Shown here in pieces: positions 1 through 64,000 of a DNA stretch of 64,000 nt. How positions within the stretch are numbered: position 1 is the stretch's first letter; each line of letters opens with the position of its first letter. This stretch comes from Buxus sempervirens (lineage: Eukaryota > Streptophyta > Magnoliopsida > Buxales > Buxaceae). The notes under the pieces were generated by a model that saw only the letters and a list, made by a program, of their open reading frames with translations, was not told the origin of the DNA and searched no databases. The translations under genes were made by a program, and so were the position numbers. The DNA lies in NCBI GenBank assembly GCA_947561395.2, contig OX387183.1, forward strand, positions 32,910,853-32,974,852, in the 5' to 3' direction.

Positions 1-1022
1 TGCGTACGTCGATCTGTGGCACATGCAGAACAAATGCGTATGGGATCACCCCTTTCGGGAGGTACCTGGCTTGTTCTCCTGCGAAAGTGTCGAAGGATCA
101 ATACACTTTCGGGATCAGGATATCGAAAAATGATAAAAGGGTTTGGGAGTTGCCACTGCCTGATGGGGTGCAAGTAGACACCTGGATGCCTAAAAATGCT
201 ATCTAATAGGTGATTTACACATCGAGATTTAGTTTAAGTGCTCGGTTACGATTCGTGGAAATTCATAGACACCCTGGTCTACCCCATCAAAAGATGGGTC
301 ATCCCTGGTTAAGGATATGATCAAGTCAACTCACTTATCTCACCCGTCTTAAGCCGATATGTTCACTTGATTAAGAGTCTAGGTGGGACCATTTTTTATG
401 GTGTAAGTCCCCTTTTATTTGATTTTTATCTTTCTTAACCATTTAGTGACCTCTGTTAGGTGTTTGGACCTCGTTGGAACGCCCACAAGATGCCAAGTTA
501 AACCTAAGCCCCATTTAGGGTTACTATATCAGATAGTACACCTTTTTTAGATTAAGTTAGGATGGTTTAGGTATGATTTTAGGGTCAAAACATGGCTGAG
601 AATGCAACTGTTAAACTTAGAAAAGTGTAACAAAATACTCAGAACGATAACAGCAGTAACTATAAGGTCAATGCAATTACAACAATAACTATAAAACCTA
701 TACAGTGACTCACAGTTGCAACCCCTTTCCTGTTTCATTGTTTTTTATTGGTTCCTTTGGATTTTTAAGGATTGTGGGCTCAGGGATGGCCCACAAGGAG
801 GTCCAAAATATTCTGAATCCACTTGATAGTGGAATTTAGGTGTGTAAAAGGAAGTGAGCCCCATTACAAAGCCCACACGAATCCATTTTTAGGCCTAGAG
901 GCAAGCCCACTTCCGAAGGTAGTCTTTGGACCTTCTGGCTTATTGGAATTTAAATACCATGGGTTTTAATCTGGAATTAGCAAGAAAATTCAAATTTGCA
1001 GGTTTTCTGGATGTCTACATCA

Positions 1023-1043
1023 TACGGTTATGCAGTAACCGTA
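1023..1043. repeat. LTR A second word palindrome
   Basis: Arms TACGGTTA and TAACCGTA around TGCAG repeat the same word seen beside the TATA box 1.2 kb away. It falls downstream of the predicted splice donor, in R/U5. Confidence 0.6.
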
Positions 1044-1909
1044 GATGTTACATGGTGATGGCTGCATCGGTTTGAGATTATGGTGCAGCCCAGAAACCTC
1101 ATAGAACTGTATTTACTAGGGATTTTTGGGATCCCCTTTCCCATGTGAGTCTGGTGTCAGTTGTGGATCCATTGGTTGACCCACAGTGGATTCCAAAATT
1201 GATTTTAGGCTTTAAGCCTATTCTCTATGTGACTTGAGTCCAAAAGAGAAGGGAAGAAGCTTGGGGATTTCTCTTCTTCCTACTTGAGTGTAAAGGGATA
1301 ATCTCTTATAGAAAGAGACTAAACCATATACCCGAAAGGTCTTGCTTGGGGTTTAACGATCAAACCACACATGAAAGCACCCAAAAACAATGAATAAAAG
1401 ACATGATGAAGCATCATGGGACTCTAACACACTACTGTGATTGGAGTGTGCCCATGGACATGGAAGGTGTTCCTACATAATATCATGCTTCTAGTAATTC
1501 TATAAAGACATGCTTTCAGTGTGGGTGTGTATTTATGCAAAGTGTACGTATGCAAGACCATTCAACTCAACTTAGAAGCATATTAACCAATCAAAACAAA
1601 TAAAACTATTGAAAGGATGACTGGAGTTAAGGGGTACATTAGATCCAAATAGGGAATTAAGGAAGAAATAAAATTACGCTTTGACTAAATGGTCTAAAGA
1701 GACTTTAAGGGACCTCATGAATCTCTCATTCTCCCACATGACCACCTTAGGCTTACCTTTCCTCATGAGGATCTCCCTTAAAGGAGATGAATAATCACAA
1801 AAGAAGAGAATGAAGAGGGGGAGAAGAACCCCAAGAATAAAATAAACTAAAACATGCATTCTTATTTCTCTAAATCAAGCATATTACATTAAAATAAGGA
1901 AAGAAACAT

Positions 1910-2245
1910 ACCTTGAAGAGAGAAAGAGGACTTTAATGGAGTTTTGAGTTCCCTTGAGGTGTTCTTGCAACAATGAGAGCCCACCTTTCTTTCTTGTGGA
2001 GGAATGTTGTTTTTCAATGGTGTAGGAATCACCAAGATCAAAGTTAAAAAGCTTTTCTTGGAAGAAGAATGGATTTAGATGGGTTAGGGAGACTTAGTAG
2101 GAGCTTTCAGAGGTTCTCAGGGTGTAAGAAAGGTGTAGAGAGCTAAAAACATCAACAACCTTTTGCACAAGGGGTGCACAAGCCTATTTATAGATAAATT
2201 TTGTAACCATATACTCAGTACGGTTACAGTGTAACCGTATAGTAT
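1910..2245 (-). promoter_or_regulatory. LTR A promoter, word palindrome and splice donor
   Basis: On the minus strand TATAAATAGG lies at 2192-2183. About 27 bp upstream is a perfect inverted repeat with arms TACGGTTAC and GTAACCGTA around AGT (2219-2239); looser relatives flank it. Downstream, after a purine-rich leader, AAG|GTATGT gives a strong splice donor with GT at 1911-1910. Start site and splicing are inferred. Confidence 0.6.
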
Positions 2246-2504
2246 GCAGTTATAGCCTGTTACTTCTCAATGATCAGATTTCTCCACTTTTCAAATTCAC
2301 GCAAATGATAAGATTTCAATCAAATCACTTATAATCTTATGCACAATATAGTTATTCACATTTTTGTGTATTTTTAATGTAAACGTATTGCCAATACAGT
2401 TAAAGCTTGACCAGAAAGTCAACTTCTGCTCCTCAAGGTTTGGTGTGTCTTTTAGGGTTTTCATTTCTAGCTTTTAGAGGGGTGCAAAAATGAGGTGCTT
2501 ATAA

Positions 2505-3790
2505 AGGTTTTACCTTCCATTTAGAACCACTAAAAATATTCCAAGACCTAATTCCTTACCAACAAAAAGTCAACTTTTTAATTTATGCCTAAAATTCCAG
2601 TTTTGCCCAATTTTGAGGAAAACCCACTTGTTGGATTTGATGCCCAAATGGATGATTTGGAAGCCTATAAAATTATAGAAAATTTGTTAACCCTTCATTA
2701 GACTATGATAAAAATTTTGAGCTCGAAAATCCTTGTGGATTTGGCTAGAAAATCATATACTAAAAAAGTTAATATTTTAACGATACTTAAAATATTTTAC
2801 AGGGTGAAAAACATTTTGTCTTGAAAGCCATTGATTTTTGGTATGGTGACTTTATTTTGAATCCTAGGACTATCCCACTCATTAAATCTATATTTTGTGG
2901 ATTTTATGGCATTTGTTTTGCTTTGATTTGGAATTGTGAAAGTGAGATTGAAAATTCTTATGCAATTTGCAAGGTTCTTGGTCTATGGTTTGTATGGCTG
3001 TGGATGAGGAATTCCACTTGGCCTTGGTTGATTTGATAGTGGATGGGGAATTCCACTTGTCATATTGTATGGTTTGGCAATGGATGGGGAATTCCACTTT
3101 GCCCTAGTTTGTGCACTGAAGCACTAGTTTTACTCATTGATTTGAGTTGTGAGTCGTCTAATTGGGCATTATACTTAGTGTGAATCCATAGTGAGTCTAG
3201 TCAGTGTGTTAGTGTTGGATTGTTAGTTTTAATGATCTTCTCCATTCTATTGCTTTTCGCTATGGGGTATCAATGAGGCCCTCTTGGGGCATAGAGAAGC
3301 TGCGACAACCCTCTTGTCGTGGGGCATCGACGGGATGTTCTTGCGATATTGTATTATGATTTGAGGCTAGGATGAGGCCATTGGTTGGGTTGTCACTTTC
3401 CAGCCATATGTGCGTGCTCTGCTTGCTAAGTTGTCCCTAGTTAGGCTTCTCTCTGTAAGTTGTGTAGGTAGCAAATGAACAGTGGTCATTAATCTAATTT
3501 AAAGACACGCTAATCCACGAGTGCTACCAAGACATGCTTGCAGTATATGATTAGGTTTATTGAACTGATTTTATGTGTTATTCGATTGAGATGCTTTGAC
3601 TCAAATTTGGTACTTTATATCTAAGCATGATGTTGTAAAATTGCATAAATTGCTTCTATTCATGCATGTTTGCTGCTTACTGGAACTTTAGTCTCACACA
3701 TGTTTTGTAGTACCAGTTTTGTTTTCAAATCCTCCTGGTGAGCTACGAAGTGGGATAGAGTTTGAGGGAAAGCCCAAATATAGAACCGAT
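2505..3790 (+). mobile_element. LTR K left part, Tekay-like
   Basis: AT-rich non-coding sequence between LTR A and LTR B that resumes at 14540. I read both pieces as one plus-oriented chromovirus-type LTR whose start lies beyond the window. No ORF here has protein-like content. The assignment rests on composition, the internal tandem hairpin repeat at 3000-3097, and the ending TTCTACA at 15193 followed by integrase codons. Confidence 0.4.
3000..3097. repeat. LTR K tandem hairpin repeat
   Basis: Three tandem copies, about 40 bp apart, of a short inverted repeat with arms GTGGA and TCCAC (3000-3017, 3039-3056, 3080-3097; the last has lost the first base). This is a word cluster of its own kind. 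Confidence 0.6.
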
Positions 3791-5784
3791 TGTGCGCACA
3801 TGGGGGCGCACGCAACGAGGTCGTGGCACGCGAGTGTCAGGGTATAGAGTTGCCACTACCTGAAGGGGTGCAAGTAGACACACGGATTAATTTGGTATGG
3901 TTTGTTATTAGAGTTTCGGGTAAGAAACCCGGTTGTGAATCGAGGAAATCTGCAGATACCCCGGTTCACCCCGTCTTAAGACAAGTTCCCTTGGTCACCT
4001 GGCCTAACAAGTCGTGTCAATTTGGTTCACTTTAATCCTAATCCAAGATGTCTCATTTCTGTCGTTTCAAGGCTTCTTTGGTTTCAGCCCTTTTTGTTTA
4101 TTTTTAGTTTATTAAGCCAAGTGAAATGGGGCTACTTGGGTGGGCCCCATTGGAAGGCCCGCGATTCATTGTTAAGCTTCATAGAAAAGCCTAAGTCCAA
4201 TTTGAGAGTTTGGTTCGGTCCAATCTTGCCTGCAAGTGATACCGAGTCTTTCTCTAGGATAGGGCTCATAAGAAAGCCCAATTCTGGTTTACCTTCAATC
4301 GGGCCCATAAGAAGGCCCGATTTCTCTTTAAGGGCAAAAAAGATAATTTTACAGGCGAGATTTCTCAAAAATTAGTGATTTGCATAACAGAGGACATAAG
4401 ATAGGAAACACAGTACAAATCCCGCTCCAAAAGCTTTAAAATGAGGGAGTAAAACAAAAAAAAGTACATGGGGGCCTTTTGAAATGAAAGTTTAAAATTT
4501 AGAATGAATAACAGAATCGAGAATTACATATTGACCCCAAACTTTTCAAAATAACATAATTTATTCCACCATTCATTGAATTTATAAAATGAGCCCAAAC
4601 CATGGATGACTTGTGAAGTTCTATGGTTTTGGTTTGGGTTGCCCTTTTTGCACTCGAAAATTCCGTAAAAATAAGAAATAAAATGCTTTATGCATTTCGA
4701 ATATATCGGATTGGAAAAGTGAGGAATTTCCTCACTTGGGTGTTATAAAAAATTCTGAAATATTCTGAAAAATCACAGTTTTTGAAGATATTCCGGTCAC
4801 TGCTCATGGCTTTAATCCATACAAAAAGAACACCAACAATAAACCCAAACTCATACAACAATTACCAAAAGAAGATGATTGAACAAGGTTTTGATAAATT
4901 TTTATGGAGCAAAATGGACCCAAATTAGATGACGCACGGTTGCTGTATTTCAATATTTTGGTTGCCAAAAAAAAATGGATTCAAACCATTAACAAGAGTC
5001 AAGCAAACCCGTGTTGATTTTGTGCATTAAATAGCATGAGGATTAGTCGTGCTGAACCAAAAAAAATTTCTTAGTCAATCAAATGTCCTCAGTCGTTCAA
5101 CACCTATCCGGTCTTCTCAAGCAGAACAACCATTTCAAAACTTCAAGTCTCCCAAGAGAACCAACATTCCCCAGCTTTTGAAAATTTATGAGAAGAAATG
5201 CATAAATTCAGAATATTTGGATGCTAACCAAACAAAAGTCATTGATCATACTACCAATAGAGAAATTATTTGAGCTGACATTCTATTACTTGAAGGATTT
5301 GGAACATGAAGAAGAACCAGGAATTAAAATGAACACAATCAAACCTGGTGAAGATGGCTTCTAACTTGATTTAGAGTCTCCCAAATGTGAACAGCAAGTT
5401 CTACCCTCAATTATATGGATTTTCATATTGCACTTTGAGGATTAGGGAAGTGTGGGTTGACGATCAACTGGGAAACTCTCTCTTCTTCCTTACTTCTCTG
5501 CTGACCCCCCCTTCTCTCTCTCCTTCACTCACTTCCTCCTCGTCTGCTCTCTTTTTCTCTCTGCACAGACTCTCTCCAACATCCTCTGTTCTCTCTTCTC
5601 TTTTCTACTACTAGTAGACCCTCCTCCGTATTCATGATTGCAACCCAACAAACCAATGCAAACATAAAGCCAACGAAAGTGTCTAGCAAAACCCAGTTAG
5701 TGTTTTTGGTAATGGCCAAACCCAATTCACTTTACAAGAGTAACCAATAATTTCCCTTTTTTATTTTTATTTATTTATTTATTA

Positions 5785-5815
<31 letters not shown>

Positions 5816-6522
5816 GCATTCATGAAAAGAACTCCAATTCTTGGGTTTATCCATAGACCATCAAGACATAATGAAGTATCACATTCTCTCACTCACGTTC
5901 AGAAAAGGAGGGGCCAAAGTAGAACATGAAGATTTCAGAATTTTGCCACCAAGATTATATAGATTCGATTAAAGTAAATCATCCAAATAAATATTCAAAT
6001 CATTTGCATAGCAATCTAGAATTAACATGAACAATATAAACAAGATTTGATTGCATTTTTTGCTAAACCAATTGAACTCAAATGAATAGTCACATGGCTG
6101 CTTTATTTTAAGCAATTGTACAGCATGAAAATCCAATCCTTGAACAAAGAATTTCCCCACAATGAATCGTGAGAGATGGCTTCTCAAAGACTTCAAACAA
6201 AAAAAGAAGTATTATACTTTATTTGCAAATTAAATAAGTGGTTTCATGTTCGAGAAATCGAACGAGGATGTTTGGTTTCTCAAACTGAAACACAGGCTCA
6301 GCATTCCAATCCAAAAAGAGTGTATTCAAACTAAAATCATCTTCTTTCCAGTCATTACAACAAGAGAATCGAATTTCATATAGTACTTGTTATAACCTGT
6401 TGATATTGAGATTAAACCCCCTGTTTGCAGCTCTTGGAAGTGTCGACAGCAGTATTTTTGCCTCTTCGTTTCAAACTTGAGATTTCAGACTAGGATGATG
6501 CGGTTTGATAATTACTTTTTAT

Positions 6523-6526
<4 letters not shown>

Positions 6527-6564
<38 letters not shown>
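6527..6564. repeat. (TC)n microsatellite
   Basis: Uninterrupted TC dinucleotide run in the leader region of LTR B. Confidence 0.95.
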
Positions 6565-6569
<5 letters not shown>

Positions 6570-6631
6570 CCCTTTTTTCTCCTCACCTTTCTGCACAGAC
6601 CACCTTCTCCTTTTAATCCATAGGATGGGGC

Positions 6632-6703
6632 AGGTGACCGTGCAGGTTACCTCCCCCCTTTTCTTGTCGGTTCTCTCTGAGGACCTGATGGGGGTAGGTG
6701 ACC
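6632..6703. promoter_or_regulatory. LTR B word palindromes beside TATA-like box
   Basis: AGGTGACC - GTGCA - GGTTACCT at 6632-6652 and a second copy whose left arm AGGTGACC is at 6696-6703; its right arm GGTCACCT is at 13927-13934 because LTR I sits in the 5-nt spacer. On the minus strand a weak TATA-like ATTAAAAGG (about 6618-6610) lies just downstream of the first copy. Confidence 0.55.
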
Positions 6704-8000
6704 GTGCATGTAACAACCCAGAACCAAGTCTGCCCATCCAAGGCACTAACCTGTCCCTGGTCCTTACATGCGTGCCTTGTGGACCTAATAAAACACGGGT
6801 AATTTAGAAACTTTTCTGTAGTAGTGGTGGTGGAACAATTAATACATGTGCATTTTAAGAATGTCTATAAAGGTAACAAAAGTCCAATGGTGGACAAAAA
6901 GTTTATGTAGAAGTACTACATGGCTAATACAAAATGGGCATCTAACCACACATCTCAGTTACAAGATTCCTCAAGTCCAAAAAAAGAAACTAAACCATAC
7001 ATAGCAATGAAATACCCTAGGTGGGACGATAGTAGTCCTCCTCTCTATACCCAAGCACCTTCTCTTTTCCTTTTTTCCCCACTCCGGTCCTTCACACCAA
7101 AAGTCGACGGTTCTAAAAACAAAACCGATAAAACAACTTATGAGATAAAAGTCCCAGTAAGAAACACATGCATTCTCCTGAAAACACAGTATGCGCACAT
7201 CGGGATCGACGGCGCACCGGGGCCCATGGCAGTTGCGTGCCTCCTAAAGGGCAAAACGGGAAATTTGGAGTCGCTACTACCTGATGGGGTGCAGGTAGGC
7301 ACCATGGTACCTATACGGGTCTATTTTGAGTTGGTTTGTGGCTTTTTAGAGATTTCAGCTAAGTCCTCAGTTACGATCCGAGGAAGTCTGAAGACACCCC
7401 CAATCCACCCTACCGGTTCAACAGATCCCTTAGGTCTCCCTGGTTTGAGTCAACTTAAACTCACCCTATTCCTATTTCCTAAGCCAATCATGCATTCTTA
7501 TTAAGTCTGAGTGGACCTTCAAAGGTGTGGGTCCCCTTTATTTGAATTGATTTTATCTTTTTAGCCTTTGATGAAGTGGGTCAAAAATGGGCCCCGTTGG
7601 AAGGCCCATTGGATGCCTTATTGGGCCTGGGTTATACCCAATTCCCATGTAGGGTTACATTAGATAACCCTAATTATTGGTTTTGGTTGTTTGATTTAAA
7701 AGTTAATTATATTTACAAAAGTAGTGGGTTAAAATTTTTAAGGCCCAATGGGCTTGGAGGTGGCCCATGGGTCATTATCCAAATGGCTGTGGGGCCCATT
7801 ATAAAAATGGACCCTGGTTTGGGCCGGACTGGATGTGGGCCCCAGTGGAAGGCTCACAATGTCTTATTGGGCCCATGTAGGCCTAAGTCTCAAAAATGGG
7901 CTTGGATTGACCCAAAGGCCCAAATGGTTCAAGTTGGTTAAAATAGGGTCAAACCGGTTGGAATCGGGTCCAAAAGGAACAAAATTTGAAGGCTTAACAA

Positions 8001-8092
8001 GTCTGTCCGCATACCCTATGCAGATCAGACCTATCCGCACATATAGTGCGATCGGGTCTGATCCGCACTAGGTATGCGGATCCGACCCGCAA
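8001..8092. repeat. LTR C word cluster 2
   Basis: Repeated, inverted variants of TCCGCA and TGCGGA (for example ATCCGCACTAGGTATGCGGAT near 8070) in the R/U5 part of the LTR. Confidence 0.55.
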
Positions 8093-8860
8093 ACCCAAAA
8101 TCGCCAAATCTACCTCAGGGTCGTGCTTGCCCTTATTCCAGGGGCACTCGCGACTTGCTATGGGTTTCAAAACTAACTCACAGTGGTTGGATGCCTTGCT
8201 TTTGGCTCAAATAGCTTATTTCATAGGACTTTCCAAAATGAATGGAGTTTTAGTTCTTTTGCAACCAAAAAAACCTTAAATCAGGAACCTTAGACGTCCT
8301 TGTTTGGCATCAAAACACCTATCTTTTCTCTCATGAAAGGTGGAGAAAGGAAATCCAATACGCCCAACACCTAGTTCCTATCCCATCATCCCATCATTCA
8401 TCCATCCAAACAATCCATAGAAAAATATATAGGACAGATAAATATTAGTAAACCATGCATGCAAATGGTAGCCATAAAGCCTTAAAAATCTTGTGTGTGA
8501 GATGGAAATGCTAAGTAGTATCTAACATGCTTCCAAGAGTGTGGTGTGTAAGGCTACAACGAGATTATCTTGGAAGTGAGATCATCTGTTAGTGTTCATG
8601 ATGAAAGAAAAATGACATGGATAAATCACATGCAATTCCTACTCATATCAACATGCAGATGTGCGTGTGTGGACAAGGAGTGCTTGTATGTGTACTAAAA
8701 AAAATAAATACAAAACTAACTACATGTGATGGCATGTTCCAAGAAGAATCTGAAGAACATGGAGACTATGACATGATCACACATGCTAAGTGCGGTTGCA
8801 TTTTAAACGTGCGCAATCCAAACGAAATCTGCCAGTTGGAAATTCAAATAAGGTCGGATC

Positions 8861-8903
8861 CGCATTGTATGTGCGGACACGACATGTCCGCACATACAAT
8901 GCG
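8861..8903. repeat. LTR C 19-bp perfect inverted repeat
   Basis: Arms CGCATTGTATGTGCGGACA (8861-8879) and TGTCCGCACATACAATGCG (8885-8903) match perfectly around a 5-nt spacer CGACA. It uses the same word as the cluster at 8001-8092 and sits in U3. I find no convincing TATA box beside this copy. Confidence 0.85.
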
Positions 8904-9825
8904 AACGCACACGTTTTTATTGCGCGGATTTCAAACTTTTGCCCATTTTGGCAAATTTTTGAAGATTTTATCCGATTTTCTTATTTATTTTAAATGTAAA
9001 AATCGAGATATTTTGTAAAAATGATTATTTGATTCCCGATTTTTATTTGTTTTGTCTTTTTCTGCTCCTTCGCCTCGTGGGTAGTTTTTCTGGAACTTTG
9101 ACTAGCCATAACTTTCTCATCTGATGTCTGATTTTAGCAAACTCAGTGGCATTGGAACCAAGTCGAGATTCTTTATCCACTGAGCAAAAGTTTGACAGCA
9201 AACTTAGGTTCTTAGCAGAAGTGCAAAACTGCGTCCCTGAATCCAGTTTTGCTTATATCTTCCTCTCCAGGACTTCGATTCCGGCAAACTCAATTGCCTC
9301 GGAATCGTGTCAGGATCCTCCATCTTTCGGGATTAAGGTGGGCAACTGAACTTGGTTTGAGTAGAAAAGCAATTTCTGCTCCCCTTAAGTTTGACCGGCT
9401 CATAACTTCTTCATCCGGACTCCAATTTGAGCAAACTCAGTTGCGTTCGAATCGTGTCGGAATTTCCTATTCAAAGGGAAGAAGCATGGTGGTTGATTCG
9501 CATTAGATCAAAAATTCAACTTTTGGACCCCTTAGGGTTTGACATTTCAGTTAAGATTTTTATTCCTTCATTTCTAGGGGTGCAAAAATGAGGTGCTGAT
9601 ACACAGCTCATGCTAATGTCACTTGAATAAAACCATAACATGTGGATAGTTAAAATATCAGCTAAATCATCAACAATTTAATATCAATCAAGTGATGTAA
9701 TTCCATGTTTAAAGGAAAAAGTCAAGCAGTCAACAAATAATAGTACAGCAAGTCTCATCAATTATTTATCTAGGCAGTTTAATATATAGTACTTATGACC
9801 ACATCTAACTCCACTGATTTCACGT

Positions 9826-9957
9826 GCTGGGTTAGGCAACCAACACCGATTCCCCTTAATGTTAGGCATCCATACACCGATTCTCCTTGATGTTGGGCAT
9901 CCACACGCCGATTCCCCGTAGCGATAGGCATCAGCCACCGGTGTTGCTTGGTGCCGG
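9826..9957. repeat. LTR I tandem repeat (beta cluster)
   Basis: Four degenerate copies, about 31 bp each, built on TTAGGCATCCA and CACCGATTC. They lie in LTR I between nested C and H. Confidence 0.6.
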
Positions 9958-10799
9958 AATAAAACAAGATGATACAAGAAACAATAGTCACAACGGCCAT
10001 GGAACTATATACAAACTTACCCACTTAAGATTTATGGATCCATAACTTAAGGTTTGTTCATTATGCAATATTCTTTATTTCACCAATTTGGTTGCACTTA
10101 ACCAAAATTCATAACTCATGCCACGCACGCATGTACAAATAAAGGATAGCTCCATAGCCTTACCCAAATACACTTGGGCCAATGCCCTTTTCATCATCTC
10201 AAACAACCGGGCCACCACCCTCCATAACATGTCATTTGCTATAAGCATTTAATAATAACAATTCATTCTCTGATGTAGTTCAAACAATTCAATTGATGAA
10301 TTGTAACGCCTCGAATCCGAGTTACGTAGTTAAACCGTAACACGTCTCCAGAGGTTAGCATGTAACACAGGACCGCAATATCATAGTGAAGGAAAAACAT
10401 GAATATAACAATAATTATATAACAGAGTGCGCTAAAATAATCCCAACTGAAATAACTCACATGTCCAAATAACTACCCGCAAGTATCGAGCTCTCCAAGA
10501 GTATCTGAAAACAAAACGAAAACAACGGAATGAGATACGAATATCTCAGCGAGTAGCATATGCATGCAGAAATAGTTATCCTCAGTTATAAACATGCCAC
10601 GATAAATAACCAGCTCAAATAGTCGATAGAGCAAATCTTCGAAGTAAAAAAAAAAAAAAAAAAACATCCCAATAACAGTTTCCAATCATAGACCAACCAC
10701 AATGCCGATTAAACAACGAATGGTCAATGTCATGCCTATTGTTTAAATTGATTAATTGACATGCCAAGTAGACATCCACACCTCCATGTACACATTTCC

Positions 10800-10920
10800 G
10801 GCCTACTCAGGGTTTCGAATACTCTGAAATGACGGCCTACTCAGGGTTTCGTCATCCAATGCCGGCCTACTCATCGGGTTTCTGCATTGACAACCAGGAC
10901 TACTCAGGGTTTCTAGCTGC
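10800..10920. repeat. LTR H tandem repeat (beta cluster)
   Basis: Four copies, 30-40 bp, around GGCCTACTCAGGGTTTC; between copies lie variants of CCGG and GAATACTC. The location matches the repeat clusters of LTRs I, J and M. Confidence 0.7.
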
Positions 10921-11504
10921 TCTACACCGATCGTGGCAACACACAAGGCCATGCAATTACATCAATAAACAATACCATCACATTACTAAGCTTAGACATG
11001 GATCCAAGTGAAGCTAAACCAAAACAGAAAACAATTTTCATAAACACAACACTGATATCACATTAAACCAAACATTTCCATCATCATGTATAACACAATA
11101 CTGCTCAACACAGGTCACTCCGGACCAGAATAGCAACTCATGAAGTTTCAGTAATTATTCTAATCCAAAACACAAGTCCAACTGGTAGTAAAACCCTTTT
11201 TACTCGCACAAAGATAAATTTGACAAATTCGGCTCAGCACTTTGAAATCATGCAAACCCAGGTTAAAACAACTTCATACACTGGAAACAATTGCAAAACA
11301 TAGATAAAACTAGACTAGTAACGCAGGGTATCAAAACAGTAATTTAACTACAATAGTCTTTCGAATATCATTTTTCGGGAAACTCATAAACCTACCAATC
11401 TGACCAACTGATTCTCCGAAGGTTTGGAGCAGGTTAACATGTTTCTAGCAACCTAATTGAACTACTAACTGAGATATTGGAACATTAAAATACTAAAACT
11501 GGGT

Positions 11505-11660
11505 TCAATTTGGTCAGCCGCACTTCACTGGAAATTCTGGTGGGTGCGCTGACCTTGGGCTCCTTGGCGCCAAGTCGGTGGATCCAAAATTTCGCTTGCA
11601 CCAAGCTGCCGCTGAGGTTAAAGAGGTTGGCGGCAGCTCAACGGATACGCCCTGTGTTTC
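11505..11660. repeat. LTR H word-rich stretch (alpha cluster)
   Basis: GC-rich island in AT-rich DNA with short inverted motifs: CTTGGCGCCAAG, CAGCCGCAC, GGTGCGCTGACC, AGCTGCCGCTGAGG and GGCGGCAGCT. Less regular than in LTRs I and J. Confidence 0.4.
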
Positions 11661-12760
11661 GCAACTCACTGTTAACTCCAAAAACCCATTACTGTCTTAG
11701 TTTCTAATCTCTGTAACACTTTTCTTATACTTCTACCACCTTCAATAGATGATCAAACATGATTCAACATTAATCCATAGATATTTGTAGTACACCCCTA
11801 AAATTCTACGAAAACCATGACCGAAACTACCTTTTCCAAAATCATGCATTACGGCAAATCTCAGAGATCAAAACCCAAAAACAGCAGATTAAAACGATGC
11901 TACTCACAAGTTCATGGAGAAATTTCTTCTAGCTTCCACCCTTTCTGCTAATCACCCCCGAGAAGAAAATTTAATGCCCTATGACCTCAGGTTCCAAGCA
12001 GTGTCCAATCTATTTACATCTGAGCTCGGCTCCTGGTTTCTTTCCCCCAACCCGAAATTTTTAACCTAGCAATCTATTTATATGCTTCGCAAAGCTCCAC
12101 CCTTAACCTAATTTTATTTATTGCTCGTCTTGACTTACCATTCGAAATTCCATATTTACCCTCCACTAAGGTTAGGGATAATATTATTTATTCGATTTTT
12201 AAATTTTTAATCACTATTAATTATAGTTTGGTACTCACATTCTAAATTTTAATTAAAACTCAAATTACCCTTTGCTATTCTATAGCCTGAAATCTCCACT
12301 CACAAATAATTTACTTAAGCCTACTAGTTAATCTTTTAACTAAATTCTTACTAAAACTGGGGTTTTACATGAATAAAGAAGCCTTTCATGGTGATAAGTC
12401 AAGTTTTTATTCACACATTAAGAATGAAGTACTCAAGACCCCAATTCATTAAGAACACTTCTAAAATTCCTTTGCCTTTGATTCTCCACTTCCAAGGATC
12501 TCAGAAGGATTTTTTAAGTGGTGGAATCAAAATATACTTCTTCTATAATAATTTAGAACCAAAAATATCTCAAAAATCTAGTTTAATTGAATGTGCCTAA
12601 ACTCTTGGTTAATTTGAATTTTGAGATAATTCTAGTGCAAACACTTCCTAAATACCTAAATCTTATTTGTATATAAGTTGGATTTGAATAAAGACCAATC
12701 CATAGTTCAAATTACCTTAAATTCCCAAAATGGATTTCTTTTTGTTGGGTGCTTGACAAG

Positions 12761-13009
12761 GCGCTCGAGCGTTCAAACAGGTGACATGAGAGATAGAATT
12801 CCAAAAGTTGACGCTCAGCATAGAGCTCGAGCGTCAGGTTGGGTGTTCGGCTTAACTAAATAGTTTAACTTTCGGGTTTCTAAGATTTAAAAAAAAAAAC
12901 ACAGGCGGGGCGCTCGCAATGTCAGTCGAGCTGCCACAGGAGCCTAGCAAGTCTAGGTTTGGACAAGATGGGCGCCTAGCATAGCGCTTGAGCGCCATGC
13001 TGAGCGCCC
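12761..13009. repeat. LTR I word cluster (alpha)
   Basis: Repeated palindromes on GCTCGAGC: CGCTCGAGCG (12762-12771); arms GACGCTC and GAGCGTC (12810-12835); and arms GGGCGCCTAGCAT (12970-12982) and ATGCTGAGCGCCC (12997-13009) that pair at 12 of 13 positions. The cluster lies downstream of the predicted donor. Confidence 0.75.
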
Positions 13010-13926
13010 TGGAAATTTTCTAGGTCGTGAGTCCTTGCGCGATTTTTGAGTTGGTTTTCCCAAATCTAAACCATTTACTACTGTTTCTATCAACAAAATC
13101 CATATAGAATGAGCTAATAATCAGCATCTATCTAACCATGCACACATGCTCATTTCATTTGCAACTAAATCAAAAATCACAAATGCCCTAATTCCAAAAT
13201 CCCTTTTCAAATCAAGAAATCAAACGAGGTTTAGGTTTGAAGGGTGTTGCTTACCTAATTCAAGCAAGATCTAACCCTTTGCTCCCAACTACAACTCACA
13301 ATCAGCTCACTCTTGAGCTCTTTGGAGATCTCTCCACAATCCTCCAAGAAAAAATGGAAACAACACTCAAATCTTCAAGCCTTGGTTCTTCCAACAAGGG
13401 TTCAACTCTCCTTCTTCTTTAATAAGAGCTTTTCCCTCAAGTTGCTCAACAAAAGAAAGAGAAATGGGGAGAGAAGAGAGTGTAGAGAGAGAAGAGAGTG
13501 GGAGGAGAAGAGGGTTTGTTTCATACGTATGGAACAAATAGGCTCCTCCACACTTAACAAGTTTTCCCCAAATTGTTTAAGGACAACTTCCAAGTTTGCC
13601 CCTCCTCTCATAACACCATGCATATAACCTCTTTGCCACTCTCCCAACTGCACACAAAAATTTACAAACATGCCCTTCTCTCACATAAATGAAGTTTATT
13701 CAATAACTTAGAGAGTTCTCTCTAATAAAAAGAATTGCGTTACATCTCAAGTTTACCTTTTCTTTTTATAAGCCTTTAACTTAGCCATTTGATTGGCTTT
13801 CATGGTTCAAATATGGGTTTCTCCTATTTCACCTTCACAATACAATATAAAATACATTAGAGATGCTAAATGCCTCTTACTTAATCACTTAAGCAGGTTA
13901 TCTAATATCTGGGGTCTCACAGTGCA

Positions 13927-14539
13927 GGTCACCTCCCCCCTTTTCCTTCTTTTAAAAAAACCCAAGAGAGTCCTTAAAGGACTCTCTTAATTCTCATGGG
14001 GAGAGACAAGTGTCCTCCCCCCATTGTAGTTTTAAATAAAGAGTGAGAGGGAGAGAGCCCACATGGGTCTCTTCCCTCTTCCTCAAAAAATTTTTATTTT
14101 ATTTTGTTATTATTTATTTATTTTTTAGTTTTCTTTTATCTTTTATCTTTTTTTATTTTATTTTATCTTTCTTCTTTTTTTTTATTCATTGTTATTATTA
14201 TTTTCCTTTTTAAATCTTTGCTTCTGTCTTTGAGAGAATTTCCCCTTAACATGCCATGTGGCAAACACACATGAGTGCATTTTTGTCACTTGGCAAATTA
14301 ACCACATAGAATTACAAAATTGCCCTTCAAACTATTTTGGCCATAACTCTCTCATATGGACCCCGATTCGTGCACAGTTAGTGACGTTGGAATCATGTTG
14401 AAATCTTCTAAAAAATGGTGTGAGAATTATAGGCCAACTCAGCCTTTGGCAAAATGCCAATTTCTAGCTCAGGGGTTTCAACCAATTCTTTTAGGGTTTT
14501 CTAGACATTCTTAAAGGGTGCAAAAATTGGGTTCTTACA
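13927..14539 (-). mobile_element. LTR B distal U3 part
   Basis: Continuation of LTR B after solo LTR I. It opens with the right arm GGTCACCT of the split palindrome, passes through T-rich sequence (14090-14215), holds one conserved module copy (about 14336-14400) and ends at TTCTTACA. Confidence 0.6.
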
Positions 14540-14900
14540 CTGAGGACTACTACCACCCATTATAGGTTCCTCCTCATCATACTTGTGTTTTTGGTTTTGG
14601 GAATTATAAATGGGAAGTGTAATATTTCATTTTGGACTTATACACTTGAGAGTTATTTTTGGTTTATGACTTTGTATATTGAACTTTTGTTGCATTTTGC
14701 TATTTGAGTTGTTGTTAGGATAAGGATCTTTATTTTCTGCATTTGAAGTGGTAGGTTGTTAGCCTATTTAAATTACATTGTTGTAAGTGTTGGGGATAAG
14801 TAGAAAGTAACCAAAACACCTTGTGGTTTATCTCTCACCCCAAGAGAGTTTCTTGTTATTGTTTGCTAAGTTCTGACTGGGACCTATCATTTGACTGTAC

Positions 14901-14959
<59 letters not shown>

Positions 14960-15193
14960 TGTGAGCCAGTTGCCCTTTTTTTTGTATACACAGGCATCAT
15001 ATTTTTTGAGGTTGTCTATATAGGTGATTTTTGCTAGATGGAAACTTTAATCCGATGATCCTTATGCTTATGAACTTTGATGATTACCTTACAATCGCCC
15101 ATTTCGAATTAATGAAGTTCTTTTGGGCCCATAAGTAAGGCTCGGGGATAGGTTGGTGCCCCATATGAGCAAACCTGGTTCCGGGGTTCTACA
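14540..15193 (+). mobile_element. LTR K right part
   Basis: Resumption of the LTR interrupted at 3790. AT-rich non-coding sequence that ends GGTTCTACA at 15193, directly before codons of chromovirus M. I see no gag, PBS or coding sequence, so K looks like a solo LTR inserted in M. The left target duplication is off-window; the right flank is CATAG. Confidence 0.4.
14905..14957. repeat. (GA)n microsatellite
   Basis: About 26 uninterrupted GA units inside LTR K. Confidence 0.95.
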
Positions 15194-15351
15194 CATAGGA
15201 TTATGCCCTAACTCACAATTAGCCAAGAATTTTATATCTCAGCTTAGCATTCAACAAGAATTGGTTCAAAAGATTATAGCAGAGTAGAAAAGAGATCATA
15301 CATTGCAATTTCTAGCTTCAGTTAGACCAGATTGGGTTGTTCATCCTGATG
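15194..15351 (+). pseudogene. Chromovirus M, segment before the integrase core
   Basis: Translation in the frame ATA GGA TTA gives a run resembling the linker between RNase H and integrase of Tekay/Del elements: ISQLSIQQELVQKII, one stop (GAG TAG), then LQFLASVRPDWVVHPDG. It continues in sense after element D at 26513. Everything upstream in M is outside the window. Confidence 0.6.
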
Positions 15352-15712
15352 GCAGTTGTAAGCACCACATTTTTGCACCCCTCTTAAAAGGCAGAAATAA
15401 AGAAAGACCCTAAAAGACAAGCTAAAACCCTAGGGAGCAAAAGGTGACTTTATGGCTAAGCCCAAATTGATTTCCATACCTTATCCCAATGAGTAGAGAA
15501 TCTCGATACGATTCCAACACAATTAAGTTTGCAGGAATCGGAGCCCAGATGGAAAAGATATGAGCAAAACAGTCTCAGGGGCAAATTAGTCAAAGTTTAA
15601 AACGTCTTAATTAAGTTAATCAAGATGAATAAAAAATACATAAATTGGAGAAGCTTGATTCACCCGAATGGGCAGCTGAGTCACCTCAACCAAAAAAGGG
15701 GGAGATCGCATG

Positions 15713-16200
15713 TAGAGTGCGGTCGATTTTTCGGCCACCGTTCGCGTGAACCAATCAGGGCAAGCGGTGGACGAAAAGTAACCGCACTGTAAGTGCAGTT
15801 CGCTTTTCGTCAGTCTGTGCCTGCGCCTATTTGTCCTCTAGTTAATACTGAAAAGACATGGCCGAACAGCAAATACTGTGCGGTTTCGACCAAACCGCAC
15901 TGCATGTGTGGTTTTGTCTCTGTGTTCTATAAAAGGCAAATCCGAACAGTAGATAAGGGATGACCATTTTCCACTGATCTTTCTCAATCCCCCCTACTGC
16001 TTGAACCTCCGAACTCCTTTTTCTTCCATTCTCAAGACTTTAAATCCACAAAAACTCTCCCTTACTCCATCCCTTCCTTCATCTCCACCCAAAGAAGGAA
16101 CCAAGGACTTGCTGTTGGTGTTAAGAGGAGACTCTCCAGCCACTTCCATTGCTTCAAAGAGGTTCGAATACACCTCTCCAGGGTTTGTAAACCCTAAGGT
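15713..16200 (+). promoter_or_regulatory. D 5' LTR promoter: words, TATA, leader, donor
   Basis: Word variants of GTGCGGT and ACCGCAC recur over 15713-15900. The best is a perfect inverted repeat, arms GTGCGGTT and AACCGCAC around TCGACC... at 15878-15900, 28 bp before TATAAAAGG (15928-15936). Transcription would start near 15960. AAG|GTAATG forms a splice donor with GT at 16199-16200. Confidence 0.7.
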
Positions 16201-17058
16201 AATGATCTCCATGGTGAATTGTTCAACATAAATGGGAATGAGCATCTTTTGAATATGTCATAGTGTCTTCCATCTTCAGCATGTTTTTCTCTTCCTTTCC
16301 AGCATATTAATATCTCCTTTCTTCACTTTTCTCACTCACTTTGGAATGAGGAAATCCCATGGTAAGGGGAAGCATACGAATGGCTTCAAAGGGAAGGAGA
16401 GGTCCCATCTATACATGATTTAATGGCCTTTAGTGTACTATTTTGCTAAGTGATTTGCTCTATTCAAATGGGGGAGTATGTTCCCCTTTGTTTGCTCATC
16501 CATTGTATCCCATCTTAACCCCCCTCTTTCCCTTCTCTAACTAGTCTTGTTTAGATAATCTTGTGTTTTTCTTTAGCACAAAGTCTATGATGGGGTTTGT
16601 TGTTTGTTAGGTTGATTTGCATATATGCATTAGATATGCCCTCATGCCCATCCACTTTCTCATTAGAAGCATGCTAGGTCTTCTATTGTTGGTGTCACCA
16701 ACCATCTCATTGCATAGGTGAATACACAAATAGCCTCTTGAATGCATATAGCCTGTAAGAAGGCATATATTTCCATCATGATTTAAGGTATGCAAGGTAT
16801 CCTTGATTGGTATAGTTTCATTTGTTTCATATGTTTACTGATATGTGGAGTATGAAGAACCGAAACAGGGACACCTAGGTCCCTGTCCCAAGTTGACTCT
16901 TAACCAGGAAGATCCGAAGGACCCGTCAACCGATGGGGCGGACCAAGGTGTCTTAGGACTTCTCTGGACCGTAACCGTGACCCTACTTAGAATATCAAGC
17001 CATAGACCAAATTAGACAAGCTTAAGCACCCATGTGTCTGCCTGCACCCATCAGGTGG

Positions 17059-17068
17059 TGGCGACTCC
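17059..17068 (+). other. PBS-like decamer inside U5
   Basis: TGGCGACTCC, identical to the first ten bases of the tRNA-Arg-type primer-binding consensus, lies 78 nt before the LTR end. Equivalents sit at similar distance in E, F1 and F2. Confidence 0.75.
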
Positions 17069-17149
17069 AACCTTCCCGTTTTACCCTTTTAGGAGGCACG
17101 CGTGCTCCCGCACGCCTCGGAGGTGTAGCGTTATGACATGCGCACAGCC

Positions 17150-17167
17150 TGACGACTCCACTGGGAA
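17150..17167 (+). other. Primer-binding site of element D
   Basis: TGACGACTCCACTGGGAA starts three bases after the 5' LTR. Apart from A in place of the second G it fits the complement of a plant tRNA-Arg 3' end, the primer reported for Ogre elements. That identification is from memory of the family. Confidence 0.75.
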
Positions 17168-18510
17168 TTCCTCAACCCAGTCAATCTCTGGTTAGGAAAA
17201 AGAGTCAACTCACCTAGTTTAGTGTACAGCCACGAACCACAGGCACACAGCATACACTCATCACACTGTGGATGTTTACTGGCTTTTTGATATAAACTGC
17301 GTGAGGTGACACGCATGAGGGAGTCTGCATGGATGATCCGACTTGAATGGATATATGATGGAATTGTGAATGCTCTTCTTCACCAAACCTTAGACCTCTC
17401 TAGCAGCCATCCTTCTGATTCCTATGAACTGACTTTTGGGATGGTATTAGCCCTACGCTCCCGTGGCTTGCTGGGGAAAGCAGGGTAAACCCATCTCCCC
17501 AGTTTTCTGGAGTTCTTAGCGCCACAAGTTTCTTGCCATGGTACGTAAGGATCTAGTACTGGTCCAGACTCTTGTAGGCGTATGTCTTGGGCTAGGTATC
17601 CTTCCCCACCTAACGCTTCTAAACAAACCGCATTTTGTTATTGTGATGTGATGTGAATGATGAATACAAGAGGAGTAAAATCAACCTAAATTCCAAGAGT
17701 CCATTAGGGGCAGCAACCCCCGCTTTTTGCATCAAATTGAGTAAACCCTAGATTCAAGGCTACCTCAGCCCTAATTTATGAAGCTAACCTAACTTTGATC
17801 AGGGGAACAACTCCAAATCTATGCATTGAGTCCTATGAGCTATGGGCTTTACCCATTTCAGTCCGCTTGAAGTGCTTTGAGTCTGAGCCAGTCTTTGAAC
17901 AGATGAAAGCTGGACAGATCAGACAAGCAGATGAAAGCAGGCCAGATCAGAGCAGGGGCACAAAACCCTAGATCTAGATATTCAGCTAACCTGCCTTTGA
18001 AGCAACTTGTACCCTTCTTTTGGGCTTTTGACAGCCCCAAAGATGATTTATTTTCCATCTTTGTAAATATCATGTAATTTTCGCCCTAGCTGGCAAGTTG
18101 TAAGCATTCCTTCAGTCAGATAGCAAAGAATCTTCAGAACAGATAAAAGAAAAGCTGATCAGGACTCAGATGTGTTTCCAAACACAAGTACGTCTAGGAA
18201 TCGTGCCTCGCGAGGCACCAACCTTTTTTAGGACTATGCACACCCCTTTTTTATGTACTTTTCATACTCATTCTTTGATACAGATTTGCCGAATGGTAAT
18301 ACCACTTAACTATTGCTTTAATCGTGTGTACACATCTTCATGCATTGAGTGCACACACTTCAACATCATTTGCACATTTTTTATCAAATCATTTTCAAAG
18401 GAAATAATGCAAAATTTCCAAAATCAAAGATACCTCAGGACCATCAATGGCTCCAACTCTGTGTCGGAACAAGCTACAGCCTAATCAAGAACAAACAACT
18501 GTGAGATCCC
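17168..18510 (+). other. Element D untranslated leader, no gene
   Basis: Non-coding sequence between the PBS and the hairpin array. ORFs of 60-104 codons occur on both strands but none has family-like content. It contains many ATGs, as expected if gag is translated from spliced RNA. Confidence 0.5.
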
Positions 18511-18855
18511 TCGGAGATCAACTCTTCAAGTCTCCGAATCCAATCAATTAGGAAATCAACTCTTCGAGTTTCCTAAACCTAACTAGAGATCAACTCTTCA
18601 ACTCTCCGAATCCAATCAATTAGGAAATCAACTCTTCGAGTTTCCTAAACCTAATCTGGAAATCAACTCTTGTAGTTTTCAAAACAAAATCAAAAGGAAA
18701 TCAACTCTTGAAGTTTCCAAAACCAAATCAAAAGGAAATCAATTCTTGCAGTTTCTCAGAAATCAACTCCTGAAGTTTCCTAGAAATCAACTCTAGCAGT
18801 TTCTTGGAAATCAACTCTTGAAGTTTCCCAGAAATCCATTGTTGTAGTTTCCAAT
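18511..18855 (+). repeat. Hairpin array 1 in D leader
   Basis: About 11 tandem units, 25-50 bp apart, each with an inverted repeat around a conserved loop near TCAACTCTTSNAG. Stems include TCGGAGA/TCTCCGA (18511-18537), TTAGGAAA/TTTCCTAA (18548-18576 and again 18620-18648) and AGAAA/TTTCT. The stems vary in matching pairs while the loop stays similar. Confidence 0.75.
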
Positions 18856-19090
18856 CCAGGGACTCTCCCTTTGTCGCGACTAAAAAGAGATCATTTTCAG
18901 GGACTCTCCCCTTGCTTCTGAATGGCGGCTAAAAAGATATCTTTTTCAGGGACTCTCCCCTTGCCAGTTGGCTAAAAAGAGATCATTTCCAGGGACTCTC
19001 CCCTTATCGCGAATAAAAAGAGATGATTTTCCAGGAACTCTCCCCTTGCCTCTGAATGGTGGCTAAAAAGAGATCACTTTCCTTGCCTCC
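18856..19090 (+). repeat. Tandem repeat in D leader
   Basis: Five degenerate units of 40-55 bp. Each contains AGGGACTCTCCCCTTG, itself a GGGA/TCCC mini-hairpin, followed by GGCTAAAAAGAGATCA. Confidence 0.75.
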
Positions 19091-19104
19091 AAATAGCAGC
19101 CCCT

Positions 19105-19300
19105 AGTAGAAATTATTTCATGTTTCTGCTGCTCCGGGAAATCATTTCGCGTTTCCCAAAATCTCAATGGAAATCATTTCATGTTTCCACTGCTCCGGGA
19201 AATCATTTCGCGTTTTCCAAAATCTTAGTGGAAATCATTTTGTGTTTCCACTGCTCCAAGAAGTCACTTCGCGTTTCCCCAAATCCCCAAAAATCTATGG
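19105..19300 (+). repeat. Hairpin array 2 in D leader
   Basis: Six units with loop TCATTTCRYG and stems GGGAAA/TTTCCC (19136-19157), TGGAAA/TTTCCA (19168-19189), AGTGGAAA/TTTCCACT (19227-19252) and variants. Related to array 1 by design but with another loop. Confidence 0.75.
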
Positions 19301-19477
19301 AAATCAACGCTTTGCATTTTCAGAATCCAATCAAGTGAAAAATCAGTTCTTCAGATTTCCACATCTCAAAAATATATATATATAAAGGAAGATCACAAAT
19401 AACCTGCATTAACATGCATCTCACAAATAACCTGCATTAACATGCATCATATCTCAATAATATGAATTCTTGGCACT

Positions 19478-19505
19478 GACTTGTCTCCTTTTTCATTTCC
19501 CAAGG
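19478..19505 (+). promoter_or_regulatory. Candidate splice acceptor before gag
   Basis: A pyrimidine-rich run TTGTCTCCTTTTTCATTTCC leads into CAAG|G with AG at 19503-19504. Joined to the donor at 16198 it would remove the LTR U5, PBS and hairpin arrays and bring the leader to the gag ATG at 19561. Inferred, not shown. Confidence 0.5.
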
Positions 19506-19560
19506 TTTGAAGATTGCGCCTCGTAGCCTGTACCTTTTGCGCTCCAGAAGAAGACTACAA

Positions 19561-21216
19561 ATGGATCCTACTGAAGGACGAGCACCACCTCCACTTCCAC
19601 CCCAGGAGCAAGAGAAACTGGAAGACCATCCAGTGATTGCTAGTCTTAACCAGCAAATGGCCAACATGACGGCCATGATGGCAACAATGATGCAACAAAT
19701 GGAGAGATTCCAAGCACCGCAACAACAGCTTCCAGTACCTCCACCACAGCAGCCAATACCTCCGCTGCAACCACCAGCGCCACAACCACAGCAACCAGTT
19801 CCTCAACCACTACCAATCCCTCCAGAACAGCTACCACCAGTTCCTCTGCAGCAAAACCCACATTTGCCCGAGCAGCCAATCCCACAAGCTCCACCAGCTC
19901 AGCCAGTACAACAGCTGCAGATTCCAGTGCCTCTTGCCATCCCACAGCAACAAATAGTGCCACCAGAAATGGGGCATGAGGAGGAAGAATGGTACCAAGC
20001 ACAGGAAGCAGCAGATGTCACAGCCCAGATGCAAGCAGATCTGCAAGCACTAAAGGAACAAATGCAGATCATGAACTGAGGCCCCGTGCTGAGAGAAGCC
20101 TCACTGGATAGGCTGGGACTTTTCTCGAATCTGCAACTCCCACCAAAGTTCAAATGCCTCGACTTTGTGAAGTTTGATGGGAGTGGATGCCCATTGTCAC
20201 ATCTTAGAGCATACCACGGGAACATGTGTCAGTATGCATATGATGAGAGGATTATGGTCCAATTTTTCCAACATTCGTTAACCAGATCGGCACAGAAATG
20301 GTTTGCTAGTCTGGATAGGAAGCAAATCAGGACATGGGATGATCTGGCAAGCACATTCCTCGAGCATTTCAAGTTCAATACCGAAGTCCTGCCTACTCGG
20401 ATGGAACTCCAGAAGATGTCCAAGAAGAACACCGAGTCTATTTGTGAGTATGTGAAGAGATGGAGGGAGGTAGCAGCAATGGTCCAACCTCCCATGCTAG
20501 AAAAGGAGATGGTGATGCTGTTCATCTTGACATTGGGGCAACCTTACTACACACTTCTACTAGGACAATGTGCTGCGAGCTTCGCAGACCTTGTTGTGGT
20601 GGCAGATAGGATAGAGGATGGAGTGAAATCTGGAAGAGTGGCAAGTTTTACAACAAATCCGACAATGCAGAGAAGGAACCCAAATGGTGGAAGGGGCATA
20701 GACAGAAAGAAAAAAGACGAGACCATCAACTACGTCCAGCCAAACAGGCCTTTCCACTTCTCAACACCAGGAAGGAGGGAAAACCAAAACAGTGGCCAGG
20801 GAGCACAGTTCATAGGATGGCTGAGGCGGACACCAGAGGAGGTTCAAGCAAGGTGGAACAGGGTATTCACACCTCTCCCTTACTCATTGGCGGAACTGCT
20901 TTCAAACTTGCTGAAGGGAGGATATTTACAAAAGAAGCAGCCGACCAATAGTCGCTCCTATAATGCCAACGAGTATTGTGAGCACCACATGGGAGCTCCT
21001 GGACACCATACCAACCGTTGCTGGGACTTGAAGCACGACGTGCAAGATCTAATTGATAACAAACGCATCTCGGTCGATCCCCCAATGCCAACTCCTACCG
21101 CAGGCGTTTCCACCAATCCCCTTTCAAATCACTCTAAGGCGTCCACCAGCAACTCGATAAATCAGGTGGACCATAGCAATGGCAGCAAAGGGCAATTTGT
21201 GACCCTTCGGTACTGA
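19561..21216 (+). pseudogene. Element D gag, one in-frame stop
   Basis: Tat/Ogre-type capsid-nucleocapsid protein. The first ATG with good context is 19561 (MDPTEGR). Residues 20-45 look coiled-coil (NQQMANMTAMMATMMQQMERF), followed by a Pro/Gln-rich linker to about residue 130, an acidic segment, then a TGA at 20077-20079. The same frame stays open from 20080 to 21216 with the Retrotrans_gag fold (FDGSGCPLSHLRAYHGNMC ... WFASLDRKQIRTWDDL ... YVKRWREVAAMVQPP) and a zinc-knuckle-like CEHHMGAPGHHTNRC at about 20983-21027. The single stop suggests recent loss, or rare readthrough. Upstream is a candidate splice acceptor; no pol follows. Confidence 0.9.
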
Positions 21217-21953
21217 TTGGACAACCAAGTCAAATAGTAAGGGTATACCTCCCGGAGGAGATCAAGACACCGACGGTAATCATCATCAGGAAAGAAGACA
21301 TTCCACCTGCTCCCACTAAAGGATCCAAAAATGAAGAAGGCCTAGACACCTACATCTGTGTAATCGAGGATGACTCCCAGAGCAGCGAAGAGGTTACGGG
21401 GCCACGGCGCCTATCCTATTATGGATGGATCAGTGATTCTCAGTCACTTCAACCCAGAGAAGGAGATGGCAATTCAGGAGGACTATGGTTCCAAGGCAGG
21501 CCCCGTATCTCCAGTCCATCAATTAACAGCACTAAAGTCCCCCTCCCAGGATCTGCTGAATGGCCTCCTAATTGCATGTCTGCAACATCAGAGCCGGACC
21601 CATATCCATTATCCCTTACTGGATCACCATCATCTGAGTATGATCCGGATTCCCTCTCGCATGAAATGCCTGAGTGGCCCAGCCTCCCTCATGTCTCAGT
21701 AGAAGGGGTGCCGCCATCTACTCCTGAACTCATGAATCTGCCTGACCCATACAAGAGCTAGGATGAGTCCGCCTATGCAGATGAGGACCCGGAAGATGCA
21801 TCATCAAGTGAAAGTGACTCAGAAGAGTTCGCTGATGTGAGCACTGCTAATGGGATTGAACCAGAAAAGACAACCGAAGCCGACAAAAGAGACATGTCAC
21901 CGCTAAGGAGTGGGAGCTCCATGCCTTCCGTAACCCACAAGGCTGACCTTTAA
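21183..21953 (+). pseudogene. Gag C-terminal extension in the -1 frame
   Basis: The frame one base back from gag is open from before 21183 to TAG at 21759-21761 and on to TAA at 21951-21953. It starts DPSVLIGQPSQIVRVYLPEE, which resembles the segment following the zinc knuckle in Ogre-type Gag. Next come a Pro/Ser/Asp-rich stretch and an acidic serine tail (EDASSSESDSEEFAD). This is either an old frameshift or a -1 frameshift product; I see no clear slippery heptamer. Confidence 0.6.
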
Positions 21954-23543
21954 AAGGGAGGTTTCCCTTTATTTTTGATGTCTTTTGTTATAGATGTGGA
22001 CCTTTTAATTCTACTATTTGCATATGCTTTTATGTATAAAAAAAATCTTTTGAAAAAATACATATAAAAAGAAGAAATACCTTTTGAAAAAATGCAAATG
22101 TTTGGTCGATGATGACATCGCTCTAAGACCGCATCCTTTTTTGGCATGACCACAATCATGGAAAACGCCTAGTCGCTCAAAGTTGTTTTCAGCTGGGTGC
22201 AGTATATTGTCCCATGAGAACCTTGACGGAGCCAAAGGCAATCTTTTTCGATCCATACCTTGATTTCCCTCCCAAAACTATCCTTACACTGGGGCAGGGT
22301 AACCCTTGAGAGAAAAGAAAGGAAAAGGTGGAAGAGAGAAAGTGCCTAAACCAGCTAAGGGCCAAGGCCGGCTTTAACATCATATCTTTAAGAAAGGATG
22401 AGAGGCCATCCTTTCATGCATCCTGAATTTTAAGAACCGCTAGTCAAAGTTGAAAAATAAAATAAAAAGGATGAGTAGATTCCTGGATGAATTTGAATGA
22501 AACGGTTCAACCAAGTTGTCACAACTTTTGCAAAAGGATGAAAGGCCATCCTTGCTTTATTTTCCCAATTTTCAAAGTCCTATCTCTAGTCAAACCATTT
22601 GAGACTAACTTTCTTCTTTCTAACCCATTGAGTCATGAGCACTAAATACGATGCCTGGTGAAGAAGAAAAGACGTGAATGAGCAAAAACAAAGAAAAAGA
22701 AAAGAAAGCAGCAAACACACTGGGGCATGCAAATCAAAGCGAAAAGCCAAGATAACCCCAAACCAAAAGAAAGCAAAAGCATAAATGCTAGAGGAAGAAG
22801 CAAAGGTCACAATAGGCCTCTGAAAGAAAAGAAAGTGGAAAAGGCACTACCAAAGTCCGAACAGTCAAGAAAAGGGTAGAACATGACTAGACCCATTTAT
22901 AAAAGACCTTGAGCCATATGTCCTTTCTTTCATGAACCAAAAACCATGGCCTTCGTTTCGTCTCATTAAAAAGTCCTTTCTGATTGCAGAAAATGTGACA
23001 ATGGAATTCATGTAGATCAATGATGAAAGAATCTAAAAAGAAGAGCGAGCTTTGGCAAGACACAAAGTAAAACTTGAAAATGAAAAGATAAGAACTTGAA
23101 CCTTATATCCCATCATTTCTCAAATTTAAAACCAAGCCGATGTTTCGTCCTAATGTGAAGACCTCTTTGATCTATGGGACATGATGCACAAGAGTCGGCC
23201 AAAGACCCTCAAGCTGGGGCAGGCACTAACCCAAGGGAAAAGAAAAAGAGAAAACCCTCAATTGCAAAATCCTAAAGCCACCCTAAAAAGTTGGGTCAAG
23301 GTGAGAGAAACCAAAACTGGGGAAGGGAAAACACCCCTTGAGATGCCCCTCAACTTTTAAACCTCTATTAAACCCTTGCTGGCACAAATCAGGAATGTCA
23401 TGGGAATGCGTGCCAAGCACCCTGTCTTAAGACACTTCATGCTAACAAGGCAATTTACCATGGTCGCTGGTCTTGCTGTTTCTTTTAAATCACTTGTACC
23501 AAAAATTTTGAAAAGAAAAAAATTTTGAAAAAAAAGGGAGAAG

Positions 23544-23579
<36 letters not shown>

Positions 23580-24728
23580 TAAGTCATGTGCACTTGCACA
23601 CACAATAAAAGCAAGTCATAAGTGCCTGCAATTTGAATTTCAGTTACCTCACAACTCTGTGAGAATTTTGTAGACACAAGCAAGGCAGAAAGGACCAGAA
23701 GAATTCAAGAAGCACCTTGAAGACCAGAGCAGAACAAAGGCAAAACAGAGGAAAGCCGGTGCAGTAATACGATGGCAGGGGAATGGCGAAGACTTCCTTT
23801 GTCCCCCAACAGATTCTCTTCCCCAGCAGAGTTTCCGAGAAACCCAAAGCTGCATGTCAAGACCATGCCCTATCTGAAGAGGCTAGTTTTGCAAAAAGAG
23901 AGACAAATACAAGAAGGCTTCCACAAATCCCTAGTGGAACATTCCTTTTAGAAGGAGTCCCAATGCTTGCCTAAATGGTGATCTCCTCCTCAGCACAAGG
24001 AGGACCTTCTCCCAAAAAGATAAGAGCATAAATCAGACCCCCTTGTCCATGATCCCCAGCAGAAAAAGCCTCGTGGAGGGAAGTCTGGGCATGATCAGAC
24101 GATGGACCTGTCAAAAGAAAGAAACGGCCGAAGAAAGAGCAGAATGAAAAACGTTTTGGGCAAATTGGCCCCATTTGTAAATTTTTTATTTCCCACTTTT
24201 GTAAATAGAATAGGACATGTGTGTAAGCTCCCTTGAGGCACCGAGCAGCCCTGAGAGCACCTCCTCGCCAAGAGCATCTCCTCCTTCCTCCTTCCTTCCT
24301 ACCATTCCCTAACCAAACTCTTTTATAAAAATTAAAAAAAAAACTATCCTCGAAAGTCCTAAGTCTGAAAAAGGATAAAAGTAATCAGAACAGAAATCAC
24401 CCAAAAGCTTTAATGGAACAAACAAGAGAAAATAACATGGTTGAGTGTCTTGCATCAACGTCGAAACAGGTTGGCGAGCTCAAGTCCGACCCCGTCTTCT
24501 AAATTCAAGCTAAATGCCGAGGAGTTGATCCCGAAAACCTGAGACTGAAGGGTAAGCAAACTCCAAAGCTGGGAAGTGAAAAGCCATGACATTTGGCGCT
24601 TCCCTTTCATTGAAAACATCAAAAGGACTAAGCTCGTCAATCATGTCGACAGAAATGCATGGCACAAAAACAAGGTTCTTTTATTCTTTGCCGTTCATCC
24701 CAAGGTGACTCCGGCAAAGAGGGATTGC
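21954..24728 (+). other. Element D 3' internal region without pol
   Basis: A-rich, non-coding. It contains hairpins AAAGGATG/CATCCTTT (22394-22415) and a relative at 22532-22553, and a TA run (23546-23575). The last bases before the 3' LTR (GGCAAAGAGGGATTGC) are a weak polypurine tract. No RT, protease or integrase motif is seen in any frame. Confidence 0.7.
23546..23575. repeat. (TA)n microsatellite
   Basis: Uninterrupted AT dinucleotides in the 3' internal region of element D. Confidence 0.9.
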
Positions 24729-26507
24729 TGTAAGTACCTCATTTTTGCACCCCTCTTAAAAGGCAGAAAGAAAGAAAGACCCTAAAAGACAAGCTAAAAC
24801 CCTAGGGAGCAAAAGGTGACTTTTTGGCTAAGCCCAAATTGATTTCCATACCCTATCCCAATGAGTATAGAATCCCAACACGGTTCCAACGCAATTAAGT
24901 TTGCAGGAATTGGAGCCCGGATGGAAAAGATATGAGCAAAACAGTCTCAGGGGCAAATTAGTCAAAGTTTAAAACGTCTTAATTAAGTTAATCAAGATGA
25001 ATAAAAAATACATAAATTGGAGAAGCTTGATTCGCCCTAGTGGGCGGCTGAGTCACCTCAACCAAAAAAGGGGGAGATCGCATGTAGAGTGCGGTCGATT
25101 TTTCGGCCACCGTTTGCGTGAACCAATCAGGGCAAGCGGTGGACGAAAAGTAACCACACTGTAAGTGCAGTTCGCTTTTCGTCAGTCTGTGCCTGCGCCT
25201 ATTTGTCCTCTAGTTAATACTGAAAAGACATGGCCGAACAGCAAATACTGTGCGGTTTCGACCAAACCGCACTGCATGTGTGGTTTTGTCTCTGTGTTCT
25301 ATAAAAGGCAAATCCGAACAGTAGATAAGGGATGACCATTTTCCACTGATCTTTCTCAATCCCCCCTACTGCTTGAACCTCCGAACTCCCTTTTCTTCCA
25401 TTCTCAAGACTTTAAATCCACAAAAACTCTCCCTTACTCCATCCCTTCCTTCATCTCCACCCAAAGAAGGAACCAAGGACTTGCTGTTGGTGTTAAGAGG
25501 AGACTCTCCAGCCACTTCCATTGCTTCAAAGAGGTTCGAATACACCTCTCCAGGGTTTGTAAACCCTAAGGTAATGATCTCCATGGTGAATTGTTCAACA
25601 TAAATGGGAATGAGCATCTTTTGAATATGTCATAGTGTCTTCCATCTTCAGCATGTTTTTCCCTTTCTTTCCAGCATATTAATATCTCCTTTCTTCACTT
25701 TTCTTACTCACTTTGGAATGAGGAAATCCCATGGTAAGGGGAAGCATACAAATGGCTTCAAGGAAGGGAGAGGTCCCATTTATGCATGATTTAATTGCCT
25801 TTAGTGTACTATTTTGCTAAGTGATTTGCTCCATTCAAATGGGGGAGTATGTTCCCCATTTTTTGCTCATCCATTGTGTCACATCTTAACACCCCATCTT
25901 TCCCTCTCTAAATAATCTTGTTTAGATAATCTTGTGTTTATTTTGAGCATAAAGTCTATGATGGGGTTTGTTGTTTGTTAGGTTGATTTGCATATATGCA
26001 TTAGATATGCCCTCATGTCCATCCACTTTCTCATTAGAAGTATGCTAGGTCTTCTATTGTTAGTGTCACCAACCATCTCATTGCATAGGTGAATACACAA
26101 ATAGCCTCTTGAATGCATAAAGCTTGTAAGAAGGCATATATTTCCATCATGATTTAAGGTATGCAAGGTATCCTTGATTGGTAGAGTTTCATTTGTTTCA
26201 TATGTTTGCTAATATGTGGAGTATGAAGAACCGAAACAGGAACACTTAGGTCTCTGTCCCAAGTTGACTCTTAACCAGGAAGATCCGAAGGACCCATCAA
26301 CCGACAGGGCGGACCGGGGTGTCTTAGGACTTCCCCGAACCGTAACTGAGACCCTATTTAGAATCTCAAGCCGCAGACCAAATTAGACAAGCTTAGGCAC
26401 CCAAGTGTCCGCCTGCACCCATCAAACGGTGGTGACTCCAACCTTCTCGTTTTACCCTTTTAGGAGGCACGTGCGCCTCGCTAGTGCGGCGTTATGACAT
26501 GCACACA
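24729..26507 (+). mobile_element. Element D 3' LTR
   Basis: TGTAAGTACC...GCACACA, 1,779 bp, aligned end to end with 15357-17146. The word palindrome is at 25250-25272, TATAAAAGG about 28 bp further, and the donor GT at 25571-25572. Confidence 0.93.
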
Positions 26508-26512
26508 GCAGT

Positions 26513-27022
26513 ATTTGATTCAAAGGTTGAATCTGCGTACCTAAGGAAGGAGGACTTAGAGAAGAGATCATGAGGGAAGCCTATAAGTCAAGGTATACAG
26601 TCCATCCAAGAGGCAATAAAATGTATTAAGACATTCGTAGAGTTTATTGGTGGGAGAACATGAAGAATGATGTGGGCGAGTTTGTAGCTAGATGTGCAAT
26701 CTACCAACAAGTGAAAGCAAAACATCAGAAACTGGTAGGATTTCTCCAACCACTACCTATTAGAACTTGGAAGTGGGAGAATGTGTCTATGGATTTCATT
26801 ATGGGTTTGCCTATGACTCGTAATCGCCATGATTCCATTTGGGTAGTAGTAGATCGTTTGACAAAATCAGCGCATTTCATACCTATCAATTCCAAATTAG
26901 CATGAATGATCTAGCACAGTTATATGTTTCTAGGGTAGTTCGGTATCATGGATTGCCAGTTAACATTGTGTCAAATAGAGACTTAAGAATTACATCTGAG
27001 TTTTGGAATAGTTTGCACAAAG
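26513..27022 (+). pseudogene. Chromovirus M integrase core, broken
   Basis: Integrase of a Tekay/Del-type Ty3/gypsy element. After two stops (26513-26570) the H2C2-like part (WWENMKNDVGEFVARCAIYQQVKAKH; second Cys of the finger is Tyr) leads into the catalytic core: first Asp in MDFIMGLP; second expected in the SDRD motif, here VSNRD, so Asp has become Asn. A one-base frameshift lies near 26895. It stops at LHKA where LTR E is inserted and continues at 30237. Confidence 0.85.
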
Positions 27023-27657
27023 CCGTGTGTAAGCACCTCATTTTTGTGCTCCCAGAAGAGCCGGATTTGCAAACCCTAGCTAAAAATTCAAACCCTAAGG
27101 GGACAAAAAGTTGACTTTTGATCAAGTGATAATTGACCACCTTGCTTTATCTCAGTGGATAGAGAATCCCGACACAGCTCCAACACAACTGAGTTTGCTG
27201 GAATCGGAGTCCGGATGACGGATCTGCAGGCCGGTCAAACTTGAGGGGGAGCAGAAAGTTGACTTTCTGCTAAACTCTGAATCAGCTACTTAATCCTATC
27301 CCAATGGATAGAGGACTCCTATACGGTTCTAACGCAACTGAGTTTGCTCAAATCGGAGTCCAGATGAAGAAGATATGATCTGTTGAAGTTTCCGGGCAGC
27401 AATGTCTGAATCTGCACACGTGGAAAAGAAACTGCACACGTGGCGAGAAACACAGAAAAATATCTCCAGGGGCAATCCGTAAATATCTAAAATCCACAAA
27501 ATATCTCAGGGTTTAATCCAAAATTGCGCAGGGGCTATCTGCGAATATCTCAGTGTCAAATCAGGTCAAATAGGTCAAATCCAGGAAGCAATCTGTAAAT
27601 ATCAAAAATTTTGCCAGAATAACCGACATTAAATTCCGATTATGAACAAATTGTGTA

Positions 27658-28144
27658 TGACCGAAATTCAATTTCGGTTCATAAAGTAAAATAAAAAATC
27701 GCCCGACAGATTCTCTGATTCCGTACCTGACAAAAATTAATTGCTAATCAAGTGCAAATGTAACCGAAATTAAATTTCGGTTACACATTGTTTATAGTAT
27801 AACCGAAATTAAATTTTGGTTATACTATATTCTCTTCATAACCCGAATTAAATTCCGGTTATTCAATTTTGTCTATAAAAGCTGCTCAGCAGCTCATTTT
27901 CGGGGGTTGGATGTTTTTTGCTCTACCCTCTCTCCTCCCTCCGTCCGAAACCCTTTCCCCTTCCTTCCCAACTCCTCAAACCCTAACCTAACCCCTCTAG
28001 ATCCACTTCAATCCTCTTCTCCTTCTTTCCTAACACTTGGAGGAAGCTTGTGGAGACTTGGTGCTTGGAGGAGAGAAGCTCAACTTGCTGTGGAGGCTTC
28101 AAGTGAACTCCAACACCCTCCTAGGAGGGTTTTGACTTTAAGGT
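27658..28144 (+). promoter_or_regulatory. LTR E promoter: words, TATA, leader, donor
   Basis: At least four palindromes on the word CCGAAATT/AATTTCGG: 27658-27681; perfect 13-bp arms TGTAACCGAAATT and AATTTCGGTTACA (27759-27785); arms starting AGTATAACCGAAATT (27796-27826); and a degenerate copy near 27841. TATAAAAG lies at 27874. The leader is CT-rich and ends TTTAAG|GTATGG with GT at 28143-28144. Confidence 0.75.
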
Positions 28145-29031
28145 ATGGCTTCTCTATGATTTTTATTCAACATATGTGAGTATGAGTTTGTTTGGAGCAA
28201 GTTAGTCTTTAAGAATGCTATAATATCACGTTATGTTCACCATGTGAATGTTCTCTCGACGTTTTTTATCACCTTCCTATGCTCATTCGACGAAGGGTTG
28301 CCCTTCTATGGTAAGAGAAGAGGTCCCGGTAGTATCAAGAGAGGTGAGAAAGTCTTTTGGTTGGTTTAGAATGGCCCTACGGCCACTGTTGTGTTCATTC
28401 TCATTTCATTAAAGAGAGGAGTATCTTCCTCCTGTGTGTGCAAGTCTAATGTATCCCCCAAGTAACCCCCCTTCTATTCCCTTCTTTAGGTTCTAGATTG
28501 ATATTATCATGTTGGAAACCATGTGGGATGTGTACTGGAGTTTATTCCTCATTTTTGTTATGCATGGCCGAGTTGTTACTTTGTGTGTGCATGGATTTGT
28601 CACTACTTAAAGCATGTTTAGGTGTTCTTGGGTATGCCATTATAAAAAATCGGTTTTCTACACTTTTTTAAGCACAATAACATGCACTCCCTCATCTCGA
28701 TATGAAACCTACCTATTAAAGCATGTCTAATACTGTTTGGTTATTTGATTTTGTGTGTTATGGTTCTCTTTTTTGTGAGCATGAGATACTCAAAACAATG
28801 ATACTTGATCCCTGTTTAATTGCTGGCCACATGGCAAGAGAAAGAAGAGGAGGGGGAACCCCCACCCATTTCCTTTAGTGTTGGTCTTGAAACCCCAGAA
28901 AAAGAAGCCAAAGGGGCTCCATTCGAACCACTGTGGGCCCACACAGGGGCCCACATAGGCCTCGTACATGCCCACGAGCACCATGGATTGATTTTCTGTG
29001 GAAAAAGTGAAAAAGTGGTTTTTTGCAGCTT

Positions 29032-29165
29032 AACCGGAAACTCAAACCGATTAAGAGTGTTTTCTGGCTTAACCAAAACCTAATTTCGGTTAAGCTAGAA
29101 TTATAGTATAACCGAAATCGATTTTCGGTTATACTGTATTTGGTGTTTGACCGAAATCAATTTTT
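29032..29165. repeat. LTR E word cluster 2
   Basis: The same word returns 1.2 kb downstream of the first cluster. Best copy: 13-bp perfect arms AGTATAACCGAAA and TTTCGGTTATACT around TCGAT (29106-29136), with degenerate copies on both sides. It lies after the predicted donor. Confidence 0.75.
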
Positions 29166-30236
29166 AGTTACTTTGAAAATTTGATGAAAACTTGATTTCT
29201 AAATGTTGCTGATTGGCTATATTGCTTAAGCCGAACCGGGTGAACTGGCAGGGTTTCCAGGTCAACCGGAAACCCAAATTAGGACATGGGCTCTCAAGCC
29301 CAATTGGATTCCTCAGTGGGCCTTTCAACGGGGCCCACCCAGCCCAAACAACTCACTTTGGGTTAAACAAAGATAATTGAATTAATCGAATGGGCCAAAC
29401 CCTATGAGGCCCATCAAGAGCCCGACTTGGGTCATGCTTGTTAGGATAGATGGTTTGGCCGAGACCGAGGGTACGGTCCTATTGGGCCCACTAAGCCCAG
29501 TCAAACGAAGCAAGGGTAGGGTCAATGCCCTAACCCAGAAAGTCTTGGGCTTTCAAGCCCAAGCCTAGGCTACGGGCCCCAAGCCCATTCCTAGCCCAAA
29601 TTGGAAAGATTAATCAAGATAAACTCAAATAAATCATTTGGCTACCACTGCGAGCCTGCCCAATGGGCCCACACACAAATCCCGGCCCACTTTGGCATGA
29701 AAATCATTTAATTATCAACTTGAACTTTAAGTAAAATCAATTCATTGAACCAAAAGCCCAAAGGGCCTCTCAGGTTAGACTGAGGCCCACCAGAGGCATG
29801 TGGGCTGGACTCAACCCACCAAGGAACCCGCGGGCCTTCCAACGGGGCCCACCCAATCAAACTCAGATCACTTTAAACTAAAAATAAAAATCAAGTAAAG
29901 GGACCCACACCACTTTGGCGGTTCCGCAAGACTCAATAAGATTTGCATGTTGCAAAAGGAATCAGGTGAGATAACCCAAAGTTGACTCAGAACCAGGATG
30001 GGACCCATCATTCGACGGGGCGGACCGGGGTGTCTACGGACTTCCCCAGACCGTAAATGAAACCTTGCTTAGAATCCCTAGCCGCAGACCGCCTAATAGA
30101 TAAACCTAGGCACCCAGGTGTCTGTCTGCACCCCATCAGGCAATGGCGACTCCAAAATTACCTTTTTACCCATCCGGAGGAACACGCGATTTCGCGTGCG
30201 CCCCGCCGTGCGGAGTTTTCACGTGCGCACACCGTG

Positions 30237-31029
30237 GGAACAAAGCTGAATTTAGTACTACATTTCACCCTCAAACAGATGGCCAGACTAAAAGAGTTAA
30301 CCATGTGCTTGAAGATATGTTGAAGGCTTGTGTCTTGGACTTTGGAGCTATTTGGGAGTGCCATATTCCACTAGTTGAGTTCACATATGACAATAGTTTC
30401 CAAGCCAACATTGGGACGGCACCATTCGAAGCCCTTTATGGAAAGCCGTGTAGATCTTTAGTGTGTTGGGCTGATGTGAGTGATACTGTTGTATTGGGGC
30501 CAGACTATGTACAAGAAACTACAGACAATATCAAGATTATCAAAGATAGACTTAAAGCAGCCCAAGATAGTCAGAAAAGTTATGCTGACAGAAGAAGAAG
30601 GGAACTAGAGTTCTATGAAGGAGATTTTGTATTCCTGAAAGTGTCCCTTTTAAAAGAAGTATTCAGATTTGGGAAGAAATGGAAGCTAGCTTCGCGTTTC
30701 ATTGGACATTTTGAGATTCTTGAGAAGGTAGCATATCAGTTGAAGCTACCTGCTCAATTATCCTCAGTGCATGATGTATTCCATGTGTTTATGTTGAGAA
30801 GAATTTTCCTTGACCCATCTGAGATGGTGGATTGGCAGTCTGTACCTCTTAGAGCAGATGTTACCTATAAAGAAATGGTAGAGAGAATCATTGATCGTAA
30901 GGAGCATGTGATGTGGAAGAAGACTATTTCTTTGGTGAAAGTTCTATGGAAAAATCACAATGAAGGGAAGTAACCTGGGAATCGAAAGATGAAGTTAGAG
31001 AGAGATATTCATATCTGTTTTCGGAATAA
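30237..31029 (+). pseudogene. Chromovirus M integrase C-terminus and chromodomain-like end
   Basis: Resumes the integrase after LTR E: STTFHPQTDGQTKRVN, where the third catalytic residue (Glu in the usual GQTER) is Lys. It continues through the C-terminal domain (YADRRRRELEFYEGDFVFLKV) and the Tekay-type end with VTYKEMVERIIDRKEHV. A one-base deletion near 30965 brings a stop at 30971-30973; the shifted frame keeps family-like content to TAA at 31027-31029. Enzymatically dead: two catalytic residues are changed. Confidence 0.88.
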
Positions 31030-31092
31030 GTATGATTTACGATATTTTTTTTATATTATTGGTTTATTGTAATTTCAAAGATGAAATTCCAA

Positions 31093-31106
31093 TAAGGTGG
31101 GGAGAA
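31093..31106 (+). other. Polypurine tract of M
   Basis: AAGGTGGGGAGAA directly precedes the 3' LTR start TGTAAGG; this is the plus-strand primer position in LTR elements. Confidence 0.75.
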
Positions 31107-33788
31107 TGTAAGGATTTGGTGAAGCATAGTAATTTAAGGCTAGTAAGACTTTGACCAAGACTATGAGTCTTCAATTCTACCAATTCCTATTGGTTGTGTA
31201 CGGTTATATTGGTGCTTACACATACACCGTAGCATATTAAAATTATTGAGATTTGAAAAGGAATCAAAGGCTGAGATTTCTTCTCTTTTAATGAAGGATA
31301 TTAGGGTTGAATTGAGAGACTAGGAGTTCCAAAACCCTATTTTCATTTTTGGGAGAGTACGCCACTTTGGGGAAGAGTTTGGGAAGAAAGCGCAAAAAAC
31401 TTGTGGATTTTGCTACTTGTGATCAAGGATCTATTAAAGGTAAGTGGATTTAATTCATTCTTTATGCTTTTGATGTTTTATTCTTCTTATTCTCATCATT
31501 AGATTATTCAATGTATGAATCTAGAATTCGTGGAATGCTTTTAGATATGTTAGCATGAATATGTGAAAAGAGTTTTTTTTTTTTGGTGGGTTCAGTATGA
31601 TCTATCACTTTTTGCGAGTATGAAATTACGAGTAGGAATTACGCTGTAATGTTGGATGGAATCACGAGTGTTCATATTTCGTTAAAATTTGTTCATACTT
31701 ATTTAATAGAATCCATTTATTTAACAAAATCATGATTGAACAGTATAACCCGTGTAAGCAAATTTGTGGATAAGCATATGAGTGACTAAAAGTTAAATTT
31801 ATATGATGAAAGCGATGATATGCATTTATAATTGTGTCCATAACGTTCTTGGGGTTGAACTTTTTTTCAATTATTTTGTCTTTGGGATTGAACTTGTTTT
31901 CAATTATTTTAGTTCCTCAACATGTTTGTGAATTTTACAGAATGAATTTTTTATTAAATAATCCCCACATCATGATTACAACATTGAATAAGTTTTAAAC
32001 TTAATTTAAATTTTCTTTTTAAAGGTTTTGGAAGTGATATTCACATGGAAATGGATAGGTTATGTTTTGAACTTTTCTGAGATTTTTATTCCTGAAATCT
32101 GTTCATTGACGTGGGGGTTGCCTTGGATCATGATAGCAACAAGGGATCACATGGGGGTTACCTTCATGTTGTTTTAAAACTTAATGCCTTATGCATGTGT
32201 AAGTTAGTGCTATTATTTGTAAATTTAAATGGCTTCACATTATTGTTAGGTGTTGGATATTTGGTTCTATGCATTATCCATGGGATAAATGATGTTTTTG
32301 ATTGATGAAATTCACATGCTTTTCATATACATTGGTGTATGAGGCATGATGCTTTGAGATTGATACTATGCATCTAAGAAAGATTATATTATGGTACTCA
32401 AAATCGTTTTGCCTATGAACTATGAATTATGCCCACAGTTACATGTATATAAAAAGGCTGAACTTATTTAGAGATTTGATCTTCATTGATTATGCATTTA
32501 AGTTAGATATTATTTCTAAATTTATGATAAGAGATGATTGTATTGCTTGTAGTGAAGACTGCTAGTTCAGTACCCAGTAAGAGGAATTGCTAGGATGATG
32601 ATTGTACTGCTAGATCCATTCTAGTTAAATACCAAACTTGAAATAGCAATTGGGAGATTGTACTGCTAGTTAACACACTAGTTCAATAACCAGCATGCAT
32701 AAACGTTGGGAGATTTATGTGATTGTACTGCTAGTTGAGATACTAGTTCAGTACCCAGTTTGGGAAAACTTGTGGGATTATTTTTTATGTACTTCTAGTA
32801 TTTGACATGTACTAATTAAGTACCTACAAGTATTACCAATGTGAGGATTGTACTCCTAGGATACAACCTAGTTGAGTACCCAGTGAGGGACGCCTATTGG
32901 GATATAGATTGTAATGAGTACTCCTGGCTTATAATGCTGGTATGAGTATCCGATGTGACTAATTCCGGTCTACTGGGAGATGTGGCTATATAATACTCCT
33001 AGTGCAAATCACTAGTCAGAGTACCCAGAGTGACTAGATGGTCTACTGGGAGATTGAAATATGGTAGTCTAATTTTATTGTAGACTTAGTTTAATTTAAT
33101 CTTTTAAATTTCATTTCTGTTTAATTTCTTTTTTATCATCAGGTAAGTATCTCTTTGTCATGGTCAATTTCATTCATAGTATATCTTATCCTGTTAAATC
33201 CTTGTGATGTTAATTGTTATATTCAATGTTGATTTGATAAAAACATGATCCCTTACATCTAAGTTATATGTATATGGTATATATTGACTATAAATGAACC
33301 TAGGAAATACATGTATGAGCATGGTATATTATATACATATATATATATAGTATTGGTTGTATCTATATTAAGAAGTAGAAATTGTGCATGTAATCATATG
33401 GAGTACATTAATTCCACTTGCCGAGTTTATGTAAACTCACCCCTTACTATTTTACAGGAAATAGTCAGAATCGTGGAGACTAGAGGAATTGAGAATATAT
33501 AAGATATTAATGATGTTTAGTGGAACTTATGAACATGTTACTATTTAGGATTTGAACCTTTGGTGTTATCTTTGATTTCATGTAATAGTTAGGTGGTTTA
33601 ACCTTGGTTTAAATTTTATTATCTTTTTGAACGAAATTCTGGTGTAACTCTTAATAAAGAAGTTTATTGAATGAAATTCCATGTATCGAGACGCAATTAA
33701 TTCATGGGTTGTATTCCCTTAAGAGCAAGGTTACGTCCGGACCCACATGGGTATAGTTATACGCAATGTGTGGATTCAGACCATGACA
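31107..33788 (+). mobile_element. Chromovirus M 3' LTR
   Basis: Starts TGTAAGGATTTGG after the PPT and ends CAGACCATGACA; about 2.7 kb. The assigned end follows the usual Tekay LTR terminus; the partner LTR is off-window. A strong donor AAAG|GTAAGT has GT at 31440-31441. Near its start (31196-31236) TACGGT and ACCGTA occur as a loose inverted pair. Confidence 0.75.
32520..33050. repeat. LTR M tandem hairpin repeat (beta cluster)
   Basis: About seven units of 60-90 bp in which GTACTGCTAG or GTACTCCTAG is followed 15-25 nt later by CTAGTTCAGTACCCAG or a variant, so each unit can pair with itself. Units degrade toward 33050 (GAGTACTCCTGG ... GAGTATCC). Confidence 0.7.
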
Positions 33789-35364
33789 GAGAGGGTCAAC
33801 ATCATGGGTTTGGTAGATGAGAAGAAAAAAAAGCTTTTTTCTTCAAAGGACTCCTCAAACACAACTGTGTTGACGTGGCTTTTGGCCCTGATGTTTTGTG
33901 TCATTGTTGGGTACTGGATGCCCATTGACTATGCAAATCCCAAAAAGGGGGGGAAAAAGGAATGGATGGGAAACAAAGATGGTTTCAGCCATCATTGCTG
34001 TTTCATTTAGGTGCTTACACATGGACCATCCAATATTTGCAACTTTTCGCTTTTAAAAATGTAAAAAACAAATTTTTGAAAAGGGCCTAATCATGAGATG
34101 CTCTACGTGGCAACATCTAATTTAGGTTTCATGACTTGCAGCGGTAAATAGCCACAGATGATATCATCCGGACAAAGACAGAGACGAAAGGTTCTTGTAA
34201 GAGAGCAAAAAAACTTAAACCCGAGCATGTATCGTCTGCACCCAATTTCTCACACCCATTCATTGTGATAGGTGCATTCAATCATTTTAAGAGAGATGAT
34301 TTTTTTTAAGAGGGATGGACCAATCACAAACAATTGGTATACGGGTGCATAATAAATTAGATGCAGACAATTTGTCGCTTAAACCCCATAGATGAAAGAA
34401 GACAAGGATAGATTGCCGTCTCTGCCCTACACCCTTATATTAGAGGAAAAGAACAACCAAAATAAAGCTCAAAACCCCCAGATAAGCAACCACCTCTCTC
34501 CTTCGCCCGCCCAAAGACCTGACTTGTGCAATATATTTTTTTTTTATAAGAAGACTTGTGCAATATATGATGCGTGACTGGGGAAGAAAGATAAGTAATG
34601 ATATTGTACTCATACAATGCACGTGCCACCTACTATATTATTAATGAGAAGTCAAGACGGGCAAAAGTCGGCTGGTCAAACTGCTGTGTGGGGAACAAGC
34701 CTCCAACAGACGGTCATTCACCTTCTTTAACTTTGACTTACGAATGAAAATAGCTCATAAGCAACCACTCTTTCTTTCTTTTTTTTAATAAATTAACGAG
34801 GCTTAAAATTGAGAGGTTTGCTCACTTCAACCACTCTCATCATAACTAATAAACTGTCAAATGTAAAGGTGCCACTCAATGGTACCATGGTCCGAACCGA
34901 GGGATGGATGCCACAACGTAAAGGTACCACTCAAGCATTCTATCATCCAATGATCCTTTCATTCAAAACACGTCAACCTGCATGTATACATGAATTACAG
35001 ATACAGACTTGAACTGGAAGCTGACTTCCAAGCGGAATGGCTAGATCAGTGGGTCCTCGTTCTAGGGTTTTGTTGGTGTTGCATAATGGGATTCGACTAC
35101 CGGGAACTGAGGAGAAAATTGTTGTATAATTCATCGAAATAACCAGAGCAGCCGAGGAAGGTCTAGCGTTATTGGGAGGAAGAAGGCGAGTGAGTACTGG
35201 ATGAATCTCAGTCACAGTGTTGGGCAGAGCCCATTGTCAAAGGATCGTTTCGCTGGAATGCTTGCTTGAATCTAGCTACCCCCATTAGGTCGGGGAAAAA
35301 TTGTTAGTCACACTTCTCTTATTAGCCACACTTCGCCGTTAGGCGGTTTATTTGAAATAGTGTG
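33789..35364. other. Low-copy spacer, no gene seen
   Basis: Between the LTR of M and the TIR element. ORFs here are short and without recognisable content on either strand. A possible MITE lies at 34234-34368. Confidence 0.5.
34234..34368. mobile_element. Possible MITE
   Basis: Terminal inverted repeats GTCTGCACCCAATTT and AAATTAGATGCAGAC agree at 13 of 15 positions, with partly self-complementary interior (GAGAGATGAT...). No target duplication could be settled. Confidence 0.35.
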
Positions 35365-36825
35365 GGTATAACCGACCGAAATCCTCTCCACCGAACGGTC
35401 TTTCAAATGGTTGTTCGAATGCCCAGCACGCGACATGCGTCCAACATACTTTTCTCTCACCTAAGCAAACCCAACGGCCGTCTTCCTCTTCCCGTTAGTT
35501 TTCATCCTTCTCCCCAATCCGTCCCTTACCTCCTGTTTCGCTCAAACAAATAAAATACAAAATTAATATTTGTAGCCTGCAAGATTTTTTGAAAAGGAAC
35601 CCAATCAAAAGTGCTCACTATCATTTGGGAAGCAAAGTAACAAAAAAAAAGTTCAACAATACCAATAATAGCAAAAGGAGTAGCTCATTACGGTGCATGA
35701 CAAGTAGCATTGTCAAGTGTGCAACTCAAAAGTTAAAAGATGGCAACCAGTTGAAAAAGTTAAAACTTATTATGTAAACAAATCCAACCAAACAAGTGGT
35801 TAACAAATCAACCTAATTTAGTTTAATTGATTCAAAAATTCAAAACTGACTTCCATATAATTGTCATTTTTGGACTAATAAGCTACATCTAATACTTGCA
35901 GTAGCATGCAAATGTATTAGGTACATTACCCATTAAATTTGAAAAATTATATTATATATTACAAGTCCTACCATGCTGGTTACAAGTCCCACCATGCCCG
36001 TTACAAGTCCCACCATGCCCCGTTACAAGTCCAACCATGCCGGTTACAAGTCTTGTCATGCATGGTTACAAGTCCTATCATGCATGCTCCGTTACAAGTC
36101 CAACCATGCCAGTTACAAGTCTTACCATGCATGGTCACAAGTCCTATCATGCTCCGTTACGAGTCCTACTATGCCTGGTTACAAGTCCCGCCATACCCCG
36201 TTACAAGTCTTACCATGCATGGTCACAAGTCCCACCATGCTTCGTTATAAGTCCTACTATGCCTGGTTACAAGTCCCGCCATACCCCATTACAAGTCCTA
36301 CTATGCCTGATTACAAGTCCCATCATGCCTGTTACAAGTCCTACCATGCATGGTTACAAGTCCCACCATACCCGATTACAAGTCCCACCATGCCTGTTAA
36401 AAGTCCTACCATGCCCGGTTACAAGTCCTACCATGCCTGGTTACAAGTCCCACCATGCCTGTTACAAGTCCTACCATGCCTGGTTACAAGTCCCACCATA
36501 CTCGGTTACAAATCCCATCATGCCCCATTACAAGTCTTATCATGCCTGGTTACAAGTCTCACCATGCATGGTTACAAGTCCCACCATGCTCGGTTACAAG
36601 TCCCACCATGTCCCGTTACAAGTCCCACCATGCCTAGTTATAAGTCCCACCATGGCCGGTCCTTAAATTTGTAAAGATTGCAAAAATACACCAAGCGTGA
36701 CGATTTCGGGGCGATTTGCCCACGCTCGAGCAGGAGGTTCCACTCAGGAGAGAGGAAAAGGGGGGACGCGTGTCGTGTTTCATTCGAGCGACCATTCGGT
36801 GGAGAGGATTTCGTCTCAGGTATAA
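35365..36825. mobile_element. TIR element enclosing a minisatellite
   Basis: Body 35372-36818. The ends share a long imperfect inverted repeat: left ACCGAAATCCTCTCCACCGA and, read on minus from the right, GACGAAATCCTCTCCACCGA; similarity continues about 50 bp inward (TCGAATG, ACGCGACATGCGTCC against ACGACACGCGTCC). Both ends are flanked by GGTATAA (35365-35371, 36819-36825), possibly 8 bp with one mismatch. No transposase. Superfamily uncertain (hAT or MULE by duplication length). Confidence 0.75.
35961..36665. repeat. 21-22 bp minisatellite
   Basis: More than 30 tandem copies of a unit close to TTACAAGTCCCACCATGCC plus one to four bases. Units are mostly 21 bp, so long stop-free frames arise by periodicity (Y-K-S-x-H-A repeats); they are not genes. 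The array fills the right half of the TIR element. Confidence 0.93.
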
Positions 36826-36833
36826 GGGAGGTC

Positions 36834-37068
36834 TTTTTTTTTTTTCTTTTGAGAACTCAGGGTATCTGAGCCCACTTACGCTCAAGTGACTAATTTCTGA
36901 GGACCCCATGCAAGACGCTGCAACCCACATGGCCTGAATAAGACTAAGCCCCATAGACCTTATTCAGGTGGCCCCATGAGATTTTGCCTAGGAGAGTTTG
37001 AACTTGAAACCTCTAAGAGAGCATACCTTTAGGCCCCACGTATTGACCACTAGGCCAATCCACTGGGG
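36834..37068 (-). mobile_element. tRNA-derived SINE
   Basis: Read on minus: CCCCAGTGGATTGGCC at the 5' end, A box TGGCCTAGTGG (37057-37047, exact fit to TRGCNNAGYGG), B box AGTTCAAACTC (37004-36994, one base off GGTTCRANNCC), a body of about 170 bp and a 3' A-rich tail (T run 36834-36850 on plus). Length and layout fit plant SINEs. No clear target duplication. Confidence 0.82.
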
Positions 37069-38310
37069 TTTTTGAAATGACACCAACCTCCGTTCTAGTA
37101 TTTATTGTCTATATCACGCCCCACCCTTCTTTTGTATAAATAAATTTTATTATTATATAATAAGGGATAAAATGGTTAAATCATTATTTTTGTTGATTTT
37201 ACAAGTTAACGACCTTTCAAAAACCATAGGAGAGGTATTTGCATTTGTAAGAAACCAAAAGAGAGGATATTGTAATTTACTCACAAAATTATAAGAAGAA
37301 AATTGTTAGATTGAGATGAGCTTCATGCTACATGGAGTACTACGTATAGTTAATTGAAAAAAATTGTTTGTGATGTTGAAGGATTATAAATTTCTAGGGT
37401 ATTCTTTAGAAACCACAAAAAAAAAAAAAAAAAAAGGAAAAACCAACTTGTCTTTCAAGAATATATATTTACACACACTTGTTTAGATCAAAATTTTGCT
37501 TACATTTGTTTAGATCAAAACTTTGCTTTTTATGCATACAAGGTAGAAAGATCAACTTGTTATGCTTTCCACACAAGTACAATCAAATATAAATACCGCG
37601 GAGGATTTCTTATCTATTGCACTTGTGTACTCCATTTTGAACTTTTCCTTTAATGTGTTATATAGAACAAATTATATAAAATTATGTACTTAAAAGGAAG
37701 ATATGTCAAACTATATCCTCTGGTATTTCATTTAACAAAATGAGAAGTGCAAATAAGTAGACAACTGAATGCGAACACAATCAAAAAAGTTGGGCTCTTC
37801 AAAATGATGTGTAGAAGAAGCATGCAATAGCAAAAAGTAAAATTACCATAATAAGACTTGAGAATGAAGATGCACTTAAATCAGTGCAAAATGTTTGTAT
37901 CATACAACAATGTAACCCATATTCTGTTAAGAGAACCCCAAGAAAAATGTAACTTGTTTACATGTAATAATCAAATGAATTGGTGCAGTGTAGGTTCTGC
38001 AAGCATATTCATCCAGGTAACCAGTCAAGTATTCTTTCTGAGTCTAACATAATCTATAGCTCAATTTAAACAAATGCAATTTATATAGCTCAAGGTGTTA
38101 GAACAAGGACAAGAATCCCAAATTTTTATTCCCCTCTTTCATCATTTGAGGTTGATGCAGAATCTATGAATGAGTTGTATTAGAATTTCATCATATCAAT
38201 CAGATCACAGGTCAGCAAGCCAGAGCTTTATTTGTTGTCTTCCCCTATTCGCTTTCAGAATGGAAGAGAACTAGAAAGTAAATGACAGTAAGTCCAGGAA
38301 ATCGAAGCAG
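37069..38310. other. 3' flank of MED26
   Basis: AT-rich sequence downstream of the MED26 stop. Its last few hundred bases before 38311 are the likely 3' untranslated region. No other gene, RNA gene or element is recognised; an A run lies at 37419-37436. Confidence 0.5.
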
Positions 38311-41294
38311 TTAATGCCGTCCATTCCAGCGCCGATTTTGGTTCCCGGTTTTGAAATGGGGATTTCTGTGTCCAAAACCTTGCTTCGGAAGATCATGCAA
38401 CTCCATGACTTGTATGGTCCGTTGCTTCTTTGCTGCACAACAAGATATATTTTGCTCGGTGATATTGTAATTTAAAAAAAAAAAAAAAAACTGTTATCTA
38501 AAAGCCAACAAATGAATAAAGGAAACAATAACGATATGGTAGGGAATTACGAACCATTCTCAGCTTGTTGGTAGCCTTCTTGGAGCTTCCTCTTTGAGGC
38601 TTCAAGTTTCCTTTCAACTTCATCTGCACATTTTGATTTCTGGGACAAAAACTAAGAGAGATCAGATGGATGTTGAAGCTTCAACTTCAAATCTACAAGA
38701 GATTTTTAGTTGTAATAACTCACATCACGATGACCAACCAATGGCTTCTTTTGGATTGTGCTGTTACCCAGTTTTTGCTGACATTTTGTTTCATTATTGA
38801 CTCTGTGGTCTGAGCTTGCTTTTAGCGGTCTCCATGGTGCCAAATCAACATCAGATGGCTTCCTTTGCTTGATTATAGCTTCTTGTTTCTTCATCAGTCG
38901 GCTTTCTTTGTTGGTAAGCACATTTGCATCATGGGAAGGCTGCTCCTTCAGCTTGGGAATATTGTGGTTCTCAAGCAAAGGTTTTCTTCCCTTATCAGGA
39001 TTCTTGTTGGATTCCCCACCATTTCGAGGATCTGAAACAGTATTCCCAGATCAAAATTTTGAACTTGTAAGAGGAGTAATTCAACAAGAAATAATCATCC
39101 AAGAGAAACTGTATACTAAGAGAAAGAGAGGGCTCTCAAGTTTGACTCACTTCCATCATCATCCATGCCATCGAAAAACTTTGCATTGATGAGGTTCAAA
39201 AATAATGAAAGAAGAAAAATCCAATCAGTCAGAAACCCATGAAATCCTGAATGCATAGCTTCCATGAATATGAAAGAAGAAATAAATATACCTTAGAGAG
39301 CTCCATTGAAGTAGTCTGAGTAGCAAAGAAAGCACCTTCATCCAGTGGGGGGGAAGGGAGGCCTTCTTCTTCATCAACAACAGAAGGATTCACAGAATCT
39401 GGGGTACCTTCTGCACCGAAAAATTCACAAGCAATATAATCAAACACCATAGTAGCCTCAACTGAAAAATGGAAAGATTGAAAGAATAACAAATATAGAG
39501 AAACAATTTTGATGAATAAGAAATTCTCACCTGTAATTTTTGCTGTCGCGCCCACCCATTCATCAACCATATCCTTCCACCCACTGCCATGTACAATTAA
39601 AATAAAAATTTGAAGTAAATAACTCAGCATTACTCTGCTAAAATAATCGACCCCGAAAAAAGAAAAAAGAAAGGAAAAGAAAAAGAATACTAAACACAAT
39701 TCATTGAACTATTCAATGGTATCTTCCCCACAAAACAAATGAAATCAGGAGTGAGTAATGGGAAAGCAGAATTAGTTTGTTAAATAATCAGGAGTGAGTA
39801 AAGAAGACACTACAAAAGGTCGGCCAGCACCAATAGTCGATCAGTGAACTAAAGAAGATTGGTTGAACCAAATAATGCTTGTCAAGCTTAAACGATATGG
39901 GACTATAGAGAAGCTAAATTAGCTCTTGATCCATCTTGTGCTGAAAATTTAAGAACTGGACTTAATCCACTAGAAAAGAGGAAATCAAAGAGGCATCCGC
40001 TTATACATTAAGAAGAGAAATGTGTCCAAAACCCATTAAAAAATGAACGGGAAAAATACCTATAAAGAGTTAGTTGTGTCACTAAATTTAGAAGGAATTA
40101 AGATTGTCCAGAATAAGCCCTGATTCTATATAGAAACAGAAGAAGAAATATAAAAAATAGTTAATCATATTCATACATGATGAGGCTCCGTGCAAGGTGA
40201 CGAATGTCCTTTGACTCATGCTTGCGTAGACCATTAACTGCCTTTCCAATTTCTGTCACCTAAGAAAAACAAATACAATCAGAGAAGCTAGTAAACTTTG
40301 CTAATACAAGTAGAACATTCAAAACCATCATAACAGATGGCAAGCAAAAGAGATAAAAAAATTTATATTAGAGAATCAAAGCCTCTTTAAACACATATAA
40401 AGCAAATGTAAGAACTCATAAAAGATTCAATTCGAACCTTTAGAGCTTCCACCGATAATCCCATCAACTGAAGCCTCCTTAATGACTCGAACAGTATCCC
40501 ATCAGACTGTTAATAACAGCAATCAAAACACATGAAAATCAGAATCCATAATCCTGTGAAAGCTAAATATAAGATAATCTAATATTCCGCCTAATCAACT
40601 AATATGATCAGCAAACAAATAAAAACTAGTCATGAAATCTATCCAACAAAACCACACTAAATTCCACACAATCCATCCCCAACATAGAAAACTCTTTGGA
40701 CCCAACTCAAAGAACACACATTTTAATCTGGTAAACAATAATGGAAACCCCAAAACTCCCCTCAAATAACAATTCTAGCAAAAGTTCCTAATTACAATCT
40801 AGACAAAAACAAGCAGTAACAGATAGTAACTCAAAGCATATGAACAGAACTGAGTTCAAAATCAAAGTAACATGAGAATAAACCTCATCTTGATTATTAG
40901 CAAGGACCCCTTTAATCCTCAAAACCTCCTCAACAATCAGACTCTCCTCTTCAATCTCATATGTTAACGCCTCTGCTTCATCGTAATTGTAATTGCTCAC
41001 TCTGTTCAGGTTCACTTGATCATCAGTACTACTATTCGCGTTGCTTTCCTTGCTAACACCACCTCCATCTTCCTCATCGTTTGCTATTTCCAGCTCAATA
41101 TGGTCGCGCCCCAAACACCGAGTAAACCTACATGAGAAGAGCGTCTCTGCAATTTGATCCCTCTTAATCCTGAACTCCTTTGGACAATCCGACGCAGCAA
41201 CGATAATTGCATACTCGATGACCTCAAAGATTTCCGTTTTCGCACTACGGAAGTACTTCCGCCAGTAATCAAGAGCACCAAATTCCTTATCCAT
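38311..41294 (-). CDS. MED26: Mediator subunit 26 (TFIIS N-terminal domain protein)
   Basis: Only intact host gene. Nine exons read on minus: 41294-40884, 40506-40438, 40259-40177, 39583-39531, 39410-39292, 39178-39151, 39031-38724, 38639-38555, 38432-38311. All introns are GT-AG, phases agree, and the 1,278-nt CDS encodes 425 residues plus TAA. The N-terminus (MDKEFGALDYWRKYFRSA, then CPKEFRIKRDQIAETLFSC) matches plant MED26-like proteins. Residues about 116-207 form the TFIIS N-terminal (LW) domain: EEVLRIKG, LFESLRRLQLMGLSVEALK, TEIGKAVNGLRKHESKDIRH, GWKDMVDEWV. The C-terminal half is charged, probably disordered, with PWRPL and a basic tail. By family, it is a nuclear Mediator subunit linking RNA polymerase II to elongation factors. 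Which Arabidopsis paralogue (a, b or c) it matches cannot be told; length is near MED26b. Exon 6 is only 28 nt. Confidence 0.93.
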
Positions 41295-42303
41295 GACGAA
41301 AATCAGAACCCCAGTTCGAATTACGCCGTTACAAAATCAATAAAACGTATACTTTCTCAGAACACCCAGAATCCAAAGAACAATCCTCGTAAGGTTTCAG
41401 AAGGAAAAAAAACAACAAAGAGGACAAAGGTTATGAAATATATCTCAGTTTCTTACTGAAAAAATCCTAACGGTTTCAATGTTTTTGATGGGTGTAGAGA
41501 CTTCCGATCATAAATCCAATCAAGAGAAAAAGAAAAATGAAAAATGAAAAAGGAGCTTCAGACCGGATTTATGATCAGATTTTCAGCATAAAAGCAGTAT
41601 CAAAGTAACCGACCCAGAAAAGCAGAAATGAAAATATTGCTTCTCCGACGTTACGGATAAAAGATCGGATTCCGCAAAATAAAAAAAGATCACTACCACC
41701 TAAACAAATTCTGGGATTTTTTATTGGGCAAACAAGAACCAAACAACGGATTTGGGATTTCTGATATGACGGAGGTGAGACAAAATTTCCAGGAAGTCTC
41801 TTTCTTTTCTCCTCGACTAAAATACAATGCAAGGAGACACAGACGTGATTATTCGGTTACAGAATTATGGTCCAAGGAATTCCTTCAGCTTGAGAGGATT
41901 GGAGCGGTTTTACAAAACCGCTTTTGTTGTTTCGTTCGATCTTGCCGTCTCTTTGACCAGGGGTTTGCGTGGCGATGATATGAAGAGACAAAAACAATTT
42001 TTATTTCTGAGCACTGAATTTTCAAAAAAAGGTTTTAGATGAAAAGAAAAATTATTCTTTTCCAATGAGTCACCTTCGCATTAACTTGCGAGCATGGTAA
42101 CATTCTCAAAACAAATTAACAAATTCTTTATTTCACACGTTGACGTATCTATTAACCTTTATGAAAAGTGCCACACAGCGTGCCCGACCTACCTGCTTCG
42201 TGAGATTACGAATTTACCCTCGACTTCACATCAAATTACAAACAAATTATGACGAAAATTATACATGATCGTAATGGAGGATTTATAAAAACTGCTACAA
42301 AAA
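41295..42303. other. MED26 5' flank up to the hAT end
   Basis: Expected 5' untranslated region and promoter of MED26; ORFs on either strand lack family content. I see no unambiguous TATA box. A 30-bp stretch at 42171-42200 recurs at 56605-56634, just beyond the other end of the hAT element. Confidence 0.5.
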
Positions 42304-42860
42304 TAGGGTTACTTAATAGGCCAGTCCGGCACGGCACGGGCACAACCCGCGTCCTTGATGGGCCATGCTGTACCCGTGCCAGCCCAGCCAATGGCATGGC
42401 TAGGGCTGGGCCATTCCTGGCGGGTCGGCGGGCTGCGGGCTTGGGTTATTTTTTTCACAAAAAAAATGAAGAAAATGGAGAAAAAAGTAAAAAATTAAAA
42501 AAAAATATGTTTATTATTCACAAAAATGTCTTACACATACTGGGATAGAATTTGCTCAAAAGAAATTTAAATAAATTAATTATTATAAGTACAAGTATAC
42601 AACTTTGCAAATACAACAATGCTTATACATACTACACTTGCACAAATAATACTGCATCACTATAGTATGAGTACATCCCAACTAGGTTGGCACCCACTCA
42701 TCTATCTTTCATTTGCAGTTTCAGAAAAAAAAAATTAGAGAAAATAAAGTTTCTAAACTTTGATTACAAAAAATATAATAAAACTTAACTAATCTAGAAT
42801 ACTAAATTCGTCAAGATTCAAATCATCGAAGTCTCCAACAAGTTGATCATCCGTATATTC

Positions 42861-44859
42861 CTAATCTCTCAATTCTGCCCTTAGCCAATCTGTCAGACAA
42901 ACACATACTTGCGCCATCTCCGACGTTAATCTGCTCCTATAGTTGTCCACCGTTCGTCCACCTACACTAAAAGCTAATTCCGATGCAACTATGGACACCG
43001 GAACCATTAGTAGATCACGTGCCATGGAGGAAAGCACATGATAACTAGCCTGATTTTGCCTCCACCATGCCAAAATACTAAAAGAACTATGCTCACCCAT
43101 AGTATGTAAAAGTAATAGGGGGCTTTCTAAATAAATCCTTAACTCAGATGATCCCCTACTATCAAATGCTGGTTGTTTCCCCCTTTCTTCTACGACTTAA
43201 AAAATTTCAGGGGAATTATCTGGTAGTGTTTCTTGGGTCTGAGTTTGACCCTGTTTGCTACTGCTAGTATCAAATTCAAAAAAAAAGTCTTTCTAAAAAG
43301 TTTTTTATTTTATTTATATTTATTTGAAAAAAAGATCTCATATTTTCATTTATTCCATCTATTAAATCTTCTACTCCTAATTTAATCCTAGGGTCCATTG
43401 TACTAGCTAAACAATATAAATGGGGCATTTCTTACCAATATTTTAAAATTTTTGATTCCATTGCAGGGCAAATATCCTTAGCAATGGGCGTGTCTCTCTA
43501 TTTGATATAGTATATTTGAAATATTCGGGGATGTTGGGTAATAAACCCCTGATAAGAATCTTGTTGCATAAAAAAAACTTTAAAAAAATCTCTTAAAATT
43601 TTGCTATTTTCCAGTCAAGTTCTTCTAGTTCACTTTCAAGTACTTTTATTTTATAAAATAGTGAAAGTTCTTGTTTCAATCCTAGTGCAACATCTAGCAT
43701 TAAATATGTTGAATTCCACCCATGGTCAACATCTAGGGAAATTTTTTTAGGTTGCTTTCCCAAACTTGCACAATAATTTTTAAAATCTCTAGCAATTGTA
43801 CTAGATTGTTTTAAAAATATTACTACGTCTCTAATATTCGCTAAATGATATTGCACAATTTTTAAGCCATCCTGCATAACTAAATTTAGGATGTGACAAG
43901 CACATCTAACATGAAATAAATATCTATCTAGATTTAAGTTTAAGTATTGTTTTAGTATATCTATTGCAACATTATTAGCACTTGCATTATCAAGTGCTAG
44001 AGCCATTATTTTATTTTGTAATTTATATTGTCTTATATTATGTGCTATAGCATTTGCTATAACTGGTCCAGAATGTCTAGCATCTAGTGACGCAAAAGTT
44101 AGTATTCTTTTTTTCATACTCCAATTCTCATCTATATAATGTACAGCTGTAGCTAAATAACTTATGTTTTGTCTACTTATCTAGATATATGAGGTTAAAG
44201 CCACCTTAAAACTACTGTTTAAAAAAGTTTCTATTAATGATTTTTTCATTTTTTTTATATAATGTTATAGCATCACTTCTTAAAGTGTGGCGTGAGAAAG
44301 GTTTATATCCTGGTGCTAGATATTTGGTTATTAGACGGTTAAATCTTTTACTTTCTATTAGTCTAAAGGATAATTCTTCTTGTATTACCCATTTTACAAT
44401 TTCAAACCTCGTATTTTCTTGATTAAACATAAAGTTGCCCAAATTAACACTACCGGTGGAAAGTTGGGCTTGCCTAGGGTATAGTTCGCCATGTTTTGGA
44501 AGGCATTTTTGCAAATGCTGCTGCAAGTGGCCTGTACCACTTGAACTTTTGTAGCTAAAAGTTTTTTTGTAGTGCTTACAAACTGCCCTTTCTTCCCTCC
44601 CCATAATTTCAATTGCAAAATTTACCTAGACACCAGAGTTTCTACTCCTCTTGTTGCTCCTAGGTGGTAAGGAAGATGATCCCATTTCTGTGGGATCTTG
44701 GAGAGAAGGCAACTCAAGTTCATGATCTTGGATGGGAGGGTCACAATATGGGAGTTGGGTCTCATCAAAATCTTCAAAAAAAAGTGGGTCAAAATGGGGT
44801 CTAAGATAGTCCATTTCCTTGGTGTTAAAGTACATAGACTGCCTAGGGTCCATTATCAA
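42861..44859 (-). pseudogene. hAT transposase (BED finger plus dimerisation domain), broken
   Basis: Minus-strand transposase of the Ac/RICESLEEPER type. Pieces in order: acidic N-terminus (44859-44626) ending at a TAG that replaces Trp; in the same frame the BED finger (AVCKHYKKTF ... GTGHLQQHLQKC), in which the second zinc Cys is Tyr; after a frameshift the core 44117-43593 (DNASANN, FHVRCACHILNLVMQDGL, DVDHGWNSTYLML); then the C-terminal dimerisation segment 43100-42861 (DLLMVPVSIVASELAFSVGG ... RSRLTSEMAQVCVCLTDW). Stops and shifts between pieces make it non-functional. The next gene is MED26 on the same strand; I see no functional link. Confidence 0.9.
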
Positions 44860-46261
44860 ATTTGGAAAAAAAATGCTTAATAAATAATATAATAATAATT
44901 TTTTTGGTGATACACTGCCTATAGTAAAGTGAGAAATAATGTACGCAAAAATTCACCAGGAAAATTCCCAAGTAACTGGAGGGGTCACAAACAGTCCCTC
45001 TTAAGACCCAATTTCCTTAGGCAATTATCTCGTCCTTTGTAATAGAACTTTCCTAGAAATGCACTTAGTTGAACAATATGTCACCCATTATACTAGGCTT
45101 TCAAATAATAAAAAAGGTAGAAGGAGAGACTTACTTATATATATAATATTTATAATGATTTTAAAATCAGAAAATTAAATAGAATAATACCTCTTGAGAA
45201 TGAAGCTTGAACTTTGCAGTTGAAGCCTTCAACCTCCAGAGTCCACTTCCCACCTTTGATGCTTGAGCAATTAAAAAAAACTATTACTTGATAGCTATAG
45301 AGATTGTAGACGAGGTGTGGTTTAGAGTGGGAAGGGTTAGGCCTATTTATAGAAAACCAAAAGTGGTTTTTTACCACCTCTACTCTCAAATATGATTGTT
45401 ATTTGGCTGTTGGAAGGGTAAAAATGGTCATTTACAATCAATTACAAGTATACCCCTCTAATATGGCTGTTAGAGGGTAAAATTGTAGAAAGGACAAAAA
45501 AGCACTTTTGTGGGGTAAAAAACGACTAGCCATTTTTGTGCTAGGCGGACTGGCCTGAATGGCCCGCTTGACGCAAGCCATGCTGCCCGTGTATTGGTCG
45601 GGCCACGGCACGGCCCACCATGGGCCACGGGTCGTGCCGTGCCTGTAATGCCCCGGATTCGGGTTACGAAATGGATCCGTAACTCAAGTCCGAAGTGTTA
45701 GTTAAAATCCGCAGGATCTATATCAGAGAAAAGGAAAACATGAACATATAACGATCTAACATCAATTCATTAATATTAGAGTCAACTATTACCAATCACT
45801 ATTCCAAAAGAATCAATATCCAACATTATTTAATTACTCACAATATCAAACAACTCCAACAAAAGTCTATAATCAACAATATGCTAAAATACCACTCCAC
45901 ATAGTAATCGGCCTCCCTGTACTCAGGGAAATCAGCGGAAGTATCTACCCTCTATGTGTCGTCCTCACCGAGATCTGAAAACAAAACAAAAATGAACAAG
46001 ATACGAATATCCCAGCAAATAGCACATGCATGCTTAAACTCATTTTTGTAGTTATAAAACATGGATCAGTTATAAACATTCAACAGTAATGACAGACACG
46101 GATAATCTGAATAAATCAAATAATCATGTGAAACAAATCCATCAGTGATATTAATCTCAAAATAATATGTTATGGTGGGACTCGTGAAATTTAACTATTT
46201 TGTGTGGTTAAGACCTAGCATTCCAAACAAACCAGTCTAAGAACAACTGCAACATCTCAAA

Positions 46262-46380
46262 TATCCATATCATCACCCTCATGGTGGAAAATACAATGAC
46301 CTCACCCTCATAGTGGAAACGGAGTTGCTGCAGCCACTCCCTCATGGAATGCCTCTCCATCATGGAGGAAACGCACTAAG
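46262..46380. repeat. LTR J tandem repeat (beta cluster)
   Basis: Four degenerate units around CCTCATGGTGGAAA, the last with arms CTCCATCATGGAG. The relative location matches the repeats in H, I and M but the sequence is unrelated. Confidence 0.6.
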
Positions 46381-46984
46381 GAAAATTAGCCTTACTCCAA
46401 ACAAAATGGACAAGCTCCAGTTATTAACTAGACTATGGATCCACAATAAGTCTTGCCTAAATAACTTCAAACAAAATTTTCATGGAGACTAGCATACTTA
46501 ATGTAAAATCATAATCAAGAGTGATTAAAACCATTCCATCATGAAGAATCTCAGTTTCAAGTCTTTACGTCTACTTTCATCATCGAAACAATATATAAAT
46601 ATAATCAACGATGTAAATAGAATAATTACTCAAATTCATCGAGAACGCCACTTTCGGTTAATACACTAAAATCAGAGTTAAAACTTGAATAAGATCATTT
46701 CAGAGATTTAAACACGTTGTTGAGATATTTAAATCCGTGAAGAGAATTCTGATTTAACATCCATAAGAACATGAAACCTAACTTCACTAAGGTATCACCA
46801 ACAAAAACCAATTCTTATTTATCACTTATTCCCTACAATTAATTAACCAAATATAATCTCCTACTAGCTATTGTAAAATAATTTTAGTATTTATTTATAT
46901 CTAATTTAATGACATTTTTAGGTAAAGCCCTGATATTCTGTTCAAGATACAATCAGCCACACTAACTAACAATGAAGGAAAGTA

Positions 46985-47090
46985 GGTCGCCTGGGCGACC
47001 TTGATCAATTTAGCTGGTCGCCTAGGCGACCTACCCTGGTCGCTTGGGCGACCACACACAAATTTAACAGTTGCTTAGGCGACTCTCTGA
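46985..47090. repeat. LTR J word cluster (alpha)
   Basis: GGTCGCCTGGGCGACC (46985-47000), GGTCGCCTAGGCGACC (47016-47031, perfect 16-bp palindrome), GGTCGCTTGGGCGACC (47038-47053) and GTTGCTTAGGCGAC (about 47070), then a half copy. A GC-rich island in AT-rich LTR sequence. Confidence 0.85.
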
Positions 47091-48435
47091 GCGACCATTC
47101 ACGCTCCGAGTTCCGACAATTGCCAATTCTCTATAACTTCAAATTCAATCTCTCTGAGCTAAAATTAAACATTCACAACACTAGAATTCCCTTCTACAAT
47201 CTTCTAAAACATGAACAAACACATTCGGATTTAAATTAAACACAATTGTTCTAGAAATCATAGAACTGCTCATATATATACATATAGTCGTTAAATTTTC
47301 TCTCCGAACAGAATATGCAGCAATCCATCCGAAATTCATTTGCAATCTCGATAAAACAAAGTTCTACTTACCTAATCGACACCAAATTTCCTCTCCTGGA
47401 TGAGATTGATCAACCGATCTGAATTTATATATGCTGATTTTCTCTTCCGTTCTGATCTGAGACATTCACAATTCTTACTCAATTTTTGGATTCAGATCAT
47501 CTATCTTTGATATATTGTTTAATTGAATTAACTAGAATCTAGATGATCTTACATACCTGATCAGATTTGATTAGAACAAAATTCTCCAATCTAGCCATGA
47601 GATCTCCGTTGTTCTCTTCCTCTCTTCCTCAATTAAGTTCGACAATCACCAACACTACTCCTCCTCAACTCCTGAGATCCTCTTCCCTTAGTGTGCGCAC
47701 CTAAAATTGGATCCTAGATCGCACACCGGGCGCACCTTTTGTGCGTGCCACAGGACTTACAGAGTCGCCACTGCCTGAGAGGTGCAGGCAGACACGGTGT
47801 TTGCCCTATCCGGGTCTAAGTCTGGTCTGCGGCTTTTCAGAATTCTAGCTAAGTCCTTGGTTACGTCCGGGGAAGCCCTAAGACACCCCGGCCCGCCCCA
47901 TCGGTTTGACGGGTCCCTCGGGTCTCCCTGGTTTTTGAGTCAAGTTCACCCTTCCTAGGCCAGCATGCTGCTTTATTTGGTCTGGTGGGACCCTCTAAAG
48001 GTATGAGTCCCTTTTATTTGGATTTTATCTTTTTTTTATTTATCTAAGTGAAATGGGTCGGACCCGGGTCCCGTTGGAAGACCCGTGGGCTGCCATGGTT
48101 GGGCCTTAGGCCCAGTAGGGTTATTGGGTAACCCTTTTTGGTTATTTAAATTTTATTTATTTACACTTTTATTTGGGCTTGATGGGCTTGGATTTGGCCC
48201 ATTAGCCAAGGGTCAAGGGGCCTGGGCCTGTTTATTGAAAACAAACCTGGTATAGGCTGGTCAAAAGTGGGCCCCTCAAATGGGCTCAAGGTGGTCTTGG
48301 TGGGCCTGGTTGGGCCCATGGTCCATAAGGGGCTAAGAATAGCCCAATTAACTTCTTGGGTCGAGTCAAGCCGGTTTAGGTCGGAATGGATCCAACCTGA
48401 CCAGAAAAATTTGTTTTTTAAGTTATTTTAACACT

Positions 48436-48545
48436 GCCCGTATTTGCTATACGGGCTGGCCTTGCCCGTAAGGGGAATGCGGTTCAGGCTTGCCTGTATC
48501 GTAAATATGGGCACGCCCAGCCCGTACTGTAAATACGGGCATCTG
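48436..48545. repeat. LTR F1 word cluster 2
   Basis: GCCCGTAT/ATACGGGC (48436-48456), then further GCCCGTA, TGCCTGTA and TACGGGCA copies to 48543: the word seen beside the TATA box, 1 kb downstream of it. Confidence 0.75.
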
Positions 48546-49053
48546 CTCGAGTTTGCATTTTTGAGCCGATTTTGGCCAAGATCATTTCTGTGGTCTTCTT
48601 AGGGTGCTCGAACATTCTTCACTGGTTTCCAGCTTCGTCATAACAGCTCATGAGTTATGCTTCTGGCTTTAAAAGTGCCTCTTCCCTTCTTTTTAATGCA
48701 CTTCACTGGGGGGATCTCCCATGTCTCCACTACTCACTTGAGTTGGCTTTTGGCATGTATGTTAGCAAGATTTATTAAGAAGGGAAGTTGGGGGTGAGTT
48801 AAGGATACATGTAGATAACAAGGAGGATAGAACCCTTCCATAAAAGTAAAGATGTCGATCAGGAAGCTGAGATAAATTATCTTAACAGCGTAGAATTCCT
48901 CTCATGCTTCGAATGGGGTCTTCCCCTCATGATGGGGAGCCCAAGGTCATATATAACAAGAACAAACGGTGAGAAACAAATAGCAGGAATGGAAGAAATT
49001 CAATAAAATATTTGAATTCAAAGTATGTTGAATACAACTTTACCAGGAGCATT

Positions 49054-49640
49054 ACCTTGCTTTTGTCTTTTGATTCTGACGGGTTCTCTGAGAAATTTGG
49101 GCAGCGCTTCCGCACCTCCTTTGATTTCCTGAATTGGGTTTGAAAAGGGGTTCTCCTATTCTTAGGTTTGAATAGGTGAAAGGTGGAGATAGTGGGTAGA
49201 TTTTAACAGCGCTTCCGCGCTCCTGATGATTTCCCGAAATGGGTTTGAAAAGGGTTCACTAGCTTTTGGTTAGGCAGGGTGATAAAAGGAAAGGATTAAA
49301 TAGGGTCTAGGGGTAAAATAGGAATAAAATGGGGTTTGAAAATGACAGGGGGTTTTGGGCAGAGCTTGGACGTGGCAAAGCTCAAGGAAGGAGAGGAGGA
49401 GAGCCTAGGGGTTAGCTCCTTCAAATGAGGGGGGTGGCCTCTCTATTTATAGGCAAAATTTTCGTGCCCGTACTTGAACTACGGGCATGCCTTGCTCGTA
49501 ATTCAAATACGGGCGAAAAACGCACATTTCCAAATCTCGCAAAATCGGCCGTACGGGACGAGTGTCCCGCCGTACAGCGACACGCGTCCCCTTCTAGAAG
49601 CTCGCCCGTATTTGAAATACGGGCATGCCTCGCCCGTACT
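49054..49640 (-). promoter_or_regulatory. LTR F1 promoter: words, TATA, donor
   Basis: Arms TGCCCGTA and TACGGGCA (49465-49487) and further copies to 49640 (TGCTCGTA...TACGGGC, GCCCGTATTTGAAATACGGG). Minus CTATAAATAG lies at 49452-49443. A leader of about 360 nt ends CAAG|GTAATG with GT at 49055-49054. Confidence 0.7.
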
Positions 49641-51379
49641 TCAAATACGGGTCAGCACGTTTTTTAAATGCTGGATTTGAAACACTTTATTAAATTTGAT
49701 TTTTAAACGGATTTTATTCGATTTTAATGATTATTATATTAAAATATCTTCAGATATTTATTAAAATATTATTAAACAATTATTTTATTTATTTTATTCA
49801 TTTATTCTGCCTTTTTGCTGCTGTTTTGCCACATGGGCAGTTTTCTTGAAACTTCAACTGCCCATAACTTCTTCATTCGGTGTCCAATTTTAGCAAACTT
49901 AGTGTCGTTGGAACCGGCTCGGAATCACCTATCCACTGGGATCAAGTTGGGCAGCTGAATTGGGATTGAGCAAAAAGTCAACTTTTCGCTCCCCAAAAGT
50001 TTGACCAACTCATAACTTTCTCATCCGGACTCTGATTCCAGCAAACTTAGTTGCGTTGGAACCGTGTCAAAATGCTCTTTTTTGATGAGATGAAGTTTGA
50101 TGGTCAAATTCACTTGAATCAAAAGTCAATTTTTTGGCCCCCTCAGGGTTTGACTTTTTAATTGAAATTTTCATTTTCTTCATTTTTTGGGGTGCAAAAA
50201 TCATGTGCTAACACTTAGTGCAGATCCAAACGCTAGCTTCTTCCTCTTGCTTCTCTGAACTCCAGATCGCCTGAATACCAACTAACCAAACCGTCGAACG
50301 AAAACAACCCTCCTTATATAGTTGCCGCCAGTTACATGTTTAAAGTCTGATTGGGTACTTGCCACTCCAGCATATTTCCTGCATAAGCACTATTAAATAC
50401 AACTTTATTCCATGCTCACCATTCTATTGTACCACCAAAAATCTAGCCAATGAAATATTAACAATATCTCTTACCTTAATTAATACAATTCCCTGTCCGG
50501 TTCACCCGAAATTTCTAATTCGAACCCCTTATTCTCCTTTTCCTGCAATGTTATATCATTAAAATAATTTTAATTACTAAAACCAGAATTTTAATTCTAT
50601 TAAAATTCAGAGTTTTACAGTGCTGGCCCACTAGCGGGCGGGTGTGCGCACCTAAAAACTAGATCGCACATGGGGCGCACGTGGGGGTTCGTGTGTGCTT
50701 CGGGACTTTCGGAGTCACCACTGCCTGAGAGGTGCAGGCAAACACGGGAATTGCCTATCTGGGTCTAAGGCTGGTCTGCGGCTTATTAGAGATCTAGCTA
50801 AGTCATCGGTTACGTCCGGGGAAGTCCGAAGACACCCCGGCCCGCCCTGTAGGTCTGACGGGTCTCTCGGGTCTCCCTGGTTTTGAGTCAATTCCACCCT
50901 TCCTAAACCAGCATGCCGCTTTTTGGTCTAGTAGGGGCCCTCTGGAGGTATGGGCCTCCTTTCATTTTATTTTTATCTTTTTATTTATGTTAGGTGGGTC
51001 AGATACGGGCCCCATTGGAAGGCCCGTGGGTTACCAAGGTTGGGCTTGAGCCCAGCAGGGTTATTGAGTAACCCTTTTTGGTTTATTTTGGGTTATTTAA
51101 GCAATTAATATTATTAAAGCCTTCTGGGCTTGGATTTGGCCCAATAGCATTTAAACAAGTGGCATTGGGCCCGTTTGTTGAAAACGGGCCTGGTTTGGGT
51201 TGGTCAAAGGTGGGCCACATAGGTGGGCCCAGGAGGTTTTGGTGAGCCCATTTAGGCCCACAGTCTGCCAATGGGCTAAGAATAGCCCAAACAACTTATT
51301 GGATTGGGTCGAGTCAGTTCGGCTCGAATCCGGGTCCAACCGGGCCGGAAAAATTGATTTTTTAAGTTATTATACAACT

Positions 51380-51480
51380 GCCCGTATTTGCTATACGAGC
51401 TGGCCTTGCCCGTAAATAGAATACGGTTCAGTCTTGCCCATATAGCAAATACAGGCATGCCCACACTGTATGTTAAATAC
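51380..51480. repeat. LTR F2 word cluster 2
   Basis: GCCCGTAT...ATACGAGC and further GCCCGTA/TACGG copies, more decayed than in F1. Confidence 0.65.
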
Positions 51481-51986
51481 AATTTTCACCTATTTTACTG
51501 TTTTGCTCCGATTTTGGTCGAGACCATTCCGGCTACCTTCTAGGGGAGTCCGGCGACATCTGCAGAGGTTCCAGCTTCTTCACAGTAATGCCTTTTGCTC
51601 CATTTGGCTTAGAAATCCTCTTTTCTTCTCTTTTGCATTCTTTGAAGAAGCAAACCTTTCTTTTAACCATTCATTGCCATTGTCAAGAAGGGAAGAAGAG
51701 GGAGATTACAGGGGATAACAGATATTCCAATGAACCCAAAACCCTTTCAGTAATAACAGACAAAATGGGTTAATTAATTATTTGTTTAAAGTGTCCTTAG
51801 TAACCTATTGTTACTCTCCTCCCTTTAGCATGGAAATGATCACCTTGGATCAAGTTTCTCGTAACATACAACAGCCAAGAAACATGTTAGAAATGACATA
51901 TTAAGAGCAAAGTATAAAAAAACTTAAGAAGATATCAGAAGCAGCTACAATCCACCTATATTGAATATAAAACTGCAGAAATGCTT

Positions 51987-52510
51987 ACAGTATAATCACG
52001 TGCTTTCTTTGGTATGTTTGTTGTTCTTCCGAGTGAATTCGGCAACGCTTCCGCATTCCGATTGATTCTTAGAAATTGATTCAAACGGGGGTTCACTGGG
52101 TTTTTATGTTAAAAGGGTGAAAGGGAAGGGTTTAGGCAGGGTTTAGGGGCAAAACCGGCATTTGGGCGGATGCTGACAGAGGGGAGGCAGGGTTTGGACA
52201 TGGAAATAGCCAAGAGGGAGAGGGAGGACCATTAGGGGGACCAGCTTACCGAAATGGGGGGCTGGCCCTCCTATTTATAGGCAAAAAAGTCGTGCCCGTA
52301 CTTAAAGTGCGGGCATGCCTTGCCCGTATTTGAACTACGGGCACGCCTTGCCCTTATTTCAAGCACGGGCGAGCCGCCCTCATGCGCAAATCTCGAGCAA
52401 ATCGCCCGTACAGGACGCGTGTTTTGCCGTACAGCGACACGTGTCCCTTCCAGAAGGTTTGCCCGTATTTGAAGTACGAGCATGCCCTGCCCACACTTCA
52501 AATACGGGCG
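51987..52510 (-). promoter_or_regulatory. LTR F2 promoter: words, TATA, donor
   Basis: TGCCCGTA at 52293; TGCCCGTA/TACGGGCA (52321-52343); more pairs to 52510. Minus CTATAAATAG at 52280-52271. Donor CT|GTAAGC has GT at 51988-51987. Confidence 0.68.
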
Positions 52511-52892
52511 AGCACGTTTTTAAAATGTTGGATTTCAAACCCTTTACTAAATTTGATTTTTTGTAAGATTTTTATCCGATTTTCTTTGATTATTTTATTA
52601 TAAAACAAGATTTTTTAATTAAAATATTTAATATATTAAAAAAACACATTTATTTTATTTATTTTATTCTGCTTTTTGCTGCCTTTTTGCCACACGGGCA
52701 GTTTTCTTGAAACTTTGACTGCCCATAACTTCTTCATCTGGTGTCCAATTTCAGCAAACTTGGTGTAAGTACCTCATTTTTGTGCTCCTAGAAAAACAAG
52801 AAATGCAAACCCTGGACAGAAAGTCAAACCCTAAGGGGTGGAAATTTGACTTTTTGATCAAGTGAAAATTGGCCACCTCCCCCTATACCATT

Positions 52893-53400
52893 GGATAGAG
52901 AATCCCGATACGGTTCCAACGCAACTGAGTTTGAAGGAATCGGAGTCCGGATGAGGGTTCTGCGGGCGGTCAAACTTGAGGGGAGCCAAAAGTTGACTTT
53001 CTACTAAAATCCGATCCAGATGCTTACCCCTATACCATTGGATAGAGAATCCTCACACGGTTCCAACGCAACTGAGTTTGCAGGAATCAGAGTCCGGATG
53101 AGGGTTCTGCGGGCGGTCAAACTTGAGCGGAGCCAAAAGTTGACTTTCTGCTAAAATCCGATCCAGATGCTTACCCCTATATCATTGGATAGAGAATCCT
53201 GACACGGTTCCAACGCAACTGAGTTTGCAGGAATCGGAGTCCGGATGAAGGTTCTGCGGGCGGTCAAACTTGGGCGAAGCCAAAAGTTGACTTTCTAATA
53301 AAATCCGATCCAGAGGCCTACCCCTAGGTCATGGGATAGAGGGCTCCGATATAATTCTAACGCAACTGAGTTTGCCCAGATCGGAGTTCGGATGAAGAAA
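52893..53400. repeat. Conserved module, four tandem copies in LTR G
   Basis: Units of about 147 bp with GGATAGAGAATCC, GGTTCCAACGCAACTGAG, GGAATCGGAGTCCGGATGA and a GTTGACTTTC stretch. Single or double copies of the same module occur in A-F and D, often strongly conserved, so it looks like a family-wide U3 element. Confidence 0.8.
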
Positions 53401-53683
53401 ATATGAGCTGTCAAAATTTCCAAGCAGCAAAACCGACAAACTGCGCACGTGGCAAAAAGCTGCACACGTGGCGAGTTGCACAGGAAAATATCTCAGGGAT
53501 CAAATCCGTAAATATCCAAACGTACGAAATATCCCAGGGACTAAATCTGTAAAAATCCAAGAATATCGGATTAAATTAAAAATGGCTAGGGACTAAATCT
53601 GAAAAATTCAGATTTTCCGACCGACGAGCGGCCGCATTAAATTTTTTGTCATCATATTGCCGCTCGCGCGGACGTGGCAAGCA

Positions 53684-54099
53684 GGTATGCGCTCAGCTTG
53701 CGCTCAGCGCAAGCTTAGCGGATACCCCCTTTTTCCTCACCTATATAAGCCGCGCGAGGTTTCGCGCAAAGGGTTGGAAATTTTTCTTAAAAAGTTTTGG
53801 TTCGAAGATTTTTTTTGGTTGAAGGGTTTTGGTTTGAAGGTTTTTGGTTGGGAATTTTCGTTGGCTCCAGGTGCCGTGCCCAAGCTTCTTCCCCACCCGA
53901 ACCCTACTGGTCTCAGTGGCTTCGGCCTCCCCAAGCCCCCCACCTTGATCCAACACTCCCCTATTCTTGCTTCTTCTTCATCCCCACACAACCAAATTGA
54001 GGCCGATTGCCGTTGGAGGTGCAAGAAAGGAGAGCTCCAATGATCGTGCCACCTCAAGGAGAAGCCGCCGCTTTGCACAAGAACGTAGGAACCTCAGGT
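53684..54099 (+). promoter_or_regulatory. LTR G promoter: hairpin word, TATA, donor
   Basis: A 43-nt imperfect hairpin: arms GGTATGCGCTCAGCTTGCGC (53684-53703) and GCGCAAGCTTAGCGGATACC (53707-53726), 18 of 20 pairs, ending 15 bp before TATATAAG (53742). The leader ends CTCAG|GTATTG with GT at 54098-54099. Confidence 0.75.
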
Positions 54100-54772
54100 A
54101 TTGTTTCTCACTTGTTTACATACATAAAAATGGGAGTCGTAAGCATATTATCGATACTGTTCTTCTTCCTTTCCTTGTTACGCATTTTTTGTGCTCTTCC
54201 ATTTTGGGTGACATGGAGGTCTCCCAGGGTAAGGGAGGCCCCATGCACGACCCTGTTAAGAAGATGAGACTCTCATTGCTACACCCTGTGTTCATGAGGT
54301 CCCTGGGTTTCTTTCCAAGCGCTTCTACGAGGAACCGGCCCCTCATTCATCTCATCTAATGTATCCCTATAAACCCCCCTCCTCCTTCCCTTCTTCGGAT
54401 GTTAGTGTGCATACTCGGAGGTCCAGTCGTGTGGATGAAAGCGCATGTAATGTCTATATGTTGTTTTTTATTTTATGTTGCTGGACTTGCTAACATGCTC
54501 CCATACCCCCTGCCACTTGCTATATGCTCCTTGTGTCACTATAAGCATGCTCCCAGCACCCCATAACCAGATGTCTATAGCTGTCATGTTTGATAACAGT
54601 CGGGTTTGTATTTTTCGTAAAGGGATCTTGTGTACTAAAGTAGCTTAGATTAATTTTAATGCATGTTAAAGGTCTCTTGGGAGTCTGGGGAACACCTAGG
54701 AGGGGTTACAGAGCTTAAAAAAACAAGTCAAAAATGGAGTTTGAGCAAAAAACCACAAGATCGGGTTACGTA

Positions 54773-55141
54773 GGGGTATGCGCCGAGCTCGCGCTCACCT
54801 TTTTTGGGTGCGTTGATCTCGCGCCTACCTTCTTTTTGGGTGCGCTGAGCTCACGCCCACCTCGGAAGCGGATCGTTTTTTTTGCATCCACCGAGCTTTG
54901 CGCCTAGCTTGCGCTCAGCTTGTGCCTACTTGTTTTTGGGTGCGCTCAGCTCGCGCCTACTTGTTTTTGGGTGCGCTCAGCTCACGCCTACTTGTTTTTG
55001 GGTGCGCTCAGCTTGTGCCTACTTGTTTTTTGGGTACGCTCAGCTCGCGCCCACCTCGCCCACGGATGCTTTTTTCTGCTATTTTCGGTCCACCCAGCCC
55101 GCGCCGACCTCGCGATAGCGCTTGAGGTCGGCGCATACCCC
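54773..55141. repeat. LTR G word cluster 2, long hairpin
   Basis: Perfect 14-bp arms GGGGTATGCGCCGA (54773-54786) and TCGGCGCATACCCC (55128-55141) enclose a tandem array of about ten units of 30-40 bp on GGTGCGCTCAGCTCGCGCC. The 75-80 aa frames here are an effect of the repeat. Confidence 0.85.
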
Positions 55142-56664
55142 TAAAAAAGGCCGAATTGCCATATTTTTGAAAAAACCCATAAATGCCCTTTACCGTACCG
55201 CATAATGAGCCAGTCTCTCCTTAATAAGTATCAACCTTGTATATTTTTCTGTGATTATTGCTGGATGTGAGTGCCATTTCCGAACCGAACTGGAAACCCA
55301 ACATGGGACTTGGACCCCTTGTCCAACTTGATTTCCAGTGGGCCTTCCAACGGGGCCCACCCAGCCCAATAAACACAATGAAATGTATGCATGCAACTTA
55401 ATCAAGATAAGTAAAATTAACTGATTAAACCGGGCGGACCAAACCTAAGGCGGTCCACCCGAACCAGACTTGTGAAATTGATGCATGAAATGTATGGTTT
55501 GGCTGAGACCAAGGGCAAGGGCCTACCGGGTCCGCCAAAGCCCACCAACCGAACCAAGGAAGGGTGCAAACCCTAAACTCTAGTAACTTGGGCTTTCAAG
55601 CCCTAATCAGGGCCACGGGCCCCCAAGCCCAGTGCCCCACCCATTTTTGGAAACTTAAAAAGATAATACCACTAAAATTACTTGGCTACCATGTGGGCCC
55701 ACCTAAGGGGCCCACAAACCAATCCGACCCACCTTTGCATGGAAAACACTTAATCTCCAAATCTAAACCTAAAGTAAAATCAATGCACTTAACCAAAGCC
55801 CAAAGGGCCTCCTAGGATAGACCGAGGCCCACAAGGGCACACAGGCTTGACTAAGCCCACCAAGGACACCGTGGGCCTTCCAACAGGGCCCACCCAACCA
55901 GACTAAGATTACCTAATTAATCAAGATAAAAGCAATTAAAGGGACCCACACCACTCAGGTGGTCCCGCCAGACTTAACCAAATTGCATATCGGATTAGGA
56001 ATCGGGTGAGACCAAAGTAAGCTGACTCAAACCAGGATAAACCTAAGGGACCCATCACCCGACGGGGTGGACCGGGGTGTCTACAGATTTCCCCGGACCA
56101 CAACCGAGACCCTACTTAGAATCTCAAAGCCACAGACCAAAAGCCCTAATAGACAAGGTTAGGCACCCAGGTGTCCGCCTACACCCCATCAGGCGGTGGC
56201 GACTCCAAATTTCCCAGTGCCGCGTTCCCGATGCGCGCACACTTGGTGTCATTGGAATCGGCTTGGAACCCACTATCCATTTAAATCAATTTGGGCAGCT
56301 GCATTAGAGTCGTTTGACCGGCTCATAACTTTCTCATCTGGACTCCGATTCCAGCAAATTTAGTTGCGTTAGAATCGTGTCGAAATGCTCTTTTTAATGA
56401 GATGAAATTTGATGGCAAAATTCACTTGAATCAAAAAGTCAATTTTTTTCCCCCTCAGGGTTTGACTTTTAGTTTGACTTTTTCATTTTTCTTCATTTTA
56501 GGCGTGCAAAAATCAAGTGTCTACAGCGGGGTCAGGCACAGGCATGCTTTAAGCATGTTGGGGCGTGCCATGCCTATGCCGGCCTGACTCGATAAGCAAC
56601 CCTACCACACAGTGTGCCCGACATACTTGCTTCTTGGTTGAGCGTAAAATATAGTTGAGTTGAG

Positions 56665-57148
56665 AAGTTAGATGGGAAAATTATGAGAAAGGGTCACTTT
56701 TCCTCGATAATTATAAAACCAGTCCATCATAATTTGGAATTACAGAAAACGATCACTTTTTGTCGATAATTACAAAAACAGTCCATCGTAATTAAATTAC
56801 AGGATCACTTTTCAAAAATAATTAAATTTGAGGATCACTTTACTTGATACCCAAACACAATGCAATGTTGGATACGAACGCATCTTACACGAAACACAAG
56901 CACTCGCATTCTACGTGGGATACTAGCGCATCATACGTGGACGCATCTTACATGGAATACAAGCGCTCACATTCTACGTGGGATACGAGCGTATCATTTG
57001 TGGATGCAAGCGTGGTTTACCTACAATAAAATGACATTATTTTTTAGTTTTTTTTAAAAGTGACCTTTTTGTAAAATGAGATTTTTATGGACTGTTTTTA
57101 TAAATACAGGTCAAAAGTGACATTTTTCATAATTTTCCCAACTTAAAT
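56665..57148. mobile_element. MULE-like non-autonomous TIR element
   Basis: Body 56674-57139 (466 bp). Left GGGAAAATTATGAGAAAGGG; right on minus GGGAAAATTATGAAAAATGT; inverted similarity continues (GTCACTTTT ... ATTTATAAAAACAGTCCAT). Flanks AAGTTAGAT and AACTTAAAT match at seven of nine bases, fitting the 9-bp duplication of Mutator-like elements. The left TIR is itself repeated about three times inward (56690-56840). No coding. Confidence 0.7.
56878..57003. repeat. Two 63-bp tandem units inside the MULE-like element
   Basis: ACGCATCTTACACGAAACAC... (56878-56940) is repeated at 56941-57003 with about ten differences. Units contain TTCTACGTGGGATAC. Confidence 0.85.
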
Positions 57149-57294
57149 TTGCGAAAAATGGTTCTCTGACTTCTTTCCTTATTGAAGATTTTCACATGTT
57201 TTCTTCTCTTAAGAGTTCTTATCATGGTTTTTAATTGTTAATGGTTGGAAACTATATTTATGATTTTGAGATGTGTGGAGTACTAGTTATATGG
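57149..57294. other. Short AT-rich spacer
   Basis: No recognised feature between the MULE-like element and the presumed LTR start of L. Confidence 0.4.
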
Positions 57295-58427
57295 TGTTTA
57301 CACCCTCCGTAGACCGATAAATAAGAAAAGGCCACGTAGCATCCACATGGCCTTACTCAATCAGATAGGCCACGTCGGCATACACATAGGCCAGATACTC
57401 AGCCGAAGCCACATAAGCACATATGACAACCGTCCTCATATTTTCAAGGGATCACGTCACCATCAGCCGAAAGTCGACCGTTAGAAAATGGGCGACTGCA
57501 AGCAAGGAGTTAGTCGTTTATGATCGTGGCTGAGAAGTTATCTCTCGCAAATAGAAAACTGCAGATGAATAACCTCTATGAAGATCGTGCAAAATTGGTA
57601 CGTTGAGCAACCGTCAGAGAACGGCTATAAAAGGCACAAGTTCGAAGAACTTGAGGACAACCTCCATCAAAAAACCGCAACCGGTTATCATAATGCTAAT
57701 TTGATCATCCGTGATCTTTATCCTGTCTCCTACACCCCAAACTGTAGCAAGAAGGATAAATTAGGACTTCTCTCACTACTTCCAGTCGCAGTGACACTCT
57801 AGGGCCTTATTTACTCCAATTGACGTCAGAACCCTGCCACCGGCAAGTAGGTTGAGGCCGCCCCTGACTCGCGATTCTGTACTCCAATTACGGCTACAAG
57901 ATTCCGAGCAGCCAGTCCCGAGACCGACTTCGATCTAGCCAAGTGACTCACGGACTTTCGGCTAAACAGCAATCCTAAGTGAAGCCCCGAGTTTATCGTG
58001 GTTAACAACCGCCCCCTAAATCCTTCCCTTATACCCCAATCATGGCTATAAGAATAGGAAAGGCCGATCCTGTTAGTTTCGGTGACTTTCTTTTTTAATT
58101 ACTTTTGAGGATTATCTATTGTAATCTACGGTTGTGTGCCATCAGCCGATTTTATAATAAAGTGATATGCCATTGACTGCTTTGACTTTCAAACACGTAT
58201 AAGAACCCAAACGAAGACCGAACCCCTAGTCTTCATTCTATTGCCTGACCGGTTTTGTTACAATTGACTTGCAGTACGACTAAATCGACTCTGGTTTAGA
58301 TTTGGAACAAGTGCCCAAGGTCAAGATCCGACCCGAAACCTTTGCATCAATTGATACTAGCATGCCTACGCAGAGACACATGATCAAAATCACCACGTGT
58401 CCAAACAGGCCCAATTTTGGAGGAACA
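57295..58427 (+). mobile_element. Element L 5' LTR, Tat-lineage
   Basis: Presumed LTR TGTTTACACCCTCC...GGAACA, about 1.1 kb, set by the downstream PBS; the 3' LTR is off-window so both ends are approximate. TATAAAAGG lies at 57626-57634. About 270 bp upstream, AAGGCCA/TGGCCTT (57328-57354) and more GGCCACGT copies suggest a word cluster here too. Confidence 0.55.
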
Positions 58428-58435
58428 TCCTTTTT

Positions 58436-58453
58436 TGGCACGCCCGGTGGGAT
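58436..58453 (+). other. Element L primer-binding site
   Basis: TGGCACGCCCGGTGGGATC, a sequence often found at this place in plant Tat elements, eight bases after the presumed LTR end. I do not assign the tRNA. Confidence 0.7.
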
Positions 58454-58465
58454 CCCCCGTCTTTG

Positions 58466-60617
58466 AAAGAGCAATAACAGCAGCAAGAAGAAGTACTCGG
58501 TATGCTGAAAACGTGATACCAGAGGAACCTACTGAACCTCAGGTAAATCCTCTTTTTGTCTCAGAAGTTTCGGAAGAAGGACCTTCAAATTCACAGCCAG
58601 ATCTTAATGAACGGCTTATCCAGGCCATACAAGGTCTTAGTGAACAAGTGGCAGGATTTGGCCAGGGTCTTCATAAAATTTCTTTTGATAACGGTAGGAT
58701 CCTAGCAAGACTGTAGGAAGGATTCTCTACTATGGCAAGACCGGCCATGATGGCCGAATGAGTCGAGACATCTGCTGCCGGTTCGAATGCTCATGAGAGG
58801 GTGAATATCCCAAAGCAACCACCACCTTTAAACTTGGGCGGTAATGGCTGAAATGAAATGGCCAACATTGCCGCCGTTGGAGGGGAAATACCCCCCAATA
58901 TCCCAATTCCCCTTAATGTGCCTCATCCTGAGGCGCACCCGGGAGGGCAAAGGGAGGTACATAAAATCACAAGGAGGGTATTGGTTTAAGAAATATGGCC
59001 ATGAACCGAAATTAGATCCAAAATGTAGTTCAGGAAATAGTCAGAGATCAGTATCACCGACGAATGACTAGGCCAGTATACTGGAAATCGTATCCAACCT
59101 GGATTGACCACCAATTTGAATTTCCTAGGGGTTATAAAATTCCTGAATTCACTTTGTTTTCTGGTGAAGGCCAACAATCTACCATCGAGCATATTGGCCG
59201 ATTTACGGTTCAATGTGGAGAGGCGTCCGGTAATGATTTCCTCAGACTGAGACTGTTTGGGAATTCATTAACCGGACAAGCCTTTACTTGGTACATCACA
59301 TTACCAGCTAATTCAGTTATAAGTTAGGCAACGATAGAGGAAAAATTCCATTCCCAATTTTATCGAACGGAACCCGAAGTAACCATGATTGATCTTTCTC
59401 AGTTAAGACAACAACCAAGGGAATCGGCCGATAAGTATATTGCTTGATTTAAACGCATGAAGAACAAATGCCGAATTCTTTTACTTGAATCGGAATTTGC
59501 AAACTTAGCATTAAACAGTTTAGACTTTGAGCTTCAGAAGAAATTCGAAGGCGAACAATTCGAGGACTTATTCGAGTTGTCTTCCAGAGCCACTAAATAT
59601 GAATGGCTCTTACAGGAGGATGGTGAAAATAAAGCCTCATCCTATGGAACCTATTATAAGGACCCGAATTTTGAATATGCAGCTGTAGAAGTTGTTGGAA
59701 AGCAACCAATTACCTGTCCAATCCTTCTCCTAAAATCTAAGGATACCAGAGAGGCGAAAGAAATGAATACTTTTAGCTGAAATTATTCTTTTAATATAAA
59801 TAAAACGGCCAAAATATTTGATTATCTTCTGAAACAAGGATTTTTCCGGTTAACCAGAGATTATCCCTTTATTCCAGCCAATGTAGCGGCTAAGGGTAAA
59901 TCATGTAAGTGGCATGGAGTAAAAACTCATGAAACTAACGAGTGTACTGTGCTACATAATGTGATACAGGAAAATATCGACAAGGGACTCTTGAAGTTTG
60001 CAGAAACGGACAAGGAAAAGATGCAGGTGGACACGCAACCATTCCTTAAGAATGTACCAGTAAACATGGCCATGATTGGCTTGCCGAAGCAAACCCCAAC
60101 CATCAAAATTGATCTGAATGGACCGTCTTTGGAAAAGTTGGAACATAAAACACCACCGGTCCGAAGTCAGTTGAACTTACGACCGAGGAACAAGTGGAGG
60201 TATCCAACCACTGAAGGCCGAACATGGCGCCATGAAAGGCGTGGCGAGATTTGGGGCGAATGGTGGCACAAACCTAGGCCTAGACCCAACCGAGGTACGT
60301 TCATAGAGGAAGGATATAAGAAAACAGCGGTAGAAAAACTGGCATCGATGTCCTCTTGGTTTTCTTCCACTCAAATTGCAACCACAAAACGGCCAGAGAC
60401 GGTGGTAAAGGCATCTGAAGACTCTTCCTTTATAGCACCCAAGAGCCCAGCAAAGATAAAAGTGTCACCGGACCTTCTTTGTAGTGAATGTAGACGAAGA
60501 TTGGTAATAGGCCCTCAACGTACTCAGCATGGTAGGGGAGTGCAAAAGGCAATTTCATTTGGCTTCTGGAAGACAAGTTTTACAATGATCGCCGACGAAG
60601 ACTGCGTCCCCATATAG
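58466..60617 (+). pseudogene. Element L gag, broken
   Basis: The first part (58466-58713) encodes a leader rich in Ala, Arg, Glu and Ser that ends at a stop; frameshifts follow. From 59064 one frame stays recognisable to 60617 with stops at 59325, 59446 and 59778. It holds the Retrotrans_gag core (PEFTLFSGEGQQSTIEHI ... NSLTGQAFTWYITLP ... LSQLRQQPRESADKYI), a zinc-knuckle-like CKWHGVKTHETNEC at about 59910-59951, and a basic Arg/Trp-rich tail (60180-60290). The capsid type differs clearly from gag of element D, so L is another Tat subfamily. Confidence 0.85.
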
Positions 60618-60639
60618 CACAACTTGGGAGAACGGCTAT

Positions 60640-62040
60640 ATGACTTATGAACAAGAAATGATGGTAAAAGGGGACAAACCTAGGATGGTGAAGCCCCCAA
60701 TTGTTCAAGATGGTCGTTGGAAAAAACTAACTCATCCTAAGTTTCCTTTCTACTTGCAGGAAGATGTCGCAGTTATGACCAGGACGCAAAAGCGACGCTG
60801 GCAGCGACAGCAGGCCAGGGCGCGGCATCTGGAACATAGTACCGGGTCTTCTCAGCCTTATTGGTACTCTAGGTTTGCCACCAGGAAACACACTCCAAAA
60901 CCACAGAAGCTCAAGAAGAGCCCATTACCTAGTTTACTAGATGTTCCGGACACTATGCCAGAGCCTGTCTCCAATATGATGACCTCAAGGACCAAAAAAT
61001 TGGTCTCTGATGAAGACTTGGCAAATAACTTCGCTGGAGGGGACGAGGAACAATTACTGTTCGATCAGATGCTAAGTGAATATAGCCGGATGTGTACTCC
61101 CTCCACGGTAGAAGTGACCGAAGAAATAGTGCCTGAAAGCCCGAAGGATAAAACTAATGAGTCACTAAGTCAGCCACCATTGAGTGACGACGCCTCAATA
61201 GCCGAAATTTGCTTCAGCTGGATGCCCCCAATCCCATTCGATTGTCATATGGTCCTTACTTTGCCGATGACTTTCGAGGCCAGCATAGAATTACCACAAC
61301 TAAAGGAGATCAGTGACGAAGGGGATCCGGCAGCACTATACATAGTCAATCCAGAACACCTGGAGGAGGAAGAAAATCAGAAACCGGCCGATAACGAGCA
61401 AATCAGCCCGGTTGAGAAGGTATGTTTCGCTAAACCATCTTTAGCCATGACTCAACATTTGAAACCTTTGTTCATAATGGTTCACATGAACGGGATCCCT
61501 ATCAATAGAGTTTTAATTGATAACGGGGCAGCAGTTAATTTTTTTTCGGTATCCACAATGAGAAATTTGGATAAGTCTTTTTCGGATTTAATCCATTCGG
61601 ATATCACCATTACTAACTTTGCATGTGGTGTTACAGGAACTAGAGGAATCTTCCCAATCGAATTAACGATTGGGAAGCGGCAATCTCTTACGACGTTCTT
61701 TGTCATTGAGTCATCGGCCGGATACAACGCATTGCTGGGAAGAGATTAGATCCATTCAAATGGATGTGTACCATCTTCTTTACACCAATCTTTGCTTTTT
61801 TGGAAGGATGACGATATCGAAGAAATAAAAGCCGATAGTCATCCTTTCACCTTGGACTCTAATGCCACACACGCGTCCCTTTATGAGGAAGGGATAAGAC
61901 CCATTTTATTTGTTGGGTATGATAAGAATGGACAGCCGATTGCTTCAATTTCGGCTGGACAAAATTCAGTGCAACAACGGCTCAGAGAAGAGGAAGTAGC
62001 TGAAGTCGCCGAACTTAAAGAATTACCCAATGATGGTTGA
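60640..62040 (+). pseudogene. Element L protease region, broken
   Basis: One frame from 60640 with a TAG at 61747-61749 in place of the Trp expected after LLGRD. The aspartic protease lies at about 61440-61746: HLKPLFIMVHMNGIPINRVL, catalytic LIDNGAAVN, and the closing SSAGYNALLGRD. The long N-terminal part is linker. The frame then runs FWKDDDIEEIKADSHPF, which precedes RT in Tat elements. RT follows in another frame. Confidence 0.88.
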
Positions 62041-62149
62041 ACGATTAGAAGCAGAAAAATCCATTCTGAGGAAAGTAACGGCTTATATGCAAAAAGTAAA
62101 GGTGAGGAAGTTTCAATAGGATAATGAATGGCTGGGTGGTGGCGAAACG

Positions 62150-63229
62150 ATGGCAAATTCTGCCGAATTTATCAACGAACAGGGTGATGAAATGATAAAA
62201 GATCGAGATGAGATAACTCTCGCCTATCTACAAGCAGTACTAGCCAAGTTAGAAGATCTGAAAATGGATGCTCAATACCCTTTAGAAGAAATTAACTTGG
62301 GAAAGGAAACAAAGCGGAAGCCCATTTACATAAGCAAATTGCTGCCGCCAAATGCCAAACAAAAGATGAAGCAGTTATTAGCCGAATACTCGGATTGCTA
62401 TGCTTGGACTTATCAGGAGATGCCAGGATTGGACCAAAAAGTTGTAAAGCGTAGGCTTCCTATCAAGCCAGAATTTAGACCATTCAAACAATGTTCTAGA
62501 AAGATGGCTGATGATGTAATCAGTAAGGTAAAAATAGAAATAGAACGGCTTCTAGCAGCCGGGTTTATCAGGCCTATTCGGTATACCGATTAGCTTTCAA
62601 ATATTGTACCTATAGTCAAGAAAAATGGTCAAATTAGAGTGTGCATCGATTTCCGCAATTTGAATTCTGCAACTCCCGAAGATGAATACCCTATGCCGAT
62701 AGCTGATCTACTAGTAGATACATCACGGCATAAATTTTTATCATTTATGGATGGCCATTCTAGCTATAATCAAATTATTATTGCAGAGGACAATATAGCT
62801 AAAACGGCATTTCGTTGTTCGGGGGCATTAGAAACTTATTGTTGGATAGTTATGCCCTTCGGGCTAAAAAATGTTGGTGCCACATATCAAAGAGCAATGA
62901 ATCTTATCTTCCATGATATGATGGGTCAAATACTCGATGTCTATATTGATGACGTGGTAATAAAATCTGAGACTGGGATTGACCATCTACAACATTTATA
63001 GCAGGTCTTTAAGCGACTTAGAAAGTACAAGTTAAATATGAACCCATTGAAATGCACTTTTGGTGTCTTGGTCGGAAATTTCTTAGGTTTTCTTATTCAT
63101 CAGAGGGGAATAGAAGTTAACAAGAACAAAACTAAATCGGTCATAGAAGCCAAACCACCGACCAATAAAAAACAGTTACAATGGTTGCTTGGTCAAGTCA
63201 ATTTCTTAAGAAGGTTTATTTCAAACTGA
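62150..63229 (+). pseudogene. Element L reverse transcriptase, three stops
   Basis: RT in a single frame with stops at 62591, 62999 and 63227. Motifs: RRLPIKPEFRPFKQ, IEIERLLAAGFIRPIRYTD, VKKNGQIRVCIDFRNLN, FLSFMDGHSSYNQI, TAFRCSGALETYCWIVMPFG, catalytic VYIDDVVIKS (YxDD intact), GFLIHQRGIEVNKNKTKSV and QLQWLLGQVNFLRRFI. The order and wording are those of Ty3/gypsy Tat RT. Two of the stops (TAG, TGA) may be decayed Trp or Gln codons. Confidence 0.92.
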
Positions 63230-64000
63230 GCCGGAAAGACCAGGGTTCTATCTCCGTTGTTAAAACTCAAAGACACCGAGGAGTTTTGTCTGGAACGATG
63301 AGCATCAAGCCCCATTTGAAGGCATTAAGAAATATTTAGAAAAACCACCAGTTTTGGTACCACCATCAAAGGAACGACCACTGAAGTTATACATAGCAGT
63401 AGCAGACGACTCAATTGGAGTTTTGCTTGCACAGGAAAATGATCAAGGGTTTAAGCAAGCTATCTATTATCTCAGGTCTTGTGGAAGAAAGGTATACTAA
63501 TTTAGAGAAGTTGTGCCTTACACTCTACTATGCAGCTACTAAGTTACGTCATTATCTTCTTTCGACAAAAAAAAATTTCGTCATAGCAGCCACCGATGTG
63601 GTTAAATACATACTCACACGGCCAACCGTAAGTGGTTGGCTCGGGAAATGGACTTTAACTTTGATGGAGTTTAACTTCAAATATGTACCACAGAAAGCCG
63701 TAAAAGGACAGGCTTTGGCCCATTTTTTGGCTGATCACCCATCTAGCATTCAAGAGAAAGAACTAGATATCCCAGTCTTTCATGCCGGATTCTTTTATTC
63801 TGAGTTTCAGCCATGGACACTAGATTTTGATGGTTCAAAAATGGAGTTTGCCTCCGGAATCGGCGTAATCCTAACTTCACCAATCGGTGAAAGCATGAGT
63901 ATGCGTTTCAGCTAGAGGAACAATCCACAAATAATCAAGCGGAATTCGAAGCCATGATTATAGGATTGGAAATCTTATGGGAAATGGGTGCTTTCGCAGT
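63230..64000 (+). pseudogene. Element L RNase H and second (archaeal-type) RNase H, cut by window
   Basis: After a frameshift, 63380-63760 reads as RNase H (KLYIAVADDSIGVLLAQE ... YYAATKLRHYLL ... GQALAHFLADHPS). From 63805 a second RNase H begins (WTLDFDGSK ... GIGVILTSP); after a further frameshift near 63900 it reads NNQAEFEAMIIGLEIL up to the window edge. Possession of two RNase H domains is the mark of the Tat clade. Integrase must lie outside. Confidence 0.9.

What the first reader, a model, noticed from the sequence alone, without database searches (positions are those of the whole stretch)
1..58427. Each LTR family carries its own palindromic 'word' at the same promoter-proximal position
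Seen directly: Tat-type LTRs share U3-start and U5 blocks, but just upstream of the TATA box each has a cluster of one short inverted word that differs entirely between families. A: TACGGTTAC/GTAACCGTA. B: AGGTGACC/GGTCACCT. C: CGCATTGTATGTGCGGAC and complement. D: GTGCGGTT/AACCGCAC. E: CCGAAATT/AATTTCGG. F1 and F2: TGCCCGTA/TACGGGCA. G: GCGCTCAGCTTGCGC and complement. In A, C, E, F1, F2 and G the same word returns about 1 kb downstream. In A, D, E, F1, F2 and G a word copy ends within about 15-45 bp of the TATA box. Conserved position with free-changing sequence looks like a family-specific address bound by a co-evolving factor. Known parallel: VANC anti-silencing proteins of VANDAL MULEs recognise family-specific short motifs. 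Alternatives: repressor sites or an RNA-dimerisation signal; copies upstream of TATA argue for DNA recognition. I know of no description for these elements.
Basis: partly seen in the sequence, partly recalled or inferred. Interest (0 to 1): 0.88.

Follow-up and report, generated by a model that had tools for sequence, protein, structure and literature searches.

The report
Family-specific operator arrays in Ogre LTRs
Large plant retrotransposons in this genome carry, just in front of their promoter and often again about a kilobase later, arrays of a two-fold symmetric DNA sign whose layout is fixed but whose letters change from family to family, which looks like a family-specific docking site for a regulatory protein.

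Summary
The observation largely holds, with a stronger rule behind it. The words of A, C, D, E, F1 and F2 are versions of one 21-bp dyad, NNCCGNN-N7-NNCGGNN (CCG-N11-CGG), mostly in 28- or 39-bp steps. In the window the last copy ends 11-13 bp before CTATA in A, D, E, F1 and F2. Letters beside CCG change. Genome-wide, CCG-N11-CGG 5-35 bp before CTATAAATA gives 3,875 matches, N10 17 and N12 12. A further family picked from that list (H, ATCCGGC) is the same LTR group, with its word again at +1.1 kb. Across seven families, promoter and downstream words match within better than between (2 of 5,040 permutations). B is not supported; G uses another arrangement. The F element is Ogre-type Ty3/gypsy and encodes a plant-mobile-domain protein before gag, with pieces in G-like and H elements. 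Best reading: DNA operator arrays for a dimeric factor whose specificity changes between families. Binding, and whether the factor is element-encoded, are untested. Closest precedents: Sirevirus repeated motifs and VANC motifs.

The parts
60..2505 (-). LTR A (solo or partial); bounds approximate
   Evidence: U3-start and U5 similarity to D and E; sequence
2205..2225 (-). A promoter unit AACCGTA-N7-TATGGTT, ends 11 bp before CTATAAATA
1023..1043 (-). A downstream copy TACGGTTACTGCATAACCGTA (CGG-N11-CCG)
7190..9604 (-). LTR C; bounds approximate; no TATA located
8858..8906 (-). C upstream units, half-site RTCCGCA
8005..8081 (-). C downstream units, half-site RTCCGCA
15357..26509 (+). Element D, LTRs 15357-17148 and 24729-26509 (94.8% identical); gag (PF03732) at 20080-21213; no other ORF of 200 aa or more inside; no PMD match by tblastn
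15780..15913 (+). D 5' LTR promoter units AACCGCA; last ends 13 bp before CTATAAAA at 15927
25237..25285 (+). D 3' LTR promoter units; last ends 13 bp before CTATAAAA at 25299
27027..30231 (+). LTR E
27659..27860 (+). E promoter units AACCGAA-N7-TTCGGTT, last three in 39-bp steps; last ends 12 bp before CTATAAAA at 27873
29032..29130 (+). E downstream units, 39-bp steps, same word
47710..50212 (-). LTR F1
49466..49652 (-). F1 promoter units GCCCGTA-N7-TACGGGC; last ends 13 bp before CTATAAATA
48436..48540 (-). F1 downstream cluster, same word
50640..52766 (-). LTR F2, main part (remainder 56237-56519 beyond the nested G)
52294..52509 (-). F2 promoter units ending 13, 41, 69, 180 and 208 bp before CTATAAATA
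51380..51428 (-). F2 downstream cluster
52764..56239 (+). LTR G, solo, nested in F2, flanked by CTTGG
53695..53715 (+). G promoter inverted repeat AGCTTGCGCTcAGCGCAAGCT, starting 46 bp before CTATATAAG
54779..55051 (+). G downstream tandem array of GCGCTCAGCTCGCGC-like words, 31-32 bp period
6632..6703 (.). B word: two direct copies, no TATA, no inverted cluster; not confirmed

Best explanation
These are promoter-proximal operator arrays of Ogre-type (Ty3/gypsy, Tat) retrotransposons. Each unit is a 21-bp DNA dyad, NNCCGNN-N7-NNCGGNN, bound by a dimeric protein that reads the CCG core in all families and the letters beside it in a family-specific way. Units are stacked in 28- or 39-bp steps, the last at a fixed distance from TATA, so that bound factor contacts the basal machinery or opens the LTR; a second cluster about 0.9-1.2 kb downstream mostly carries the same letters. 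When letters change, both arms and, mostly, both clusters change together, as expected if the site follows a factor whose specificity shifts. Shown: geometry, position, genome-wide abundance, arm and cluster matching. Inferred: DNA binding, dimerisation, activation or anti-silencing. The factor is most economically element-encoded, the plant mobile domain (PMD) ORF upstream of gag being the candidate (my probability about 0.3), but a host factor family is about as likely.
For: Spacing: CCG-N11-CGG upstream of CTATAAATA gives 3,875 matches genome-wide; N10 17, N12 12; backward-read controls 10, 6 and 20. In the loci held, 31 distinct CTATAAATA sites: N11 17, N17 6, N24 1, other gaps from 0 to 30 none. 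Position: the unit ends 11-13 bp before CTATA in A, D, E, F1, F2 and 11-15 bp in 20 of 25 F-like LTRs with a TATA; of the first 100 genome-wide matches listed, 99 have a CGG-to-CTATAAATA gap of 14-17 though 5-35 was allowed (counted by eye from the coordinates). Family H, picked from that list: units ending 12, 51 and 90 bp before TATA and again at +1057 to +1174, mostly ATCCGGC; its 3' 950 bp are 81% identical to G. Arm matching above all 1,000 permutations at each of four variable positions, 113 units in 32 of 38 loci. Promoter-downstream matching: 2 of 5,040 permutations over A, C, E, F1, L053, L085 and H. No wobble excess. PMD ORF open over 498 aa in F, PF10536 E 1.4e-21; pieces in two further F loci, three G-like loci and H, none in a fourth G-like locus, L105.
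Against: No binding or expression data. Relatedness inflates the arm and cluster tests; the tree gave only 2 independent pairs on starred branches. L082 and L095 have a TATA without any unit in 150 bp upstream. In some F-like LTRs the downstream letters depart from the promoter's: L059-L062 (GACCGTG/GTCCGTG against GCCCGTA), L039, L086 and L092 (RACCGTA against CCCGTA or CCCGCA); in A the unit scan misses the downstream copy, and A scores lowest. G does not fit N11. L052 and L086 are 91-98% identical over about 720 bp and then drop abruptly to 67-69%, about 130 bp before the downstream cluster, where their words differ: recombination may swap modules. The window's D lacks PMD. Sireviruses have CGG-CCG palindromes before TATA (PMC2829016) and to my recollection no PMD, which points to a host factor.
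Confidence: 0.6

Rival explanations
1. The units are binding sites for host transcription factors (a dimeric family with a CCG core; recalled candidates LBD/LOB or AP2/ERF, and SBP or MYB for single words). Families specialise on different paralogues; no element protein is involved.
For: Sirevirus LTRs, an unrelated Ty1/copia lineage, have palindromic CGG-CCG boxes just upstream of TATA (PMC2829016). The same ACCGCA word serves D-type and F-type promoters. No PMD match in D.
Against: One exact geometry kept while letters at several positions change in many copies at two clusters is more than picking up unrelated host sites would give, unless all factors are paralogues with the same dimer geometry.
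Confidence: 0.3
2. RNA stem-loops (7-bp stem, 7-nt loop) acting in dimerisation, packaging or translation of element RNA.
For: The unit could fold as a 7/7 hairpin; arms change together.
Against: No excess of G.T pairs over A.C pairs (49 against 60 in 150 distinct units); fixed distance to TATA; linkers nearly as regular as loops in the F-like sample (CGG-N11-CCG 69 against at most 20); the promoter cluster lies upstream of the TATA box.
Confidence: 0.08
3. By-product of replication: template switching creates and homogenises short palindromic arrays, and the matching of the two clusters is conversion within the LTR; CpG-rich words are only silencing targets.
For: Tandem 28/39-bp steps; mosaic pair L052/L086.
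Against: A mutational process does not explain one gap (N11) over N10 and N12 by more than 200-fold before this TATA, nor the fixed TATA distance.
Confidence: 0.07

Closest known systems
Sirevirus repeated motif (RM) boxes (Ty1/copia; PMC2829016, passages and sections 9 and 19 read)
   Same: Multi-copy palindromic boxes in the LTR just upstream of a conserved TATA; CGG-CCG core (12 of 13 listed elements) with other letters differing between elements; additional copies at a second place
   Different: Different superfamily; core spacing short (for example CGGTCTGACCG), not CCG-N11-CGG; second cluster lies before env, not in the LTR; no factor identified; no word change within a family analysed in the parts I read
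VANC targets of VANDAL MULEs (PMC5735166, PMC10398659, passages read)
   Same: Short family-specific motifs in arrays in non-coding parts, changing together within a family; element-encoded factor there
   Different: DNA transposons; motifs arrayed in one orientation, not dyads; binding shown there, not here
Ogre-type Tat retrotransposons with a plant mobile domain eORF (PMC6317226, passages read)
   Same: Additional RNase H between RT-RNaseH and integrase and a PMD ORF upstream of gag in the F element; PMD is reported in 57% of Ogre elements
   Different: No operator array described for Ogre LTRs in the listings and passages I saw
Retand TRP28 antisense ORF (PMC11963269, abstract, passages, section 11 part 1 and section 12 read)
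   Same: Tat element with an extra ORF thought to bind DNA and regulate the element
   Different: TRP28 sits antisense after pol; LTRs 315-1,194 bp; PF04195 could not be tested here because the searches did not complete
Yeast Gal4-type sites, CGG-N11-CCG (recalled)
   Same: Same 11-base gap between inverted triplets, as in the linker-centred version here
   Different: Fungal Zn2Cys6 proteins; no homology implied

Membership tests
Ogre (Ty3/gypsy, OTA/Tat) | additional RNase H between RT-RNaseH and integrase | tested here: met
   RVT_3 at residues 658-776 after RT_RNaseH in L100:1203-3875; integrase in L100:3836-4879; F element only
Ogre (Ty3/gypsy, OTA/Tat) | PMD extra ORF upstream of gag (common, not universal) | tested here: met
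   L099:1263-2756, PF10536 1.4e-21; pieces in two more F, three of four G-like and one H locus; no match in the window's D
Ogre (Ty3/gypsy, OTA/Tat) | two ORFs separated by an intron-like gap before RT | not tested
   splicing was not examined
Sirevirus RM boxes | palindrome with CGG-CCG core in multiple LTR copies upstream of TATA | tested here: met
Sirevirus RM boxes | carried by a Ty1/copia Sirevirus | tested here: not met
   F element is Ty3/gypsy by domain order
Sirevirus RM boxes | forms a CpG island | not tested
   no methylation or island analysis made
VANC target motifs | family-specific short motif in arrays | tested here: met
   but one word can occur with several flank types
VANC target motifs | same-orientation arrays in a VANDAL MULE | tested here: not met
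   dyads, in LTR retrotransposons
VANC target motifs | bound by an element-encoded protein that removes methylation | not testable with these tools
   needs binding and methylation assays

The most novel reading that the evidence does not exclude
Ogre retrotransposons run their own family-private regulatory code: the PMD protein encoded before gag is a dimeric DNA-binding protein that recognises NNCCGNN-N7-NNCGGNN operators in its own LTR and, by changing which letters it reads, lets each family switch on or protect only its own copies. This would be an LTR-retrotransposon counterpart of VANC and would give the plant mobile domain, including host MAIN/MAIL1, a molecular function.
Probability: 0.25. 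Interest if true: 0.92.

Novelty: new variant of a known kind. Interest (0 to 1): 0.76.

Why it matters
A single geometric rule with many natural letter variants, sited at a fixed distance from TATA in thousands of element copies, turns the question of how LTR families keep private regulation into a direct binding experiment. It ties a Ty3/gypsy lineage to the Sirevirus boxes, for which the 2010 paper could name no factor (PMC2829016), and offers a testable DNA target for the plant mobile domain, whose mode of action was described as largely unclear (PMC9899485, passages read).

Tried and rejected
Reading the words as unrelated hairpins: rejected, because A, C, D, E and F fall on one CCG-N11-CGG lattice. 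RNA stem reading: tested by mismatch type, no support. B as an eighth word: rejected. G on the N11 lattice: rejected; G-like promoters do carry CCGCTCA/TGAGCGG half-sites, but with other gaps; of ten G-like promoter stretches fetched, four (L020, L014, L038, L010) showed no match to my TATA patterns there, though L014 has CATATAAGG. TRP28 (PF04195) as factor: never tested, because the search machine did not answer. PMD structure: not attempted. A PMD specificity region: F against G-like or H pieces drop to 0.37-0.5 identity near residues 251-280 (H) and 348-392 (G-like); too few sequences to link to words. Tree-based independent contrasts: too few. The P value of 1.1e-14 is post hoc, because the unit was defined on the same families; I rely instead.
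Full report
What is there. The window lies in an unnamed 676.5-Mb genome, G000:C3:32910853-32974852, which I take from its elements to be a flowering plant. G is nested in F2 between CTTGG repeats. A U5 pattern drawn from these families has 3,358 matches genome-wide and none for the pattern read backwards.

Checking the words. In A, D, F1, F2 and G an inverted repeat with arms of 8 or more lies within 70 bp upstream of TATA (5 of 6; E fails this strict test); dinucleotide shuffles give P = 2.6e-9, and 20 of 399 other 70-bp windows of the same LTRs have one. An earlier 400-bp version gave between 0 and 24 of 200 shuffles reaching the observed score, F2 being weakest. B has no TATA and no inverted cluster that I could see.

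One layout under many words. The words of A, C, D, E and F are versions of NNCCGNN-N7-NNCGGNN. In six window LTRs CCG-Nk-CGG has 16 hits at k = 11 and at most 6 at any other k from 0 to 35; in promoter and downstream pieces of 38 sampled loci it has 114 against at most 14. The linker version CGG-N11-CCG has 69 against at most 20 in that sample, but only 9 against 7 in the window. In the window, 37 such units exist (one core mismatch and five of seven arm pairs allowed), 32 of them in these clusters. The last unit ends 11 (A), 13 (D), 12 (E), 13 (F1) and 13 (F2) bp before CTATA; the next ones upstream follow in 28-bp (D, F) or 39-bp (E) steps, with further units at irregular distances. Of 38 sampled loci (18 from the U5 list, 20 fetched for this), 25 show an F-like TATA; 22 of these have a unit within 120 bp, and 20 of the 22 end at 11-15 bp; the three without are L082, L095 and L040, the last with only 22 upstream letters. 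The other 13 of 38 had no such TATA with upstream letters in the stretch examined, and some of them are not F-like. 13 of 152 background windows had a unit.

Genome-wide test. CCG-N11-CGG 5-35 bp before CTATAAATA: 3,875 matches, backward control 10. With N10: 17, control 6. With N12: 12, control 20. Of the first 100 places listed for N11 (all on contig C1), 99 have a gap of 14-17 from CGG to CTATAAATA and one has 25, counted by eye from the coordinates. ACCGCA-N7-TGCGGT before CTATAAATA gives 474 matches (some sites matched twice), control 0, with at least three kinds of flank among those listed, so one word can serve several promoter types. The same test with the CTATAAAAG form of TATA did not complete.

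A further family. The N11 listing contained a new word, ATCCGGC-N7-GCCGGAT, with copies in pairs, two of them about 18 kb apart. Being picked by the pattern, its gap and its nearness to TATA are given; the rest is not. The DNA around one copy (L118) is an LTR of the same group: its 3' 950 bp are 81% identical to G and 76% to L047. Its units end 12, 51 and 90 bp before TATA and lie again at +1057, +1096, +1135 and +1174, in 39-bp steps as in E, with mostly the same letters in both clusters. Its nearest relative among the loci seen earlier, L047, has ATCCGAC in its downstream cluster, so H is not wholly independent of the loci on which the rule was framed.

Letters move together. In 113 strict units from 32 of 38 sampled loci, the two arms agree at each of the four variable positions more often than in any of 1,000 permutations (at one position by a single unit, 65 against 64). 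Between clusters: commonest half-sites are RTCCGCA/RTCCGCA (C), AACCGAA/AACCGAA (E), GCCCGTA/GCCCGTA (F1), AACCGCA/AACCGCA (L053), GACCGCA/RACCGCA (L085), ATCCGGC/ATCCGGC (H); A's single downstream copy is not caught by this unit scan, and A scores lowest. Matched pairs average 2.99 of 4 against 1.61 for unmatched; 2 of 5,040 permutations reach this (an earlier measure with F2 in place of H gave 4 of 5,040). In 24 F-like LTRs with both clusters the +1 letter correlates (rho 0.79) and the -1 letter less (0.50), without correction for kinship; only 2 independent contrasts exist on starred branches. Exceptions: L059-L062, L039, L086 and L092 have downstream letters unlike the promoter's. L052 and L086 are 91-98% identical over about 720 bp and then drop abruptly to 67-69%, before and through the downstream cluster, where their words differ: a likely recombinant.

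DNA or RNA. Among 150 distinct units, arm positions that are not Watson-Crick pairs are G.T 49, A.C 60, other 50: no sign of selection for RNA pairing. The fixed distance to TATA also fits DNA.

The element and a candidate factor. L061 and L062 are the LTRs of one F element. Its interior (L099, L100) encodes a 498-aa open frame with plant mobile domain (PF10536 E 1.4e-21, DUF7745 E 1.8e-24), then gag, a sub-threshold G-patch match, RT, RNase H, an additional RNase H and integrase: an Ogre-type element. PMD pieces are also present in two more F loci, three of four G-like loci tried (L105 gave no match) and H (79% over residues 11-342); the window's D has none. The interior of F holds only one CCCGTA/TACGGG. 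PF10536 has 8,447 first-look candidates in the genome, of which 117 were scored. PMD is reported in 57% of Ogre elements (PMC6317226, passages). In Arabidopsis, the MAIN/MAIL1/PP7L complex is modelled as perhaps reading a promoter motif directly or through another factor (PMC9899485, passages; PMC7156037, passages). This makes PMD a candidate and nothing more.

What is known. Sirevirus LTRs (Ty1/copia) carry many copies of palindromic boxes, 12 of 13 listed with a CGG-CCG core, shortly before TATA and, where env is present, again before env; no factor was identified (PMC2829016, passages and sections 9 and 19). VANC proteins of VANDAL MULEs bind short family-specific motifs that spread as tandem repeats (PMC5735166, PMC10398659, passages). 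My searches (open-licence papers only, listings and passages seen) found no description for Ogre or Tat LTRs. I therefore call this a new variant of a known kind: the same sort of box in another superfamily, with a strict new layout, family and subfamily letter changes at two sites, and an element-encoded candidate.

Weighing. That the units are DNA sites for a sequence-specific, probably dimeric factor I hold at about 0.6 in the full form given and higher for DNA recognition alone. Host and element origin of the factor are about equally likely: the Sirevirus parallel favours a host family, the changing letters and the PMD ORF favour the element.

Noticed in passing
window 52764-56239 within 50640-56519: G solo LTR is inserted into F2 solo LTR with a CTTGG target duplication; the F2 sequence resumes at about 56237.
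   Followed up: yes
window 52880-53395: G's U3-start block is itself a 147-bp tandem repeat of 3.5 copies; E has two copies of a related block.
   Followed up: no
window 35959-36660: Tandem array of a 22-bp unit, about 32 copies, with an open frame of 233 aa across it.
   Followed up: no
window 15357-26509: D is about 11.1 kb with gag and no other ORF of 200 aa or more: probably a non-autonomous partner of fuller elements.
   Followed up: partly
L083, L087, L089 downstream clusters: A TATA-like block follows the downstream cluster within a few bases in these F-like LTRs; a second promoter is possible but the block is not TATA-like in F1.
   Followed up: partly
L052 and L086: R regions 91-98% identical, then an abrupt drop to 67-69% and different downstream words: recombination can swap word modules.
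   Followed up: partly
G000 contig C1 8865073, 8926100, 8987127: Three H promoters spaced exactly 61,027 bp apart, suggesting a tandem segmental duplication or an assembly repeat.
   Followed up: no
L014, L048, L067 and L046 (G-like): G-like downstream arrays also come in a TTCGCGCGAA version (L014, L048, L067) and, in L046, a GCTCACC version that matches that element's promoter word.
   Followed up: partly
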